Shown piece after piece: positions 1 through 48,282 of a stretch of 48,282 nt of DNA. A program made the position numbers and the translations under genes. The stretch is from Janibacter sp. Soil728 (GTDB lineage: Bacteria; Actinomycetota; Actinomycetes; Actinomycetales; Dermatophilaceae), in contig NZ_LMRZ01000009.1 of the NCBI RefSeq assembly GCF_001428305.1, forward strand, positions 1-48,282. The letters run 5' to 3'. Positions within the stretch are counted from its first letter, which is position 1, and each line of letters starts with the position of its first letter. The notes under the pieces were generated by a model, which worked only from the letters and a program-made list of their open reading frames with translations, was not told where the DNA came from and did not search any database.

Positions 1-40
1 CACTGGGAACGGTGTGGGAGAGTAGGACGCAGCCGGACAA
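1..40 (+). rRNA. rrf: 5S ribosomal RNA, 3' end (partial)
   Basis: The first 40 bases match the conserved 3' third of actinobacterial 5S rRNA (helix IV/loop E region and closing strand, with the motif GGTGTGGGAGAGTAGG). The gene enters from beyond the left edge, so its 5' part is not visible and the exact 3' end is approximate. A strong terminator follows ten bases later, as expected at the end of an rrn operon. Confidence 0.85.
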
Positions 41-50
41 CCATTGAGCC

Positions 51-81
51 GAGAGCCCCCAACGAGTCGTTGGGGGCTCTC
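51..81 (+). terminator. rrn operon intrinsic terminator
   Basis: Perfect inverted repeat with 15-nt arms (51-65 and 67-81) around a single base, so in practice a 13-bp stem with a small loop. It lies directly downstream of the 5S end. No long T-run follows, which is common for GC-rich actinobacterial terminators. Bases 82-171 hold nothing recognisable. Confidence 0.85.
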
Positions 82-171
82 GCGCGTTCCACGACAAAAG
101 TGTTGCCATGTGTGGTCTGGATGATCCCTGGCATCTGTGTCGGGGATCTGCAGTGAATGCAATCGGACTCA

Positions 172-208
172 AGAATGGGCCCCGCCGATTACCGGTGGGG
201 CCCATTCT
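172..208 (-). terminator. terminator downstream of acs
   Basis: 12-bp perfect stem (172-183 pairing with 197-208, AGAATGGGCCCC and complement) with a 13-nt loop, starting 18 bases past the acs stop. Read on the minus strand it is the acs terminator; together with 51-81 it insulates the convergent rrn operon and acs. Confidence 0.75.
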
Positions 209-225
209 GTGTTGCCGTCGTGAGG

Positions 226-2160
226 TCAGTCCTCGGCCGGCTTGTTCATGCCGTCCTGGATGAAGTTCATGACGGACGAGTCGGCAAGCGTGGTGACATC
301 GCCGATCTCGCGGTTCTCAGCGACGTCTTTCAGCAGCCGGCGCATGATCTTGCCCGAGCGGGTTTTGGGCAGCTCGTCGACGACCATGATCGAGCGGGGC
401 TTGGCGATCGGGCCGATCTGCTGCCCGACGTGGTTGCGCAGCTCCTGGACGAGCTCGTCTCCTGCGGAGCCGCCCTCAGCGCCGTCTTCGCGCAGGATGA
501 CGAAGGCGACGACAGCCTGGCCGGTCGTCTCGTCCGCGGCGCCGACCACTGCTGCCTCGGCCACCCGCGGGTGGGAGACCAGAGCTGACTCGATCTCGGC
601 AGTGGACAGACGGTGGCCAGAGACGTTCATGACGTCGTCGACGCGTCCGAGGATCCAGATGTTGCCCTTGTCGTCGTACTTGGCGCCGTCGCCAGCGAAG
701 TAGTACTCGGGGCCGAAGCGACTCCAGTAGGTGTCCTTGTACCGCTCCGGGTCGCCCCACACTCCGCGGAGCATGGCCGGCCAGGGCTTGGTGAGCACGA
801 GATAGCCCACCTGCTCGGGCTCGGTGAGCGGCTTGCCCTCGTCGTCGAGGATCTCGGCGGAGATGCCGGGGATCGGCTTCTGCGAGCTGCCGGGCTCGAG
901 GTCCGTGACACCGGGCAGGGGGGAGTTCATGATGGCTCCCGTCTCGGTCTGCCACCAGGTGTCGACGATGGGAGTGGTTCCGGCACCGATGTGCTCGCGG
1001 TACCAGCGCCAGGCCTCCGGGTTGATCGGCTCACCGACCGAGCCGAGGACGCGCAGCGAGCTGAGGTCGAACTTGGCCGGGATGTCGGCACCCCACTTCA
1101 TGAAGGTGCGGATGGCCGTGGGCGCTGTGTAGAGGATCGAGACCTTGTACTTCTCGATGATCTCCCAGAAGATCCCCTGGTGCGGGCTGTCGGGAGTGCC
1201 CTCGAAGAGCACCTGGGTCGCGCCATTGGCCAGTGGTCCGTAGACGATGTAGCTGTGGCCCGTCACCCAGCCGATGTCGGCGGTGCACCAGTAGACATCG
1301 GTCTCGGGGTGGAGGTCGTGGACGACGGCGTTGGTGTAGGCGTTCTGCACCAGGTAGCCGCCGGTGGTGTGCAGGATGCCCTTGGGCTTACCGGTGGTCC
1401 CGGACGTGTAGAGGATGAAGAGCGGGTGCTCGCTGTCGTGCGGCTGCGCCTCGTGCTGGTCGGACGCGGAGTCGACGGCCTCGTGCCACCACACATCACG
1501 CTGGTCGTCCCACGCGACGTCGATGCCCGTGCGCTGGACGACGAGCACCTTGTTCGCGGTCGTCCCCACCACGGCCTGGTCGACCGCGGTCTTGAGCGGC
1601 ATCGCCTTGCCCTTGCGGAACTGGCCATCACTGGTGATGACGAGCTTGGCCTCGCCGTCCTCGATCCGTGCCTTGAGCGCCTCTGAGGAGAATCCACCGA
1701 AGACGACGGAGTGCGGGGCGCCGATGCGGGCACAGGCAAGCATGGCGATGACGGCCTCGGGGATCATCGGCATGTAGATGGCGACGCGGTCGCCCTTGGC
1801 CACACCGAGGGCCTCGATGGCGTTGGCTGCCTTGGAGACCTCGCGCAGCAGGTCGGAGTAGGTGATGGCTCGGCCTTCACCATTGGTGTCGACCGCGTGG
1901 ATCGCCACGCGGTCGCCGTTGCCGGCCTCGACGTGCCGGTCGACGCAGTTGTACGCGGCGTTGAGCTGTCCACCGCCGTACCACTTGGCGAAGGGGGCAT
2001 CGCTCCAGTCGAGCGTGGTGTCGAAGTCGGTGCTCCAGGTGACGTACTCCCTGGCCCGGGCGGCCCAGAAGGCCTCATGGTCAGCGGCGGCCTCGTCGTA
2101 GAGCTCGGCCTTGCCGATCGCCTGCTCGGTGAACGCGGGGGTGGGGGCGTAGTCCGTCAC
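226..2160 (-). CDS. acs: acetyl-CoA synthetase
   Basis: AMP-forming acetate:CoA ligase of about 644 residues, the usual family length. It activates acetate to acetyl-CoA through acetyl-AMP in the cytoplasm. Visible are the N-terminal Acs domain, the P-loop-like motif [11 protein letters not shown], the adenylate-binding stretch WWQTETG, and the C-terminal motif [11 protein letters not shown]; the lysine in SGK (about residue 604) is the catalytic lysine known to be switched off by acetylation in this family. The GTG start at 2160 is chosen because AGGAGG lies just upstream, whereas the frame extends to 2319 only through sequence without Acs homology. The gene faces the rrn terminator and is divergent from the aromatic hydroxylase. 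Two acetate-type symporter modules lie nearby (6064-10118), suggesting an acetate-assimilation neighbourhood. Confidence 0.96.
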
Positions 2161-2358
2161 ATGTCCTCCTCGTCGAGTGTCGCGCGTCGTCGCGCGAACC
2201 TGTGTCGGCACCCACCTTTCACCCATGTCGTCTCGAGCACAACGGCGGGGTCCCCCTTCGTCGCCGGGCGAGGGACGCGGGGCGACGAGCGGTCTGCGAC
2301 AGGCCTGGGCACAGTGCACAGCGATGCGCCGCCAGGGCCGCTCGAAGGTTGCGCAGTC

Positions 2359-2392
2359 TGATCAGTGATCGGCCCATCCGTGGTGCTGATCA
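2359..2392. promoter_or_regulatory. inverted repeat between acs and aromatic hydroxylase (possible operator)
   Basis: TGATCAG at 2359-2365 and its exact complement CTGATCA at 2386-2392, 20 bases apart, in the 275-bp divergent intergenic region. The region also has a CG-rich hairpin at 2180-2197 in the acs leader and one CCCCCTTCGTC copy at 2252-2262. No clear -35/-10 pair could be assigned for the hydroxylase. A regulator site is inference only. Confidence 0.3.
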
Positions 2393-2435
2393 CCGAGATC
2401 TGGGACGGTGGGATGACCACAAGGAGGTGGTTTTC

Positions 2436-3356
2436 GTGTTCACCGAGGGGCAGTTGTACTCACCCGTGACCACACACGAGGACGGCACCGTCGAGGTGCA
2501 CCTCGCCGACACGCACCCGGGTCGTGACGATGCGCGGTACCTGCGCCGTCGTGGCGAGATCGCCGGGGCGGCTCTGGCCTGGACGCGGGGGAGCGAGGCC
2601 GTGCCCCACATCGAGTACACCTCGCAGGAGCACTCGGTGTGGAGTCGCGTCAGCGATGAGCTCGCGCCACTCCACGCGCGGTTCGCACACCGTGAGTACC
2701 TGGACGCCAAGGAGCGCCTTAACCTCCCGACCGAGCACGTGCCCCAGCTCGCCGAGGTGACCGAGCGGCTCCTCCCGCTCACCGGCTGGAGCTATGTGTG
2801 CGCGCCGGGGCTGGTCCCCCTTCGCGACTTCTACGCGGACCTCGGCAGCCGCACCTTCAACTCCACCCAGTACCTGCGTCACGGTTCCCAGCCGCTCTAC
2901 ACGCCGGAGCCGGACATCATCCACGAGGTCATCGGGCACGCCAACCAGCTGGCCAGCCCGCGCCTTGCCGCGATCACCGAGGCCGCCGGGCGGGCCTCGC
3001 TGCGCCTCGAGACCGAGGAGGCGATGAAGCTCGTCGCCGACATCTTCTGGTTCTCCATCGAGTTCGGCGTCATGTACGAAGGCACGGATCTGAAGGCCTA
3101 CGGCGCGGGGATCCTGTCGAGCTATGGGGAGATCCAGGAGTTTGCCCACATGGAGATCCGCGATCTCGACCTGGCCGCCATGGGCACGCTCAACTACGAC
3201 ATCACCGCCTACCAGCCGGTGCTCTTCGCCGCGCGATCGATGACCCACCTCGAGGACGTCGTCGGAGCCTTCTTCGCCACCGTCGACGACGATGCGGCGG
3301 CTGCCCTGCGAGCCGAGGCGGGCCGACGGGGACTGCTCCCCATGGCCCCGCACTGA
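2436..3356 (+). CDS. phhA: aromatic amino acid hydroxylase (phenylalanine 4-monooxygenase family)
   Basis: Tetrahydropterin- and Fe(II)-dependent aromatic amino acid hydroxylase of about 306 residues, close to the size of single-domain bacterial phenylalanine hydroxylases. Expected reaction: L-phenylalanine plus O2 to L-tyrosine. The iron ligands are visible as HEVIGH (His163 and His168) and the glutamate in FSIEFG (about Glu209). The GTG start at 2436 follows AAGGAGG (2421-2427) at good spacing; the frame stays open upstream but without family similarity. No pterin carbinolamine dehydratase (phhB) or homogentisate gene is adjacent, so cofactor recycling must be encoded elsewhere. Tyrosine or tryptophan specificity cannot be excluded from sequence alone. 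Confidence 0.88.
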   Translation: MFTEGQLYSPVTTHEDGTVEVHLADTHPGRDDARYLRRRGEIAGAALAWTRGSEAVPHIEYTSQEHSVWSRVSDELAPLHARFAHREYLDAKERLNLPTEHVPQLAEVTERLLPLTGWSYVCAPGLVPLRDFYADLGSRTFNSTQYLRHGSQPLYTPEPDIIHEVIGHANQLASPRLAAITEAAGRASLRLETEEAMKLVADIFWFSIEFGVMYEGTDLKAYGAGILSSYGEIQEFAHMEIRDLDLAAMGTLNYDITAYQPVLFAARSMTHLEDVVGAFFATVDDDAAAALRAEAGRRGLLPMAPH

Positions 3357-3421
3357 CGTCGCTCATAGGCTCCCCGACAGGGGAGGAGGAGGTCTTCCTC
3401 GCGACACGAGGGGAGACCATC

Positions 3422-4129
3422 ATGACCAGTCGACGCATGAGCATCGCCGGCCTGCTGACGGGTGCGGCGCTCGCACTGTCCGCCTGCGGCGGGTCCGGGG
3501 CGGACACGACGACCACGGACACGAGCAGCACGTCCACGTCCAGCACATCCGAGGCCAGCGCGTCCGAGAGTGCCGGCACCACGACCTCGACGACCGAGAC
3601 ACCGACCGAGGAGTCCACCGCGTCCGCGTCCGACGGCGACGCCGAGGGGGGCGATGCTCCCGCCGGTCTGACCGACCCGGGCACCGAGCTCGCCATCGGC
3701 AAGACTGCGACGCTCCCGCAGGGGAAGGACGACGCCACCGTGACGGTGGCCGTCACCAAGATCACCAAGGGTTCATCGGCTGACCTGGCCAAGCTCAAGG
3801 ACGCCAGCAAGTACGCGGAGTACACGCCCGTCTACGTGCAGTACGAGATGACGGGAACCGACAGCTCGAGCGAGCTCGGTGGCGACCTCCTCGACGACGT
3901 CGATCCGATCCTCGCCAACGGCAGCAAGGCGTCCACGCTCGCCATCATCGGCACCTCGCCCTTCACGAAGTGCGACCGCAACTCCATCCCCGAGGACTTC
4001 GCTCCCGGCGACACCGAGACCACCTGCCAGGTGGCCATGGTTCGCTCCGGCCAAGAGGTCACGGGTGCGCAGTACGCGCCCTACGAGGGGGACTACTCAG
4101 ATGACGGTGCGGTCGTCTGGACCTCGTGA
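3422..4129 (+). CDS. putative secreted lipoprotein with Thr/Ser-rich linker
   Basis: About 235 residues. An N-terminal signal peptide ends in the lipobox LSAC (cysteine near residue 21), so the mature protein should be lipid-anchored outside the membrane. Residues 25-85 are a low-complexity Thr/Ser/Glu-rich tether, followed by a compact domain of about 150 residues with a single pair of cysteines (KCDRN and TTCQV) that could form a disulfide. The domain resembles DUF4352-like immunoglobulin-type extracellular domains, but this is a weak impression. A GAGGGGAG stretch precedes the ATG and a -10-like TAGGCT lies at 3366-3371. It shares a bidirectional terminator with the convergent tetR-type gene. 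Function unknown. Confidence 0.8.
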   Translation: MTSRRMSIAGLLTGAALALSACGGSGADTTTTDTSSTSTSSTSEASASESAGTTTSTTETPTEESTASASDGDAEGGDAPAGLTDPGTELAIGKTATLPQGKDDATVTVAVTKITKGSSADLAKLKDASKYAEYTPVYVQYEMTGTDSSSELGGDLLDDVDPILANGSKASTLAIIGTSPFTKCDRNSIPEDFAPGDTETTCQVAMVRSGQEVTGAQYAPYEGDYSDDGAVVWTS

Positions 4130-4138
4130 CACCCAGGG

Positions 4139-4176
4139 GACGAAGGGGGGAGGGCTGCGGCCCTGCCCCCTTCGTC
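4139..4176. terminator. bidirectional terminator built from two GACGAAGGGGG copies
   Basis: GACGAAGGGGG (4139-4149) pairs with CCCCCTTCGTC (4166-4176), with an inner GGGC/GCCC extension. It sits in the 61-bp gap between two convergent genes and can serve both. The arms are two copies of the dispersed motif described in the findings. Confidence 0.8.
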
Positions 4177-4190
4177 ATGACGTCGGTGGT

Positions 4191-4769
4191 TCAGCGCCGG
4201 AGCTGGTCCGCGATGCCCGTGACGACGATCTGGAGGCCGGTGCCGAAGTCGCTCGGTGTGCGCTGTGCGGTGGTGATCCCTGAGCGGGTCGCGTGGGCGT
4301 GCGACTGCTCGTCGTAGGCATGGCCGTAGACGAAGTGCAGGAGCGTGCGGGCGGCGGTCGGCACGATGTCCTCGGGCAGTCCCGCGCCGGTCAGCACGCT
4401 GCGCAGCTCCTCGAAGGGGGCCTGCGCGCCCATCCCGAAGGCCCACATGCTCATGACGAGGTCGGCTCCGTCCGGGTAGCCGGTCACCGCGGCGTGGAGG
4501 TCCTCGCAGTGCAGGCGGACCCGCTCCTGCCAGGCCATGTCGTGGCTCGGTGTCCGCGGCCCGCGGGCAAGGATCTCGTCGGCGACGGAGCCGAGCAGGG
4601 CCTGCTTGTTGGCGTAGTGGTGGTACAGCGCGCTCTGCTGCACGCCGAGGTCGGTGCCGATGGCCCGCATCGTGAGGTCGGGCAGGCCGACCCGGGCGAG
4701 GATCTTCAGCGCAGTGTCGACGACCTGCTCGCGGGTGAGGGGGGAGCGGGGGTTGCGCGGGGGTGGCAC
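4191..4769 (-). CDS. bioQ: TetR-family repressor, BioQ-like
   Basis: TetR/AcrR regulator of 192 residues: helix-turn-helix near residues 28-60 (with QQSALYHHYANK as recognition helix) and a ligand-binding C-terminal domain. The gene is divergent from bioB, and the 151-bp gap contains two palindromes of the form TGAAC-N3-GTTCA, very close to the TGAAC-N3-GTTAC site reported for the actinobacterial biotin-gene repressor BioQ. That placement, plus family, supports BioQ-like control of bioB and of itself. The GTG start at 4769 is preceded by AGGGAG; a -10-like TAGGGT is at 4806-4811 on the minus strand, so the first operator overlaps its -35 region. Confidence 0.8.
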   Translation of the reverse strand: MPPPRNPRSPLTREQVVDTALKILARVGLPDLTMRAIGTDLGVQQSALYHHYANKQALLGSVADEILARGPRTPSHDMAWQERVRLHCEDLHAAVTGYPDGADLVMSMWAFGMGAQAPFEELRSVLTGAGLPEDIVPTAARTLLHFVYGHAYDEQSHAHATRSGITTAQRTPSDFGTGLQIVVTGIADQLRR

Positions 4770-4830
4770 AGGAGCTCCCTTCGAGGTGGTGGGCCGAGCG
4801 GTTTGACCCTACCTGCCGCCCCATCTAACC

Positions 4831-4865
4831 TGAACTTCGTTCACCTACTGAACGGCGTTCAGTAG
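4831..4865. promoter_or_regulatory. tandem BioQ-type operators
   Basis: Site 1, TGAACTTCGTTCA (4831-4843), has 5-bp arms around three bases. Site 2 is a longer palindrome centred on GGC (core TACTGAACGGCGTTCAGTA, 4846-4864; symmetry extends to 4845-4865) with 9-bp arms. Centres are 18 bp apart. Site 1 overlaps the predicted -35 of the repressor gene; site 2 lies 56 bases before bioB and probably covers its promoter. Confidence 0.8.
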
Positions 4866-4920
4866 CCACGGCCCGGCTGGTGCTCCACCCAGCCACCGAC
4901 ACCGCCCACCGGAGGAACCC

Positions 4921-5982
4921 ATGACCGCCCACGACCAGCTCGTCGATCGTGTCCTCGCGGGCGAGGACGCCACCGCGCAGGATGCGCTCACCGTCTTGCG
5001 CACCCCCGACGACGAGGTGATGAGCCTCGTTGCGGCGGTCTCCCGGCTGCGGCGAGAGCACTTCGGCATGTCGGTCAAGGTCAACTACCTCGTCAACCTC
5101 AAGTCAGGTCTGTGCCCCGAGGACTGCGGGTACTGCTCGCAGGCGCTCGGCTCGACGAGCGAGATCCTGCGCTACACCTGGCTCAAGGCTGACGAGGCCC
5201 TCGCCCAGGCCCGGGCGGGGCTGCGCGGTGGCGCGACCCGCGTCTGCATGGTGGCGAGTGGCCGCGGGCCGAGCGACCGCGACATCGACCGGGTCGCCGG
5301 GATGGTGGATGCGATCAAGGGCGAGCACCCACAGGTCGAGGTCTGCGCCTGCCTCGGGCTGCTGAAGGACGGGCAGGCCGAGCGGTTGCGCGAGGCGGGC
5401 GTCGACGCCTACAACCACAACATCAACACGGCGGAGTCCCACCACGACTCGATCGTCACGACGCACACCTACGAGGACCGGGTGCGCACGGTGGCCAAGG
5501 CGCAGGGCGCCGGGCTGTCCGCCTGCAGCGGCCTGATCGCCGGGCTGGGGGAGAGCGACGACCAGCTCGTCGAGGCACTGGTCGCCCTGCGCGAGCTGGG
5601 CTCGGAGTCGATCCCGATCAACTTCCTCATCCCCTTCGACGGGACGCCCAAGCAGCAGACCTGGGAGCTGTCGCCCCTGCGGTGCATCAAGATCCTTGCC
5701 ACGGCTCGGGTGCTCGCCCCGACCGCGGAGATCCGCATCGCTGCCGGACGGGAGATGCACCTGCGCAGCCTGCAGGCCATGGCCCTGCACCTCGCCAACT
5801 CGATCTTCCTCGGTGACTACCTCACCGCAGAGGGGCAGGCGGCGCAGGACGACCTGATGATGTTGGCGGACAACGGCTTCGTCGTGCTGGGGTCGCAGGA
5901 GCCTGATGGCTCGACACCCCGGGAGGACCATCCCGTGATCCGTCGCCGCGGAGCGGGCACGGCCGCCCCGGCCAACGCCTGA
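4921..5982 (+). CDS. bioB: biotin synthase
   Basis: Radical SAM enzyme of 353 residues that inserts sulfur into dethiobiotin. The [4Fe-4S]/SAM-binding cysteines are Cys65, Cys69 and Cys72 in CPEDCGYC. The typical BioB segments YNHNINTAE and the [2Fe-2S]-associated arginine region near AGREMHL are present. The ATG is preceded by GGAGGAA at ideal distance. No bioA, bioD or bioF is adjacent, so the gene is a single-gene unit here, controlled by the divergent BioQ-like repressor through the tandem operators. It ends at a strong hairpin. Confidence 0.97.
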
Positions 5983-6007
5983 CGGCAGGATGTCTGAGGC
6001 CTGAGGA

Positions 6008-6051
6008 CATGACGAAGGGGGCAGAGCCGCGGCTCTCCCCCCTTCGTCATG
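6008..6051. terminator. bidirectional terminator between bioB and actP
   Basis: Outer 14-bp perfect stem (6008-6021 with 6038-6051, containing GACGAAGGGGG and its complement), one C/C mismatch, then an inner AGAGCC/GGCTCT stem. It lies in the 81-bp gap between convergent genes and can end both. It is a second case of the dispersed motif paired head-to-head. Confidence 0.85.
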
Positions 6052-6063
6052 CCGTGCGGACGA

Positions 6064-7671
6064 TCAGTGATCGACTGTCTCGGCGACACCGTGACCGGTG
6101 AGGCTGCGCACCTCCATCTCGGCGTACTTCGCGCGGTTGAACTCCTTGCTCGTCACCGAGCCGAGCCAGCCGAGGAAGAAGCCCAGCGGGATGGAGATCA
6201 GGCCGGGGTTGGCCAGCGGGAAGATCGAGAAGTCAGCGCCCGGGATCATCGCGGTCTCGGACCCGGAGACGACCGGCGAGAGGGCGATGAGGACGAGCGC
6301 CGAACCGAGACCGCCGTACATCGACCACAGTGCACCACGGGTGTTGAAGCGCTTCCAGAAGAGGCTGTAGAGGATGGTCGGCAGGTTGGCGCTCGCCGCG
6401 ACGGCGAAGGCCAGCGCCACGAGGAAGGCGATGTTCTGGTCCTTGGCGAACATGCCGCCGAAGATCGCCACCAGACCGATACCGACCACGGCGTACCGCG
6501 AGACCTTCACCTCTTCCTCCTGGGTGGCTTCGCCGTTCCTGAAGACCTGGTTGTACAGGTCGTGAGCGAAGCTGGCACTGGCGGTGATCGTCAGGCCGGC
6601 GACGACCGCGAGGATCGTCGCGAAGGCGATTCCGGAGACGATGCCGAGCAGCCACGATCCGCCGAGCTCGAAGGCGAGCAGCGGGGCGGCCGCGTTCGCC
6701 TTGCCGGGCGCTGCGTTGATCGCGTCCGCGCCGACGAGGGCGCCGGCACCGTAGCCGATGACCAGGGTCAGCAGGTAGAAGCCACCGATGAGCCAGATGG
6801 CCCACTCAACGGACTTGCGAGCCTGCTTGCTCGTCGGGACGGTGTAGAAGCGCTGCAGGACGTGGGGGAGTCCTGCGGTACCGAGGACGAGCGCGAGGCT
6901 GAGCGAGATGAAGTCGATCTGGGTCGTGAGGCTCTTGCCGTACTTCAGGCCCGGCTCGAGGAGCTTGTCGCCGGCTGCGGGGTTCTTGTCGACGGCGCCC
7001 TGCATGAGGCTCGAGAGGTTCATCCCGAACTGCGCGAGCACCATGACCGTCATGAGTGCCACGGCGAAGATCAGCAGGACGGCCTTGATCATCTGGACCC
7101 AGGTGGTGCCCTTCATGCCGCCGATCATCACGTAGGCCACCATGACGACGCCGACGACGGCGATGACGATGTTTTGCGCCGCGGCGCCGTCAACGCCGAG
7201 GAGGAGTGAGACCAGACCACCGGCGCCGGCCATCTGGGCCAGGAGGTAGAAGAAGGAGACCGCCAGCACAGAAGTGGCCGTGGCAATGCGCATCGGGCGC
7301 TGCTTGAGGCGGTAGGACAGCACGTCCGCGAGCGTGAAACGGCCGGTGTTGCGGAAGAGCTCCGCGACGAGGAGCAGGGCCACGAGCCAGGCGACGAGGA
7401 AGCCGATGGAGTAGAGGAAGCCGTCGTACCCCTGAAGGGCGATGGCGCCGGCGATGCCGAGGAAGCTCGCGGCCGAGAGGTAGTCGCCGGCGATGGCCAG
7501 TCCGTTCTGCCGGCCGGAGAAGGCGGCGCCGCCGGTGTACATCTGGCTGGCGGTCTTCTTGCCGCCGGCCACCTTGATGACGATCGCCAGCGTCGCGACG
7601 ACGAAGACGACGAAGATCGTGATGTTGAGTGCGGGCGAACCAGTGGAGGTCGCTGCAGCGAGGGTGGTCAT
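6064..7671 (-). CDS. actP: cation/acetate symporter (SSS family)
   Basis: Polytopic membrane protein of 535 residues, solute:sodium symporter family, ActP/MctC branch, predicted 13 membrane helices. Recognisable are the segment GDYLSAASFLG near residue 65, GGMKGTTWVQ, and GTAGLPHVLQRFYTV in the middle of the protein. Likely substrate is acetate or another short monocarboxylate; the exact substrate cannot be read from sequence. Its ATG overlaps the stop of the upstream DUF485 gene by one base (TGATG), so the two are translationally coupled, as in E. coli yjcH-actP. A direct repeat with LytTR-site geometry lies upstream of the pair at 8161-8190. Confidence 0.93.
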   Translation of the reverse strand: MTTLAAATSTGSPALNITIFVVFVVATLAIVIKVAGGKKTASQMYTGGAAFSGRQNGLAIAGDYLSAASFLGIAGAIALQGYDGFLYSIGFLVAWLVALLLVAELFRNTGRFTLADVLSYRLKQRPMRIATATSVLAVSFFYLLAQMAGAGGLVSLLLGVDGAAAQNIVIAVVGVVMVAYVMIGGMKGTTWVQMIKAVLLIFAVALMTVMVLAQFGMNLSSLMQGAVDKNPAAGDKLLEPGLKYGKSLTTQIDFISLSLALVLGTAGLPHVLQRFYTVPTSKQARKSVEWAIWLIGGFYLLTLVIGYGAGALVGADAINAAPGKANAAAPLLAFELGGSWLLGIVSGIAFATILAVVAGLTITASASFAHDLYNQVFRNGEATQEEEVKVSRYAVVGIGLVAIFGGMFAKDQNIAFLVALAFAVAASANLPTILYSLFWKRFNTRGALWSMYGGLGSALVLIALSPVVSGSETAMIPGADFSIFPLANPGLISIPLGFFLGWLGSVTSKEFNRAKYAEMEVRSLTGHGVAETVDH

Positions 7672-8018
7672 CAGTCCTTCGCCTCCGGGGTGTCGATGGT
7701 GGTGATCGTCGCGGCCAGGGCCTCAGCCTTGGGGTCGAAGGACTTCGCGGCCCAGCGGACGTAGATGATCGTGATGGCGAAGGTCGTCACGAACTGACCC
7801 AGGCCCATGATGAGGCCGATGTTGATGTTGCCGAAGACCTTGGTGCCCATGAAGTCGGACGCAAAGATCGACAGCAGGACATACAGGAAGTACCACGCGA
7901 GGAAGAACGCGGTGACAGGGAAGACGAAGCCGCGGAAGGTGCGGCGCAGATCGCCGAACTCCTCGGATTCCTGGACGGCGATGTAGCGCTCGCCGAGCGG
8001 TTGAGCATCGTTGCTCAT
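7671..8018 (-). CDS. DUF485 membrane protein (YjcH-like)
   Basis: 115 residues with two predicted membrane helices (about 33-58 and 70-95), the layout of DUF485 proteins that almost always precede acetate-type symporters. The segment DLRRTFRGFVFP is typical. It starts at an ATG with GGAGGTGAGCC in front. The role is thought to be accessory to the symporter; no catalytic residue is evident. First gene of a two-gene operon with actP. Confidence 0.9.
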   Translation of the reverse strand: MSNDAQPLGERYIAVQESEEFGDLRRTFRGFVFPVTAFFLAWYFLYVLLSIFASDFMGTKVFGNINIGLIMGLGQFVTTFAITIIYVRWAAKSFDPKAEALAATITTIDTPEAKD

Positions 8019-8160
8019 GGCTCACCTCCGGGTTGTGGTGGGCCCGGACAGCATTGGCCGGACCCGCTACAGAGTGGCCCGGATCACCCACGGCCAACGG
8101 GTGCGCCGTGCGTGGCGCGGTCGGCGGGTGCTGCCGTCGCTGTGCGGGTCGCCCGGACGC

Positions 8161-8190
8161 GACGAGCGGCAGGTTGTGCAGGACGAGCGG
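8161..8190 (-). promoter_or_regulatory. direct repeat with LytTR-operator geometry upstream of DUF485-actP
   Basis: CCGCTCGTC (minus strand) occurs twice, at 8182-8190 and 8161-8169, separated by exactly 12 bases (21-bp period, two helical turns). LytTR response regulators typically bind two 9-10-bp direct repeats about 12-13 bp apart. It sits 143 bases upstream of the DUF485 start in the 208-bp gap between the two transporter modules. A LytTR regulator is encoded at 10115-10885. Confidence 0.6.
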
Positions 8191-8226
8191 TCGGCGGCCG
8201 GTGGCTGTCGTGCCCGACCTCGCAGG

Positions 8227-9750
8227 TCAGGTGCCGTCGACGAGCACGTCCTCGGGGGTGTGCAGCCTCGTCATCGTCCGGGCCCAGCGTCGTGGCCGGG
8301 AGGCGGGCGTGAGCAGCGAGACGATGATCGTCACGGCGAAGGCCAGGGGTGTCGCCCACGCCGTGGGCGCCGCGACCAGTGCCCCCGGCCAGCCGGCAGG
8401 GGCGAGGTCCATGACGGACACGATCGCGGCCGCGGTCGTGGTCAGCCCACCCACCGCCACTCCAGCGGCTGCTCCCTTCGCCGTCAGTCGGGTCCACCAG
8501 ACACCGAGGATGAGCAGCGGCGCGAAGGTCGCGGCCGCGATGGCGAAGGCATGCCCGACCGCGGAGGAGATGCCGATCGGCTCGGCCGTGCAGGCGGCGA
8601 CGAAGGGGGCCAGTACACCGACGAGAGCAGCGAGGCGGAAGGAGGTGGCTGGGGCGACCTCGCCCCGGGACAGCCGGGCAGTGAGTGGCCGCAGGACGTC
8701 CTGGTCGATGGCGCCGGCGACCGACATCGCCACACCGGAGGCGGTGGCGAGGAAGGCGGCGAAGGCGCCGCCGGCGATCAGCGCGGTGAGCAGCTGACCG
8801 TCGAGCCCGGAGAGCATGGCGCCGGGGAGGGCGAGGACGACGGTGCGGCTGGCATCGCCCCCGACGTCACCGTGGTCGAGGTAGGCCCGGCCGAGGTAGC
8901 CGTAGACCGGCGGGAAGACGTAGAAGATGCTCAGCAGCGCCAGCACCGAGACGGTCGTGCGGCGGGCGGCGACGCCATCGGGGTTGGTGTAGAAGCGCAC
9001 GGCGATGTGGGGCAGGCCCATCGTGCCCAGGCACAGTGCGGCGAGGGTGCTGTAGGTCGTGAAGAGCGCGCGGCTCGTCGGTCCGTCGCTCGTGAGCGGC
9101 TCCCACCAGGACGCGGCGGCCTGCGGGGTGGGCCCGCCGGAGCGCTGCCACACCAGGAGCAGGACGAAGGCGGGGACGGCGATCGCCGTGAGCTTGATCC
9201 AGTACTGCACGGACTGGACCAGGGTGACCGAGCGCATGCCACCGGCGGCGACGTTGAGGACGACGATCACCGTGAGCACGGTGGCCCCGACCCAGGTGGG
9301 CAGGCCGCTGACGTGACGAAGGGCGAGGCCGGCGCCCTGCATCTGCGGCAGCAGGTAGAGCCAGCCGATCCCGACGACGAGCAGGGCGCAGCCACGTCGC
9401 AGGGTGCGCGACTCCAGTCGGGACTCAGCGAAGTCGGGGAGCGTGTACGCGCCGGAGCGCCGGAGGGGAGCGGCGATGAGGATGAGCAGGACGAGGTAGC
9501 CGACGGTGTAGCCGATCGGCATCCACAGCATGTCGATGCCGCGGTCGTAGACGAGACCGGCCACACCCAGGTAGCTCGCGGCAGAGAGGTACTCGCCGCT
9601 GATGGCGCTCGCGTTGCGCCATGGCGTGATGGCACGTCCCGCGACGTAGAAGTCGCTGGTGCCCTTGGCCAGGCGCAGGCCGAGAGCCCCGAGGGTGAGG
9701 GTGGTGAAGCAGACGAGGGCGATCGCCAGGACGCTGAGCGGCTGGCTCAC
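8227..9750 (-). CDS. second solute:sodium symporter (acetate/monocarboxylate type)
   Basis: SSS-family transporter of 507 residues, related to but distinct from the 6064-7671 protein: GEYLSAASYLGVAG near residue 50, GGMRSVTLVQ, and GTMGLPHIAVRFYTN. Predicted 13 membrane helices. The GTG start at 9750 overlaps the stop of the preceding DUF485 gene (GTGA); further upstream the frame remains open but covers the neighbour in another frame, so it is not part of this protein. It is the last gene of an operon with a DUF485 protein, a LytTR regulator and a LytS kinase, suggesting uptake of an organic acid that the kinase detects. Confidence 0.9.
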   Translation of the reverse strand: MSQPLSVLAIALVCFTTLTLGALGLRLAKGTSDFYVAGRAITPWRNASAISGEYLSAASYLGVAGLVYDRGIDMLWMPIGYTVGYLVLLILIAAPLRRSGAYTLPDFAESRLESRTLRRGCALLVVGIGWLYLLPQMQGAGLALRHVSGLPTWVGATVLTVIVVLNVAAGGMRSVTLVQSVQYWIKLTAIAVPAFVLLLVWQRSGGPTPQAAASWWEPLTSDGPTSRALFTTYSTLAALCLGTMGLPHIAVRFYTNPDGVAARRTTVSVLALLSIFYVFPPVYGYLGRAYLDHGDVGGDASRTVVLALPGAMLSGLDGQLLTALIAGGAFAAFLATASGVAMSVAGAIDQDVLRPLTARLSRGEVAPATSFRLAALVGVLAPFVAACTAEPIGISSAVGHAFAIAAATFAPLLILGVWWTRLTAKGAAAGVAVGGLTTTAAAIVSVMDLAPAGWPGALVAAPTAWATPLAFAVTIIVSLLTPASRPRRWARTMTRLHTPEDVLVDGT

Positions 9751-10118
9751 CGGCGGCCCACGAGGTCGCCGAACTCCGCCTCGATCCGCTCGCTGGAGCG
9801 GGTGTACCACTGGGCGGTGAGGACGACTCCCGGGTAGACGAGGACTCCGAGGACGATCCACGGGAGGGGCAGGTCGAAGAGGCTGGACCGACGTGTCGCC
9901 GGGACGAGGGCGAAGAGGAGGGGGAGCGCGCCGAGAGTCACGACGCCGAAGGCCAGGGTGGTCAGGGACAGCTGCAGCTGGGCACGCACCAGTGAGCTGA
10001 CATAGGCGGTGCCCAGCGGGGAGTTGCCAGCGATCTCGTCGCGGACGGTGCGGGGGCGGTCGCGACGGCTGGGACGTCGGGTGCGGGTGACGCGCACGCG
10101 CACGGGCGGGGTGCTCAT
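9747..10118 (-). CDS. DUF485-type membrane protein
   Basis: 123 residues with an Arg-rich N-terminus and two membrane helices (about 48-75 and 83-105), followed by a short acidic tail. Start ATG at 10118 overlaps the stop of the LytTR gene (ATGA), and its own stop overlaps the start of the symporter (GTGA). Position and shape match the DUF485 partner of the 8227-9750 transporter, although it is more divergent than the 7671-8018 copy. Confidence 0.82.
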   Translation of the reverse strand: MSTPPVRVRVTRTRRPSRRDRPRTVRDEIAGNSPLGTAYVSSLVRAQLQLSLTTLAFGVVTLGALPLLFALVPATRRSSLFDLPLPWIVLGVLVYPGVVLTAQWYTRSSERIEAEFGDLVGRR

Positions 10119-10885
10119 CCGTCGTCGGTGGCGGTGCGCGGCCGCAGCAGGGTGCCGCGCAGATGCCGGGTGTGGCGCCGGCTGACCTGAAGCTCGATGT
10201 CGTCGACGATGACCGTGCACCGCCCGCCGTCGTTGTGGATCTCGCTGATGTGACGTGTGGAGACGAGTGTCGAGCGGTGGATGCGCACGAACCCCGCGTC
10301 GGCCCACTGCTCCTCGAGGGTCGCCAGGGGGATCCGGACGAGGTGTGACCCCGTGGGGGTGTGCAGTCGGGCGTAGTCACCCTGGGCCTGGACCCAGCGG
10401 ATGTCGCTGCGGGGGACGAAGCGAGTGACGCCGCCGAGCTCGACGGGGATCGTCTCGTCGTCCTCGGGAGTGGCGGAGGCCGGGGTGTCGCGCTCGCTGG
10501 AGGCCAGGCACCGGCGCACGGCCTCACCGATCCGCTCCGGGCGGACCGGCTTCATGATGTAGTCGACGGCATCGAGGTCGAAGGCGTCGACCGCGTGGGT
10601 GTCGTGCGCGGTGACGAAGACGACCTGCGGTCGCTCGGTGAAGCGCCGGATGACCCGGGCCAGCTGCATGCCGTCCAGACCGGGCATCGAGATGTCGCTG
10701 AAGACCACGTCGATGGGCTCACGCTCGAGTGCGGCAAGGGCGGCTGTGCCGCTCGACGCGGTGAGGACTCGCCCCACGCGCTCGTCCTGGTCGAGCAGCC
10801 AGGCAACTTCGTTGCGTGCTGGCGCCTCGTCATCGACGACGAGCACGGTGAGCGCTGCGGGCTGGGGCGGACGCGGCATGGCCAC
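10115..10885 (-). CDS. LytTR-family response regulator
   Basis: 256 residues: N-terminal receiver (acidic pair DDE near residue 19, phospho-acceptor Asp64 in FSDISMPG, conserved Lys in MKPVRP) and C-terminal LytTR DNA-binding domain from about residue 145 (IRWVQAQGDYARLHT, FVRIHRSTLV). It should be phosphorylated by the adjacent kinase. GTG 10885 or ATG 10879 are both possible starts; neither has a strong ribosome site, and coupling to the kinase stop four bases upstream is likely. Predicted targets are the direct repeat at 8161-8190 and the DUF485-actP operon behind it. E. coli BtsSR and YpdAB, also LytS/LytTR pairs, control pyruvate-type transporters, which makes a carboxylate-uptake role reasonable. 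Confidence 0.92.
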   Translation of the reverse strand: MAMPRPPQPAALTVLVVDDEAPARNEVAWLLDQDERVGRVLTASSGTAALAALEREPIDVVFSDISMPGLDGMQLARVIRRFTERPQVVFVTAHDTHAVDAFDLDAVDYIMKPVRPERIGEAVRRCLASSERDTPASATPEDDETIPVELGGVTRFVPRSDIRWVQAQGDYARLHTPTGSHLVRIPLATLEEQWADAGFVRIHRSTLVSTRHISEIHNDGGRCTVIVDDIELQVSRRHTRHLRGTLLRPRTATDDG

Positions 10886-10889
10886 CAGA

Positions 10890-12089
10890 CTAGGCCGGTT
10901 CCTCGAGCGCGGGGGAGTACTTGGGTACCCGGAAGGAGACCCTCATCCCTGCACCCGGTGCCGTGTCGACGACCAGACCGAACTCTTCGCCGTAGACCTG
11001 ACGCAGCCGGGCGTCGACATTGCCCAGTCCCACGGAGTCGGCGCGCGACTGGCCGTCGAGGATCTTGCGGATCGCTTCGGGTCGGGCTCCGACTCCGTCG
11101 TCGTCGACGCTGATCTCGGCTTCGTTGCCGTGGTCGGTCGCGCTCAGCGTGACGTGGCCCGGCCCTTCCTTGGGTGCGAGCCCGTGGCGCACCGCGTTCT
11201 CGACGAGTGGCTGGATGGCGAGGTAGGGGACCCTCACGGACAGCACCTCCGGAGCGATCTTGAGCGTGATGGCGAGCCGGTCACCGAAGCGCGCCTGCTC
11301 CAGAACGAGGTAGCGCTCGACATTGCGCAGCTCCTCGCTGACGGTGGTGAAGGCGCCGCCGCGGCGCAGCGCATAGCGGGTGAAGTCGGCGAACTCGAGT
11401 AGCAGCTCGCGGGCCCGGGCGGGGTCGGTGCGCACGAAGGAGGCGATCGCTGCGAGCGAGTTGTAGATGAAGTGCGGGGAGATCTGGGCTCGCAGGGCCC
11501 GCAGCTCGGCCTCCATCGCGCGGGTCCGCTCGTAGCCGAGATCAGCCAGCTCGACCTGGGTGGCCACCCAGGACGCGACCTCCTCCGCTGCCCGGGCCAG
11601 ACCGGCGGACACGGCCGGGCCGTAGCCGGCGATGGCCCCGATGACCCGGTCGTCGACGACCACGGGGGCGATGACGGCGGCCCGGATCGGGCAGTCGGTG
11701 CTGGTGCAGGTCACGACATCCGGCCCGAGGACCACGGTCTGCCCTGAGGCGAGGACCTGCGCTGCCTGGTCCATGACGACAGGCAGGTGGTGCCTCCCTT
11801 CGCCCTCCCAGACGATGACGCTGGAGGCATCGCAGATCGCCAGACCGGGGGTCGCGAGCATCGCCTTGAGATAGGGGGCCGCGCGCTCGCAGCCGTCGTC
11901 GGTGAAGCCGTCGGCGAGGTGTCTGGCGGCCTCGGAGGCGGTGTGCAGGGTCTCGTAGGTCGCTTGGTCGGTGACCGAGATGAAGCCGGGGCGGGCCCGG
12001 CGCCACCGCACGAGGGTGACGACCAGCCAGAGCGCGAGGAAGGCGCCCGTGACCACCACCACAGTGGGGAGGTGCAGGCCGGCAGTCAT
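10890..12089 (-). CDS. LytS-type sensor histidine kinase
   Basis: 399 residues: one N-terminal membrane helix (about 8-28), a GAF-like sensory domain (about 60-175), the His_kinase motif with phospho-acceptor His206 in QISPHFIYNSL, and a HATPase domain with N-box NAVRHGL and glycine boxes DDDGVGAR and GLGNVDAR. The GAF region has a small cysteine group (CTSTDC), which might bind a cofactor. The transcript looks leaderless: TAGGGT (minus strand, 12101-12096) followed by six bases and the ATG. The kinase is first in an operon with its LytTR regulator, DUF485 and symporter. The ligand is unknown; a short-chain carboxylate is inference from context. Confidence 0.92.
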   Translation of the reverse strand: MTAGLHLPTVVVVTGAFLALWLVVTLVRWRRARPGFISVTDQATYETLHTASEAARHLADGFTDDGCERAAPYLKAMLATPGLAICDASSVIVWEGEGRHHLPVVMDQAAQVLASGQTVVLGPDVVTCTSTDCPIRAAVIAPVVVDDRVIGAIAGYGPAVSAGLARAAEEVASWVATQVELADLGYERTRAMEAELRALRAQISPHFIYNSLAAIASFVRTDPARARELLLEFADFTRYALRRGGAFTTVSEELRNVERYLVLEQARFGDRLAITLKIAPEVLSVRVPYLAIQPLVENAVRHGLAPKEGPGHVTLSATDHGNEAEISVDDDGVGARPEAIRKILDGQSRADSVGLGNVDARLRQVYGEEFGLVVDTAPGAGMRVSFRVPKYSPALEEPA

Positions 12090-12095
12090 GGCGGC

Positions 12096-12115
12096 ACCCT
12101 AGTGCGGCCTACGCT
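12096..12115. promoter_or_regulatory. back-to-back leaderless promoters (lytS-type kinase and Fic-like gene)
   Basis: In a 32-bp divergent gap, the minus-strand -10 TAGGGT (complement of 12096-12101) stands six bases before the kinase ATG (12089), and the plus-strand -10 TACGCT (12110-12115) stands six bases before the GTG at 12122. Neither gene has a Shine-Dalgarno sequence. Transcription would start at or next to the start codon in both directions. Confidence 0.7.
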
Positions 12116-12121
12116 GGGAAG

Positions 12122-12976
12122 GTGTCTGACTCCAGCCCTCTCGTTGCCGCACTGACCCAGCTCGCCGCCCTGCCCGAGGTGGCGGCGGCCTCCGATCACG
12201 CCCGAGAGGTGTGTACCCAGCTGCGCTGGCACGAGGCACTACGCCGGCGGATCCCCGAGGCCTCGGCCGAGTCACGGGTGCGCGGCGCCTGGGCGAGCGC
12301 GGAGCTCGACGGCGCGCGCTCGACCGCGTCGATCGTGCGCGAGATCATGATGGGGAGCCGGGAGCGCAGTGCCGACCCGGACCCGGCAGAGCGCGTGATC
12401 CACGGCGCGATCGCGGCCACGGCCGAGAGCGAGCACCTGCGTGATCTGGTGACGCGGTCACCCGGTCAGGCACTGGCGCGTCTGCACACCGCCGCCGCCG
12501 CGCAGCTCGTGGGCGATCGCGACCAGCTCGGCCGGCCGCGGATCGAGGGGGAGGGGTGCGAGGAGTTCGCCGACCTCGGTCCTGCGCCGACGGGAGCCGA
12601 GCTGCGACGGCGTCTCGACGGGATCATCGAGCTGATGCGCTCGGCCAGCGAGGCTCCTGCCCTCGTGGTCGCGTCGATCGTCCACGCCGAGATCGCGACC
12701 GTCCGTCCCTTCGTCGTCGGCAACGGTCTCGTCGCCCGCGCCGTCGAGCGCACGCTCATCGCCGCCACGGGACTGGACCCGACCGGTGTCGCGGTGCCCG
12801 AGGCCGGCCACGGGCACGAAGGGGGGCCGGCCTACCTCGGCTCGCTCAACGGGTACGTGCACGGCGGGTCTCCGGGGGTCTCGCTGTGGCTGAAGCATTG
12901 CGGCGACTCGCTCGTGGCGGGTGCCGAGGAGGGCTGGCGGGTGGCCGAGTCGGTCCGGGCCGGGCGGCTCGGCTGA
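12122..12976 (+). CDS. Fic-domain-like protein with degenerate active site
   Basis: 284 residues. The second half has the fold signature of Fic/DOC proteins: a helix ending in VHAEIATVRPF followed by VVGNGLVAR. The canonical catalytic motif is HPFx(D/E)GNGRxxR; here the catalytic His is Arg, the acidic residue is Val and the first Arg is Leu, while GNG and the last Arg remain. It is therefore unlikely to be an active AMP-transferase and may be a non-catalytic member of an actinobacterial branch found next to the cpaE-like/6C region. An N-terminal helical region (1-120) resembles the Fic N-terminal helical part. Leaderless GTG start. Followed by a 297-bp gap with the 6C RNA. Confidence 0.7.
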   Translation: MSDSSPLVAALTQLAALPEVAAASDHAREVCTQLRWHEALRRRIPEASAESRVRGAWASAELDGARSTASIVREIMMGSRERSADPDPAERVIHGAIAATAESEHLRDLVTRSPGQALARLHTAAAAQLVGDRDQLGRPRIEGEGCEEFADLGPAPTGAELRRRLDGIIELMRSASEAPALVVASIVHAEIATVRPFVVGNGLVARAVERTLIAATGLDPTGVAVPEAGHGHEGGPAYLGSLNGYVHGGSPGVSLWLKHCGDSLVAGAEEGWRVAESVRAGRLG

Positions 12977-13005
12977 GGCTGGACGCGTCCTGAGAGCGCG
13001 TCGAA

Positions 13006-13034
13006 TTGCGCTCACAGAAATCACGATTAGAGTT
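13006..13034 (+). promoter_or_regulatory. promoter of the 6C RNA
   Basis: TTGCGC (13006-13011), 17-bp spacer, TAGAGT (13029-13034): a near-ideal housekeeping promoter, in a locally AT-rich patch. Predicted transcription start about 13041. It is far from the next gene (13274) and directly precedes a hairpin-terminated short transcript. Confidence 0.75.
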
Positions 13035-13040
13035 CTTCTC

Positions 13041-13142
13041 AGTTGCTCCCTTCGGGTTGAGCAGCCAACGCACGGCTCCCTCCCCCCCGGAGTCCGCGCG
13101 TTGACGGCCCCGGCGCTCCCCCGCCGGGGCCGTCCCCTTTTC
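13041..13142 (+). ncRNA. 6C small RNA
   Basis: A roughly 100-nt transcript unit: its own promoter, a 5' segment with a small TTGCTC/GAGCAG hairpin, a hairpin closed by AACGC/GCGTT (13068-13102) exposing a run of seven C, and a terminal hairpin (13104-13133) with a C-rich loop followed by TTTT. Two stem-loops presenting C-runs are the hallmark of the actinobacterial 6C RNA. The location fits: in mycobacteria the 6C RNA (B11) lies beside the cpaE-like ssd gene, which is the next gene here. The 6C RNA is thought to base-pair with G-rich ribosome-binding sites. Exact ends are approximate. Confidence 0.85.
13104..13142 (+). terminator. Rho-independent terminator of the 6C RNA
   Basis: 12-bp perfect stem (13104-13115 with 13122-13133) around a six-base C-rich loop, followed by CCCCTTTT. 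It ends the 6C RNA and forms its second C-presenting hairpin. The remaining 13143-13273 stretch before the next gene has no clear promoter; it carries one GACGAAGGGGG copy at 13203-13213. Confidence 0.8.
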
Positions 13143-13273
13143 CGGCCGCGGTGCTCCGGTGTCCGACCACGGTGGTCCGGTGCTCGTCCACAGGCGCTGC
13201 GGGACGAAGGGGGTTGTCCCCAGTCGTGTGACCAGCCAGCCGGAGGGCCGGGCGGCGCGGCAGGGTCGCGGGC

Positions 13274-13990
13274 ATGCATCCAGTCGTCGTCATCACCGCA
13301 GCCTCGGGTGGGCTGGGCGTCTCCACCCTCGCGGCCGTCACCGCCACCGTGCTCGCCCGGGACTCCTCGCCGACCCTCGTCGATGGCGCCTTCGGTGCCG
13401 GAGGGCTGGACGCCACGGTCGCCGCGGAGCACGTCGAGGGACTGCGCTGGGGAGATCTCGCCGAGCACGAGGGCACGGTCGACGCCGCGCGTCTACGAGA
13501 GGCGCTGCCCCGGGGAGCGGTGCCGACGCTCGCGGTCCGAGGGCCGCGGCCGACGCCTGCGACCGTGCGTGATGTCGTCACCGGGCTCGCAGGACTGGGG
13601 CCCGTGGTCGTGGACCTGCCCTGCTCGGGTCGGGTGCCGCCGGTCTGGGCAGAGCTCGCGGACGTCGTGGTCGTCCTGGTCGGGCTGCGACCGCGCTGGT
13701 TGCGCGACGGGGAGGCCTGGGCCGCGGCGCTGGGGGAGCGACGGGAGTCCGCGCTGCTGGTCACCCGTGGCCCGCGACGGGCGCAGCGGGTCTCCGAGCG
13801 GGCCGCGGACCACCTCGGGGTGCCCCTGCTCGACCATCTCGCAGACGACGCCGGGGTGCTGCGCGACGAGGCGCGCGGGCGCGGGCCGCGGCCCAAGGGG
13901 CCGGTCGGGGAGGTCGCCCGCACTCTCGCCGCGGCGCTGCCGACCTCGACCGGTCCCTTGGTCGAGCACGTGCTGGGGCTGGCCTCATGA
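13274..13990 (+). CDS. CpaE-like / septum site-determining (Ssd) protein
   Basis: 238 residues, MinD/ParA-like fold of the actinobacterial CpaE-like family found beside tad genes. The Walker A region is degenerate: SGGLGVSTLA has Val where the conserved lysine of GKST would be, so normal ATP hydrolysis is doubtful, as known for this subfamily. Hydrophobic strand VVVDLPCSG resembles a Walker B region. In other actinobacteria the homolog (Ssd) influences division-site placement, and within tad loci CpaE-like proteins help localise the pilus machine. The stop overlaps the cpaF start (ATGA), so it is first in the ssd-cpaF-tadB-tadC operon. Confidence 0.88.
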   Translation: MHPVVVITAASGGLGVSTLAAVTATVLARDSSPTLVDGAFGAGGLDATVAAEHVEGLRWGDLAEHEGTVDAARLREALPRGAVPTLAVRGPRPTPATVRDVVTGLAGLGPVVVDLPCSGRVPPVWAELADVVVVLVGLRPRWLRDGEAWAAALGERRESALLVTRGPRRAQRVSERAADHLGVPLLDHLADDAGVLRDEARGRGPRPKGPVGEVARTLAAALPTSTGPLVEHVLGLAS

Positions 13991-15024
13991 AGTGGTCGAG
14001 TGCCATCGACGCGCACGTGCAGGCCGGTCGCGCTCCCGACGAGCGGGTGATCGAGGAGGTTGCCCGCTCGGAGGGGGTGCGGCTGGGCGGCTCCGGAGCG
14101 TTGCGCAGGTCGGGTGAGCTGCGGGCCGACCTCATGGGTCTGGGCGCGCTCGAGCCGCTCGTCCGTGACGAGCGGGTCACGGACGTGCTCGTCAACGGAG
14201 ACGGGTCGGTGTGGGTCGACCGGGGCTGCGGGGTCACCCGCGCCGATGTCGAGGTGGGCGACGAGGAGGCCGTGCGGCGCTTGGCGACCCGACTGTCCGC
14301 GCTCGCGGGTCGCCGGCTCGACGACGCCCAGCCGTGGGTGGACGGGCTGCTGCCGCGAGGGATCCGCCTGCACGCGGTCCTGCCGCCCCTGGTCGCTGGC
14401 GGGGCACATGTCAGCCTGCGCATCCCACGGCACCGGGGTGGCGGGCTGTCCGCGCTCGTGGACCTGCAGATGGCGACCCCCGAGCAGGCGGAGCAGCTGC
14501 GCGCGATCGTGCGCGAGCGGCAGGCCTATGTCGTGACCGGTGGGACCGGGACGGGCAAGACGACCCTGCTGGCCGCCTTGCTCGCCGAGGTCCCCGCGGA
14601 CGAGCGGCTGGTCGTCGTCGAGGACGTCGGTGAGATCCAGGTCGGGCACCCGCACGTCGTGCGGCTGCAGGCTCGCTCGGCCAACACGGAGGGCGCGGGC
14701 GAGGTGACGATGGTCCACCTCGTGCGGCAGGCACTGCGGATGCGGCCGGACCGGCTCGTGGTCGGCGAGGTGCGCGGCGCCGAGGTGAGGGACCTGCTGC
14801 TCGCGCTCAACACCGGGCACGAAGGGGGCTGCGGCACCCTCCACGCCAATCGCGCGGAGGATGTGCCCAGCCGGCTCGAGGCTCTCGGGGCGCTGGCGGG
14901 GATGAGCCGTGAGGCGGTGCGAGCCCAGGTCGCCAGTGCGCTGGAGGTCGTTGTGCACCTGAGGCGGGTGGGCGGCCGGCGAGTTGTCGACTCGATCGGC
15001 CCGCTGCCGAGGGTGGCCTCGTGA
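13987..15024 (+). CDS. cpaF: Tad pilus assembly ATPase CpaF/TadA
   Basis: 345-residue secretion ATPase of the VirB11/CpaF class that powers Flp pilus assembly at the inner face of the membrane. Walker A GGTGTGKTTLL starts at residue 185 (Lys191), Asp/Glu boxes follow (VVVEDVGEIQ), then the ALRMRPDRLVVGEVRG signature of type II/IV secretion ATPases. It has the N-terminal domain with PLVRDERVTDVLVNG. It overlaps both neighbours by four bases (ATGA, GTGA). Confidence 0.95.
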   Translation: MKWSSAIDAHVQAGRAPDERVIEEVARSEGVRLGGSGALRRSGELRADLMGLGALEPLVRDERVTDVLVNGDGSVWVDRGCGVTRADVEVGDEEAVRRLATRLSALAGRRLDDAQPWVDGLLPRGIRLHAVLPPLVAGGAHVSLRIPRHRGGGLSALVDLQMATPEQAEQLRAIVRERQAYVVTGGTGTGKTTLLAALLAEVPADERLVVVEDVGEIQVGHPHVVRLQARSANTEGAGEVTMVHLVRQALRMRPDRLVVGEVRGAEVRDLLLALNTGHEGGCGTLHANRAEDVPSRLEALGALAGMSREAVRAQVASALEVVVHLRRVGGRRVVDSIGPLPRVAS

Positions 15025-15698
15025 CGCTCGTGGTCGTGGGTCTCGTGCTGGTGGCGGCACTCGTGTGGCCGGGGCGGTCTGCGGGCATCGGGCTGGGGGG
15101 CCGAGACGTGCCGGCATGGCATCCGTGGCGCCGCCCGGAAGCCGGCCGGCTGCAGGACCTGGAGTCGCTGGCCGGGGTGGCCGACCTGCTCGCCATGGCC
15201 CTGCGGTCAGGCGCAACACCGGTCGCCGCTGTGCACGTCGTCTCGGCGGAGGCACCACGGCCCTGGCAGCCGGTCCTCGAGGAGGTGCACGAGCAGCTGT
15301 CGACGGGTGGCTCAGCGGGGCAGGTGTGGCGCAGGCACGCGCAGGACCATCCGGAGCTCGGTGCGGTCGCAGGCGCGTGGGCGCTCAGCGAGGACCTCGG
15401 CGTGGCCCTGGCGCCGTCGATGGCGACGAGTGCCCAGGTCCTGCGGGCCAGGGTGCAGGCGCGGCGACGGTTGGAGGCCTCGACCGCGGGCGCGAGGGCG
15501 ACCATGCGGATGCTCACGCTGCTGCCCCTGGTGGGACTGCTCGCCGGCTTCGCCTTCGGTCTCACCCCGTGGGAGGTCTACGGGCACAGCGCGGTGACGA
15601 TGGCCTGCGCTGTGCTCGGCCTCGTGCTCACGGCGATCGGGTGGTGCATCTGCCGCTGGGTGCTGGCGCGGGCCGTCGCGCCCACGGTGCACCGGTGA
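15021..15698 (+). CDS. tadB: Tad pilus inner-membrane platform protein TadB
   Basis: 225 residues with a type II secretion system F domain. An N-terminal helix (1-20), a cytoplasmic helical domain with AMALRSGATPVAAVH, and two C-terminal membrane helices (about 165-185 and 190-215). Together with TadC it should form the membrane platform driven by CpaF. GTG start overlapping the cpaF stop. Shorter than proteobacterial TadB but normal for actinobacteria. Confidence 0.9.
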   Translation: MTLVVVGLVLVAALVWPGRSAGIGLGGRDVPAWHPWRRPEAGRLQDLESLAGVADLLAMALRSGATPVAAVHVVSAEAPRPWQPVLEEVHEQLSTGGSAGQVWRRHAQDHPELGAVAGAWALSEDLGVALAPSMATSAQVLRARVQARRRLEASTAGARATMRMLTLLPLVGLLAGFAFGLTPWEVYGHSAVTMACAVLGLVLTAIGWCICRWVLARAVAPTVHR

Positions 15699-16246
15699 GC
15701 CTGCTCGTCGTCGCCCTCGTGGTCGTGGCGGTGGGGATGTGGCCCGGGCAAGCCGCCCGCGTGCGGTGGCTGCGTCGTGAGGTGCAGGTCCAGGGCGACC
15801 CGCCGGTCTCTGCCCTGACCGTCGACGAGGTGGCCGATGCGAGCGTGCTGCTGGCCCTGGCGCTGCAGTCGGGCCGAGGCATGGTCCAGGCGCTGGAGGA
15901 GGTCGCCGGCGTCTCTGCGGAGGGGGCCGGGGAGGACCTGCGACGGGTGGCGGCCGCTCTGCGTTGGGGCCGCTCCATGAGCCAGGCGTGGACCTACGCC
16001 CGCAGGGTGTGGGGGCCCACGGCCACGGCCTTCGTCGTCGCCGATGCCGTGGGAGCACCGTCGGCCAGTGTGCTCCTGGACGCCGCAGCGAGCCTGCGCG
16101 ACGCGGAGGCTCGCCGTCTGGAGGAGGCCGGGGGCAAGGCGGCCGTGATGCTCGTCCTCCCCCTGGGGCTGTGCTTCCTGCCGGCCTTCATCGCCACGGC
16201 CGTGATCCCGGTCGTGGCCGTCCTCGTGGGCACTCAGCTCTCCTGA
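15695..16246 (+). CDS. tadC: Tad pilus inner-membrane platform protein TadC
   Basis: 183 residues with a T2SSF domain: one N-terminal membrane helix, the helical stretch LALALQSGRGMVQALEEVAG (F-domain repeat similar to TadB) and a C-terminal membrane hairpin. GTG start at 15695 overlaps the tadB stop (GTGA). The frame is open far upstream, but that part only mirrors tadB and cpaF. Its 3' end overlaps by 13 bases with the convergent SRPBCC gene. Confidence 0.88.
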   Translation: MSLLVVALVVVAVGMWPGQAARVRWLRREVQVQGDPPVSALTVDEVADASVLLALALQSGRGMVQALEEVAGVSAEGAGEDLRRVAAALRWGRSMSQAWTYARRVWGPTATAFVVADAVGAPSASVLLDAAASLRDAEARRLEEAGGKAAVMLVLPLGLCFLPAFIATAVIPVVAVLVGTQLS

Positions 16247-16716
16247 GTGGGGTGGGGGTACCCCCGGAGGACGGCGCGCTCGAGGATGCCCAGGGACGCG
16301 CGCAGGGCCTTGTCGTCGATGACAGGGAAGATCCGCTTCCACTTCTCCGCGGCCTGCGACCAGTCGCAGTAGGAGGTGACCCGGGTTCCCGACGGGACGG
16401 CGACGAGCTCGTAGCCGTAGACGTGCCCGATCGGCGGCTTGATGGTGCCGTGGATCGTCCACTCCACCAGGGCATCCGTCTCGAGCCGGGTGAAGACGAC
16501 CTCGACGTCGTAGCGGCCCATCGGCAGGTCTCCGAGGGCCTCCCTGTCCATGTGGACGACGAAGGTGTCGCCCACCTCGCTGGGGGGCTGGCCGTGCGCC
16601 GACTGGAGCATGCCGCTCGAGTCGATGGCCACGTGGCCATCGGGGTCGGTGAGGACGGCGAAGATCGCCTCTGCACCGGCAGGGATGAGGCGGGTGGCCG
16701 AGATGCGTTCGCTCAT
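16234..16716 (-). CDS. SRPBCC/polyketide cyclase-like protein
   Basis: 160 residues in the START/Bet v1-like fold: N-terminal strand RISATRLIPAGAEAIFAVLTD, the loop GRYDVEVVFTRLE, and a long C-terminal helix ending LGILERAV. Such proteins bind hydrophobic ligands in a cytoplasmic cavity; no substrate can be named. The ATG at 16716 is leaderless (TAGGGT, seven bases upstream). It lies antisense to the tad cluster, between tadC and the flp pilin gene, and overlaps the tadC stop. Confidence 0.8.
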   Translation of the reverse strand: MSERISATRLIPAGAEAIFAVLTDPDGHVAIDSSGMLQSAHGQPPSEVGDTFVVHMDREALGDLPMGRYDVEVVFTRLETDALVEWTIHGTIKPPIGHVYGYELVAVPSGTRVTSYCDWSQAAEKWKRIFPVIDDKALRASLGILERAVLRGYPHPTQES

Positions 16717-16723
16717 GCACCGG

Positions 16724-16729
16724 ACCCTA
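16724..16729 (-). promoter_or_regulatory. -10 element of leaderless SRPBCC transcript
   Basis: Minus-strand TAGGGT, seven bases before the ATG at 16716; no ribosome-binding site is visible. This decides the start against the much longer upstream open frame. Confidence 0.6.
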
Positions 16730-16866
16730 CGACCAGCCGTCCACATCCGACGAGGGTTGGGGCCTCTCGTGCACAGCCAGCCGAGGGACCTGTCGAGGGT
16801 GGGTGCCAGCGCCAAGGCTGGATCCACTGCGGCACATCGGGTGCCGCCCAAGGGGAGGAGCTTCCC

Positions 16867-17058
16867 ATGAAGAGGTCCATCGTCCGGTGGGGTCATCGGG
16901 CTCGGTTGTCGTGCGAGGCGGGGATGACCACCGCGGAGTACGCGGTCGGCACCCTGGCAGCGTGCACCTTCGCGATCGTCCTGCTGGCAGTCGTGAAGTC
17001 GGGGACGATCGAGACGGGCCTGTCGGGTGTCATCCTCGAGGCGCTCGGCATCCGCTAG
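16867..17058 (+). CDS. Flp-type pilin, DUF4244 family
   Basis: 63 residues. A basic N-terminal leader of about 19 residues ends in EAG, followed by MTTAEYAVGTLAA: the prepilin peptidase site G|MTTAE with Glu at +5, then one hydrophobic helix. This is the class-III (Flp) prepilin pattern of the actinobacterial DUF4244 family and should be the major pilus subunit. Strong ribosome site GGAGGAG upstream of ATG 16867. The 150-bp gap before it shows no convincing promoter. Confidence 0.9.
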   Translation: MKRSIVRWGHRARLSCEAGMTTAEYAVGTLAACTFAIVLLAVVKSGTIETGLSGVILEALGIR

Positions 17059-17410
17059 GGCCGACGGCGATGCGGGGATGGTGACGGCCGAGCTGGCCCT
17101 CACCTTCCCCGCGGTCGTCGTCGTCCTCGTCCTGTGCCTGTCAGCACTGTCGTGGGGAGTCGACCACGTGCGGTGCGTCGATGCAGCCAGGGTCGCGGTC
17201 CGGGAGCTGGCCCGAGGGGAGTCGGCTGCGCAGGCGATCGATCGAGCGCGGCGCACTGCGCCGCAGGGCGCGGGGTTCGAGACCAGTCGCAGCGGTCACG
17301 ACGTGAGCGTGACGGTGTCGAGCCCGGCTCCGCCGGCGCTGTCCTTCACTGCCGCGGAGACCTCGTGCTCGTCCACGGCCAGGATGGAGTCGATCGATGC
17401 GGCATCGTGA
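17027..17410 (+). CDS. TadE-like pseudopilin
   Basis: Up to 127 residues. The motif G|MVTAELALTF matches a class-III prepilin peptidase site (Gly at -1, Glu at +5) followed by a hydrophobic helix. Because the Gly must be translated, the GTG at 17027 inside the pilin gene is preferred over ATG 17078, which would begin exactly at the cleavage point; this is inference. The C-terminal part is a small exported domain with one Cys. Overlaps the pilin gene by 32 bases and the next gene by 14. Confidence 0.82.
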   Translation: MSSSRRSASARADGDAGMVTAELALTFPAVVVVLVLCLSALSWGVDHVRCVDAARVAVRELARGESAAQAIDRARRTAPQGAGFETSRSGHDVSVTVSSPAPPALSFTAAETSCSSTARMESIDAAS

Positions 17411-17768
17411 GCTGTGGGACGAGCGCGGTTCGTCCACGGTGCTGGCCGTGGGTCTCATCGTCGCCATGCTCAGCGTGACCTTGGCGGCGTCGGCCGTCCT
17501 CAGCGCCGTGCGGTCGGCCCACGTCGCCCGCTCGGCAGCCGACCTGGCCGCGCTGGCGGCGGCGATCCAGCTCCAGGAGTCACCTGACCCACGCGGCGCG
17601 TGCGGGGAGGCCGCACGGGTCGCCACCCGCCACGATGCCCGGGTGCTCTCCTGCGACGTCGGTACCTCGGGAGTCGTCACGGTCACCGTCGCGACGTCGA
17701 TCCCCCTGCGTCTGGCGGGCGTGGGACCCGATCACGCCGAGGGCAGGGCTCGCGCCGGTCCTGGTTGA
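17397..17768 (+). CDS. TadE/TadG-like protein of the helicase/secretion neighbourhood (Rv3654c-like)
   Basis: 123 residues: short basic N-terminus, DERGSSTVLAVGLI with a prepilin-like hydrophobic helix, then the segment ARSAADLAALAAA typical of TadG-like proteins, and an exported domain with two cysteines (GAC, LSC) that could pair. It matches the family always found between tad genes and a DUF1998 helicase in actinobacteria. Start ATG 17397 overlaps the TadE-like stop. Last gene of the pilus locus; no prepilin peptidase or secretin is present in the window. Confidence 0.85.
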   Translation: MRHRELWDERGSSTVLAVGLIVAMLSVTLAASAVLSAVRSAHVARSAADLAALAAAIQLQESPDPRGACGEAARVATRHDARVLSCDVGTSGVVTVTVATSIPLRLAGVGPDHAEGRARAGPG

Positions 17769-17783
17769 ACCGACCATGCGGAC

Positions 17784-18512
17784 TCAGCGCAGCCGGTGCG
17801 GGCGGCTGTCGACGACGTGGGAGGCCGCGGTCTCCATGCTGATCTGCTCGTCCACGGCGATGCGGGCCAGCGTCTCCCATGCCTGCTGACCACCGATCGC
17901 GTACCGCTCCATCAGGATGCCCTCCGCGTGGCCGATCATCACCTTGTCGGCCAGCGCCGAGTGGGCATCCTGCAGGTCCCGCTGCCCGGCCAGGGCGATC
18001 GACACGTGCGCGGCGAGGGCGAACCCCATGGTGGCGTCGGTCTGGGTGAAGGCCGAGGTCCGGTCACCGTAGAGGTTCAGCGCGCCCAGGTTGTCGCGGC
18101 TGGTGAAGAGCTGGAAGCACAGCATCGACCGGATGCCGAGCTCGTCGGCCGCGAGCGGACCCCACGTGCTCCAGCGTGACTCGGTGGTCAGGTCGCTGCT
18201 GTGCACGGTCTCCTCGGTCCAGATGGCATCGAGGCAGGGACCCTCCTGCAGTCGGTACTGAAGGTCATCCCCTCGCCGGGCGATCTCATCGGTGAAGGCG
18301 GGGGTGTCGATCCGGTGGCTGCGGTGCACCAGCGACACGCACGCGTGGTCGCACCCGGAGAAGAGCTCCACTGCAGCCTCGACAGCCCGGTGCAGCGTGT
18401 CCTGCACGCCGTGCTCGGCGTGCAGCCGCTGCACCACGGCGTCGAAGCGGTCATCGGCCTGCCGGCCGACGTTGCTGCGTGGGTCGTCCGACGGACCTGT
18501 CACGAGTCGCAC
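17784..18512 (-). CDS. GAF-ANTAR regulator 1
   Basis: About 242 residues: GAF sensor domain (about 35-170; LQEGPCLDAIW is a typical GAF strand-loop) and a C-terminal ANTAR RNA-binding domain (about 180-235; LADKVMIGHAEGILMERY). ANTAR proteins act as transcription antiterminators by binding paired hexaloop hairpins. GTG 18512 is seven bases after the stop of GAF-ANTAR 2. Last gene of the minus-strand run that begins with the helicase. Confidence 0.88.
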   Translation of the reverse strand: MRLVTGPSDDPRSNVGRQADDRFDAVVQRLHAEHGVQDTLHRAVEAAVELFSGCDHACVSLVHRSHRIDTPAFTDEIARRGDDLQYRLQEGPCLDAIWTEETVHSSDLTTESRWSTWGPLAADELGIRSMLCFQLFTSRDNLGALNLYGDRTSAFTQTDATMGFALAAHVSIALAGQRDLQDAHSALADKVMIGHAEGILMERYAIGGQQAWETLARIAVDEQISMETAASHVVDSRPHRLR

Positions 18513-18519
18513 GCACCTG

Positions 18520-19230
18520 TCACGACGGGCGGCCGGCTCGCCGGGCCTGCGCGATGACCTGCTCGGCGAGGCTGGTCACGCTGATCCCCGCGGACGCGGA
18601 GCGGTCCACAAGGGCGCGGTAGGCGGTGGCCAGGTCGATGCCCTCGGTGTGGGCGAGGACGCCCTTGGCCTGCTCGACGACGATTCGCTCGCGCAGTGCG
18701 GCCTCGGACCGCTCGTACACCTCGGCCAGGCTCACGGAGGGCACCTGCACCAGTGCCAGGGTGGCCACGTCGGCGAATGCGACCGCCCACTCGGCCTCGC
18801 TCCTGGACAACGGGACGGCCCGGGACCTGAAGATGTTCAGACCGCCGAGGGACTCACCACGCCAGAGCAGTGGCTGGGCGTGCGCCGTGACGAACCCGGC
18901 CTCGACGATGGAACCGCCGACCGAGGGCCAGCGCGAGCGCAGGTCCTCGCTCCCGACGGCGGTGATCACCTGACCGCTGTGGATGCTCTCGATGCAGGGA
19001 CCGTCGGCCTGCTCCACCTGGAAGATCTCCAGCTCGGCTGCACGGTGGGACGTGGCCGCGAGCAGCTCCAGGTCCTCGACGCCGGTGGTCACCACCAGAC
19101 CGACCGCGTCCGCGGCGACCGCCCGGGCACAGTCGTCCACCAGGCGGGTGAGCACGTCCAGCGTGTCGTGATCGGCGACCAGCGCCGAGGTGGCGTCGGC
19201 CAACGACTGGGAGGCAGTGCGCGAGGTCAT
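18520..19230 (-). CDS. GAF-ANTAR regulator 2
   Basis: 236 residues: GAF domain (about 25-165; VEQADGPCIESIHSG) and C-terminal ANTAR (about 175-230; LRERIVVEQAKGVLAHTEG). Start ATG 19230 overlaps the stop of GAF-ANTAR 3 by four bases (ATGA), so translation is coupled. Second of three adjacent paralogs with the same architecture but low mutual similarity in the GAF part, suggesting different signals. Confidence 0.88.
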   Translation of the reverse strand: MTSRTASQSLADATSALVADHDTLDVLTRLVDDCARAVAADAVGLVVTTGVEDLELLAATSHRAAELEIFQVEQADGPCIESIHSGQVITAVGSEDLRSRWPSVGGSIVEAGFVTAHAQPLLWRGESLGGLNIFRSRAVPLSRSEAEWAVAFADVATLALVQVPSVSLAEVYERSEAALRERIVVEQAKGVLAHTEGIDLATAYRALVDRSASAGISVTSLAEQVIAQARRAGRPS

Positions 19231-19943
19231 TCGTCCTCATTTCCGGGGATGTCGATCTGGCTGAAGTCGAGCTCTCGGCTGAGCACGCGTTGGGCGATCA
19301 CCATCAGGGCGACCCCTTCGGTGTGGGCGTGGGCCCGCAGCAGGGCCAGTGCGTCATCGGGGCCTACGCCGAGCTGAGCGATCACCATGCCGGTCGCCTG
19401 GTGGATCGGTGCGCGGCTCGCCCACGCCCCACCCTGGACTCCGCTGTCCCACGCGGGGTCCCGCAGCAGCGCGGCGCCAACCGCGTCGGCAAGGTACTGC
19501 GCCCGCCGACGGTCGATGGCGGCGGAGGGGTCCTGGCCGCTCTGGTGGACGGTGACGACACCCATCATCCGTCCGCCGGGCCGCATCGGCAGCACGAGGA
19601 TCCGCATGGGCCCCAGCTCGCTGCGCGCGGCCTGGGCCAGCACGGGCCACCGGGACCGGCTCTCGAGGTCCCCCTCGATCGGCGTGCCCTCGCGGTAGAC
19701 ATCGGCCGCCGGACCCTCACCGATGACGTCCTGCAGCTGCATGAGTCGGGCCGACGCGTCGTCAGCCGTCGCCACCGTCAGCCGGTCCTGCTCGTCGAAC
19801 CCCACGGTCAGGGCCGCCCCGTCCGCGTGCAGGATCTCGGCGCAGGCGGACGCGAGGCGCTGGACCAGCGGGGCATCGGCCCGCTCGCTGGCCAGGGCCC
19901 TGGCCAGCTGGGAGAGCACCACAGCCCGGTCGTCGTCCATCAC
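19227..19943 (-). CDS. GAF-ANTAR regulator 3
   Basis: 238 residues: GAF domain (about 20-170; LQDVIGEGPAADVYREG) and C-terminal ANTAR-like domain (about 180-225; IHQATGMVIAQLGV), the most divergent of the three. Starts at GTG 19943 or ATG 19940. A -10-like CATGAT six bases before the ATG could give an internal leaderless promoter, but the stop of the upstream membrane-protein gene is only four bases away, so read-through is likely. Confidence 0.85.
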   Translation of the reverse strand: MMDDDRAVVLSQLARALASERADAPLVQRLASACAEILHADGAALTVGFDEQDRLTVATADDASARLMQLQDVIGEGPAADVYREGTPIEGDLESRSRWPVLAQAARSELGPMRILVLPMRPGGRMMGVVTVHQSGQDPSAAIDRRRAQYLADAVGAALLRDPAWDSGVQGGAWASRAPIHQATGMVIAQLGVGPDDALALLRAHAHTEGVALMVIAQRVLSRELDFSQIDIPGNEDE

Positions 19944-19947
19944 ATGA

Positions 19948-20451
19948 TCATGCCGTGCTGTCGGGACGTCTCACCGTGCCCGTGGAGTCCTGGGGGACGG
20001 GTCGGGTCGCATCGTCGCGCGTCCCGGTCTGCAGGGGCCGGGTCCGAAGGGACGGGTCATGGCGCTCGGCGGCCTCGGCCCGCTCGCGGGCGATCTCGGT
20101 GGACGTGCGCTGGTCCTCGAGCTCGCGCTCACGCTGCGCGATGTCTTCCTGGTGCTCCGCCTCGAGACGGGCCTGGCGCTCGCGGGACTCGGCTGCCTGC
20201 TCCTTGCGCAGTCGGCGCTGCTTCGCCTTGCGGGTCAGCGCCGCCTTGATGAGGACCAGACCCAGCCACAGCAGGAGCATCGTCAGCATGCCGACGACCA
20301 CCAGGGTCAGCGGGTTGAGGTTGATCGTCACGGTGTCCAGGAGTCGGATGTCGACGTCCTGCCCGGAGACCTCGGGCGCGGAGGTGCCCATGAGCAGCGC
20401 GGCTCCGAGAGCGAGGGCGAGGAGCACGAGGATGAGGCCGAGGATGACCAT
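19948..20451 (-). CDS. membrane protein with C-terminal charged coiled coil
   Basis: 167 residues: two N-terminal membrane helices (1-22 and about 47-70) and, from residue 72 to 130, a highly charged Glu/Arg/Gln-rich helix likely to form a coiled coil, then a disordered tail. The pattern resembles LapA-like envelope proteins, but no family can be named with confidence. ATG 20451 follows GGAAGG, 19 bases downstream of the helicase stop, and its own stop is four bases before GAF-ANTAR 3, so it probably belongs to the helicase-led operon. Confidence 0.75.
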   Translation of the reverse strand: MVILGLILVLLALALGAALLMGTSAPEVSGQDVDIRLLDTVTINLNPLTLVVVGMLTMLLLWLGLVLIKAALTRKAKQRRLRKEQAAESRERQARLEAEHQEDIAQRERELEDQRTSTEIARERAEAAERHDPSLRTRPLQTGTRDDATRPVPQDSTGTVRRPDSTA

Positions 20452-20470
20452 GACAAACCTTCCGGGTACG

Positions 20471-22795
20471 TCAGCCGGCGGTCGCCGACGGAGCTTCTCC
20501 GCTCACTGTATGACCGAGAGAGTCCAGCAGCAGGTCAAGCAGCGCAACGGCGCCCGGCGCGTCGAGCGGTTCGTTGCCGTTGCCACACTTGGGGGACACC
20601 ACGCAGGCCGGGCAGCCGCTGCGTGCGCAGCCGCAGGACGCGATCGTCTCGCGGGTCATCGCCAGCCACTGGCGGATCCGCTCGTGCGCGCGAGCAGCAA
20701 ATCCTGCGCCCCCGGGGTGCCCGTCGTAGACCATGATCGTGGGGAGTCCCGTCTGCGGGTGCAGGTCCGTCGAGACGCCACCGATGTCCCACCGGTCGCA
20801 GGTCGCCAGCAGGGGCAGCATGCCGATCGCGGCGTGCTCGGCAGCATGGGCGGCACCCGGGATGGCGGCCTCGAAGACCCCTGCCGCAGCCAGGGACTCA
20901 GGCGTCATCGTCCACCAGACGGCGCGCGTCGACAGGGTCCGCTCGGGCAGATCGAGGTCGTGCCGGCCGATGACCTCGCCGCTCGGCAGGCGTCGAAGGA
21001 ATCCCGTCACCTGACGTCGCACGTCGACGCGACCGAAGGAGACCCGCACCGGGCCGTGGTCGATGCCCGACTCCTCCGCGACGATGTCGAAGGAGGAGAC
21101 CGACTGGGCGTGCGTCGACCAGCCCGGGTCTCCCTGGGTCACGGTCGCCGTCGACTGCTCCAGGTCGAGGTCGGTGACGACGAAGGTGCGTCCTTGGTGC
21201 ACGTGCACCGCGCCCGTGTGAACCTGGGCGTGCGCCGAGCCCTCGTCGATCGTCCCCAGGACGCGACCGGACCTCCCTTCGACGATGCTCACCACGTCAC
21301 CGATGCCGCGAAGGGAGACGTGCTCACCGGGTCGGTCCGGTCGGGTCCAGAACCACCCGCCCGGCCTGGACCGGAGGATCCCGCGCGCCACCAGGACCTC
21401 GAGGACTCCCGCGAGGCCGTCGCCGAACCACTGGGTGTCGTCCATCGTCACCGGGATCTCGGCCGCCGCGCACGCCACGTGCGGGACGAGGACGTGGATG
21501 TTGCGTGGGTCGAGCACGCTCGTCTCGACCGGAGCCTCGAAGATGGCCTCCGGGTGCTCGACCACCCACGTGTCGAGAGGGTCATCGGCGGCGAGCAGCA
21601 CTGCGAGAGCGTCTTGCCCGTCACGACCGGCGCGCCCCGCCTGTTGCCAGACCGACGCCAGTCGACCCGGCCACCCCGCCATGAGCACGACGTCCAGACC
21701 GGCGATGTCGATGCCCAGCTCGAGGGCATTGGTCGCCGCGAGGCCGAGCAGGTCGCGATCACGCAGGCGCCGCTCGATGATGCGCCGCTCCTCCGGCAGG
21801 TACCCGCCGCGATAGGCCGCGATCCTCCCTTCGTCCACGATGCTCACCTGCCGTGACGCGGAGGAGGCCAGCGCCTCGACCCCGGCCCGGGAGCGGGCGA
21901 AGGCGAGCGTCTGCACATCGCGCCCCACGAGCTGAGCCATGAGCTCGGCGGCCTCGGTCGTGGGGGAGCGGCGGCTCCCTTCGTCATCCTCCGGGGGCTG
22001 CCACAGGGCAAAGGTGAGCGCGCCGCGCGGGGACCCGTCATGGGTCACTGCGAGCACGTCGTCGCCGATGAGCCGCGAGGCGTGGCCGCCGGGGTCGCCG
22101 ACGGTCGCCGAGGCGAGGACGAAGACCGGGTCGGCCCCGTAGCGCCGCGCCACCCGCCGCAGCCGGCGCAGAAGAAGTGCGACGTGCGAGCCGAAGACTC
22201 CCCGGTAGACATGGCACTCGTCGATGACGACATAGCGCAGCCGCCGCAGCACGTGCGCCCAGTGCTCGTGCCCGGGCAGCAGGGAGTGGTGGATGAGATC
22301 GGGGTTGGTGAGGATCACGTCGGCGTGGTCGCGGATCCAGCGCCGCTCATCCGTCGGGGTGTCCCCGTCGTAGGTCGCCGCCCTGATACCCGGCACCGCC
22401 CACGACTGGATGCGGGCCAGCTGGTCGGCCGCCAGCGCCTTGGTCGGCGAGAGGTAGAGAGCGGTCGCGCCGCGCCCGTTGGCCGCCGACCTCCCGTCGA
22501 GCACCGCGGTGAGCGAAGGGAGGAGGTAGCCCAGCGACTTGCCGGAGGCCGTGCCCGTGGAGAGCACCACGTGCTGCCCGTCGTGGGCCGCCTGCGCGGC
22601 CTGCTCCTGGTGCGACCACAGCCGGTCGATGCCCGCCCCGGCCAGCGCCTGACGCAGTGGAGGCGCCACCCAGTCCGGGAGCTCGGCGTGCTCCGCGAGG
22701 CGTGCCGGGATGTGCTCCACGTGGCGCACCCGGTCCTCGCGACCGGCCGACAGGGCGGCGAGCAACTCGGGAGCCTGCGGACGTGGGTGGGACAT
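20471..22795 (-). CDS. mrfA: DUF1998 superfamily 2 helicase (MrfA/SftH type)
   Basis: 774 residues. SF2 core: motif I STGTASGKS (Lys86), DECH box in VVIDECHVYRG, motif III LASAT, and motif VI QQAGRAGRDG. The C-terminal DUF1998 region ends with clustered cysteines CGCARSGCPAC and PKC, expected to bind metal. Homologs include Bacillus subtilis MrfA (mitomycin-lesion repair) and mycobacterial SftH, 3'-5' DNA translocases/helicases. Always seen beside the tad/TadE-like genes in actinobacteria, but it is more likely a DNA-repair enzyme than a pilus part. ATG 22795 is leaderless (TACCGT, seven bases upstream), and its -10 overlaps that of the divergent STAS gene. Confidence 0.93.
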   Translation of the reverse strand: MSHPRPQAPELLAALSAGREDRVRHVEHIPARLAEHAELPDWVAPPLRQALAGAGIDRLWSHQEQAAQAAHDGQHVVLSTGTASGKSLGYLLPSLTAVLDGRSAANGRGATALYLSPTKALAADQLARIQSWAVPGIRAATYDGDTPTDERRWIRDHADVILTNPDLIHHSLLPGHEHWAHVLRRLRYVVIDECHVYRGVFGSHVALLLRRLRRVARRYGADPVFVLASATVGDPGGHASRLIGDDVLAVTHDGSPRGALTFALWQPPEDDEGSRRSPTTEAAELMAQLVGRDVQTLAFARSRAGVEALASSASRQVSIVDEGRIAAYRGGYLPEERRIIERRLRDRDLLGLAATNALELGIDIAGLDVVLMAGWPGRLASVWQQAGRAGRDGQDALAVLLAADDPLDTWVVEHPEAIFEAPVETSVLDPRNIHVLVPHVACAAAEIPVTMDDTQWFGDGLAGVLEVLVARGILRSRPGGWFWTRPDRPGEHVSLRGIGDVVSIVEGRSGRVLGTIDEGSAHAQVHTGAVHVHQGRTFVVTDLDLEQSTATVTQGDPGWSTHAQSVSSFDIVAEESGIDHGPVRVSFGRVDVRRQVTGFLRRLPSGEVIGRHDLDLPERTLSTRAVWWTMTPESLAAAGVFEAAIPGAAHAAEHAAIGMLPLLATCDRWDIGGVSTDLHPQTGLPTIMVYDGHPGGAGFAARAHERIRQWLAMTRETIASCGCARSGCPACVVSPKCGNGNEPLDAPGAVALLDLLLDSLGHTVSGEAPSATAG

Positions 22796-22801
22796 GTGAT
22801 C

Positions 22802-22808
22802 TACGGTA
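22802..22808. promoter_or_regulatory. symmetrical bidirectional -10 element, TACGGTA
   Basis: The 7-mer TACGGTA contains TACGGT on the plus strand (six bases before STAS ATG 22814) and TACCGT on the minus strand (seven bases before helicase ATG 22795). The 18-bp intergenic space is thus one shared -10 region giving leaderless transcripts both ways, matching the TANNNTA symmetry described for divergent bacterial promoters. Confidence 0.7.
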
Positions 22809-22813
22809 GGCGG

Positions 22814-23167
22814 ATGCCGATCTCCGTCACGACCAGCGAGGCCGGAGAGGTCAACATCGTCCACGTCAGTGGTGAGATCGATGTGACCTCTGCCGCCGTG
22901 CTGCGGGATGCCCTCGAGGCGCTCATCGCCGATGGACGCCGCCGCCTGACCCTCGACCTCGGTGGAGTCACCTTCATGGACTCCACCGGTCTGGGCATCG
23001 TCGTCGGCCGACTGAAGAAGCTGACCCGCCACGGCGGGACGCTGACCGTCGTCGTCTCCCACGAGCGGGTGCTGCGCGTCTTCAACATCACCGGGCTCGA
23101 CCGGCTCATCGACATCCACCCCGACCTCGAGGGTGCCGTCCGGGCGGCCGGAGCCGTCAGCGCCTGA
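22814..23167 (+). CDS. anti-sigma factor antagonist (STAS domain)
   Basis: 117 residues, a single STAS domain of the SpoIIAA/RsbV type. The phosphorylatable serine is Ser57 in FMDSTGLGIV. Such proteins, when unphosphorylated, bind an anti-sigma kinase and release an alternative sigma factor. No kinase or phosphatase partner is adjacent. Leaderless ATG with -10 TACGGT. The 72-bp gap to the next gene contains only its ribosome site. Confidence 0.92.
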   Translation: MPISVTTSEAGEVNIVHVSGEIDVTSAAVLRDALEALIADGRRRLTLDLGGVTFMDSTGLGIVVGRLKKLTRHGGTLTVVVSHERVLRVFNITGLDRLIDIHPDLEGAVRAAGAVSA

Positions 23168-23239
23168 CGCAACCCATCGTCCACGTCGCGCGTCTGGATC
23201 TCACAACACCAAGGTCGACGACGAGGAGGGACGGTTGAC

Positions 23240-24208
23240 GTGAAGGACAGAGTTGTCGTTCTCAGCCGAGCCGGGGAGAGGTCCATCCCCGGGGAGCACA
23301 TCGAGCGCATCCGCGAGCGGGCGGACACGGTCTTCGTCGTGCGAAGGGAGGCCCCGACGCCCGCTGAGGCCGTCGAGCTGCTGCGCGGCGCGACCGTCCT
23401 CGCCACGACCAATGTCACGCTGCCGCTGCTGGACGACGCCCTGCTCGCGCGGCTGCCGCGCCTGCGCTCGATCGTCCTCTACGCCACCGGGTACGAGCAC
23501 GTCGACGTCGACCTGCTGGAGCGGCACGGTGTGCTGCTCCAGACCCTGCCGACGTACGCGACCACGGCTGTCGCCGAGCACGCGCTGGCGCTCATGCTCA
23601 GCCTCGCGACCCGCGCCCACCTGGCCAACGACAAGGCCCGCGGACAGGCCCACCCAAGGACCTCGTTGCGCGGCGTCGAGCTGGGCGGACGCACCCTCGG
23701 CATCATCGGCGTCGGGCGGATCGGCACCCACCTCGCCCGGATCGGCGGCGGCCTGGGCATGCGCGTCCTGGGCAGCGACACGGATCGGTGTGCCGCCGCG
23801 GCAGCCGCCGAGCGCGGGATGGAGATGGCATCGACCGACGAGGTCATCGCCCGTGCCGACGTGGTCGCACTGTGTGCCTCGACCGACCGTCACGAGCCGA
23901 TGATCATCGACGCCGAGCGGGTACGCGCCCTCGACGAGGGGGCCTTCCTCGTCAACATCGGACGCCCCGGGCTCGTCGACACCCACGCCGTCGTCGACGC
24001 CCTGCGCGCCGGCCGGCTGCGCGGCTACGCCGTCGACGACATCGTGCTGGACCCCGTGGCGCACAGCGACCTCATCAGCGAGGGCCGGGTGCTGCAGACC
24101 GCGCACAGCGCCTGGTGGCGTGACGAGGTGCTCGAGCGAGGCGCGGACCTCTTCGGGCTGGCCGTGCTCGAGTCCCTCGACCTCGCCGCGAAGGGGCGCG
24201 TCGCGTGA
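23240..24208 (+). CDS. D-isomer 2-hydroxyacid dehydrogenase-like protein
   Basis: 322 residues with the two-domain layout of NAD-dependent D-2-hydroxyacid dehydrogenases. The dinucleotide-binding GIIGVGRIG lies near residue 155; the catalytic Arg is retained in VNIGRPG and the catalytic His in TAHSAWW. The usual catalytic Glu of the ALDVFE loop is replaced (VDDIVLD), so activity or specificity may differ from the family norm. GTG start after GAGGAGGG. Its stop overlaps the start of the following membrane-protein gene. Confidence 0.8.
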   Translation: MKDRVVVLSRAGERSIPGEHIERIRERADTVFVVRREAPTPAEAVELLRGATVLATTNVTLPLLDDALLARLPRLRSIVLYATGYEHVDVDLLERHGVLLQTLPTYATTAVAEHALALMLSLATRAHLANDKARGQAHPRTSLRGVELGGRTLGIIGVGRIGTHLARIGGGLGMRVLGSDTDRCAAAAAAERGMEMASTDEVIARADVVALCASTDRHEPMIIDAERVRALDEGAFLVNIGRPGLVDTHAVVDALRAGRLRGYAVDDIVLDPVAHSDLISEGRVLQTAHSAWWRDEVLERGADLFGLAVLESLDLAAKGRVA

Positions 24209-24873
24209 CCCGTCGTCACCGCCTCGCCGTGCTCGGAGCCCTCACCGTCGCGGGCGTGCTCGTCCCGAGCCTGCTCTTCGTCGCGCAGTACCCGCAGTGG
24301 TGGGTGTGGATCGCCCAGGAGCAGGTACCGATGACGTGGTTCCAGTCGGTGACCCTCGTGGTCGCCGGCATGGTCAGCCTCTGCGCGTGGTTCGTCTGCC
24401 GCACCGTGCGCCGCGTGCCGCGGGCGGGGTATGCGCTGCTCGCCCTGGGATTCGCGGCGCTCGCCTTCGACGAACGCTTCGCCGTGCACGAGCGCATCCG
24501 CGACGGCGTGCTCGCACCCCGCGGCATCAGCCTGCCGCTCCTGACGTGGATCGCCCCGGGCGACTTCCTGCTCCTGCTCGTCGCGATCGTCGGCCTGGTC
24601 CTCCTGCCGACCGTGCTGAGGCCCATCCGGTCCGACCGCTGGGCGCTGACCCCCTTCGTCATCGGGGTGACGCTCTCGCTGCTCGCCGTCGGCACCGACT
24701 CCATCGACCCGAGCACCTGGTCGCTCCAGGGCGAGCGCGTCCAGCAGACGCTCGAGGAGTGCGTCGAGCTGTGGGCCGGACTGGCCTACCTCGCCGCCGT
24801 GACGAACAGCTTGATGACCCTCCTCGAGGAGTACTTGGTCCGGCCCCCTTCACAGGAGACGACTGAGCAGTAG
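24205..24873 (+). CDS. polytopic membrane protein of unknown function with DERFAVHE motif
   Basis: 222 residues with about six membrane helices. Between helices three and four lies DERFAVHERIRDG, and near the C-terminus QTLEECVELWAG; paired acidic/His clusters like these recur in uncharacterised integral membrane proteins and could bind a metal, but that is speculation. GTG start overlapping the dehydrogenase stop (GTGA), so the two are co-translated. No named family recognised. Confidence 0.7.
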   Translation: MTRRHRLAVLGALTVAGVLVPSLLFVAQYPQWWVWIAQEQVPMTWFQSVTLVVAGMVSLCAWFVCRTVRRVPRAGYALLALGFAALAFDERFAVHERIRDGVLAPRGISLPLLTWIAPGDFLLLLVAIVGLVLLPTVLRPIRSDRWALTPFVIGVTLSLLAVGTDSIDPSTWSLQGERVQQTLEECVELWAGLAYLAAVTNSLMTLLEEYLVRPPSQETTEQ

Positions 24874-24876
24874 TGT
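24849..24876 (+). promoter_or_regulatory. possible hppA promoter
   Basis: TTCACA (24849-24854), 16-bp spacer, TAGTGT (24871-24876), overlapping the end of the upstream gene and leaving a leader of about 60 bases before hppA. Plausible but not strong. Confidence 0.4.
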
Positions 24877-24941
24877 GAGCCAACGGTCGTGCCGCCACGA
24901 CGACGGTCCGGCCGTGACCCGCGTCCATCAAGGAGGATGGC

Positions 24942-27278
24942 ATGGCAGGCACGCACGCGACCGTGGTCAGCGCTTCGGCGATCGATCTGGGCGGAACCAA
25001 CCTGGGGCTGGTCGGCGGCGTCGCCGTCATCGGTCTCATCGCCCTCGTGCTGGGGGTGGTCCTGCGGGGGCAGGTGCTCGCCGCCGGAGCCGGCACCGAA
25101 CGCATGCAGGAGATCGCCGGAGCGGTCGAGGAGGGTGCACATGCCTACCTGCGACGACAGTTCCGCACCCTGGTCGTCTTCGTGGCCCTCGTCTTCGTCC
25201 TGCTCCTCCTGCTCCCGGCCGACTCGCAGGCCGTGCGATGGGGACGCTCCGGGTTCTTCATCCTCGGCGCGGCCTTCTCCGCGGCCATCGGCTACCTCGG
25301 GATGTCCCTCGCGGTGAAGGCCAATGTCCGTGTGGCAGAGGCGGCTCGCTCGACCGGGCGTGACGACGGGATGCGCATCGCCTTCCGCACCGGAGGCACC
25401 GTCGGCATGTTCACCGTCGGGCTCGGGCTGATCGGCGCCGCAGTCGTCGTCCTCGTCTACCGGGGCGACGCGCCCAAGGTCCTCGAAGGATTCGGCTTCG
25501 GCGCTGCGCTGCTCGCGATGTTCATGCGCGTGGGTGGCGGCATCTTCACCAAGGCCGCGGATGTCGGCGCCGATCTCGTGGGCAAGGTCGAGGCAGGGAT
25601 CCCCGAGGACGACCCGCGCAATGCCGCGACCATCGCCGACAACGTGGGCGACAACGTCGGTGACTGCGCGGGCATGGCGGCAGACCTCTTCGAGTCCTAC
25701 GCCGTCATGCTCGTCGCCGCCCTCATCCTCGGCTCCGCAGCATTCGGCGCCTACGGGCTCGTCTTCCCGCTCCTCATCCCTGCCATCGGCGCGGTGACAG
25801 CGATGATCGGCATCTTCATCACCAAGGCCAAGGCCGGTGAGTCCGCCCTGGATGCCATCAACCGGGGCTTCTACATCTCGGCGGTCATCTCCGCAGTGCT
25901 CTGCGCGGCCGCTGCCTACCTCTACCTGCCGAGTGCATACGCCGACCTCGGCTCCACGGACGAGGCGGTCTCCCAGCTCGTGGGCGACCCACGCCGGGCC
26001 GCCCTCCTCGCCGTGCTCCTCGGTATCGTCCTCGCGGCAGTCATCCTGCGGATGACCGGCTACTACACCGGCACCGACAAGCGGCCGACGATGGACGTCG
26101 CGCGCACCACCGAGACCGGTGCCGCCACCGTCATCCTCTCCGGCATCAGCCTCGGCCTCGAGTCGGCCGTGTACAAGGTGGTGACGATCGCCGTCGTCAT
26201 CTATCTCGCCTTTCTCCTCGGTGGTTCGTCAGTGGTCCTGGGTCTGTTCTTCATCGCCCTGGCCGGTTGTGGACTGCTGACCACGGTCGGTGTCATCGTC
26301 GCGATGGACACCTTCGGCCCCGTCTCGGACAACGCGCAGGGCATCGCCGAGATGTCCGGCGACGTCGACGAGGAGGCCGCACAGATCCTCACCGAGCTCG
26401 ACGCGGTCGGCAACACGACCAAGGCGATCACCAAGGGCATCGCCATCGCCACGGCCGTGCTCGCCGCCACGGCACTCTTCGGCAGCTACACGGATGCCTG
26501 GCGTTCGGCGCTCTCCGGGGTCGGTGCGGGCACGGTCAGCCCGGAGCGGATCGCCGACCTCGAGGTCATGGTCAACACCCAGATCGTCTCGCCCAGCGTC
26601 CTCGTCGGCGTCCTCCTCGGTGGCGCCGTCGTCTTCCTCTTCTCCGGTCTGGCGATCAACGCCGTCACCGTCGCGGCGGGGTCGATCGTCCACGAGGTGC
26701 GGCGACAGTTCCGCGAGCACCCCGGGATCATGGCGGGGACCGAGAAGCCCGAGTACGCCCGCGTCGTCGACATCTGCACCCGCGACTCGCTGAGCAAGCT
26801 CGCAACCCCGGGACTGCTCGCTGCGCTCACACCGATCATCGTCGGCTTCGGGTTGGGCATCGGCGCGCTCGCCGGGTTCCTTGCCGGCGCGATCGCCTGC
26901 GGTGCGCTCATGGCTGTCTTCCTCGCCAACTCCGGTGGTGCCTGGGACAACGCGAAGAAGATCGTCGAGGACGGCAGGCACGGGGGCAAGGGCTCGCCAG
27001 GTCACGAGGCGGCGATCATCGGTGACACCGTCGGCGATCCCTTCAAGGACACCGCCGGCCCGGCCATCAACCCCCTCATCAAGGTGATGAACCTGGTCGC
27101 CGTCCTCATCGCGCCCGCCATCATCACGCTCTACCTCGGGGACAGCACCGACCAGCTGATCCGCTGGGGCATCGCGCTGGCGGCACTGCTGATCATCGTC
27201 GTCGCCCTGGTCATCACCAAGCGCGACGACGTGGCGATGAGCAGCACCGAGGGGGAGCCCGCGGTCGAGCGGGTCTGA
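24942..27278 (+). CDS. hppA: membrane-bound proton-translocating pyrophosphatase
   Basis: 778 residues, about 16 membrane helices. It couples pyrophosphate hydrolysis to H+ export. The catalytic loop [20 protein letters not shown] with [20 protein letters not shown] is present, as is the C-terminal GGAWDNAKK and [17 protein letters not shown]. The residue that decides potassium dependence is Lys in GNTTKA (Ala in potassium-dependent enzymes), so this is the K+-independent class. ATG preceded by AAGGAGG. Pyrophosphate released by acyl and acetate activation (two AMP-forming ligases in this window) is a natural substrate. Confidence 0.97.
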
Positions 27279-27349
27279 GACCGGCACGACCTCAAGGAGA
27301 TGCGGTGGGCGGGTGACGAAGGGGGAGGGACCAGAAGGTGCACCCGCAC

Positions 27350-27355
27350 TAGGCT
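27350..27355 (+). promoter_or_regulatory. -10 element of leaderless methyltransferase transcript
   Basis: TAGGCT followed by seven bases and the GTG at 27363, with no ribosome-binding site. One GACGAAGGGGG copy lies just upstream at 27315-27325. No terminator for hppA was seen in the 84-bp gap. Confidence 0.6.
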
Positions 27356-27362
27356 CGGCATC

Positions 27363-28874
27363 GTGACCTCCACGGCGACCCCGCGCACCGACCCTGCCCT
27401 GCTCGACTCCCTCCGGCAGGACCTCGCCGATGCCCCCTTCGGCGTCGACGACGTCCGGGCCCGACTGGGGGACCTGGCCGCCAACGCGCTGGGGCGTGAG
27501 CAGACGCTGCCGGCCCGACGTGCGGTCGCCGGCGCGCGGGATGCGCTGGGGGTGCTCATCGGGTGCTTCGGGCTCGGGCTGCCCACGGCCGCAGACGACC
27601 TCGCGAAGGCGCTGCCGCGCACCGGGGTCACGGGTGCGGTCACGCTCGGCATCGTCGAGCCCCACGGCGCACACGTCGTCGCGACCTGCGACCTGCGCCC
27701 CTACGGCGACGACGAGGGGCGCTCGTGGTGGGTGGCCTCCGACCCGACCGACCACACCCGGACCGGCCCGCTGCCCGTCGACCACGTCCTGGGCATCGGC
27801 GGGGCCTCCTCGACCCTCGCCTCGTGGACCCCACGCACCCGGGCGACCCGGGCGCTCGACGTCGGGACCGGGTGCGGAGTCCAGGCCCTGCACCTCTCCG
27901 GTCACGCGGACGAGGTCGTCGCGACCGACCTCTCGCGACGGGCCCTGGGGTTCGCGGCCTTCAACGCCGCGCTCAACCAGGCCGACTGGGATCTGCGCGA
28001 AGGCTCCTTCCTCGAGCCGGTCGCCGGAGAGTCCTTCGACCTCGTCGTGAGCAATCCCCCCTTCGTCATCACGCCTCGGTCCGCAGGCGTACCGCTGTAC
28101 GAGTACCGCGACGGCGGTGCCGCTGGCGATGCCGTCGTGGAGGCCCTGACCAAGGGTGTCGGTGCTCACCTCGCCCCCGGCGGAGTGGCTCAGCTCCTGG
28201 GCAACTGGGAGACCGCGGGCGGGCAGGACTGGCGCGAGCGACTGGGGGAGTGGGTAGCGGCGAGCGGGCTCGACGCCTGGGTCGTGCAGCGCGATGTGCA
28301 GGACCCGGCGGAGTACGCCGAGCTGTGGTCCCGCGACGGCGGCCACCTGCCCGGGACCAGCGAGTACGAGGCGCTCGTCGGTGCGTGGCTCGACGACTTC
28401 GCGGCGCGTGGGGTGGAGCAGATCGGCTTTGGCATCATCACGCTGCACCGGCCGACGACCCAGCGGGCCCCCTTCGTCGACCTCGTCGAGATCACCGGAC
28501 CGGTCGCCTCCCCGATGGGTCCGACCATCGTGGCCGGGCTTGCCGCCCGCGACCGGCTCGCCGGCATGGACGACGACGCGGTCCTGGACACCGCCTGGAC
28601 CTGCGCCGGGGACGTGACGACCGAGACCCACGCGGCCCCGGGTGCGACCGACCCCAATGTCATCGTCCTCCGCCAGGGCGGCGGGCTCGCCCGCTCGATC
28701 CGGCTCGACACCCTCGACGCTGCCCTCGTGTCGGTGAGCGACGGTGAGCTGACCGCACGCCAGTCGCTCACGGCCATCTCGGCGCTGCTCGACCTGCCGA
28801 CCGGGGAGTCGCTCGCGGCCGGGGCCACTCTCGTGCGGCGGCTTGCGGCGGACGGGCTGCTGCTGCCGGGGTGA
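27363..28874 (+). CDS. class I SAM-dependent methyltransferase (HemK/RsmC-like)
   Basis: 503 residues. An N-terminal helical and beta domain (1-150) precedes the Rossmann methyltransferase domain with motif I LDVGTGCGVQALHL (about 160) and the N-methyltransferase motif VVSNPPFVI (about 225-233), characteristic of enzymes acting on amide or base nitrogens in protein release factors, rRNA or DNA. The C-terminal 130 residues form a winged-helix-like region. The family is conserved near topA in actinobacteria; its substrate is not known to me. Leaderless GTG start. Ends at a 17-bp perfect terminator. Confidence 0.85.
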   Translation: MTSTATPRTDPALLDSLRQDLADAPFGVDDVRARLGDLAANALGREQTLPARRAVAGARDALGVLIGCFGLGLPTAADDLAKALPRTGVTGAVTLGIVEPHGAHVVATCDLRPYGDDEGRSWWVASDPTDHTRTGPLPVDHVLGIGGASSTLASWTPRTRATRALDVGTGCGVQALHLSGHADEVVATDLSRRALGFAAFNAALNQADWDLREGSFLEPVAGESFDLVVSNPPFVITPRSAGVPLYEYRDGGAAGDAVVEALTKGVGAHLAPGGVAQLLGNWETAGGQDWRERLGEWVAASGLDAWVVQRDVQDPAEYAELWSRDGGHLPGTSEYEALVGAWLDDFAARGVEQIGFGIITLHRPTTQRAPFVDLVEITGPVASPMGPTIVAGLAARDRLAGMDDDAVLDTAWTCAGDVTTETHAAPGATDPNVIVLRQGGGLARSIRLDTLDAALVSVSDGELTARQSLTAISALLDLPTGESLAAGATLVRRLAADGLLLPG

Positions 28875-28879
28875 GACAC

Positions 28880-28914
28880 GACGAAGGGCGGCCGGAGTCC
28901 GGCCGCCCTTCGTC
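28880..28914. terminator. terminator with GACGAAGGG arms
   Basis: 17-nt perfect arms (28880-28896 and 28898-28914) around one base, starting GACGAAGGGCGGCCGG; in practice a 15-bp stem with a small loop. Lies between the methyltransferase and the convergent lipoprotein gene and serves both. Third case of the dispersed word paired head-to-head. Confidence 0.85.
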
Positions 28915-28947
28915 AACAGGCTCGAGATGCACGAGCCGGTCAGGTCA

Positions 28948-29337
28948 TCAGAAGGTGATCTTCCAGGAGTCTTCGACCTTCTTGAGCTTGATGTCCTGCT
29001 CCTTGTCGTCCTTGTTCTTGACGGTGACCGTGGCGGTCTTCTCGTCCTCGGCGATCTCGGACTTGACGATGTTGATCTCGTCGTCCTCGCCGATCTCGCC
29101 GGTCAGCTCGTCCTCGCTGGCCTTCATGGCGTCGGCACAGGACTGGCCGTCGGGGGAGCCGGCCTCGATGGTCTTGACCAGCTCGGGGTCGATGGTGTCG
29201 CAGACGGTCTTGAAGTCCTTGTCCTTGAGCGCCTGACCAAAGGTCTCGACGGTCTTCTCCGCGTCGTTGCCGCCGCCGCAGCCGGCGAGACCGATGGTCA
29301 GCGCGCTGGCGGCGATGATGGTGGCGATCTTCTTCAT
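28948..29337 (-). CDS. small lipoprotein, DUF4878-like
   Basis: 129 residues: signal peptide MKKIATIIAASALTIGLAGC with lipobox LAGC (Cys20), then a domain of about 105 residues rich in Lys/Asp/Glu with two cysteines (TVCDT, QSCAD), resembling DUF4878/NTF2-like exported domains (helix, then strands ending VEDSWKITF). ATG 29337 follows GGGAGGA. A -10-like TAGGGT at 29395-29390 (minus strand) and a CCCGGC/GCCGGG hairpin in the leader are visible. Function unknown. Confidence 0.82.
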   Translation of the reverse strand: MKKIATIIAASALTIGLAGCGGGNDAEKTVETFGQALKDKDFKTVCDTIDPELVKTIEAGSPDGQSCADAMKASEDELTGEIGEDDEINIVKSEIAEDEKTATVTVKNKDDKEQDIKLKKVEDSWKITF

Positions 29338-29461
29338 GTCGTGTGTCCTCCCTGATGTGCCCGGCCGTGCGCCGGGCGGTGCTGGCACGACCCTAACGAT
29401 GACTCCGACGTCAGGCGATGGGGAGGACTACCCACGGGGGGTGTCCCCACTCACACCGCGA

Positions 29462-30247
29462 TCAGCTGAACTGCCAGGAGCGCTTGGACAATCCGAACCA
29501 GAAGCCGTCGACCGGCGTCGTCCGCTCGGTCGCGCCGGAGGCCTCCGCGGCACCTGCCGCGACGTAGAGCGGGGCCCAGTGCTCCGTGCGCGGGTGGGCC
29601 TCGTGGGCTGCTGGTGCGACCTCGAGCATGCGCTCGAGCGCGTCGAGGTCACCGGCCCCGACGGTCTCGGCGGCCCAGTGGTCGAACTCGCTGGACGCGG
29701 CCGGCGGGGCGGCGTCCGCACCGGCGCGCGGGTTGAACCACCGCAGGTTGTGGGTGGTGAAGCCCGACCCGACGATGAGCGTGCCCTGGTCCCGCAGGGG
29801 CGCGAGGGCGCGGCCGAGGTCGAGCAGCGCATGCGGGTCGAGGGTCGGCATCGACATCTGCAGGACCGGGATGTCGGCCTCCGGGTACATCTCGACGAGC
29901 GGCACGTAGGCGCCGTGGTCCAGACCCCGGGCCTCGTCGTGCTGGACGTCGACCCCCTTCGCCTTGAGCAGGCCGGACACCTCGGAGGCCAGGTCCGGAG
30001 CCAGGGGGGCGTCGTACCGGACGTCGTAGTAGTGCTGCGGGAAGCCCCAGAAGTCGTAGGTCAGCGGGACCTTGCGCTGCGTGGGGCTGACCGTGACGGG
30101 CGCGTCCTCCCAGTGCGCCGAGATCATCAGGATGTTCTTCGGCGCCTCGAAGGAGCCCGACCAGCGGGCCAGCTCGGCGGTCCAGCGGGCGTCGTCGGCC
30201 AACGGGGGAGCGCCGTGGGACAGGAAGAGCACGGGGGGAGTCGTCAT
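29462..30247 (-). CDS. LigB/DODA-type extradiol dioxygenase
   Basis: 261 residues, class III extradiol ring-cleavage dioxygenase family (LigB; includes DOPA 4,5-dioxygenase and E. coli YgiD). Metal-ligand and catalytic histidines are visible in FLSHGAPP (His11), ISAHWE (His45) and GLDHGAYVP (about His109), plus a C-terminal His (EHWAPLY). Expected to bind a single Fe(II) or Zn(II) and cleave a catechol-like ring; substrate unknown. Leaderless ATG, with a strong and probably repressed promoter directly upstream. The 124 bases past its stop hold only the leader of the lipoprotein gene. Confidence 0.9.
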   Translation of the reverse strand: MTTPPVLFLSHGAPPLADDARWTAELARWSGSFEAPKNILMISAHWEDAPVTVSPTQRKVPLTYDFWGFPQHYYDVRYDAPLAPDLASEVSGLLKAKGVDVQHDEARGLDHGAYVPLVEMYPEADIPVLQMSMPTLDPHALLDLGRALAPLRDQGTLIVGSGFTTHNLRWFNPRAGADAAPPAASSEFDHWAAETVGAGDLDALERMLEVAPAAHEAHPRTEHWAPLYVAAGAAEASGATERTTPVDGFWFGLSKRSWQFS

Positions 30248-30254
30248 GTCAGCG

Positions 30255-30283
30255 ATAATACTTGTATCTACAATCAAAATCAA
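30255..30283 (-). promoter_or_regulatory. dioxygenase promoter with operator palindrome in the spacer
   Basis: On the minus strand TTGATT (30283-30278), 17-bp spacer, TATTAT (30260-30255), then seven bases to the ATG. The spacer contains TTGTAGATACAA (30273-30262), 5-bp arms around two bases. This is the most AT-rich patch of its area and a textbook place for a MarR/HxlR-type repressor to block RNA polymerase. No regulator gene is adjacent. Confidence 0.7.
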
Positions 30284-30414
30284 GAGGGCCGGTGCTGCCG
30301 CATGACAAGGCGTTGCGAAGGGGGGCGGACTCTCGTAGTACGGTCGCGCCAGATGCACCCCGACGTCGAAGCAGCGACGAATCCGCTGCACGTGGGGTCA
30401 GGAATGAGGCACAC

Positions 30415-33195
30415 ATGACCACCAAGCTCGTCATCGTGGAGTCACCCGCCAAGGCCAAGACCATCGCCGGGTACCTCGGCGCGGACTACGTCGTCGAGGC
30501 GTCGGTCGGACACATCCGCGACATCCCGACGCCCTCCGAGATGCCCGCGGAGATGAAGAAGGGCCCCTTCGGCCGCTTCGGGATCAACATCGAGGAGGGC
30601 TTCGAGCCCTTCTACGTGGTCGACCCGGACAAGAAGAAGAAGGTCGCCGAGCTCAAGCGACTGCTCAAGGACGCCGACACCCTCTATCTCGCAACAGATG
30701 AGGACCGCGAGGGCGAGGCCATCGCCTGGCACCTCCTCGAGACCCTCAAGCCCAAGGTCCCCGTCAAGCGGATGGTCTTCCACGAGATCACCAAGGAGGC
30801 CATCCAGCGCGCTGTCGAGGAGACCCGCGAGCTGGACATCGACCTGGTCAACGCCCAGGAGACCCGCCGCATCCTCGACCGCCTGTACGGCTACGAGGTC
30901 TCGCCGGTCCTGTGGCGCAAGGTCAAGGCAGGCCTGTCCGCCGGTCGCGTCCAGTCCGTCGCGACCCGCATCGTCGTCGAGCGCGAGCGCGAGCGGATGG
31001 CCTTCAAGGTTGCCTCCTACTGGAGCGTCGAGGGCACGTTCAGCTCGACCTCCGCTCCCTTCGCCGCCCGGCTGGCCTCCCTCGACGGGACCAAGGTCGC
31101 CACCGGCAGCGACTTCGACGACACCGGCTCTCTCAAGGGCAACGCTCGCCAGCTGGACGAGCGGGCGGCCACGGCGGTCGCCGAGGCGACGATCGCCTCC
31201 GCCGTCACGGTCTCCTCCGTCACGGAGAAGCCCTACACCCGCCGGCCGTACGCCCCCTTCACCACGTCGACGCTGCAGCAGGAGGCCGGCCGCAAGCTCG
31301 GCCTCGGCGCCAAGGCGGCCATGGGTGTCGCGCAGAAGCTGTACGAAAACGGGTACATCACCTACATGCGTACCGACAGCACCAACCTGTCGGGCTCCGC
31401 CATCGCCGCCGCCCGTGGCCAGGCCCGGGACATGTACGGCGCGGACTTCGTCCCCGAGTCGCCGCGTGTCTACGGCAAGAAGTCCAAGAACGCCCAGGAG
31501 GCGCACGAGGCGATCCGCCCCGCCGGCGACCGCTTCCGCACGCCCGCCCAGGTGGCCGGCGAGCTGCGCGGTGACCAGTTCAAGCTCTACGAGCTGATCT
31601 GGAAGCGCACCATCGCCTCGCAGATGGCCGACGCCAAGGGCTCGACCGCCACGATCAAGCTGGGTGCCGATCTCGGCGGCTGCGAGGTCGCCAAGGCGGC
31701 CGAGTACTCCGCCTCGGGCACCGTCATCACCTTCAAGGGCTTCCTCGCGGCCTACGAGGAGGGCACCGACGAGCCGCGCGAGTCCAAGAAGGACGGGGAT
31801 GCGCGCCTGCCGAAGCTCTCCGAGGGGGCTGCGGTCGACGTCGTCGACGCCAACGCCTCGGGCCACGAGACCTCGCCGCCGGCGCGCTACACCGAGGCCT
31901 CGCTCGTGAAGAAGATGGAAGAGCTCGGCATCGGCCGACCCTCCACGTACGCCTCGACGATCAGCACCATCCAGGACCGCGGGTACGTCCGCAAGAAGGG
32001 GAGCGCCCTGGCCCCGACGTGGCTCGCCTTCGCCGTCACCCGGCTCATGGAGGTCCACTTCAGCCGCCTCGTCGACTACCGCTTCACCGCCTCGATGGAG
32101 GAGGACCTCGACGAGATCGCCTCCGGCTCCGCCGAGCGGGTGGCCTGGCTGCAGCGCTTCTACTACGGCGACGGCCAGGGCAGCGAAGGGCTGGCCGCCC
32201 TCGTCTCGGACCTGGGCGACATCGACGCCCGCGCCATCTCGACGATCGACATCGGTGACGGCATCGTCGTCCGGGTCGGTCGTTATGGCCCGTACGTCGA
32301 AGAGGTCGTGCCGAAGGGGGTCGACCCCGGCACCGGTGAGGTCACCGACGACACCAAGACGACCCCGGCGCCCAAGAGGGCGACGATCAACGACGACGTG
32401 GCCCCGGACGAGCTGACGCCCGCGATGGCCCGCGAGTTCCTCGTGGCGGCTGCCGACGACGGTCGTGTGCTCGGTCAGGACCCCGAGACCGGCCGGGATG
32501 TCATCGTGAAGACCGGTCGCTACGGACCCTTCGTCACCGAGGTGCTCGAGGAGGCTGCTGACGAGAAGCCCAAGCGTGGCAAGGCCAAGGTCAAGCCCCG
32601 TACGGCCTCCCTCTTCAAGAGCATGGACCCGGCGACCGTCGACCTGGAGCAGGCGCTGCGCCTCCTCTCCCTTCCTCGCACCATCGGTACGGCCACCGAG
32701 ACGACGACCAAGGAGGACGGCACCGAGACCCAGGTCGAGGTGCCGATCACGGCGCAGAACGGCCGCTACGGCCCGTACCTGAAGAAGGGGACGGACTCGC
32801 GCTCGATCGAGACCGAGGAGCAGATCTTCGCGATGACGCTCGAGGAAGCGCTCGCGATCTATGCCCAGCCCAAGCAGCGCGGCCGGGCCGCCGCCAAGCC
32901 TCCGCTCGCCGAGTTCGGTGAGGACCCGGTGAGTGGCAAGAAGGTCGTCGTCAAGGACGGTCGGTTCGGTCCCTACGTCACCGACGGTGAGACAAATGCC
33001 ACGCTGCGCCGTGACGACGAGCCGGAGACCCTCACGGCCGAGCGGGCCTACGAGCTGATCGCGGAGAAGCGGGCCAAGGGGCCCAGCACCCGCAAGAAGT
33101 CGGCGAAGAAGACGACCAAGAAGGCTGCCAAGAAGACGGTGAAGAAGACCGCGGCGAAGAAGACCGCCACGAAGACGGCGGCCAAGAAGTCCTGA
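30415..33195 (+). CDS. topA: DNA topoisomerase I
   Basis: 926-residue type IA topoisomerase that relaxes negative supercoils. N-terminal Toprim (VIVESPAKAKTI, TDEDREGEAIAWHL), active-site Tyr317 in ITYMRTDSTN, and four C-terminal repeats of the GRYGPY type (RVGRYGPYVEE, KTGRYGPFVTE, NGRYGPYLKK, DGRFGPYVTD). There is no zinc-finger cysteine set; instead the protein ends in a Lys/Ala/Thr tail of about 40 residues, the basic DNA-clamping tail known in actinobacterial TopA. Start ATG 30415 after AGGAATGAGG. Upstream hexamers TTGCGA (30313) and TACGGT (30339) are 20 bases apart, so the promoter is unclear. Confidence 0.97.
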   Translation: MTTKLVIVESPAKAKTIAGYLGADYVVEASVGHIRDIPTPSEMPAEMKKGPFGRFGINIEEGFEPFYVVDPDKKKKVAELKRLLKDADTLYLATDEDREGEAIAWHLLETLKPKVPVKRMVFHEITKEAIQRAVEETRELDIDLVNAQETRRILDRLYGYEVSPVLWRKVKAGLSAGRVQSVATRIVVERERERMAFKVASYWSVEGTFSSTSAPFAARLASLDGTKVATGSDFDDTGSLKGNARQLDERAATAVAEATIASAVTVSSVTEKPYTRRPYAPFTTSTLQQEAGRKLGLGAKAAMGVAQKLYENGYITYMRTDSTNLSGSAIAAARGQARDMYGADFVPESPRVYGKKSKNAQEAHEAIRPAGDRFRTPAQVAGELRGDQFKLYELIWKRTIASQMADAKGSTATIKLGADLGGCEVAKAAEYSASGTVITFKGFLAAYEEGTDEPRESKKDGDARLPKLSEGAAVDVVDANASGHETSPPARYTEASLVKKMEELGIGRPSTYASTISTIQDRGYVRKKGSALAPTWLAFAVTRLMEVHFSRLVDYRFTASMEEDLDEIASGSAERVAWLQRFYYGDGQGSEGLAALVSDLGDIDARAISTIDIGDGIVVRVGRYGPYVEEVVPKGVDPGTGEVTDDTKTTPAPKRATINDDVAPDELTPAMAREFLVAAADDGRVLGQDPETGRDVIVKTGRYGPFVTEVLEEAADEKPKRGKAKVKPRTASLFKSMDPATVDLEQALRLLSLPRTIGTATETTTKEDGTETQVEVPITAQNGRYGPYLKKGTDSRSIETEEQIFAMTLEEALAIYAQPKQRGRAAAKPPLAEFGEDPVSGKKVVVKDGRFGPYVTDGETNATLRRDDEPETLTAERAYELIAEKRAKGPSTRKKSAKKTTKKAAKKTVKKTAAKKTATKTAAKKS

Positions 33196-33206
33196 CCCCG
33201 AGGGTG

Positions 33207-33233
33207 GCCCGGCAGCGGGTGGCGTTGCCGGGC
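33207..33233 (+). terminator. possible topA terminator overlapping the next promoter
   Basis: 8-bp perfect stem GCCCGGCA (33207-33214) with TGCCGGGC (33226-33233), 11-nt loop, 12 bases past the topA stop. No T-run. Its 3' arm coincides with the -35 of the following promoter. Confidence 0.45.
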
Positions 33234-33253
33234 TCGTTACCCGTGGGTATGGT
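33225..33253 (+). promoter_or_regulatory. promoter of SCP2-acyl-CoA ligase operon
   Basis: TTGCCG (33225-33230), 17-bp spacer, TATGGT (33248-33253); leader of about 24 bases carrying the ribosome site GAGGAG before ATG 33284. Confidence 0.6.
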
Positions 33254-33283
33254 CGCCTCGACCGCGCACCAGAGGAGCTGCAC

Positions 33284-33736
33284 ATGGACCTGGACCCGTC
33301 GACATTCGAGTCGATGACTCCGCAGGAGTTCGCCCGGACCGTCACGTCGATGTCCGACAAGGAGATCGCCGAGGTGATGCGCGGCGTGCACCGTGTGCCG
33401 CTCCTGGACGCGATCTTCGGACGTTTTCCCGAGCTCTTCCGCGCGGACAAGGCGGGGGCGCTGAGCGCCACCGTCCAGTTCCGCATCACCGGTGGCCCCG
33501 ACGAGCGCCCGCACGACACCTACGAGGTCGTCGTCGACGATGGTGCCTGCTCGGTCTCTGATGTCCCCGGCGAGCAGTTCGATGCGTCGCTGATGATGGC
33601 GCCGCCGGAGTTCACCAAGATCGCGACCGGTCGAGGCAACCCGACGATGCTCGTCATGCGCGGCAAGATCAAGGTCAAGGGCGACATCGCCGTGGCCGCC
33701 AAGTTCCCCACCCTCTTCGACATCCCGAAGGCCTGA
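33284..33736 (+). CDS. SCP2 sterol-carrier-like protein
   Basis: 150 residues, SCP2 fold: N-terminal helices, strand VQFRITGG, YEVVVDDGACSV, and the C-terminal MRGKIKVKGDIAVAAKF that is characteristic of the family. These proteins bind fatty acyl or other lipid groups. Its stop overlaps the start of the acyl-CoA ligase by one base (TGATG), so the two are co-translated, and a role in presenting lipid or acyl substrate to that ligase is likely but inferred. Confidence 0.88.
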   Translation: MDLDPSTFESMTPQEFARTVTSMSDKEIAEVMRGVHRVPLLDAIFGRFPELFRADKAGALSATVQFRITGGPDERPHDTYEVVVDDGACSVSDVPGEQFDASLMMAPPEFTKIATGRGNPTMLVMRGKIKVKGDIAVAAKFPTLFDIPKA

Positions 33737-35313
33737 TGCACGCAATGAATCCTCTGATCATCGCCAAGACCATGGCCAAGCGCGGCATGCTCAACCCCGG
33801 GCCCCCCGTCGCCCAGGTCAAGCAGCTCACCGCCTTGAAGAAGTGGGGCTTCGGCCTGGCCGGCGAGCTTCGCCAGGCCGCCAACCGCTCCCCGGAGACG
33901 GTCGCCGTCATCGACGAGACCCGCGGCGAGACGACCTACGCGCAGCTGCTGGCCAACTCCGAGAAGATTGCCGTCATCCTGCGTGAGATGGGCTTCGGCG
34001 CCGGTGACCGCATCGGTCTGCTGGCCCGCAACCACGTGCAGGCCATCGAGGTCATGACCGCCACCTCGGCCGTCGGGATCGACCTGGTCCTGGGCAACAC
34101 CGGCCTGGCCGGCCCGCAGCTCGCGGTCGTCGTGGAGCAGCAGGCGATCAAGGCGCTCATCCACGACGACGAGTTCGCCGAGGCCGTCTCGCACCTCCCG
34201 GCGTCGATGCCCAAGATCACCGAGACCGAGCTGGCCCGCCGCGTCGAGCAGACCGCGCGGCCCGACTCCCTGCCCGTCCCGGCGAAGGGGGGCCGCACGG
34301 TCATCCTCACGTCCGGCACCACCGGTACGCCGAAGGGCGCGGCCCGCAAGACTCCCGGCGGCTTCGGTCCGCTCATCTCGATCATCGACCGGATCCCGCT
34401 CAGGGCGCACGACCGGATCCTCATCTCCGCGCCGATCTTCCACACGTGGGGCTACGCCGCGATGCAGCTGTCGATGGCTCTGCGCGCCACGATCATCCTG
34501 CAGCGCCGCTTCCAGCCCGAGGCCGCCCGCACGGCCCTCGCCGAGCTCCAGCCCGACGTGATGTTCGCCATCCCCGTCATGCTCCAGCGGATGATGGAGC
34601 TGCCGAGCGACCCTGCGGCCCGCTCGCGGCGCACGCTCCGCGTCGTGGCGACCTCGGGCTCGGCCTACCCGTCCGGGTTCACGACGAAGTTCATGGACGA
34701 GTACGGCGACGTCCTCTACAACCTCTACGGGTCCACCGAGGCCTCCTGGGTCTGCATCGCGACCCCGGAGCACATGCGGCGTGACGCCAACACCGCGGGC
34801 ACGCCTCCCCTGGGCACCGTCGTCAAGATCCTCGACGAGGACGGGCGCGAGGTCGCCCCGGGCGAGAAGGGCCGGATCTTCTGCAGCAACGAGCTCGTCT
34901 TCGACGGGTACACCAACGGCAACACCAAGGACTTCATCGACGGGCTCGTCTCCACCGGCGACGTGGGGCACGTCGAGGGCGACCTGTACTTCGTCGACGG
35001 TCGGGACGACGACATGATCGTCAGTGGCGGCGAAAACGTGTACCCCATCGAGGTCGAGGGGCTGCTCGCCGAGCACCCCGCCGTCCGCGAGATCTCGGTC
35101 ATCGGCGTCCCGGACCCCGACTTCGGCCAGCGGCTCGCGGCCTTCGTCGCGCTCAACGACGGGCACGAGCTCTCGGCCGACGAGGTCAAGGACCACGTGC
35201 GCGCGCACCGGGCACGTCACTGCATCCCTCGCGAGGTCGTCTTCATGGACGAGCTGCCGCGCAACGCGACCGGCAAGATCCTCAACCGGGAGCTGCGCAA
35301 GCACTTCGCGTGA
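33736..35313 (+). CDS. AMP-dependent acyl-CoA ligase (FadD-like)
   Basis: 525 residues, ANL superfamily. A3 motif ILTSGTTGTPKGA, A5 YGSTEA, A8 region FVDGRDDDMIVSGGENVYP, and C-terminal catalytic Lys in PRNATGKILNRELR (A10). It activates a carboxylic acid to an acyl-adenylate and then to acyl-CoA, probably a medium or long fatty acid given the SCP2 partner; substrate not determinable. The start MHAMNP overlaps the SCP2 stop; Met4 is an alternative. Confidence 0.92.
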   Translation: MHAMNPLIIAKTMAKRGMLNPGPPVAQVKQLTALKKWGFGLAGELRQAANRSPETVAVIDETRGETTYAQLLANSEKIAVILREMGFGAGDRIGLLARNHVQAIEVMTATSAVGIDLVLGNTGLAGPQLAVVVEQQAIKALIHDDEFAEAVSHLPASMPKITETELARRVEQTARPDSLPVPAKGGRTVILTSGTTGTPKGAARKTPGGFGPLISIIDRIPLRAHDRILISAPIFHTWGYAAMQLSMALRATIILQRRFQPEAARTALAELQPDVMFAIPVMLQRMMELPSDPAARSRRTLRVVATSGSAYPSGFTTKFMDEYGDVLYNLYGSTEASWVCIATPEHMRRDANTAGTPPLGTVVKILDEDGREVAPGEKGRIFCSNELVFDGYTNGNTKDFIDGLVSTGDVGHVEGDLYFVDGRDDDMIVSGGENVYPIEVEGLLAEHPAVREISVIGVPDPDFGQRLAAFVALNDGHELSADEVKDHVRAHRARHCIPREVVFMDELPRNATGKILNRELRKHFA

Positions 35314-35341
35314 GGTGAGCTCCTCTTCGGTCTCGCTGGTT

Positions 35342-35458
35342 GCGGGCGAAGAGGTGCTGTCGGCCCTAGGACTCAGGCCGGGACGTTGGTCGGGCGCCTC
35401 GCCTGATCGACAGCCCGGCCTGAGTCTTGAGTCGGGCCGACAGCACCACTTCGCCCGC
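35342..35458. repeat. large imperfect stem-loop A
   Basis: Arms 35342-35382 and 35414-35458 are near-perfect complements: GCGGGCGAAG(A/T)GGTGCTGT continues through TCGGCCC, with a small bulge, and ends GACTCAGGCCGGG. The loop is about 31 bases. Too long for a normal terminator and without a T-run, though it could end the acyl-CoA ligase transcript. It starts 28 bases after that gene. Confidence 0.8.
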
Positions 35459-35480
35459 GCTTGTGTATCGCCACGTGACT

Positions 35481-35580
35481 CGCGGGTACGACGACACGGT
35501 GGGACCTGCGGTCGTTGCTGGCCCGCGGGTTCTGCGGGGTCGGGGCCCCGAGGTGTGGCTACCGTGTCGTCGTACCCGCG
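35481..35580. repeat. large stem-loop B with perfect 20-bp terminal repeats
   Basis: CGCGGGTACGACGACACGGT (35481-35500) is exactly complementary to 35561-35580; the 60-base interior is very GC-rich. It begins 22 bases after stem-loop A and ends 26 bases before the next gene, so A and B together fill the 293-bp intergenic region. A small non-autonomous element or a regulatory structure are both possible; no target-site duplication is evident. Confidence 0.75.
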
Positions 35581-35606
35581 CGTAACAACCACGGAAGGGA
35601 GCGGCG

Positions 35607-36044
35607 ATGCGTTTGTGGAGCCTGGATCCGGGTCAGCTGGACCGGGCGGCGCTGGTCTCGGGCTGGCGAGAGGGCCTGCTCGCGCAGGCCGTGCTGCTCG
35701 GGCGGACGAAGGGGTACGTCCGCCACCCGCAGCTCGAGCGATTCCGCGAGCTCGACGAACCCGTGACGGGTGTCGTCACCTGGCTGTCAGGGCTCGCGGA
35801 CGAGGCAGACCGGCGGAGCTATCGCTTCGACCGCACACGACTCGTGGGGGAGCCTGACCGCTCGCTGCGGATGACCCTCACCGACGGCCAGCTCGCGCTG
35901 GAGCACGAGCACCTGCTCACCAAGTGTGACCAGCGCGCGCCCGAGTGGGCAGCGCGGCTGCGGGCGGAGCCAGCGCGGGCGCACCCGATCTTCGAGGTCG
36001 TCGACGGCCCGATCGCCTCGTGGGAGCGGGCCGTCCTGCCCTGA
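35607..36044 (+). CDS. pyrimidine dimer DNA glycosylase-like protein
   Basis: 145 residues. The N-terminus MRLWSLDPGQLDRAALVSGWREGLL and AQAVLLGRTKGYVRHPQLERF match the Pyr_excise family (related to T4 endonuclease V), with short bacterial members usually annotated as pyrimidine dimer DNA glycosylases. Catalysis in T4 EndoV uses the N-terminal amine and a Glu; whether this branch is active on UV dimers is unproven. ATG 35607 follows GAAGGGAG. Convergent with the serine hydrolase, 30 bases apart. Confidence 0.8.
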   Translation: MRLWSLDPGQLDRAALVSGWREGLLAQAVLLGRTKGYVRHPQLERFRELDEPVTGVVTWLSGLADEADRRSYRFDRTRLVGEPDRSLRMTLTDGQLALEHEHLLTKCDQRAPEWAARLRAEPARAHPIFEVVDGPIASWERAVLP

Positions 36045-36074
36045 GCCCGGCCATGCGCGCGGCCCGCGCCCGCC

Positions 36075-37415
36075 TCAGAGCCAGGCGCCGAAGGCGAGCG
36101 GCTCGCGGGTGAAGCGGTAGGTCGCCCAGTTGAAATGGCTGACCCCACCCGACTCGTCTCGCTGCACCCGCAGCAGCTCGCCGCTCTCGCGACCGGAGAC
36201 CGTGCGGTACCGGTCGGCGCCCTCGGCCTCGAGCACCGACGGCGGCTGCTCCTTGGGCTGGCCAGCGACGCGGGCCTCGAGCTTGCCCTCCCGCACCGAC
36301 AGCACGAAGTGGGATCCCTCCGAGTACCAGTGCCCGAGGAGCGGGACGAGGTCCTCGGGGACCGTGGTGCCGGGCTGCCACGGCTCGGGGACGACGGGTT
36401 CGCGCTCGATCGCGATGGTGCCGAGGTCGATCGCGGCGGCACCCGGCGCGACGGGCGCGGAGTTGTTCATGAAGATCAGGCCCGTCGTGGCAGAGGAGCG
36501 CTCGGTGAATACCCCGGTGATCGAGCCGGGCCAACCGCCCGTGTGACCGACCCAGGTGCGCCCCTCGTGCCGGACGAGCTGCAGTCCCAGGCCCCAGGCT
36601 GAGGTCCAGCCGATCGTGTCCGACACGACCTGCGGCTGGCACATCTCCTCGAGAGTGTCGGGGGAGAGGATCTCCTCCACGGGGGACGCGATGAAGCCGC
36701 CCCACCGGGCCATGTCGGTCAGGGTGGATCGCAGCCCGCCGGCCGGGTCCATGGCGCGCGCCTCGAAGACCGGCTCCTCGAGCGGCACATCGGCGAAGGG
36801 GGGCACGTAGTACCCCTTCGCCCGGCGACCGGTAGGGGCGGTCCCGGTGCGCGTCATCTCGAGGGGGTCGAGGATGCGGCGTCGGATCGACTCCTCCCAG
36901 GGGCAGTCGTCGAGGCGGGAGATGATCTCGCCGAGGAGGGAGAAGCCGAGGTTGGAGTAGTGCCACCGGTCGTGCGGTCGGCCGACCCGCTCGGCCCGGG
37001 ACCACCCCGCGAGCAGCTCCTCGCGGGTGGGCATGACCATCGTGTCGAAGACGTCGCCGATCGGCTCGCGCTGCATCCCGGAGGTGTGCGAGAGCAGCTG
37101 GCGGATGGTCACGCGGGCGTGCGAGCTGTCGGACAGGTGGGTCTCGACGGTGTCGTCGAGGTCGAGCCGGCCCTCGTCGCGCAGGGCCATGACGGCGACG
37201 GCGGTGAAGGTCTTGGAGTTGCTGGCGACCGCGTACTGGGTGTCGTCGTCAGGCGCGTCGCCGGGGGAGGCGAGGTCGATCGTCCCGATCCCGGTGGACC
37301 ACTCCAGAGCTCCTGCACGCGCCACGCCGGCGGCGAGGCCCGGGACCCGACCATCGGTCTGGGCGGTCAGGGCGCGGATGGTGAGGGCTCGGCCGGTCTC
37401 GTCGCTGAAACTCAT
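36075..37415 (-). CDS. serine hydrolase, beta-lactamase/class C-like
   Basis: 446 residues. Active-site motifs of the penicillin-binding-protein fold: SNSK (Ser65, Lys68), HYSNLG (Tyr-Ser-Asn triad) and GHTGGWPG. A C-terminal beta domain of about 100 residues (from PEDLVPLLGHWYSEG) resembles the accessory domains of D-aminopeptidases and esterases of this family. No signal peptide, so probably cytoplasmic; a hydrolase or peptidase rather than a resistance enzyme. Start ATG 37415: -10 TACGTT stands seven bases upstream, giving a leaderless transcript. Confidence 0.88.
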   Translation of the reverse strand: MSFSDETGRALTIRALTAQTDGRVPGLAAGVARAGALEWSTGIGTIDLASPGDAPDDDTQYAVASNSKTFTAVAVMALRDEGRLDLDDTVETHLSDSSHARVTIRQLLSHTSGMQREPIGDVFDTMVMPTREELLAGWSRAERVGRPHDRWHYSNLGFSLLGEIISRLDDCPWEESIRRRILDPLEMTRTGTAPTGRRAKGYYVPPFADVPLEEPVFEARAMDPAGGLRSTLTDMARWGGFIASPVEEILSPDTLEEMCQPQVVSDTIGWTSAWGLGLQLVRHEGRTWVGHTGGWPGSITGVFTERSSATTGLIFMNNSAPVAPGAAAIDLGTIAIEREPVVPEPWQPGTTVPEDLVPLLGHWYSEGSHFVLSVREGKLEARVAGQPKEQPPSVLEAEGADRYRTVSGRESGELLRVQRDESGGVSHFNWATYRFTREPLAFGAWL

Positions 37416-37422
37416 GAGGATC

Positions 37423-37428
37423 AACGTA
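37423..37428 (-). promoter_or_regulatory. -10 element of leaderless serine hydrolase transcript
   Basis: Minus-strand TACGTT followed by seven bases and ATG 37415; no ribosome site. It argues against the in-frame TTG three codons upstream. Confidence 0.5.
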
Positions 37429-37457
37429 TCCCCGTGGAGCGAGCACGCGCCCAGCGG

Positions 37458-38465
37458 TCACTTCTGGATGAAGCCCTCGCTCCGTAGCCACCCGATGGCG
37501 ACATCGGCCGGGTCCTTGCCCTCGACGTCGACCTGGGCGTTGAGCTCGATGAGGACGCCGTCGGTGAGCTTGGCGGTCACGGGGTTGAAGAGGTCGGCCA
37601 CGGCGGGGAAGGACTCCATGACGGCCTCGGTCACGACGGGTGCGACGTTGTACTTCGGGAAGAAGGCCTTGTCGTCCTCGAGCACCGTGAGGTCGAGGGC
37701 CTTGATCCGGCCGTCGGTGGTGAAGACCTCACCGAAGGTGCAGGTGCCGTTGTCCGTCGCGGAGTAGATCGCTCCGGTGTCGAGGACCTTGACATTGCTG
37801 TCCGGGAAGTCCTTGCCCTTGGTCAGCCCATAGGTCTTGAGCATTGGCACGAAGCCGTCGTTGCGGTTGTTGAACTCGGACTCCACGCAGAAGGTCAGGT
37901 CCTTCTTGGGCACCTCCGACAGCTGCGACAGCTTGGTGATCCCGAGCTTCTTGATCGTCTCGCTCGGGCCGGCGAAGCCGTAGGTGTTGTTCATCGGCGC
38001 CGGCGGGAGCCAGATGAGGTCGTTGTCCTTCTTGTCCCGGTCGCGCACGGCCTCGTACTGCTTCTGCTCGTCCGGGATCGGCGTCGTCTCGCCGAGGTAG
38101 GCGATCCAGGCGGTGCCGGTGTACTCCCACTGCATCTGGACCTGGTTCTCGAGCATCGCCTGGCGGGCGCTGGAGGAGCCGGGGATGTTGGTCAGGTCGG
38201 GTGCGTCCGCGCCGGCGGCGCGCAGCACGATGACCGCCATCTTGCCCAGCACCAGCTGTTCGGTGAAGTTCTTGGAGCCGACGGCGATCTTGGCCCCGGA
38301 GAGGTCCACGTCGGCGATCGGGCCGGCGAGCTGCCCGGACGGGACGAAGCCGCCACTCGTACCCAGTCCGCACCCGGAGAGGCTCAGACCGAGCAGGCCT
38401 GCCCCGCCGAGGACCAGTGAGCGACGGGAGGGGCCGCTGGACGAAGGGAGCAGGTGTCGACTCAT
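37458..38465 (-). CDS. osmoprotectant ABC transporter substrate-binding lipoprotein (OpuCC/ProX)
   Basis: 335 residues: twin-Arg-like N-terminus PSRRSLVLGG, lipobox LSGC (about Cys32), then an OpuAC-type binding domain with the diagnostic motif VGSKNFTEQ and PAPMNNTYGFAG. Expected ligands are glycine betaine, choline, carnitine or related quaternary amines. Its ATG overlaps the permease stop by one base. Fourth gene of the permease-ATPase-permease-SBP operon. Confidence 0.92.
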   Translation of the reverse strand: MSRHLLPSSSGPSRRSLVLGGAGLLGLSLSGCGLGTSGGFVPSGQLAGPIADVDLSGAKIAVGSKNFTEQLVLGKMAVIVLRAAGADAPDLTNIPGSSSARQAMLENQVQMQWEYTGTAWIAYLGETTPIPDEQKQYEAVRDRDKKDNDLIWLPPAPMNNTYGFAGPSETIKKLGITKLSQLSEVPKKDLTFCVESEFNNRNDGFVPMLKTYGLTKGKDFPDSNVKVLDTGAIYSATDNGTCTFGEVFTTDGRIKALDLTVLEDDKAFFPKYNVAPVVTEAVMESFPAVADLFNPVTAKLTDGVLIELNAQVDVEGKDPADVAIGWLRSEGFIQK

Positions 38466-39244
38466 CACGTGGTCCCCTTCGGGGTGAGCAGCACTTCGAG
38501 CACGCGACCGGCCCAGTCCACGAGCAACGCGACGACCGCGATGATGACGGCGCCGCTGACGAGGATGGAGTACCGGAAGAGGTTGATACCCGTGGTGATG
38601 AGCGCGCCCAGCCCGCCGGCGTTGATGAAGGTCGCGAAGGCCGCTGCGCCCACCACCAGCACGAGGGCGGTACGCACGCCGGCCATGATGACCGGCATGG
38701 CGAGGGGCAGCTCGACTCGTCGGAGCACGTCGACAGCCGACATGCCCATCCCCCTGGCCGCCTCGACCAGGGTCTGGTCGACCTGCTGCAGTCCGACGAT
38801 CGTGTTGCGCAGCACGGGCAGGAAGCCGTAGATGGCCAGGCTGAGCACCGCGGTCCTGGTGTTGAAGCCGAGCCAGATGGCCAGCAGGACGATGAGCCCG
38901 ATCACGGGCGCCGCCTGGCCGGCGTTGGCGAAGCCCGTGACGAAGCCGGAGTACCGGCGGAAGGAGCCGCGGGTGAGCAGGATTCCGGCGGGGATCGCGG
39001 TGACGAGGACGACCGCGGTGGTGATCAGGGTGAGGACGATGTGCTGACGGGTGAGCTCCAATATCGTGCCCCACGCGAGCTGACGGGCCTCGATGTCGTC
39101 GAGGTCGGCGGTCTGCCGCCAGATGCTCCACCCACCGAGGATCACCGCGCACAGCAGGGGGAGGCCGATGAGCAGCCGGATCGTCGTCTTGCGGTCCTCG
39201 ACACCGGTGTCGACCGTGCTGACCTGCCGGGTGGCGTCGCTCAT
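38465..39244 (-). CDS. osmoprotectant ABC transporter permease 2
   Basis: 259 residues, BPD-type permease with an N-terminal anchor helix and about five further helices. The coupling loop is ARGMGMSAVDVLRRVELPLAMPVIMAG (EAA-type). Start ATG 39244 overlaps the ATPase stop (ATGA). Forms the membrane channel with permease 1 (40428-41069). Confidence 0.92.
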   Translation of the reverse strand: MSDATRQVSTVDTGVEDRKTTIRLLIGLPLLCAVILGGWSIWRQTADLDDIEARQLAWGTILELTRQHIVLTLITTAVVLVTAIPAGILLTRGSFRRYSGFVTGFANAGQAAPVIGLIVLLAIWLGFNTRTAVLSLAIYGFLPVLRNTIVGLQQVDQTLVEAARGMGMSAVDVLRRVELPLAMPVIMAGVRTALVLVVGAAAFATFINAGGLGALITTGINLFRYSILVSGAVIIAVVALLVDWAGRVLEVLLTPKGTT

Positions 39245-40428
39245 GACGGCGAGCTCTCGGACGTCGAGCGGATGTGCTCGGTGACCGCGGTGAAGGTCAC
39301 GACGCCGAGGAACTCGTCGCGGCGACCGGTGACGAGCACGCCGCCGTGCGAGCTGGCGAGCATGGAGTCGAGTGCGTCGTTGATCGTCGCGCGACGGTCG
39401 ACGACGGAGATGTCCTCGTGCGACTCCTGCGGTAGCCGACTCATCCGGGTGGCCTCTCCGAGGCTGTACCACCCGACAGGGCGTCGTCGGGCGTCCAGCA
39501 CGATGACGTCCTTCTGCCCGGCGGCCCGCGCTGCTGCGGCGGCGGCACTCCCTTCGTCCCCGACCGAGGCGATCACCGGCTGCTGCAGCTCCAGCTCGTC
39601 GACGCGCGAGAGGCTCAGCTGCTTGAGCGAGGAGCCGGAGCCGACGAAGTCCTCGACGAACTCGTCGGCGGGGTTGGACAGGATCTCCTGCGGGGTGTCG
39701 TACTGCGCGACGTGCGCGCCCTCGCTCAGCAGGAGGATGCGATCGCCGAGCTTGATGGCCTCGTCGATGTCGTGGGTGACGCAGACGATCGTCTTCTGCA
39801 GCTCCTCCTGGATGCTCATCAGCTCGTCCTGCAGGCGCTGCCGGGTGATCGGGTCGACGGCGCCGAAGGGTTCGTCCATGAGCAGGACCGGCGGGTCGGC
39901 GGCGAGACCGCGGGCGACGCCCACGCGCTGCTGCTGACCGCCGGAGAGCTCCTTGGGGTAGCGGTTGCGGTATCGCGAGGGGTCGAGTCCGACGAGCTCG
40001 AGCAGGTCCTCCACGCGAGCGGCGATGTCCTTCTTGTCCCACTTGAGCAGGCCGGGCACGAGGGCGATGTTCTCCTCGACGGTCATGTGCGGGAAGAGCG
40101 AGCCACCCTGGATGACGTAGCCGATGGTGCGTCGCAGCTCGGTCGCGTTCTTGCTGCGGATGTCCTCGCCGTCGATGGTGATCGTCCCGGAGGTCGGTTC
40201 GTGCAGCCGGTTGATCATCTTCAGGGTGGTCGTCTTGCCGCAGCCCGAGGGGCCGATGAACATGACGATCTTGCCTGCCGGGACGGTGAGGGAGAGGTTG
40301 TCGACCGCTGGGGTGCTCTGCCCCGGATAGGTCTTGACGACATTGTCGAAGACGATCTCGGCCCCGCTGACCGCGCTGGTCGGGGAGTCCTTCTCCGGTG
40401 CGGGCTGACCGCTCGTGGTGGTGGACAT
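39241..40428 (-). CDS. osmoprotectant ABC transporter ATPase with C-terminal CBS pair
   Basis: 395 residues: ABC domain with Walker A GPSGCGKTT, Q-loop YVIQGGSLFPHMTV, signature LSGGQQQRVGVARG and Walker B VLLMDEPFGAVDP; followed by a CBS-domain region (about 300-385), which in OpuA-type transporters senses ionic strength and gates activity. Between the two is a Ser/Ala-rich linker. ATG 40428 overlaps the stop of permease 1 by one base. Confidence 0.94.
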   Translation of the reverse strand: MSTTTSGQPAPEKDSPTSAVSGAEIVFDNVVKTYPGQSTPAVDNLSLTVPAGKIVMFIGPSGCGKTTTLKMINRLHEPTSGTITIDGEDIRSKNATELRRTIGYVIQGGSLFPHMTVEENIALVPGLLKWDKKDIAARVEDLLELVGLDPSRYRNRYPKELSGGQQQRVGVARGLAADPPVLLMDEPFGAVDPITRQRLQDELMSIQEELQKTIVCVTHDIDEAIKLGDRILLLSEGAHVAQYDTPQEILSNPADEFVEDFVGSGSSLKQLSLSRVDELELQQPVIASVGDEGSAAAAAARAAGQKDVIVLDARRRPVGWYSLGEATRMSRLPQESHEDISVVDRRATINDALDSMLASSHGGVLVTGRRDEFLGVVTFTAVTEHIRSTSESSPS

Positions 40429-41069
40429 CAGACGCGGATCCCCTTCGAGGTGGTGAGTCTGCTGACGAGCAGCAGGACGGCGTCGAGCAGGAGTGCCAGG
40501 ATCACGACACCGAAGGTGCCGACGAGGGCGTAGTTGAGGGCATTGGCGCCACCGATCTGGGCGAGGCCGGTGAAGATGTAGGTGCCCAGGCCGGGCCCCA
40601 GGACGTAGGCGGCGATGGCCGCGACACCCATCGACATCTGGGTGGAGACGCGCAGTCCGGCCATGATCACGGGCCAGGCCATCGGGAGCTGGACTCGCCG
40701 GAACCGGGTCAGCGACCCCATGCCCATGCCCTTCGCCGACTCCAGGAGCGTGGGACTGACTCCCGAGAGCCCGACGACGGCATTGCGCAGGATCGGCAGG
40801 GTGGCGTAGAAGGTGACGGCGATGACTGGGGGCAGCGTGCCGATGCCGACGAGCGGTACGAGCAGGCCGAGGAGGGCGAGCGACGGGATGGTCAGGCCGA
40901 TGGCGCTGATCATGTTGGCGGCGGACCGCAGCCGTGGGATCTGCGTGACGAGCACGGCCAGAGCGATGGCGATGATCGTGGCGAGCAGGACGGACTGAAC
41001 GACCAGTGAGACGTGCTGGTAGGAGCGAAACAGGATGTCCTGCCACTTGTCCGCGATGAAGTCGACCAC
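40428..41069 (-). CDS. osmoprotectant ABC transporter permease 1
   Basis: 213 residues, about six membrane helices, EAA loop SAKGMGMGSLTRFRRVQLPM. GTG start at 41069 preceded by GGGAGGA. First gene of the operon; its promoter must lie in the 141-bp gap shared with tmk, where no clear minus-strand -35/-10 pair was seen. Confidence 0.92.
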   Translation of the reverse strand: MVDFIADKWQDILFRSYQHVSLVVQSVLLATIIAIALAVLVTQIPRLRSAANMISAIGLTIPSLALLGLLVPLVGIGTLPPVIAVTFYATLPILRNAVVGLSGVSPTLLESAKGMGMGSLTRFRRVQLPMAWPVIMAGLRVSTQMSMGVAAIAAYVLGPGLGTYIFTGLAQIGGANALNYALVGTFGVVILALLLDAVLLLVSRLTTSKGIRV

Positions 41070-41197
41070 GATCAGTCCTCCCGCACCCGACGCTCGGGTT
41101 CACCCTCACCCAACCCCTGTACGGCTCGGGGTGACGAGGCCCGGCTCCACCGCAACCCACTTGTGACCATCCGCCATCGGCTGTCATCCCCGTGGCT

Positions 41198-41203
41198 TAA
41201 GGT
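41198..41203 (+). promoter_or_regulatory. -10 element of leaderless tmk transcript
   Basis: TAAGGT followed by seven bases and the GTG at 41211; no ribosome site. The start is chosen on this and on the family N-terminus. Confidence 0.55.
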
Positions 41204-41210
41204 CGACGAC

Positions 41211-41828
41211 GTGACGGACAGTGGGTACTTCATCGCCTTCGAGGGTGGCGACGGCGCGGGCAAGTCGACGCAGGTGCGTCACCTCGTGGCGGCGCTCGAG
41301 GAGGCTGGGCGCGAGGCCGTCGTGACCCGCCAGCCGGGCGGCACGACACTGGGCTTAGCGCTCCGCGACCTGGTGCTGCACGGTCAGGCAGTCTCGCCTC
41401 GGGCAGAGGCGCTGATCTTCGCCGCGGACAAGGCCCAGCACGTGCAGGAGGTGGTCCTCCCTGCGCTCGCCCGCGGAGCGGTGGTCGTCACCGACCGCTA
41501 CACGGACTCGTCGGTCGCCTACCAGGGTGCGGGCCGTTCGCTGGGCGCTCAGGAGGTCGCTGACCTCCAGGGGTGGGCCGTGGGCGGTCTGACCCCGCAC
41601 CTCACCGTGCTCGTCGACGTCGACCCTGCCGAAGGGCGGCGACGTCGCGGCGGTACGCACGACCGGATGGAGTCGGAGGCCGACGCCTTCCACACTGCCG
41701 TCCGTGAGCACTTCCTTGCGATGGCGAAGGGGGACCCCGCTCGCTATCTCGTCGTCGACGGCACCACCCCGCCGCAGGAGATCGCCGAGCAGGTCCGGCA
41801 ACGACTGGTGCACGAGGGCCTGCTGTGA
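41211..41828 (+). CDS. tmk: thymidylate kinase
   Basis: 205 residues. P-loop FEGGDGAGKST near the N-terminus, DR(Y/H) motif VVTDRYTDSSVAYQG, and the LID segment GRRRRGGTHDRME. Phosphorylates dTMP to dTDP. Its stop overlaps the holB start (GTGA), the usual tmk-holB pairing. Confidence 0.95.
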   Translation: MTDSGYFIAFEGGDGAGKSTQVRHLVAALEEAGREAVVTRQPGGTTLGLALRDLVLHGQAVSPRAEALIFAADKAQHVQEVVLPALARGAVVVTDRYTDSSVAYQGAGRSLGAQEVADLQGWAVGGLTPHLTVLVDVDPAEGRRRRGGTHDRMESEADAFHTAVREHFLAMAKGDPARYLVVDGTTPPQEIAEQVRQRLVHEGLL

Positions 41829-42997
41829 GCGTCCCGGTCGCCCAGCAGCAGCCCCCGATCTGGCGTGACGTCGTCGGTCAGCCAGACACCATCGAGACCT
41901 TGCAGCGGGCCGTGACCGATCCGGCCGCGATGACCCACGCCTGGCTCTTCACCGGGCCTCCCGGGTCCGGGCGCTCCACGGCGGCTCGGGCCTTCGCCGG
42001 AGCGCTGTTGTGCCCCGACGGCGGGTGCAGCGAGTGCCGCGAGTGCCGGACGGCGCTCGACGGGACGCACGCCGATGTCGACCTGCTGGCCACGGAGGCC
42101 CTGTCGATCGGGGTCGCGGCCACCCGCGGTCTCGTCCAGCTGGCCGGCCGATCACCGAGCGTCGGCCGGTACCGCATCATCCTCATCGAGGACGCCGACC
42201 GCCTGACCGAGCAGTCGGCCAACGCGCTGCTCAAGGCGCTCGAGGAGCCGACGCCCCGGACCGTGTGGCTGCTGTGCGCCCCGAGCCTCGAGGACGTGCT
42301 CATCACCGTGCGCTCGCGTTCGCGGCACGTGCGGCTGCGCACGCCACCCGTCGCTGAGGTCGCCAAGCTGCTGCAGCGTCGTGACGGCATCGACCCCGGC
42401 ATGGCGACCTACGCGGCCCGGGCGGCGCAGAGCCACATCGGGCTGGCCAAGCGCCTGGCCACCGACGAGGGCGCGCGCATCCGGCGGCGCGACACGATCA
42501 CCATGGCCGCGCGCATCCGCGGGGTCTCTGATGCCGTCGGGGCCGCTGCCGACCTGCTGCAGATCGCCGAGCAGGAGCGCGACCGCACCCTCGAGACCCG
42601 CGGTGCCGCGGAGAAGCAGCGGCTGCTCGAGACGCTCGGCGCCGACCCGAGTGCCCGGACCCAGCCGCCGCACGTGCGCGCGCAGGTCAGTGCGCTGGAG
42701 AAGGAGCACAAGACGCGGGCCACCCGCTTCACCCGGGACATGATCGACCGTGCTCTGGTCGACCTGCTGTCGGTCTACCGCGACGCCCTGGTCCTGCACG
42801 CCGGGTCTCCCGTCGCCCTGGTCAACGAGGACGCCCGGCCCGTCGTCGAGGAGGTCGCGCGCTCCTTCAGCGGCGAGGGCCTGCTCGTCGCGATGGAGTC
42901 CATCGCCACCGCCCGCGACCGCATCGCGGCCAATGTCGCGCCGCTGCTCGCGCTCGAGGCCATGGCGGTCTCACTGCAGCTGCCCTCTGCTCGGTAG
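41825..42997 (+). CDS. holB: DNA polymerase III subunit delta'
   Basis: 390 residues, clamp-loader AAA+ protein. Four zinc-binding cysteines in CPDGGCSECREC (about 60-71). The P-loop is GPPGSGRST, with Arg in place of the essential Lys, and the arginine-finger region is RSRSRHVR; delta' subunits do not bind ATP, so this is expected. Two helical domains follow. GTG start overlapping tmk. Confidence 0.93.
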   Translation: MSVPVAQQQPPIWRDVVGQPDTIETLQRAVTDPAAMTHAWLFTGPPGSGRSTAARAFAGALLCPDGGCSECRECRTALDGTHADVDLLATEALSIGVAATRGLVQLAGRSPSVGRYRIILIEDADRLTEQSANALLKALEEPTPRTVWLLCAPSLEDVLITVRSRSRHVRLRTPPVAEVAKLLQRRDGIDPGMATYAARAAQSHIGLAKRLATDEGARIRRRDTITMAARIRGVSDAVGAAADLLQIAEQERDRTLETRGAAEKQRLLETLGADPSARTQPPHVRAQVSALEKEHKTRATRFTRDMIDRALVDLLSVYRDALVLHAGSPVALVNEDARPVVEEVARSFSGEGLLVAMESIATARDRIAANVAPLLALEAMAVSLQLPSAR

Positions 42998-43070
42998 AAC
43001 TCGCTCGGGTGCGTCGGCTCGGCCCGTCACCAAGGGCGGCCGGCGGCCCAGCAGGCGCTGAGGAGGCAGG

Positions 43071-43076
43071 TAGCGT
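43071..43076 (+). promoter_or_regulatory. -10 element of leaderless peptidase transcript
   Basis: TAGCGT followed by seven bases and ATG 43084. An AGGAGG lies farther upstream (43060-43065) but too far from the ATG to act as a ribosome site, supporting the leaderless reading. Confidence 0.5.
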
Positions 43077-43083
43077 CTGCCCA

Positions 43084-44616
43084 ATGAGTCTTCGAGCGCG
43101 CCGCCCCCTTCGTGTCGTGGCCGTTGCGGTGGCGTTCCTCCTGTCGATGTCGGGATGCTCCCTGCTCGAGCCGGACGTCGCGCCGACGGGGCTGACGACC
43201 GGGGACAAGAAGCCGCCCAAGGGGTCGAAGGGCCTGGAGCCCTTCTACGAGCAGGCGCTCCAGTGGGGCGACTGCGACACCGGCTCGGGGGAGTGCGCAA
43301 AGCTCACGGTCCCCATGGACTACGACAACCCGGGCGGCAAGACGATCGAGATCGCCGTGCTGCGGATGAAGGCCAAGAAGAAGGCCGCCGGCTCCCTCGT
43401 CGTCAACCCCGGCGGGCCGGGCGGCTCGGGCGTCGACTACGCGGCTGCGGCCGACAACATCGTCAGTGCTCAGATCCGGCGGCACTTCGATGTCGTGGGC
43501 TTCGACCCGCGGGGTGTCGGGCGCTCGGCCCCCATCGACTGCCTGAGCGACTCCGACCTGGACGCCTACCTGGCGAAGGACCCGACCCCTGACACCGCCG
43601 AGGAGCGGACGGCGGACGACGCGGACCAAGCAGCCTTCGCCGACGGGTGCAAGGCCAAGAGCGGGGAGCTCCTGGGCCATGTCTCGACGGCGGAGGCGGC
43701 GCGCGACATGGACGTGCTCCGGGCGGCACTCGGCGACGGCAAGCTGACCTATCTCGGGAAGTCCTACGGCACCTATCTCGGCGCGACCTACGCAGACCTC
43801 TTCCCCGACCGCGCTGGCCGTCTCGTGCTCGACGGGGTAATGCCCCCCGACCTGTCGGCGGAGGAGTCCGTCATCGGCCAGGCCACAGGCTTCGACACCG
43901 CGACCAGGTCGTGGGCGCGCAGCTGCGTCGACAACGACTGCCCGCTCGGCAACAGCGTGGACGAGGTCGTCAAGAACGTGCAGGACCAGCTGGTGCAGCT
44001 CGACCAGAACCCGCTGCCGGCGTCGGCAGGCATCGAGCTGACGGAGGGGTGGGCGACCTATGGCATCGCGCAGGCTCTCTACGACCAGGGGATGTGGTCG
44101 CAGCTGACCGATGCCCTCGTCAGTGCGCAGGACGGCGACGGTAGTCCGCTCGCCCAGCTCGGACGCGCCTACGCGGGTCGCGACGCGAACGGCCGCTACG
44201 CGACGAACCTCTTGGAGGCGCTCCCTGCCGTCAACTGCCTTGACCGCACCGAGGAGGGCAATGACCAGCAGGCGCTCATCGACAAGGCCGTCGCGGCGGC
44301 ACCGATCTGGGGCCGCGCGCTGGCCTGGGAGTCCCCGTGCCCCCAGTGGCCGGTCGACGCCACCAACACCCCTCACGAGGTCGCCGCGAAGGGGGCCGAC
44401 CCGATCCTCGTCGTCGGCACCACCCGCGACCCGGCCACGCCGTACGAGTGGGCCGTCCGCCTGCACGAGCAGCTCGCGGACTCGGCTCTCATCACCCACG
44501 AGGGCGACGGCCACACCGCCTACATGCGGCAGAACGACTGCGTCGACAAGGCGGTGGACCAGTACTGGCTCACCGGCAAGACACCTGAGGGCGACGAGCT
44601 GACCTGCAAGGAGTGA
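43084..44616 (+). CDS. secreted alpha/beta hydrolase lipoprotein (tripeptidyl aminopeptidase family)
   Basis: 510 residues: signal peptide with lipobox MSGC (about Cys22), then an alpha/beta hydrolase with nucleophile elbow GKSYG, oxyanion-hole stretch NPGGPGGSG, and a C-terminal TAP-like domain (from about 395) containing VGTTRDPATPYEWA and the catalytic His in EGDGHTAYM. Related to actinobacterial SlpD/SlpE and mycobacterial Hip1-type proteases, which trim exported peptides. Chosen start is the ATG just before the signal sequence rather than any upstream codon. Confidence 0.92.
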   Translation: MSLRARRPLRVVAVAVAFLLSMSGCSLLEPDVAPTGLTTGDKKPPKGSKGLEPFYEQALQWGDCDTGSGECAKLTVPMDYDNPGGKTIEIAVLRMKAKKKAAGSLVVNPGGPGGSGVDYAAAADNIVSAQIRRHFDVVGFDPRGVGRSAPIDCLSDSDLDAYLAKDPTPDTAEERTADDADQAAFADGCKAKSGELLGHVSTAEAARDMDVLRAALGDGKLTYLGKSYGTYLGATYADLFPDRAGRLVLDGVMPPDLSAEESVIGQATGFDTATRSWARSCVDNDCPLGNSVDEVVKNVQDQLVQLDQNPLPASAGIELTEGWATYGIAQALYDQGMWSQLTDALVSAQDGDGSPLAQLGRAYAGRDANGRYATNLLEALPAVNCLDRTEEGNDQQALIDKAVAAAPIWGRALAWESPCPQWPVDATNTPHEVAAKGADPILVVGTTRDPATPYEWAVRLHEQLADSALITHEGDGHTAYMRQNDCVDKAVDQYWLTGKTPEGDELTCKE

Positions 44617-44657
44617 GTTCGTCACGTGTGCTCTTGAGATCGAGCCGCGGACGGGAC

Positions 44658-44674
44658 CCGCACGGAGTGTGCGG
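44658..44674. terminator. possible bidirectional terminator
   Basis: CCGCAC (44658-44663) pairs with GTGCGG (44669-44674) around GGAGT, with partial outer pairing, in the 68-bp gap between convergent genes. Short and without a T-run. Confidence 0.4.
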
Positions 44675-44684
44675 CCGGGTCGGG

Positions 44685-45242
44685 TCAGAGCGCCGGGCTC
44701 GCTTCCTCGATGCCGATCGGCGCCGATCGCACCTCGTCCTCGTGTGCGCGCATCGACTCCTCGACCTTGCGCAGGAGGGGCTCCAGTGCGGCGAGGTCCT
44801 CGCTGCTGAGGTCCGCCAAGAGTCGTGACTGGGCCTGCACGTGGTGCGGATGGATGCTCTCGATGAGCTGGCGCCCTGCGCCCGTGAGGCTGACGAAGAC
44901 GATCCGACGGTCCTCGCTGCTGCGGGCGCGGGTCACCTTGCCGTCCTTCTCGAGGCGGTCGATGCGCATGCTCACGGCGCCGAGCGTGAGCAGCGACGTG
45001 CTCGCGATCTCGCCCGCGCTGAGGGTGTGTCCCGGGGCGCGGCTGAGGGTCGCGAGCACGTCGAAGTCGCTCAGGGTCAGCCCGGCGAGATCGTGACGGC
45101 GGTTGAAGATCGCCCGCTGCCCCATGACGATGCGCGAGAGCCGGCCGAAGAGGGCCATGGCCACGAAGTTCTCGTCGGGGCGCTGCTGCTCCCACTCCGC
45201 GACGGCGCGATCGACGGAGTCTGCATGGGCGTCTCTGGTCAT
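44685..45242 (-). CDS. MarR-family transcriptional regulator
   Basis: 185 residues with a winged helix-turn-helix (about 55-125; LTLSDFDVLATLSRAPG, then SLLTLGAVSMRIDRLEKDGKV-like recognition and wing region with the DRR motif SSEDRRIVF). It is leaderless: TAGGGT (45254-45249, minus strand) six bases before the ATG. It lies 34 bases downstream of the ABC permease on the same strand but has its own promoter; control of the ABC operon is possible, not shown. Confidence 0.88.
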   Translation of the reverse strand: MTRDAHADSVDRAVAEWEQQRPDENFVAMALFGRLSRIVMGQRAIFNRRHDLAGLTLSDFDVLATLSRAPGHTLSAGEIASTSLLTLGAVSMRIDRLEKDGKVTRARSSEDRRIVFVSLTGAGRQLIESIHPHHVQAQSRLLADLSSEDLAALEPLLRKVEESMRAHEDEVRSAPIGIEEASPAL

Positions 45243-45248
45243 GGGCTG

Positions 45249-45254
45249 ACCCTA
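45249..45254 (-). promoter_or_regulatory. -10 element of leaderless marR-type transcript
   Basis: Minus-strand TAGGGT, six bases, then ATG 45242; identical hexamer to those of the lytS-type and SRPBCC genes. Confidence 0.6.
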
Positions 45255-45276
45255 CGGCCGTGACAGAGGGCGGGCC

Positions 45277-46149
45277 TCACAGCGAGCCTGCAGCCTCGAA
45301 GGACCTTCCGCTGCGGCTACCCCGGACGAGGACGCGTTCGAGGACGCTCACGATCGCGAAGAGAGCGAGACCGATGATCGAGAGGAATCCGATTCCGGCG
45401 AAGACGGTGACGGTGTCGAGGTTGCCTCTGGCCTGGGTGATGACCACACCCAGGCCGTTGTCGGCGCCGACAAACTCCGCGACGACCGCACCGACGACGG
45501 CTAGGGTGATCGCGACCTTGGCGCCGGCGAAGATGCTCGGTAGCGCCCATGGGAAACGGACCTTCCAGAAGGCCTGCCACCTGCTGGCCCCCATCGACCG
45601 GACGAGCATGAGGCTCTCGGGCCGCGCCGCCTGGAACCCGACGACGGCGTCCACCACGAGCGGGAAGAAGGCGATCAGCACGACCATGAAGACCTTCGGC
45701 GCGGTGCCGAAGCCGAACCAGATGATGAACAGCGGCGCCAGCGCGACCTTGGGGACGACCTGGGACAGCACGAGCAGGGGGTAAATGGCCCTCTGAAGCA
45801 GCGGACTGTAGACCATCCCGATGGCGATGGGGAGCGCGATGAGGATCGAGATGACGAACCCGACGATGATCGCCGTGAGCGTCGGGATCGAGGCTGTCCA
45901 GAAGAGGCCGGCGTCGCTCACCATGGCCTTGGCGATGTCCCACGGGGCGGGCAGCACATACTGCTCGACGAGGCCCGCGCTCGAGATCGCCTGCCACGCG
46001 GCGAGCATCACGCAGATCAGGGCGATCGCCGGCCACACGCCGCGAAGAGCCACCAGCCCATGGCCGAGGAGGCGCTGCGGCCGGGGTGCCACGCCTCGCG
46101 GTCGGGTGATCTTGTCTTTCGTTGCGGCCATCTGAGTCACTCCACTCAC
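45277..46149 (-). CDS. ABC transporter permease (SsuC/TauC family)
   Basis: 290 residues, about six membrane helices, EAA loop RSMGASRWQAFWKVRFPWALP. Family transports aliphatic sulfonates, taurine, nitrate or thiamine precursors. GTG 46149 overlaps the ATPase stop (GTGA); ATG 46131 is an alternative start six codons later. Third gene of the operon. Confidence 0.9.
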   Translation of the reverse strand: MSGVTQMAATKDKITRPRGVAPRPQRLLGHGLVALRGVWPAIALICVMLAAWQAISSAGLVEQYVLPAPWDIAKAMVSDAGLFWTASIPTLTAIIVGFVISILIALPIAIGMVYSPLLQRAIYPLLVLSQVVPKVALAPLFIIWFGFGTAPKVFMVVLIAFFPLVVDAVVGFQAARPESLMLVRSMGASRWQAFWKVRFPWALPSIFAGAKVAITLAVVGAVVAEFVGADNGLGVVITQARGNLDTVTVFAGIGFLSIIGLALFAIVSVLERVLVRGSRSGRSFEAAGSL

Positions 46150-46961
46150 CTGCTGACGGGGTCGCGGTCGGAAAAGATCCCGAGCTTGCCGAACTCGTCG
46201 CGGATCTCGTTGACATAGGCCGTGAACTCCGCGGAACCGCGGTCGGCGACGTGCCTGGGCCGCGGCAGGTCCACACGGATGTCCGCGGCGATGGTGGCTG
46301 GGCGGGGGGACAGGACGATGACCCGGTCAGCGAGGAAGACGGCTTCCTCAATGCTGTGGGTGATGAACATGACCGTCCGACGGGACTTCAGCCACAGATT
46401 CTGCAGATCCATCTGGACCTGGTCGCGGGTGATTGCGTCCAGGGCACCGAAGGGCTCGTCCATGAGCAAGATCGACGGGTCGTGCAGGAGCGCCCGGCAC
46501 AGCGAGACTCGCTGCTGCATCCCGCCCGAGAGCTCGTCCGGGTAGTGGTCCTCGAAGCCAGCCAGCCCGACATCCGCGAGCAGCTGACGGGCCCGCTCCG
46601 TCAGCGACCCCTTGGGCAACTTGCGCACCTCGGCCTGGAGGAGCACGTTCTCCAGCGCTGTGCGCCACGGGAGCAACTCGGCGTTCTGGAAGACGACACC
46701 TGCCTCGGTCACTGGACCTGCGATCGTGCGCCCCTTCAGACTGACGGTTCCGTTGGTCGGGGTGGTCAGGCCGGCGAGCGCCAAGAGCAGGGTGCTCTTG
46801 CCGCACCCGCTTGGGCCGACGATGGCGAGAAAGTCCCCTTCGTCCACGGTCAGCGACAGGGCTTCGATCGCGGCGACTTTCCCCCCCTTCGTTGCGAAGC
46901 TCTTCTCGACCTCGTCGAATTCGACATAGGACCGCAACGCAGCCGTGTCGTTCGGGGTCAC
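46146..46961 (-). CDS. ABC transporter ATPase (SsuB/TauB family)
   Basis: 271 residues: Walker A GPSGCGKST, Q-loop VFQNAELLPWRT, signature LSGGMQQRVSLCRA, Walker B ILLMDEPFGALD and switch His in FITHSIEEAV. GTG 46961 overlaps the stop of the binding-protein gene. Cytoplasmic motor of the same transporter. Confidence 0.93.
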   Translation of the reverse strand: MTPNDTAALRSYVEFDEVEKSFATKGGKVAAIEALSLTVDEGDFLAIVGPSGCGKSTLLLALAGLTTPTNGTVSLKGRTIAGPVTEAGVVFQNAELLPWRTALENVLLQAEVRKLPKGSLTERARQLLADVGLAGFEDHYPDELSGGMQQRVSLCRALLHDPSILLMDEPFGALDAITRDQVQMDLQNLWLKSRRTVMFITHSIEEAVFLADRVIVLSPRPATIAADIRVDLPRPRHVADRGSAEFTAYVNEIRDEFGKLGIFSDRDPVSR

Positions 46962-48010
46962 TTGTCACTCCCGAGATCGTCCGTGCATTCCCCGGGCAGG
47001 TACTGGTTGGTTGCGGAGTCGGCAACGGTGGCCGAACCCTCGGCGACGTCGCCGAACTTCTCCATCATCCCGATGGTCTCCTCCCAGTCCTTCTTGGCCG
47101 TGCAGCCGACTCCCTGACCCTTCGTGCTACCGGTGTGGAGCAGTTTGCTGGAGTTCTTCCACTGGTCGGCGACTTGCTCGGGCTTGAGCTTGCTGTCCTT
47201 GTCGACCTTGAAGAAGGCGTCGACGGCTGCATCGGTGTCCTTGTTGGCGAACTCCACGGACTCCACGAGAGCCGCGAGGAACTTCTTGGTGGTCTCGGGG
47301 TTCTTCTTCAGGAAGTCGTCGCCGACGACGATGCCCGAGCTCAGCGTGTTGACCCCGGCGTCGGCGTAGGTGAAGGTCTCCAACTCGCAGTCGCAGGCCA
47401 GCTTAAGGTTGGGCAGGCTGACATTGGTCAGGCCGAACGTGAAGTCGGTTTTGCCGCCGAGGAAGAGCTGGGTCCGCGTCGGGATGTCGACATTGCGGAA
47501 GGTCACCTTGCTGTCGTCTATCCCCACCGCCTCCGCATAGGCCGGGAAGAGTCGCTCGGCTGCCGAGCCCGGCGTGTAGCCGGCGGTCTTGCCCTCGAGG
47601 TCGGCGGGCTTTTTGATGTCGGAGTCCTTGAAGGCGATGATCGTCATCGGTGACTCTTGGACCATTCCGGCGACCATGGTGACGTCCATGCCCTGCCCCA
47701 CGGACTGGACCATCGTGGCCGCGTCGGCGTAGCCCATGTCGTCCGAGCCGTTGGCGACGGTCTGGATGGTGGTCGCCGATCCCGTGCCCTCCTTGAGGTC
47801 GACCTTGAGGCCGTGCTTCTCGAAGATCCCGGTCTGGACGCCGGCGACGAGGGGGAGCACAGCGCCCGTGTAGTAGACGTCCGTGCGGATGGTCACCGAG
47901 TCGGTGTTCTCCTTTGCTCCGGAGTCAGACTCACCGCACGCGGTGAGCAGAGCAACGGACGTGGTGGCGGCGAGGGCTCCCGCGAGAGCGCGGTGGTGGC
48001 GAATGGACAC
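46958..48010 (-). CDS. ABC transporter substrate-binding lipoprotein (NMT1/SsuA-like)
   Basis: 350 residues: signal peptide with lipobox LLTAC (about Cys26), then an NMT1/THI5-type periplasmic-binding domain (TDVYYTGAVLPLVAGVQTGIFEKHGL, GYTPGSAAERLFP). Ligand not identifiable; sulfonates, nitrate or pyrimidine precursors are typical. GTG start at 48010 after AAAGGAGA. First gene of the transporter operon, with a promoter at 48052-48079. An extra cysteine pair (CDCELETF) is present in the C-terminal half. Confidence 0.9.
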   Translation of the reverse strand: MSIRHHRALAGALAATTSVALLTACGESDSGAKENTDSVTIRTDVYYTGAVLPLVAGVQTGIFEKHGLKVDLKEGTGSATTIQTVANGSDDMGYADAATMVQSVGQGMDVTMVAGMVQESPMTIIAFKDSDIKKPADLEGKTAGYTPGSAAERLFPAYAEAVGIDDSKVTFRNVDIPTRTQLFLGGKTDFTFGLTNVSLPNLKLACDCELETFTYADAGVNTLSSGIVVGDDFLKKNPETTKKFLAALVESVEFANKDTDAAVDAFFKVDKDSKLKPEQVADQWKNSSKLLHTGSTKGQGVGCTAKKDWEETIGMMEKFGDVAEGSATVADSATNQYLPGECTDDLGSDK

Positions 48011-48051
48011 AGAGGGTCTCCTTTGACACGTGACTGTGAGATGAGAAGACC

Positions 48052-48087
48052 AGAATGTCATTCAGCAATTAAAAGTCAAGCGCTGAA
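48052..48087 (-). promoter_or_regulatory. promoter and inverted repeat upstream of the ABC operon
   Basis: Minus strand TTGACT (48079-48074), 16-bp spacer, CATTCT (48057-48052) in a locally AT-rich patch. An inverted repeat TTCAGC (48061-48066) / GCTGAA (48082-48087) flanks the -35, a possible operator. Leader about 35 bases to the GTG. Confidence 0.55.
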
Positions 48088-48105
48088 GGAAATTTCTGAG
48101 ACACG

Positions 48106-48145
48106 ACTGGGGCGGCCTCGCCTACATGGCGTCGGCCGCCCCAGT
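48106..48145 (-). terminator. terminator of the cupin-like gene
   Basis: 12-bp perfect stem ACTGGGGCGGCC (48106-48117) with its complement (48134-48145), and an inner GCC/GGC pairing in the loop. It lies 17 bases past the cupin stop and separates it from the ABC operon promoter. Confidence 0.75.
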
Positions 48146-48162
48146 GCGTGGCGTTGGTCTGC

Positions 48163-48282
48163 TCAGCGGGTGACGCCGTGCATGTCCGAGGTCTCGGGGT
48201 AGGTGGGCAGCTGCGGCTTCTTGGTGCCGATGATGACGCAGAAGAGAGCATCCTCGTCGGTGGTGTTGGCCAGGCTGCGCGG
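48163..48282 (-). CDS. cupin-like protein, C-terminal fragment
   Basis: The last 39 codons of a gene that enters from the right edge, ending at TGA (48165-48163). The reading RSLANTTDEDALFCVIIGT, then PTYPETSDMHGVTR, looks like the final strands and tail of a single-domain cupin. The call rests on a short fragment, so family assignment is tentative. It is on the same strand as the ABC operon but ends in its own terminator. Confidence 0.55.
   Translation of the reverse strand, partial: PRSLANTTDEDALFCVIIGTKKPQLPTYPETSDMHGVTR

Follow-up and report, generated by a model that had tools for sequence, protein, structure and literature searches.

Over-represented word in the window

Why a single short word should recur on both strands, within and between genes, is the question raised by a stretch of Janibacter DNA that is 48,282 nucleotides long (the window in what follows) and comes from a genome whose whole assembly comprises 3.64 Mb. 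An earlier note, made from the letters of the window, had reported about 60 copies of CGAAGGG, about 22 of GACGAAGGG and 11 of GACGAAGGGGG, and had likened the word to the uptake sequences of Neisseria and Haemophilus. All 11 copies of GACGAAGGGGG were found where they had been placed, the mean of the shuffled windows being 0.04; GACGAAGGG was counted 22 times and CGAAGGG 62 times, compared with 8.0 in the shuffles (maximum of 100, 15). With a Markov model of third order for the window, 20.9 copies of CGAAGGG, 2.5 of GACGAAGGG and 0.14 of GACGAAGGGGG were expected; against this model the expectations given earlier were somewhat low, and the excess itself held. The near-equality of the two orientations of GAAGGG was also borne out, although the counts were 36 (+) and 42 (-) rather than about 31 and 40. 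The word is indeed dispersed, but its boundaries had been drawn slightly off: position-by-position tests identified a 9-base core, CGAAGGGRG, preceded by a weaker GR and with no clear signal outside the word itself. The window contains 39 copies of this core.

Three head-to-head pairs that had been claimed are present (4139/4166, 6011/6038 and 28882/28906), and each lies between convergent genes as a terminator-like hairpin to which no strand was assigned. The pairs at 4139..4176 and 6011..6048 consist of GACGAAGGGGG and CCCCCTTCGTC and hold two core words each, while the one at 28880..28914 is a pair of GACGAAGGG, a shorter form without the full core. The remaining copies of GACGAAGGGGG are found between called genes at 2252..2262 (-; core 2252-2260), in intergenic DNA at 13203..13213 (+), immediately upstream of the Tad locus, and at 27315..27325 (+), and antisense within the genes 8227-9750(-) at 8599..8609 (+), 24205-24873(+) at 24650..24660 (-) and 27363-28874(+) at 28057..28067 and 28468..28478 (both -). 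Intergenic core words are located at 4775..4783 (-, CGAAGGGAG), 13046..13054 (-, CGAAGGGAG), 30316..30324 (+, upstream of topA) and 43104..43112 (-).

Within genes, core words are antisense at 1989..1997 (+, CGAAGGGGG; gene 226-2160(-)), 2816..2824 (-; 2436-3356(+)), 4412..4420 (+; 4191-4769(-)), 27433..27441 (-; 27363-28874(+)), 31055..31063 (-, CGAAGGGAG; topA), 36794..36802 (+; 36075-37415(-), with CGAAGGG on the opposite strand at 36814) and 38442..38450 (+, CGAAGGGAG; 37458-38465(-)). They are sense, in the form CGAAGGGAG, at 8472..8480 (-; 8227-9750(-)), 11794..11802 (-; 10890-12089(-)), 23342..23350 (+; 23240-24208(+)) and 39548..39556 (-; 39241-40428(-)), and also sense at 12817..12825 (+; 12278-12976(+)), 14820..14828 (+; tadA), 29953..29961 (-; 29462-30232(-)), 32312..32320 (+; topA), 34283..34291 (+; 33736-35313(+)), 41725..41733 (+; 41163-41828(+)), 44387..44395 (+; 43129-44616(+)) and 46883..46891 (-; 46146-46961(-)). 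Further copies of CGAAGGGAG coincide with doubtful gene calls at 21273..21281 (-), 21309..21317 (+), 21825..21833 (-), 21975..21983 (-) and 22514..22522 (+). Genes were called with a small in-house gene finder and some calls are wrong; the one at 20471-23119(-), for example, looks like an antisense frame.

Abundance and specificity of the word

In the G000 genome, CGAAGGGRG is present in 2,345 copies compared with 38 for the reversed-word control, and whole-genome counts of GACGAAGGG and GACGAAGGGGG are 954 (28 reversed) and 450 (4 reversed). With 2,601 copies, G009 is the most word-rich genome, and the two totals correspond to one core word per 1.2-1.6 kb. In a Markov test of 448 kb, CGAAGGGGG was observed 237 times, where 17.7 copies were expected; because this test requires no gene calls, it gives the same answer as the gene-based test despite the errors in the calls. 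Single-base changes within GAAGGG abolished the excess (0-1.6 fold), the scarcity of one-mismatch words being partly a by-product of the shuffling and used here solely to show that they are not enriched.

Among the genomes searched, CGAAGGGRG reaches 894-2,601 copies in all 16 Janibacter and 20-113 copies in the 42 others of the same search; it exceeds 1,000 copies in 15 of the 16 Janibacter, G001 having only 894. The longer GRCGAAGGGRG is found 927-1,309 times in each of three genomes that belong to a second genus, g54. Across the family, it is present in at least 471 copies in all 19 genomes of the clade formed by Janibacter and g54 and in 2-33 copies in the 167 other members searched, and the comparison with relatives that had been proposed shows a word restricted to these two genera among the family genomes covered. 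The two bases that follow CGAAGGG differ between lineages: GG or AG prevail in G000 and G009, and GG or GT in the three g54 genomes. This split into dialects is not clean, as AG (17) is found as well as GT (28) in G109, a g54 genome, and G001 fits neither dialect, with nearly no AG form (one site in a 140-kb sample).

Selection and placement

The earlier note had proposed that selection acts on the DNA rather than on the protein. In samples of two genomes, 492 coding copies were counted compared with 63.7 after synonymous shuffling, a 7.7-fold excess that agrees with this proposal. Moreover, the word fills most of the peptide contexts that permit it: [STAP]-Pro-Phe-[VADEG] carries it in 68/75 and 66/75 cases (17.8 and 21.6 in the shuffles) and [STAP]-Lys-Gly-[VADEG] in 81/109 and 69/88 cases (13.8 and 7.0), the highest occupancy being 91%. 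Called genes hold 500 of the 672 sampled core copies (263/345 and 237/327), so the word is not confined to gene ends as an intrinsic terminator repeat would be. Counts near a codon-aware expectation, or an enrichment explained by one gene family or by terminators alone, had been named as observations that would speak against the note's reading; these were tested in part, through the coding excess and the share of copies in genes.

The word has no preferred strand. In G000, GRCGAAGGGRG is sense 76 times and antisense 74 times, and the strand and replichore check that had been suggested gave 320 core copies on the leading and 313 on the lagging strand in the samples of two genomes (95% interval of the leading fraction 0.466-0.545); the origin-to-terminus polarity of KOPS-like sequences was not seen in these samples. 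For this comparison the origin was set by dnaA and the terminus assumed to lie opposite. In contig 1 of G000 the sign of the GC skew switches at dnaA, and in G009 the two halves show almost no skew, so that the replichores there rest on dnaA and on gene strand bias. Density is 2.2-2.5 per kb in intergenic DNA compared with 0.64-0.65 in genes, a 3.5-3.9 times difference, and core words less than 60 bp apart form 46 inverted and 4 direct pairs (112 and 44 for 200 permuted words pooled). The three sampled stretches closest to the origin contain 10, 6 and 9 core words, below the mean of 15.3, which was counted against an uptake function.

Sites are also retained between species. In a comparison of G000 with G012 at 90% identity, 66 of 74 sites were kept compared with 680 of 1,353 permuted words (50%; Fisher P 5e-12). 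In all eight comparisons with named Janibacter loci, with 2-13 sites each, the longer word was still matched more frequently than permuted words were; base identity inside the sites was above that of permuted words in only four of the eight, which was counted against an uptake function. No recombination footprint was found around the sites of G000 and G012, identity being 0.892 within 50 bp and 0.893 beyond 1 kb, and this too was counted against an uptake function. A 9.3-kb insertion in G009 that carries Vsr and a C5 methylase contains zero core words, compared with ten in the 4.3 kb adjoining it.

Tad locus and competence genes

The window contains a Tad locus on the + strand. It begins with a gene at 13274..13990 that has no Pfam match and which we take, by its position and look, to be TadZ/CpaE-like. 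This gene is followed by tadA, for the ATPase (T2SSE) of a Tad/Flp pilus, at 13987..15024 (PF00437, E 1e-50; 93% to J. limosus), tadB and tadC (both T2SSF, PF00482) at 15021..15698 and 15695..16246, a Flp-type pilin (DUF4244; PF14029, E 8e-17) at 16924..17058, a TadE-like minor pilin at 17078..17410, whose PF07811 match is below the family cut-off (19.9 vs 22.9 bits), and a TadF/G-like protein (PF13400) at 17397..17768. The N-terminus of the pilin resembles that of the Flp of Micrococcus luteus as printed in PMC6370729. It is possible that the pilus of this locus is an uptake pilus. Further Tad loci lie outside the window, and G000 has two. The search for comEA and comEC that the earlier note had advised found both in G000, where a ComEA with SLBB and HhH domains adjoins comEC; comEC is present in 16/16 Janibacter and in 38 of the 39 genomes searched overall, and therefore gives no account of the clade limits of the word. 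DprA is encoded in 16/16 Janibacter, 15 of them over the cut-off.

According to the available portion of PMC4322843, transformation of M. luteus requires two tad loci and ComEC, and orthologues of ComEA and DprA are named. In G009, tad-1 is disrupted by the word-free insertion: residues 1-267 of the 409 of TadA remain, and in the 30 kb that were read no tadB, tadC or tadF was found, tadE and tadG matching one shortened frame. Should Janibacter depend on tad-1 in the way that M. luteus does, competence would have been lost in G009. Literature searches returned no report of competence in Janibacter.

A pilin receptor specific to the clade was not found in 12 tad-1 loci or with a loose pattern for tad-2 that missed most genes. 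The tad-1 pilins were rejected, tad-1 being common to word-rich and word-poor genera; in the 12 loci, most of these pilins from the word clade are acidic, and G009's locus lacks them. The tad-2 Flp pilin was rejected as well, as it is similar in the word-poor loci that the same loose pattern recovered. An extra Tad cluster (SAF, ParA-like, divergent TadA, TadB, TadC, pilins, and a BTAD or LysM protein; L172:563-9720 and kin) had initially been seen in 4/4 Janibacter, 2/3 g54 and clearly in 0/17 others. It was rejected as the determinant of the word: across 184 genomes its profile matched the word-rich G003, G005, G007, G013 and G109 only as well as other Tad ATPases are matched (E 1e-60 to 1e-54), whereas two word-poor genomes, G088 and G100, gave E 1e-230 to 1e-228; many further values were intermediate.

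Interpretation of the word

We consider CGAAGGGRG to be probably, if by no means securely, a DNA uptake sequence, that is, a "self" tag of Janibacter and the related genus. A receptor on a Tad/Flp competence pilus would bind the word on double-stranded DNA outside the cell, and DNA of the own kind would thereby be preferentially taken up. ComEA and ComEC would presumably bring a strand inside, where DprA and then RecA would act and recombination would fix the incoming copy. As fragments bearing the word would be taken in more frequently, mutations that give rise to it would spread by recombination until most of the permissive places were filled, and inverted pairs would have turned into hairpins resembling terminators, as in Neisseria. 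The excess, the use of both strands, the clade limits, the pairs, the conservation, the absence from the insertion and the presence of com, dprA and tad genes support the likeness to Neisseria and Haemophilus without amounting to proof. Most of the traits of an uptake word that were examined in the sequence were recovered; lineage dialects and an intact machinery in every strain were not clean. Because tad-1 is broken in G009, an uptake sequence was graded lower and a Chi-like site higher.

A Chi-like site is the main rival, and an unlikely one. In this case CGAAGGGRG would be a non-polar site recognised on a single strand by the RecBCD of Janibacter, which would then change over from degradation to RecA loading. 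The word is asymmetric and G-rich, and it shares with the Chi sites of RecBCD-type enzymes that it is short and over-represented; RecB is over the curated cut-off in 14/16 Janibacter and in 4/23 other relatives (three more of these have long matches below it), and the broken tad-1 of G009 would be irrelevant. Conservation and absence from the insertion would also suit Chi, which the accessible part of PMC8022716 describes as a core-genome motif. The same source gives leading-strand polarity with replication as a trait by which Chi is defined, whereas the Janibacter word shows none. The surplus of inverted close pairs and the intergenic enrichment also argue against Chi, as does the word-poor G024, whose RecB is over the cut-off yet which has 50 core words compared with 53 reversed ones. 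A non-polar site, scattered over the chromosome, for a nucleoid or chromosome-organising protein specific to the clade would suit a dispersed, clade-limited word on both strands, but it predicts neither the inverted pairs at gene ends nor the near-saturation of permissive codons. To our knowledge, no protein of this kind with thousands of 9-bp sites has been described. We regard this explanation as quite unlikely.

That the word carries methylation or some other mark, as part of a modification or defence system, and is retained for self-recognition inside the cell appears highly improbable. The logic of a self-mark suits the clade limits and the absence from the insertion, but a several-fold enrichment within genes is not usual for the sites that modification systems recognise, and the C5 methylase that was seen sits in the word-free insertion of one genome. 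Most improbable of all is a terminator sequence combined with mutational or codon bias and without a role in genes: it would account for the inverted pairs between genes, but it is contradicted by the large share of copies in called genes, on both strands and far above the synonymous-shuffle expectation, and by the lack of enrichment of near-miss words.

Relation to known uptake systems

A preference for words of the kind that an uptake sequence represents is described for the Neisseriaceae and the Pasteurellaceae in the portions of the cited papers at hand. The DUS of the Neisseriaceae, read by the minor pilin ComP, is like the Janibacter word short and non-palindromic, with thousands of genic and intergenic copies, and inverted pairs at terminators; it also has lineage variants, as stated in the available parts of PMC3630211 and PMC1852404, while those of the Janibacter word do not divide cleanly by lineage. 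The sequence is different, however, and Janibacter is a Gram-positive actinobacterium with Tad/Flp pili. The USS of the Pasteurellaceae has AT-rich flanks, whereas the Janibacter word is without a clear flanking signal; the two sequences are unrelated and the pilus type differs. Both are nevertheless words of about 9-11 bases, generally in at least 1,000 copies for the USS, with terminator pairs, and the receptor of the USS is predicted to be ComN/PpdA (PMC1852404, PMC12616744, as far as the available parts go). M. luteus, from the same phylum, is naturally transformed by means of the same kinds of genes, two tad loci and comEC; the available text of PMC4322843 nowhere uses the term "uptake sequence". 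No uptake sequence for Actinobacteria was described in the literature searched.

Whether a self-recognising uptake system evolved in a Gram-positive lineage independently of Neisseria and Haemophilus, its word having lineage variants and being read by a Tad/Flp competence pilus, is a nearly balanced matter that leans only just towards yes; this would be the first uptake sequence from beyond the Gram-negative families, and also the first linked to such a pilus. If true, it would add a third such case, independent of the other two, from Gram-positive bacteria that use another type of pilus, in which 19 genomes with the word could be set against 167 family members without it in order to learn why such words arise. 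Some Janibacter strains would then be naturally transformable, and markers that carry the word are predicted to transform far better.

In a tree of the 30 closest TopA proteins only, with no outgroup root, 15 Janibacter are followed by G001 together with the three g54 genomes, and then by 11 others on one side (99/95). This topology would be compatible with a single origin of the word, without proving it. In this one gene, G001, placed in Janibacter, groups with g54.

Identity and Excess of the Word

All 11 copies of GACGAAGGGGG that the earlier note had listed in the window were found, compared with 0.04 in dinucleotide shuffles, and its estimate of about 60 CGAAGGG was borne out by a count of 62 (8.0 in shuffles). 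Under a third-order Markov model of the 8- to 11-mers of the window, forms of the word stood highest above expectation. The excess extends to the whole genome of Janibacter sp. Soil728 (G000; 3.64 Mb in 10 contigs, the window being contig 9), in which GACGAAGGG (954 copies), GACGAAGGGGG (450) and CGAAGGGRG (2,345) far outnumbered their reversed forms (28, 4 and 38, respectively), each word being about equally frequent in forward and reverse orientation. A survey of the 526 CGAAGGG sites in 448 kb of G000 (the window and, from contig 1, 20 spaced stretches of 20 kb) revealed no clear signal outside GR before and RG after the word. The counts of all single substitutions of GRCGAAGGGRG in 848 kb of G000 and G009, the most word-rich Janibacter genome, were also compared with synonymous shuffles. 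The six bases GAAGGG proved indispensable (0-1.6 times expectation for their one-base variants), a C at the start of CGAAGGG was preferred (variants 3-4 fold expectation), any base was tolerated directly before that C (5-12 fold) and R was required at the tenth position. Based on these substitution counts, the core is CGAAGGGRG, preceded by a weaker GR.

The earlier note had suggested that selection acts on the DNA within genes, and this view held when codons were taken into account: in the samples of G000 and G009, genes contained 492 core words, far over the 63.7 that remained after synonymous shuffling. For GRCGAAGGGRG, the gene counts were 150 compared with 12.9 in synonymous shuffles (G000) and 138 compared with 12.7 (G009), while dinucleotide-aware synonymous resampling gave 11.5 and 15.0, respectively. 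The two most permissive frames are nearly saturated in the sampled DNA; the word was carried by 68 of 75 (G000) and 66 of 75 (G009) [STAP]-Pro-Phe-[VADEG] sites and by 81 of 109 and 69 of 88 [STAP]-Lys-Gly-[VADEG] sites, the shuffles giving 17.8, 21.6, 13.8 and 7.0. With all frames pooled, 263 of 651 sites (G000) and 237 of 619 (G009) carried it. Genes of other genera (188 kb, nine loci) contained no core word, with 3.0 expected. The pyrimidine dimer DNA glycosylase (Pyr_excise) gene of the window (35607-36044) is without a core word.

Orientation and Arrangement

Sense and antisense copies of GRCGAAGGGRG in genes numbered 76 and 74 in G000 and 64 and 74 in G009, which argues against an RNA signal. 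The balance between orientations reported earlier for the window also applied to the replichores: leading and lagging core words numbered 164 and 163 in G009 (a single contig with dnaA at base 481) and 156 and 150 in G000, or 320 and 313 when pooled (95% interval for the fraction on the leading strand, 0.466-0.545). Core density was 0.639 (G000) and 0.650 (G009) per kb in genes and 2.22 and 2.54 per kb in intergenic DNA. GRCGAAGGGRG reached its highest density between convergent genes (2.6-2.9 per kb) and its lowest between divergent genes (0.8-1.0). Core pairs less than 60 bp apart were inverted in 46 cases and direct in four, compared with 112 and 44 for 200 permuted words pooled. When gaps of 80 bp or less were left out, the words were spaced a little more regularly than expected at random (coefficients of variation, 0.88 and 0.80).

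Spread and Conservation

For the TadA of the window, the match to Janibacter limosus stood at 93% and those to seven more Janibacter-titled loci at 83-91%, the next matches reaching 65% at most. Comparison with relatives, which the earlier note had envisaged, placed the large excess in Janibacter and g54, a second word-rich genus, among the genomes searched. Among 186 genomes of the family, GRCGAAGGGRG was present in 471-1,559 copies in all 16 Janibacter genomes, in 927-1,309 in all three g54 genomes and in 2-33 in the remaining 167, which represent 51 genera. Similarly, in an order-wide sample (396 genomes, 109 genera), only the included three Janibacter and two g54 genomes exceeded 900 copies; the other 391 had 0-34. 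The shorter GACGAAGGG was modestly in excess in nine family genomes from other genera (45-149 copies compared with 15-45 reversed). In G024 (L256), a word-poor genome of another genus, it was present 149 times compared with 26 reversed, and CGAAGGGRG was without excess there (50 compared with 53).

The TopA tree, built from the 30 closest proteins and without an outgroup root, is compatible with one origin of the word. G001 (samples L177 and L179-L184) is placed in Janibacter, yet has only 894 core copies, and the TopA tree groups it with g54; it may be losing the word or may belong elsewhere. This word-poorest Janibacter genome also holds clusters of another repeat, GCGCAACTGCCCGGGCA (L180:4729-4776, L181:19635-19771), and CCCGGGCAGTT was counted 27 times, on both strands, in 140 kb. 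In G000 and G009, CGAAGGG is usually followed by GG or AG and, in the three genomes of g54, by GG or GT, with the exceptions that G109, one of the latter, has AG too and that G001 fits neither pattern. Such lineage variants recall the dialects of Neisseriaceae (PMC3630211).

Over 112 kb aligned between G000 and G012, the genome of another species (90.3% identity), 66 of 74 core sites were kept, compared with 680 of 1,353 for 271 permuted words (Fisher P 5e-12). The longer word stayed matched more often than permuted words in all of eight named Janibacter loci (2-13 sites each), and base-by-base site identity exceeded that of permuted words in only four of them. Divergence between G000 and G012 did not drop near the sites; either the test lacked power, or recombination between the two species is not focused on these positions. 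A 9.3-kb insertion in G009 that encodes a Vsr endonuclease and a C5 methylase (L267:16418-18000, L242:1-7768) has no core word, whereas the adjoining 4.3 kb has ten, and the border to the word-rich DNA is sharp; 7.7 kb of the insertion contained one CGAAGGG, with a GC content of 67% compared with 74% alongside. In G110, a 20-kb stretch with a phage integrase had two core words, whereas six others had 8-16.

Interpretation of the Word

Preferential uptake followed by recombination would produce a word that lacks polarity, is symmetric between strands and limited to a clade, occupies permissive codons as well as intergenic space, occurs in inverted pairs and is absent from foreign DNA. These traits were found, and we take CGAAGGGRG to be a DNA uptake sequence, a reading that the sequence patterns make somewhat probable. 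The chief rival, a Chi-like site, appears unlikely. RecB exceeded the curated cut-off in 14 of the 16 Janibacter genomes but in only four of 23 other relatives (recB loci L263-L266), as a Chi-like role would favour, with long RecB matches below the cut-off in three more of the 23; however, inverted pairs are, to our knowledge, not a trait of Chi. Moreover, the replication polarity that marks Chi (PMC8022716) is absent from the word, which argues against Chi, KOPS or similar. In the literature searched on uptake sequences with Actinobacteria/Actinomycetota, Micrococcus or Janibacter, which left most subscription papers and preprints outside, no such word was reported; within these limits, an uptake-type word appears to be new for the phylum, its kind being already known.

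Competence and Pilus Machinery

ComEA (SLBB and helix-hairpin-helix domains) and ComEC (798 aa), named in the earlier note as proteins to look for, are encoded side by side in G000. The comEC gene was found in all 16 Janibacter genomes and in 38 of the 39 genomes searched, and dprA in all 16 Janibacter, in 15 over the cut-off. The Tad/Flp locus of the window encodes TadA, TadB, TadC, a DUF4244 Flp-type pilin and two Tad pseudopilin-like proteins; since the pilin resembles the M. luteus Flp printed in PMC6370729, the locus was assigned to the tad-2 type. Elsewhere in G000 there is a tad-1 type locus (tadA, tadB, tadC, flp, tadE, tadF, tadG), which has counterparts in G001, G109 and G110. In M. 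luteus, transformation depends on ComEC and on the two tad loci, and orthologues of ComEA and DprA have been named (PMC4322843). The com/tad machinery is not restricted to the word-rich clade, and a partial search of the Tad pilins of the sampled loci found no word receptor.

The 9.3-kb insertion of G009 interrupts tadA in its tad-1 locus: the TadA match is limited to residues 1-267 of 409, the surrounding 30 kb that were read yielded no tadB or tadC, and a single shortened frame is matched by both tadE and tadG, with tadF missing. Competence genes elsewhere do get lost. If uptake needs tad-1, as it does in M. luteus, G009 would have lost competence recently and its words would persist; alternatively, tad-1 may be unneeded or the word may serve something else. 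An extra Tad-like cluster of patchy distribution (L172:563-9720, L175:3245-12382) encodes SAF, a ParA-like protein, a divergent TadA and either a BTAD or a LysM protein; the copy in L175 lies near a phage integrase, and the cluster is thus perhaps mobile. Finally, a palindromic repeat, TGCATTGCC(C/A)TAGGGCAATGCA, at times in tandem, was observed at L091:15674-15723, L088:5764-5825 and L094:3219-3238; of its 38 half-matches in 448 kb of G000, 25 lie outside called genes.
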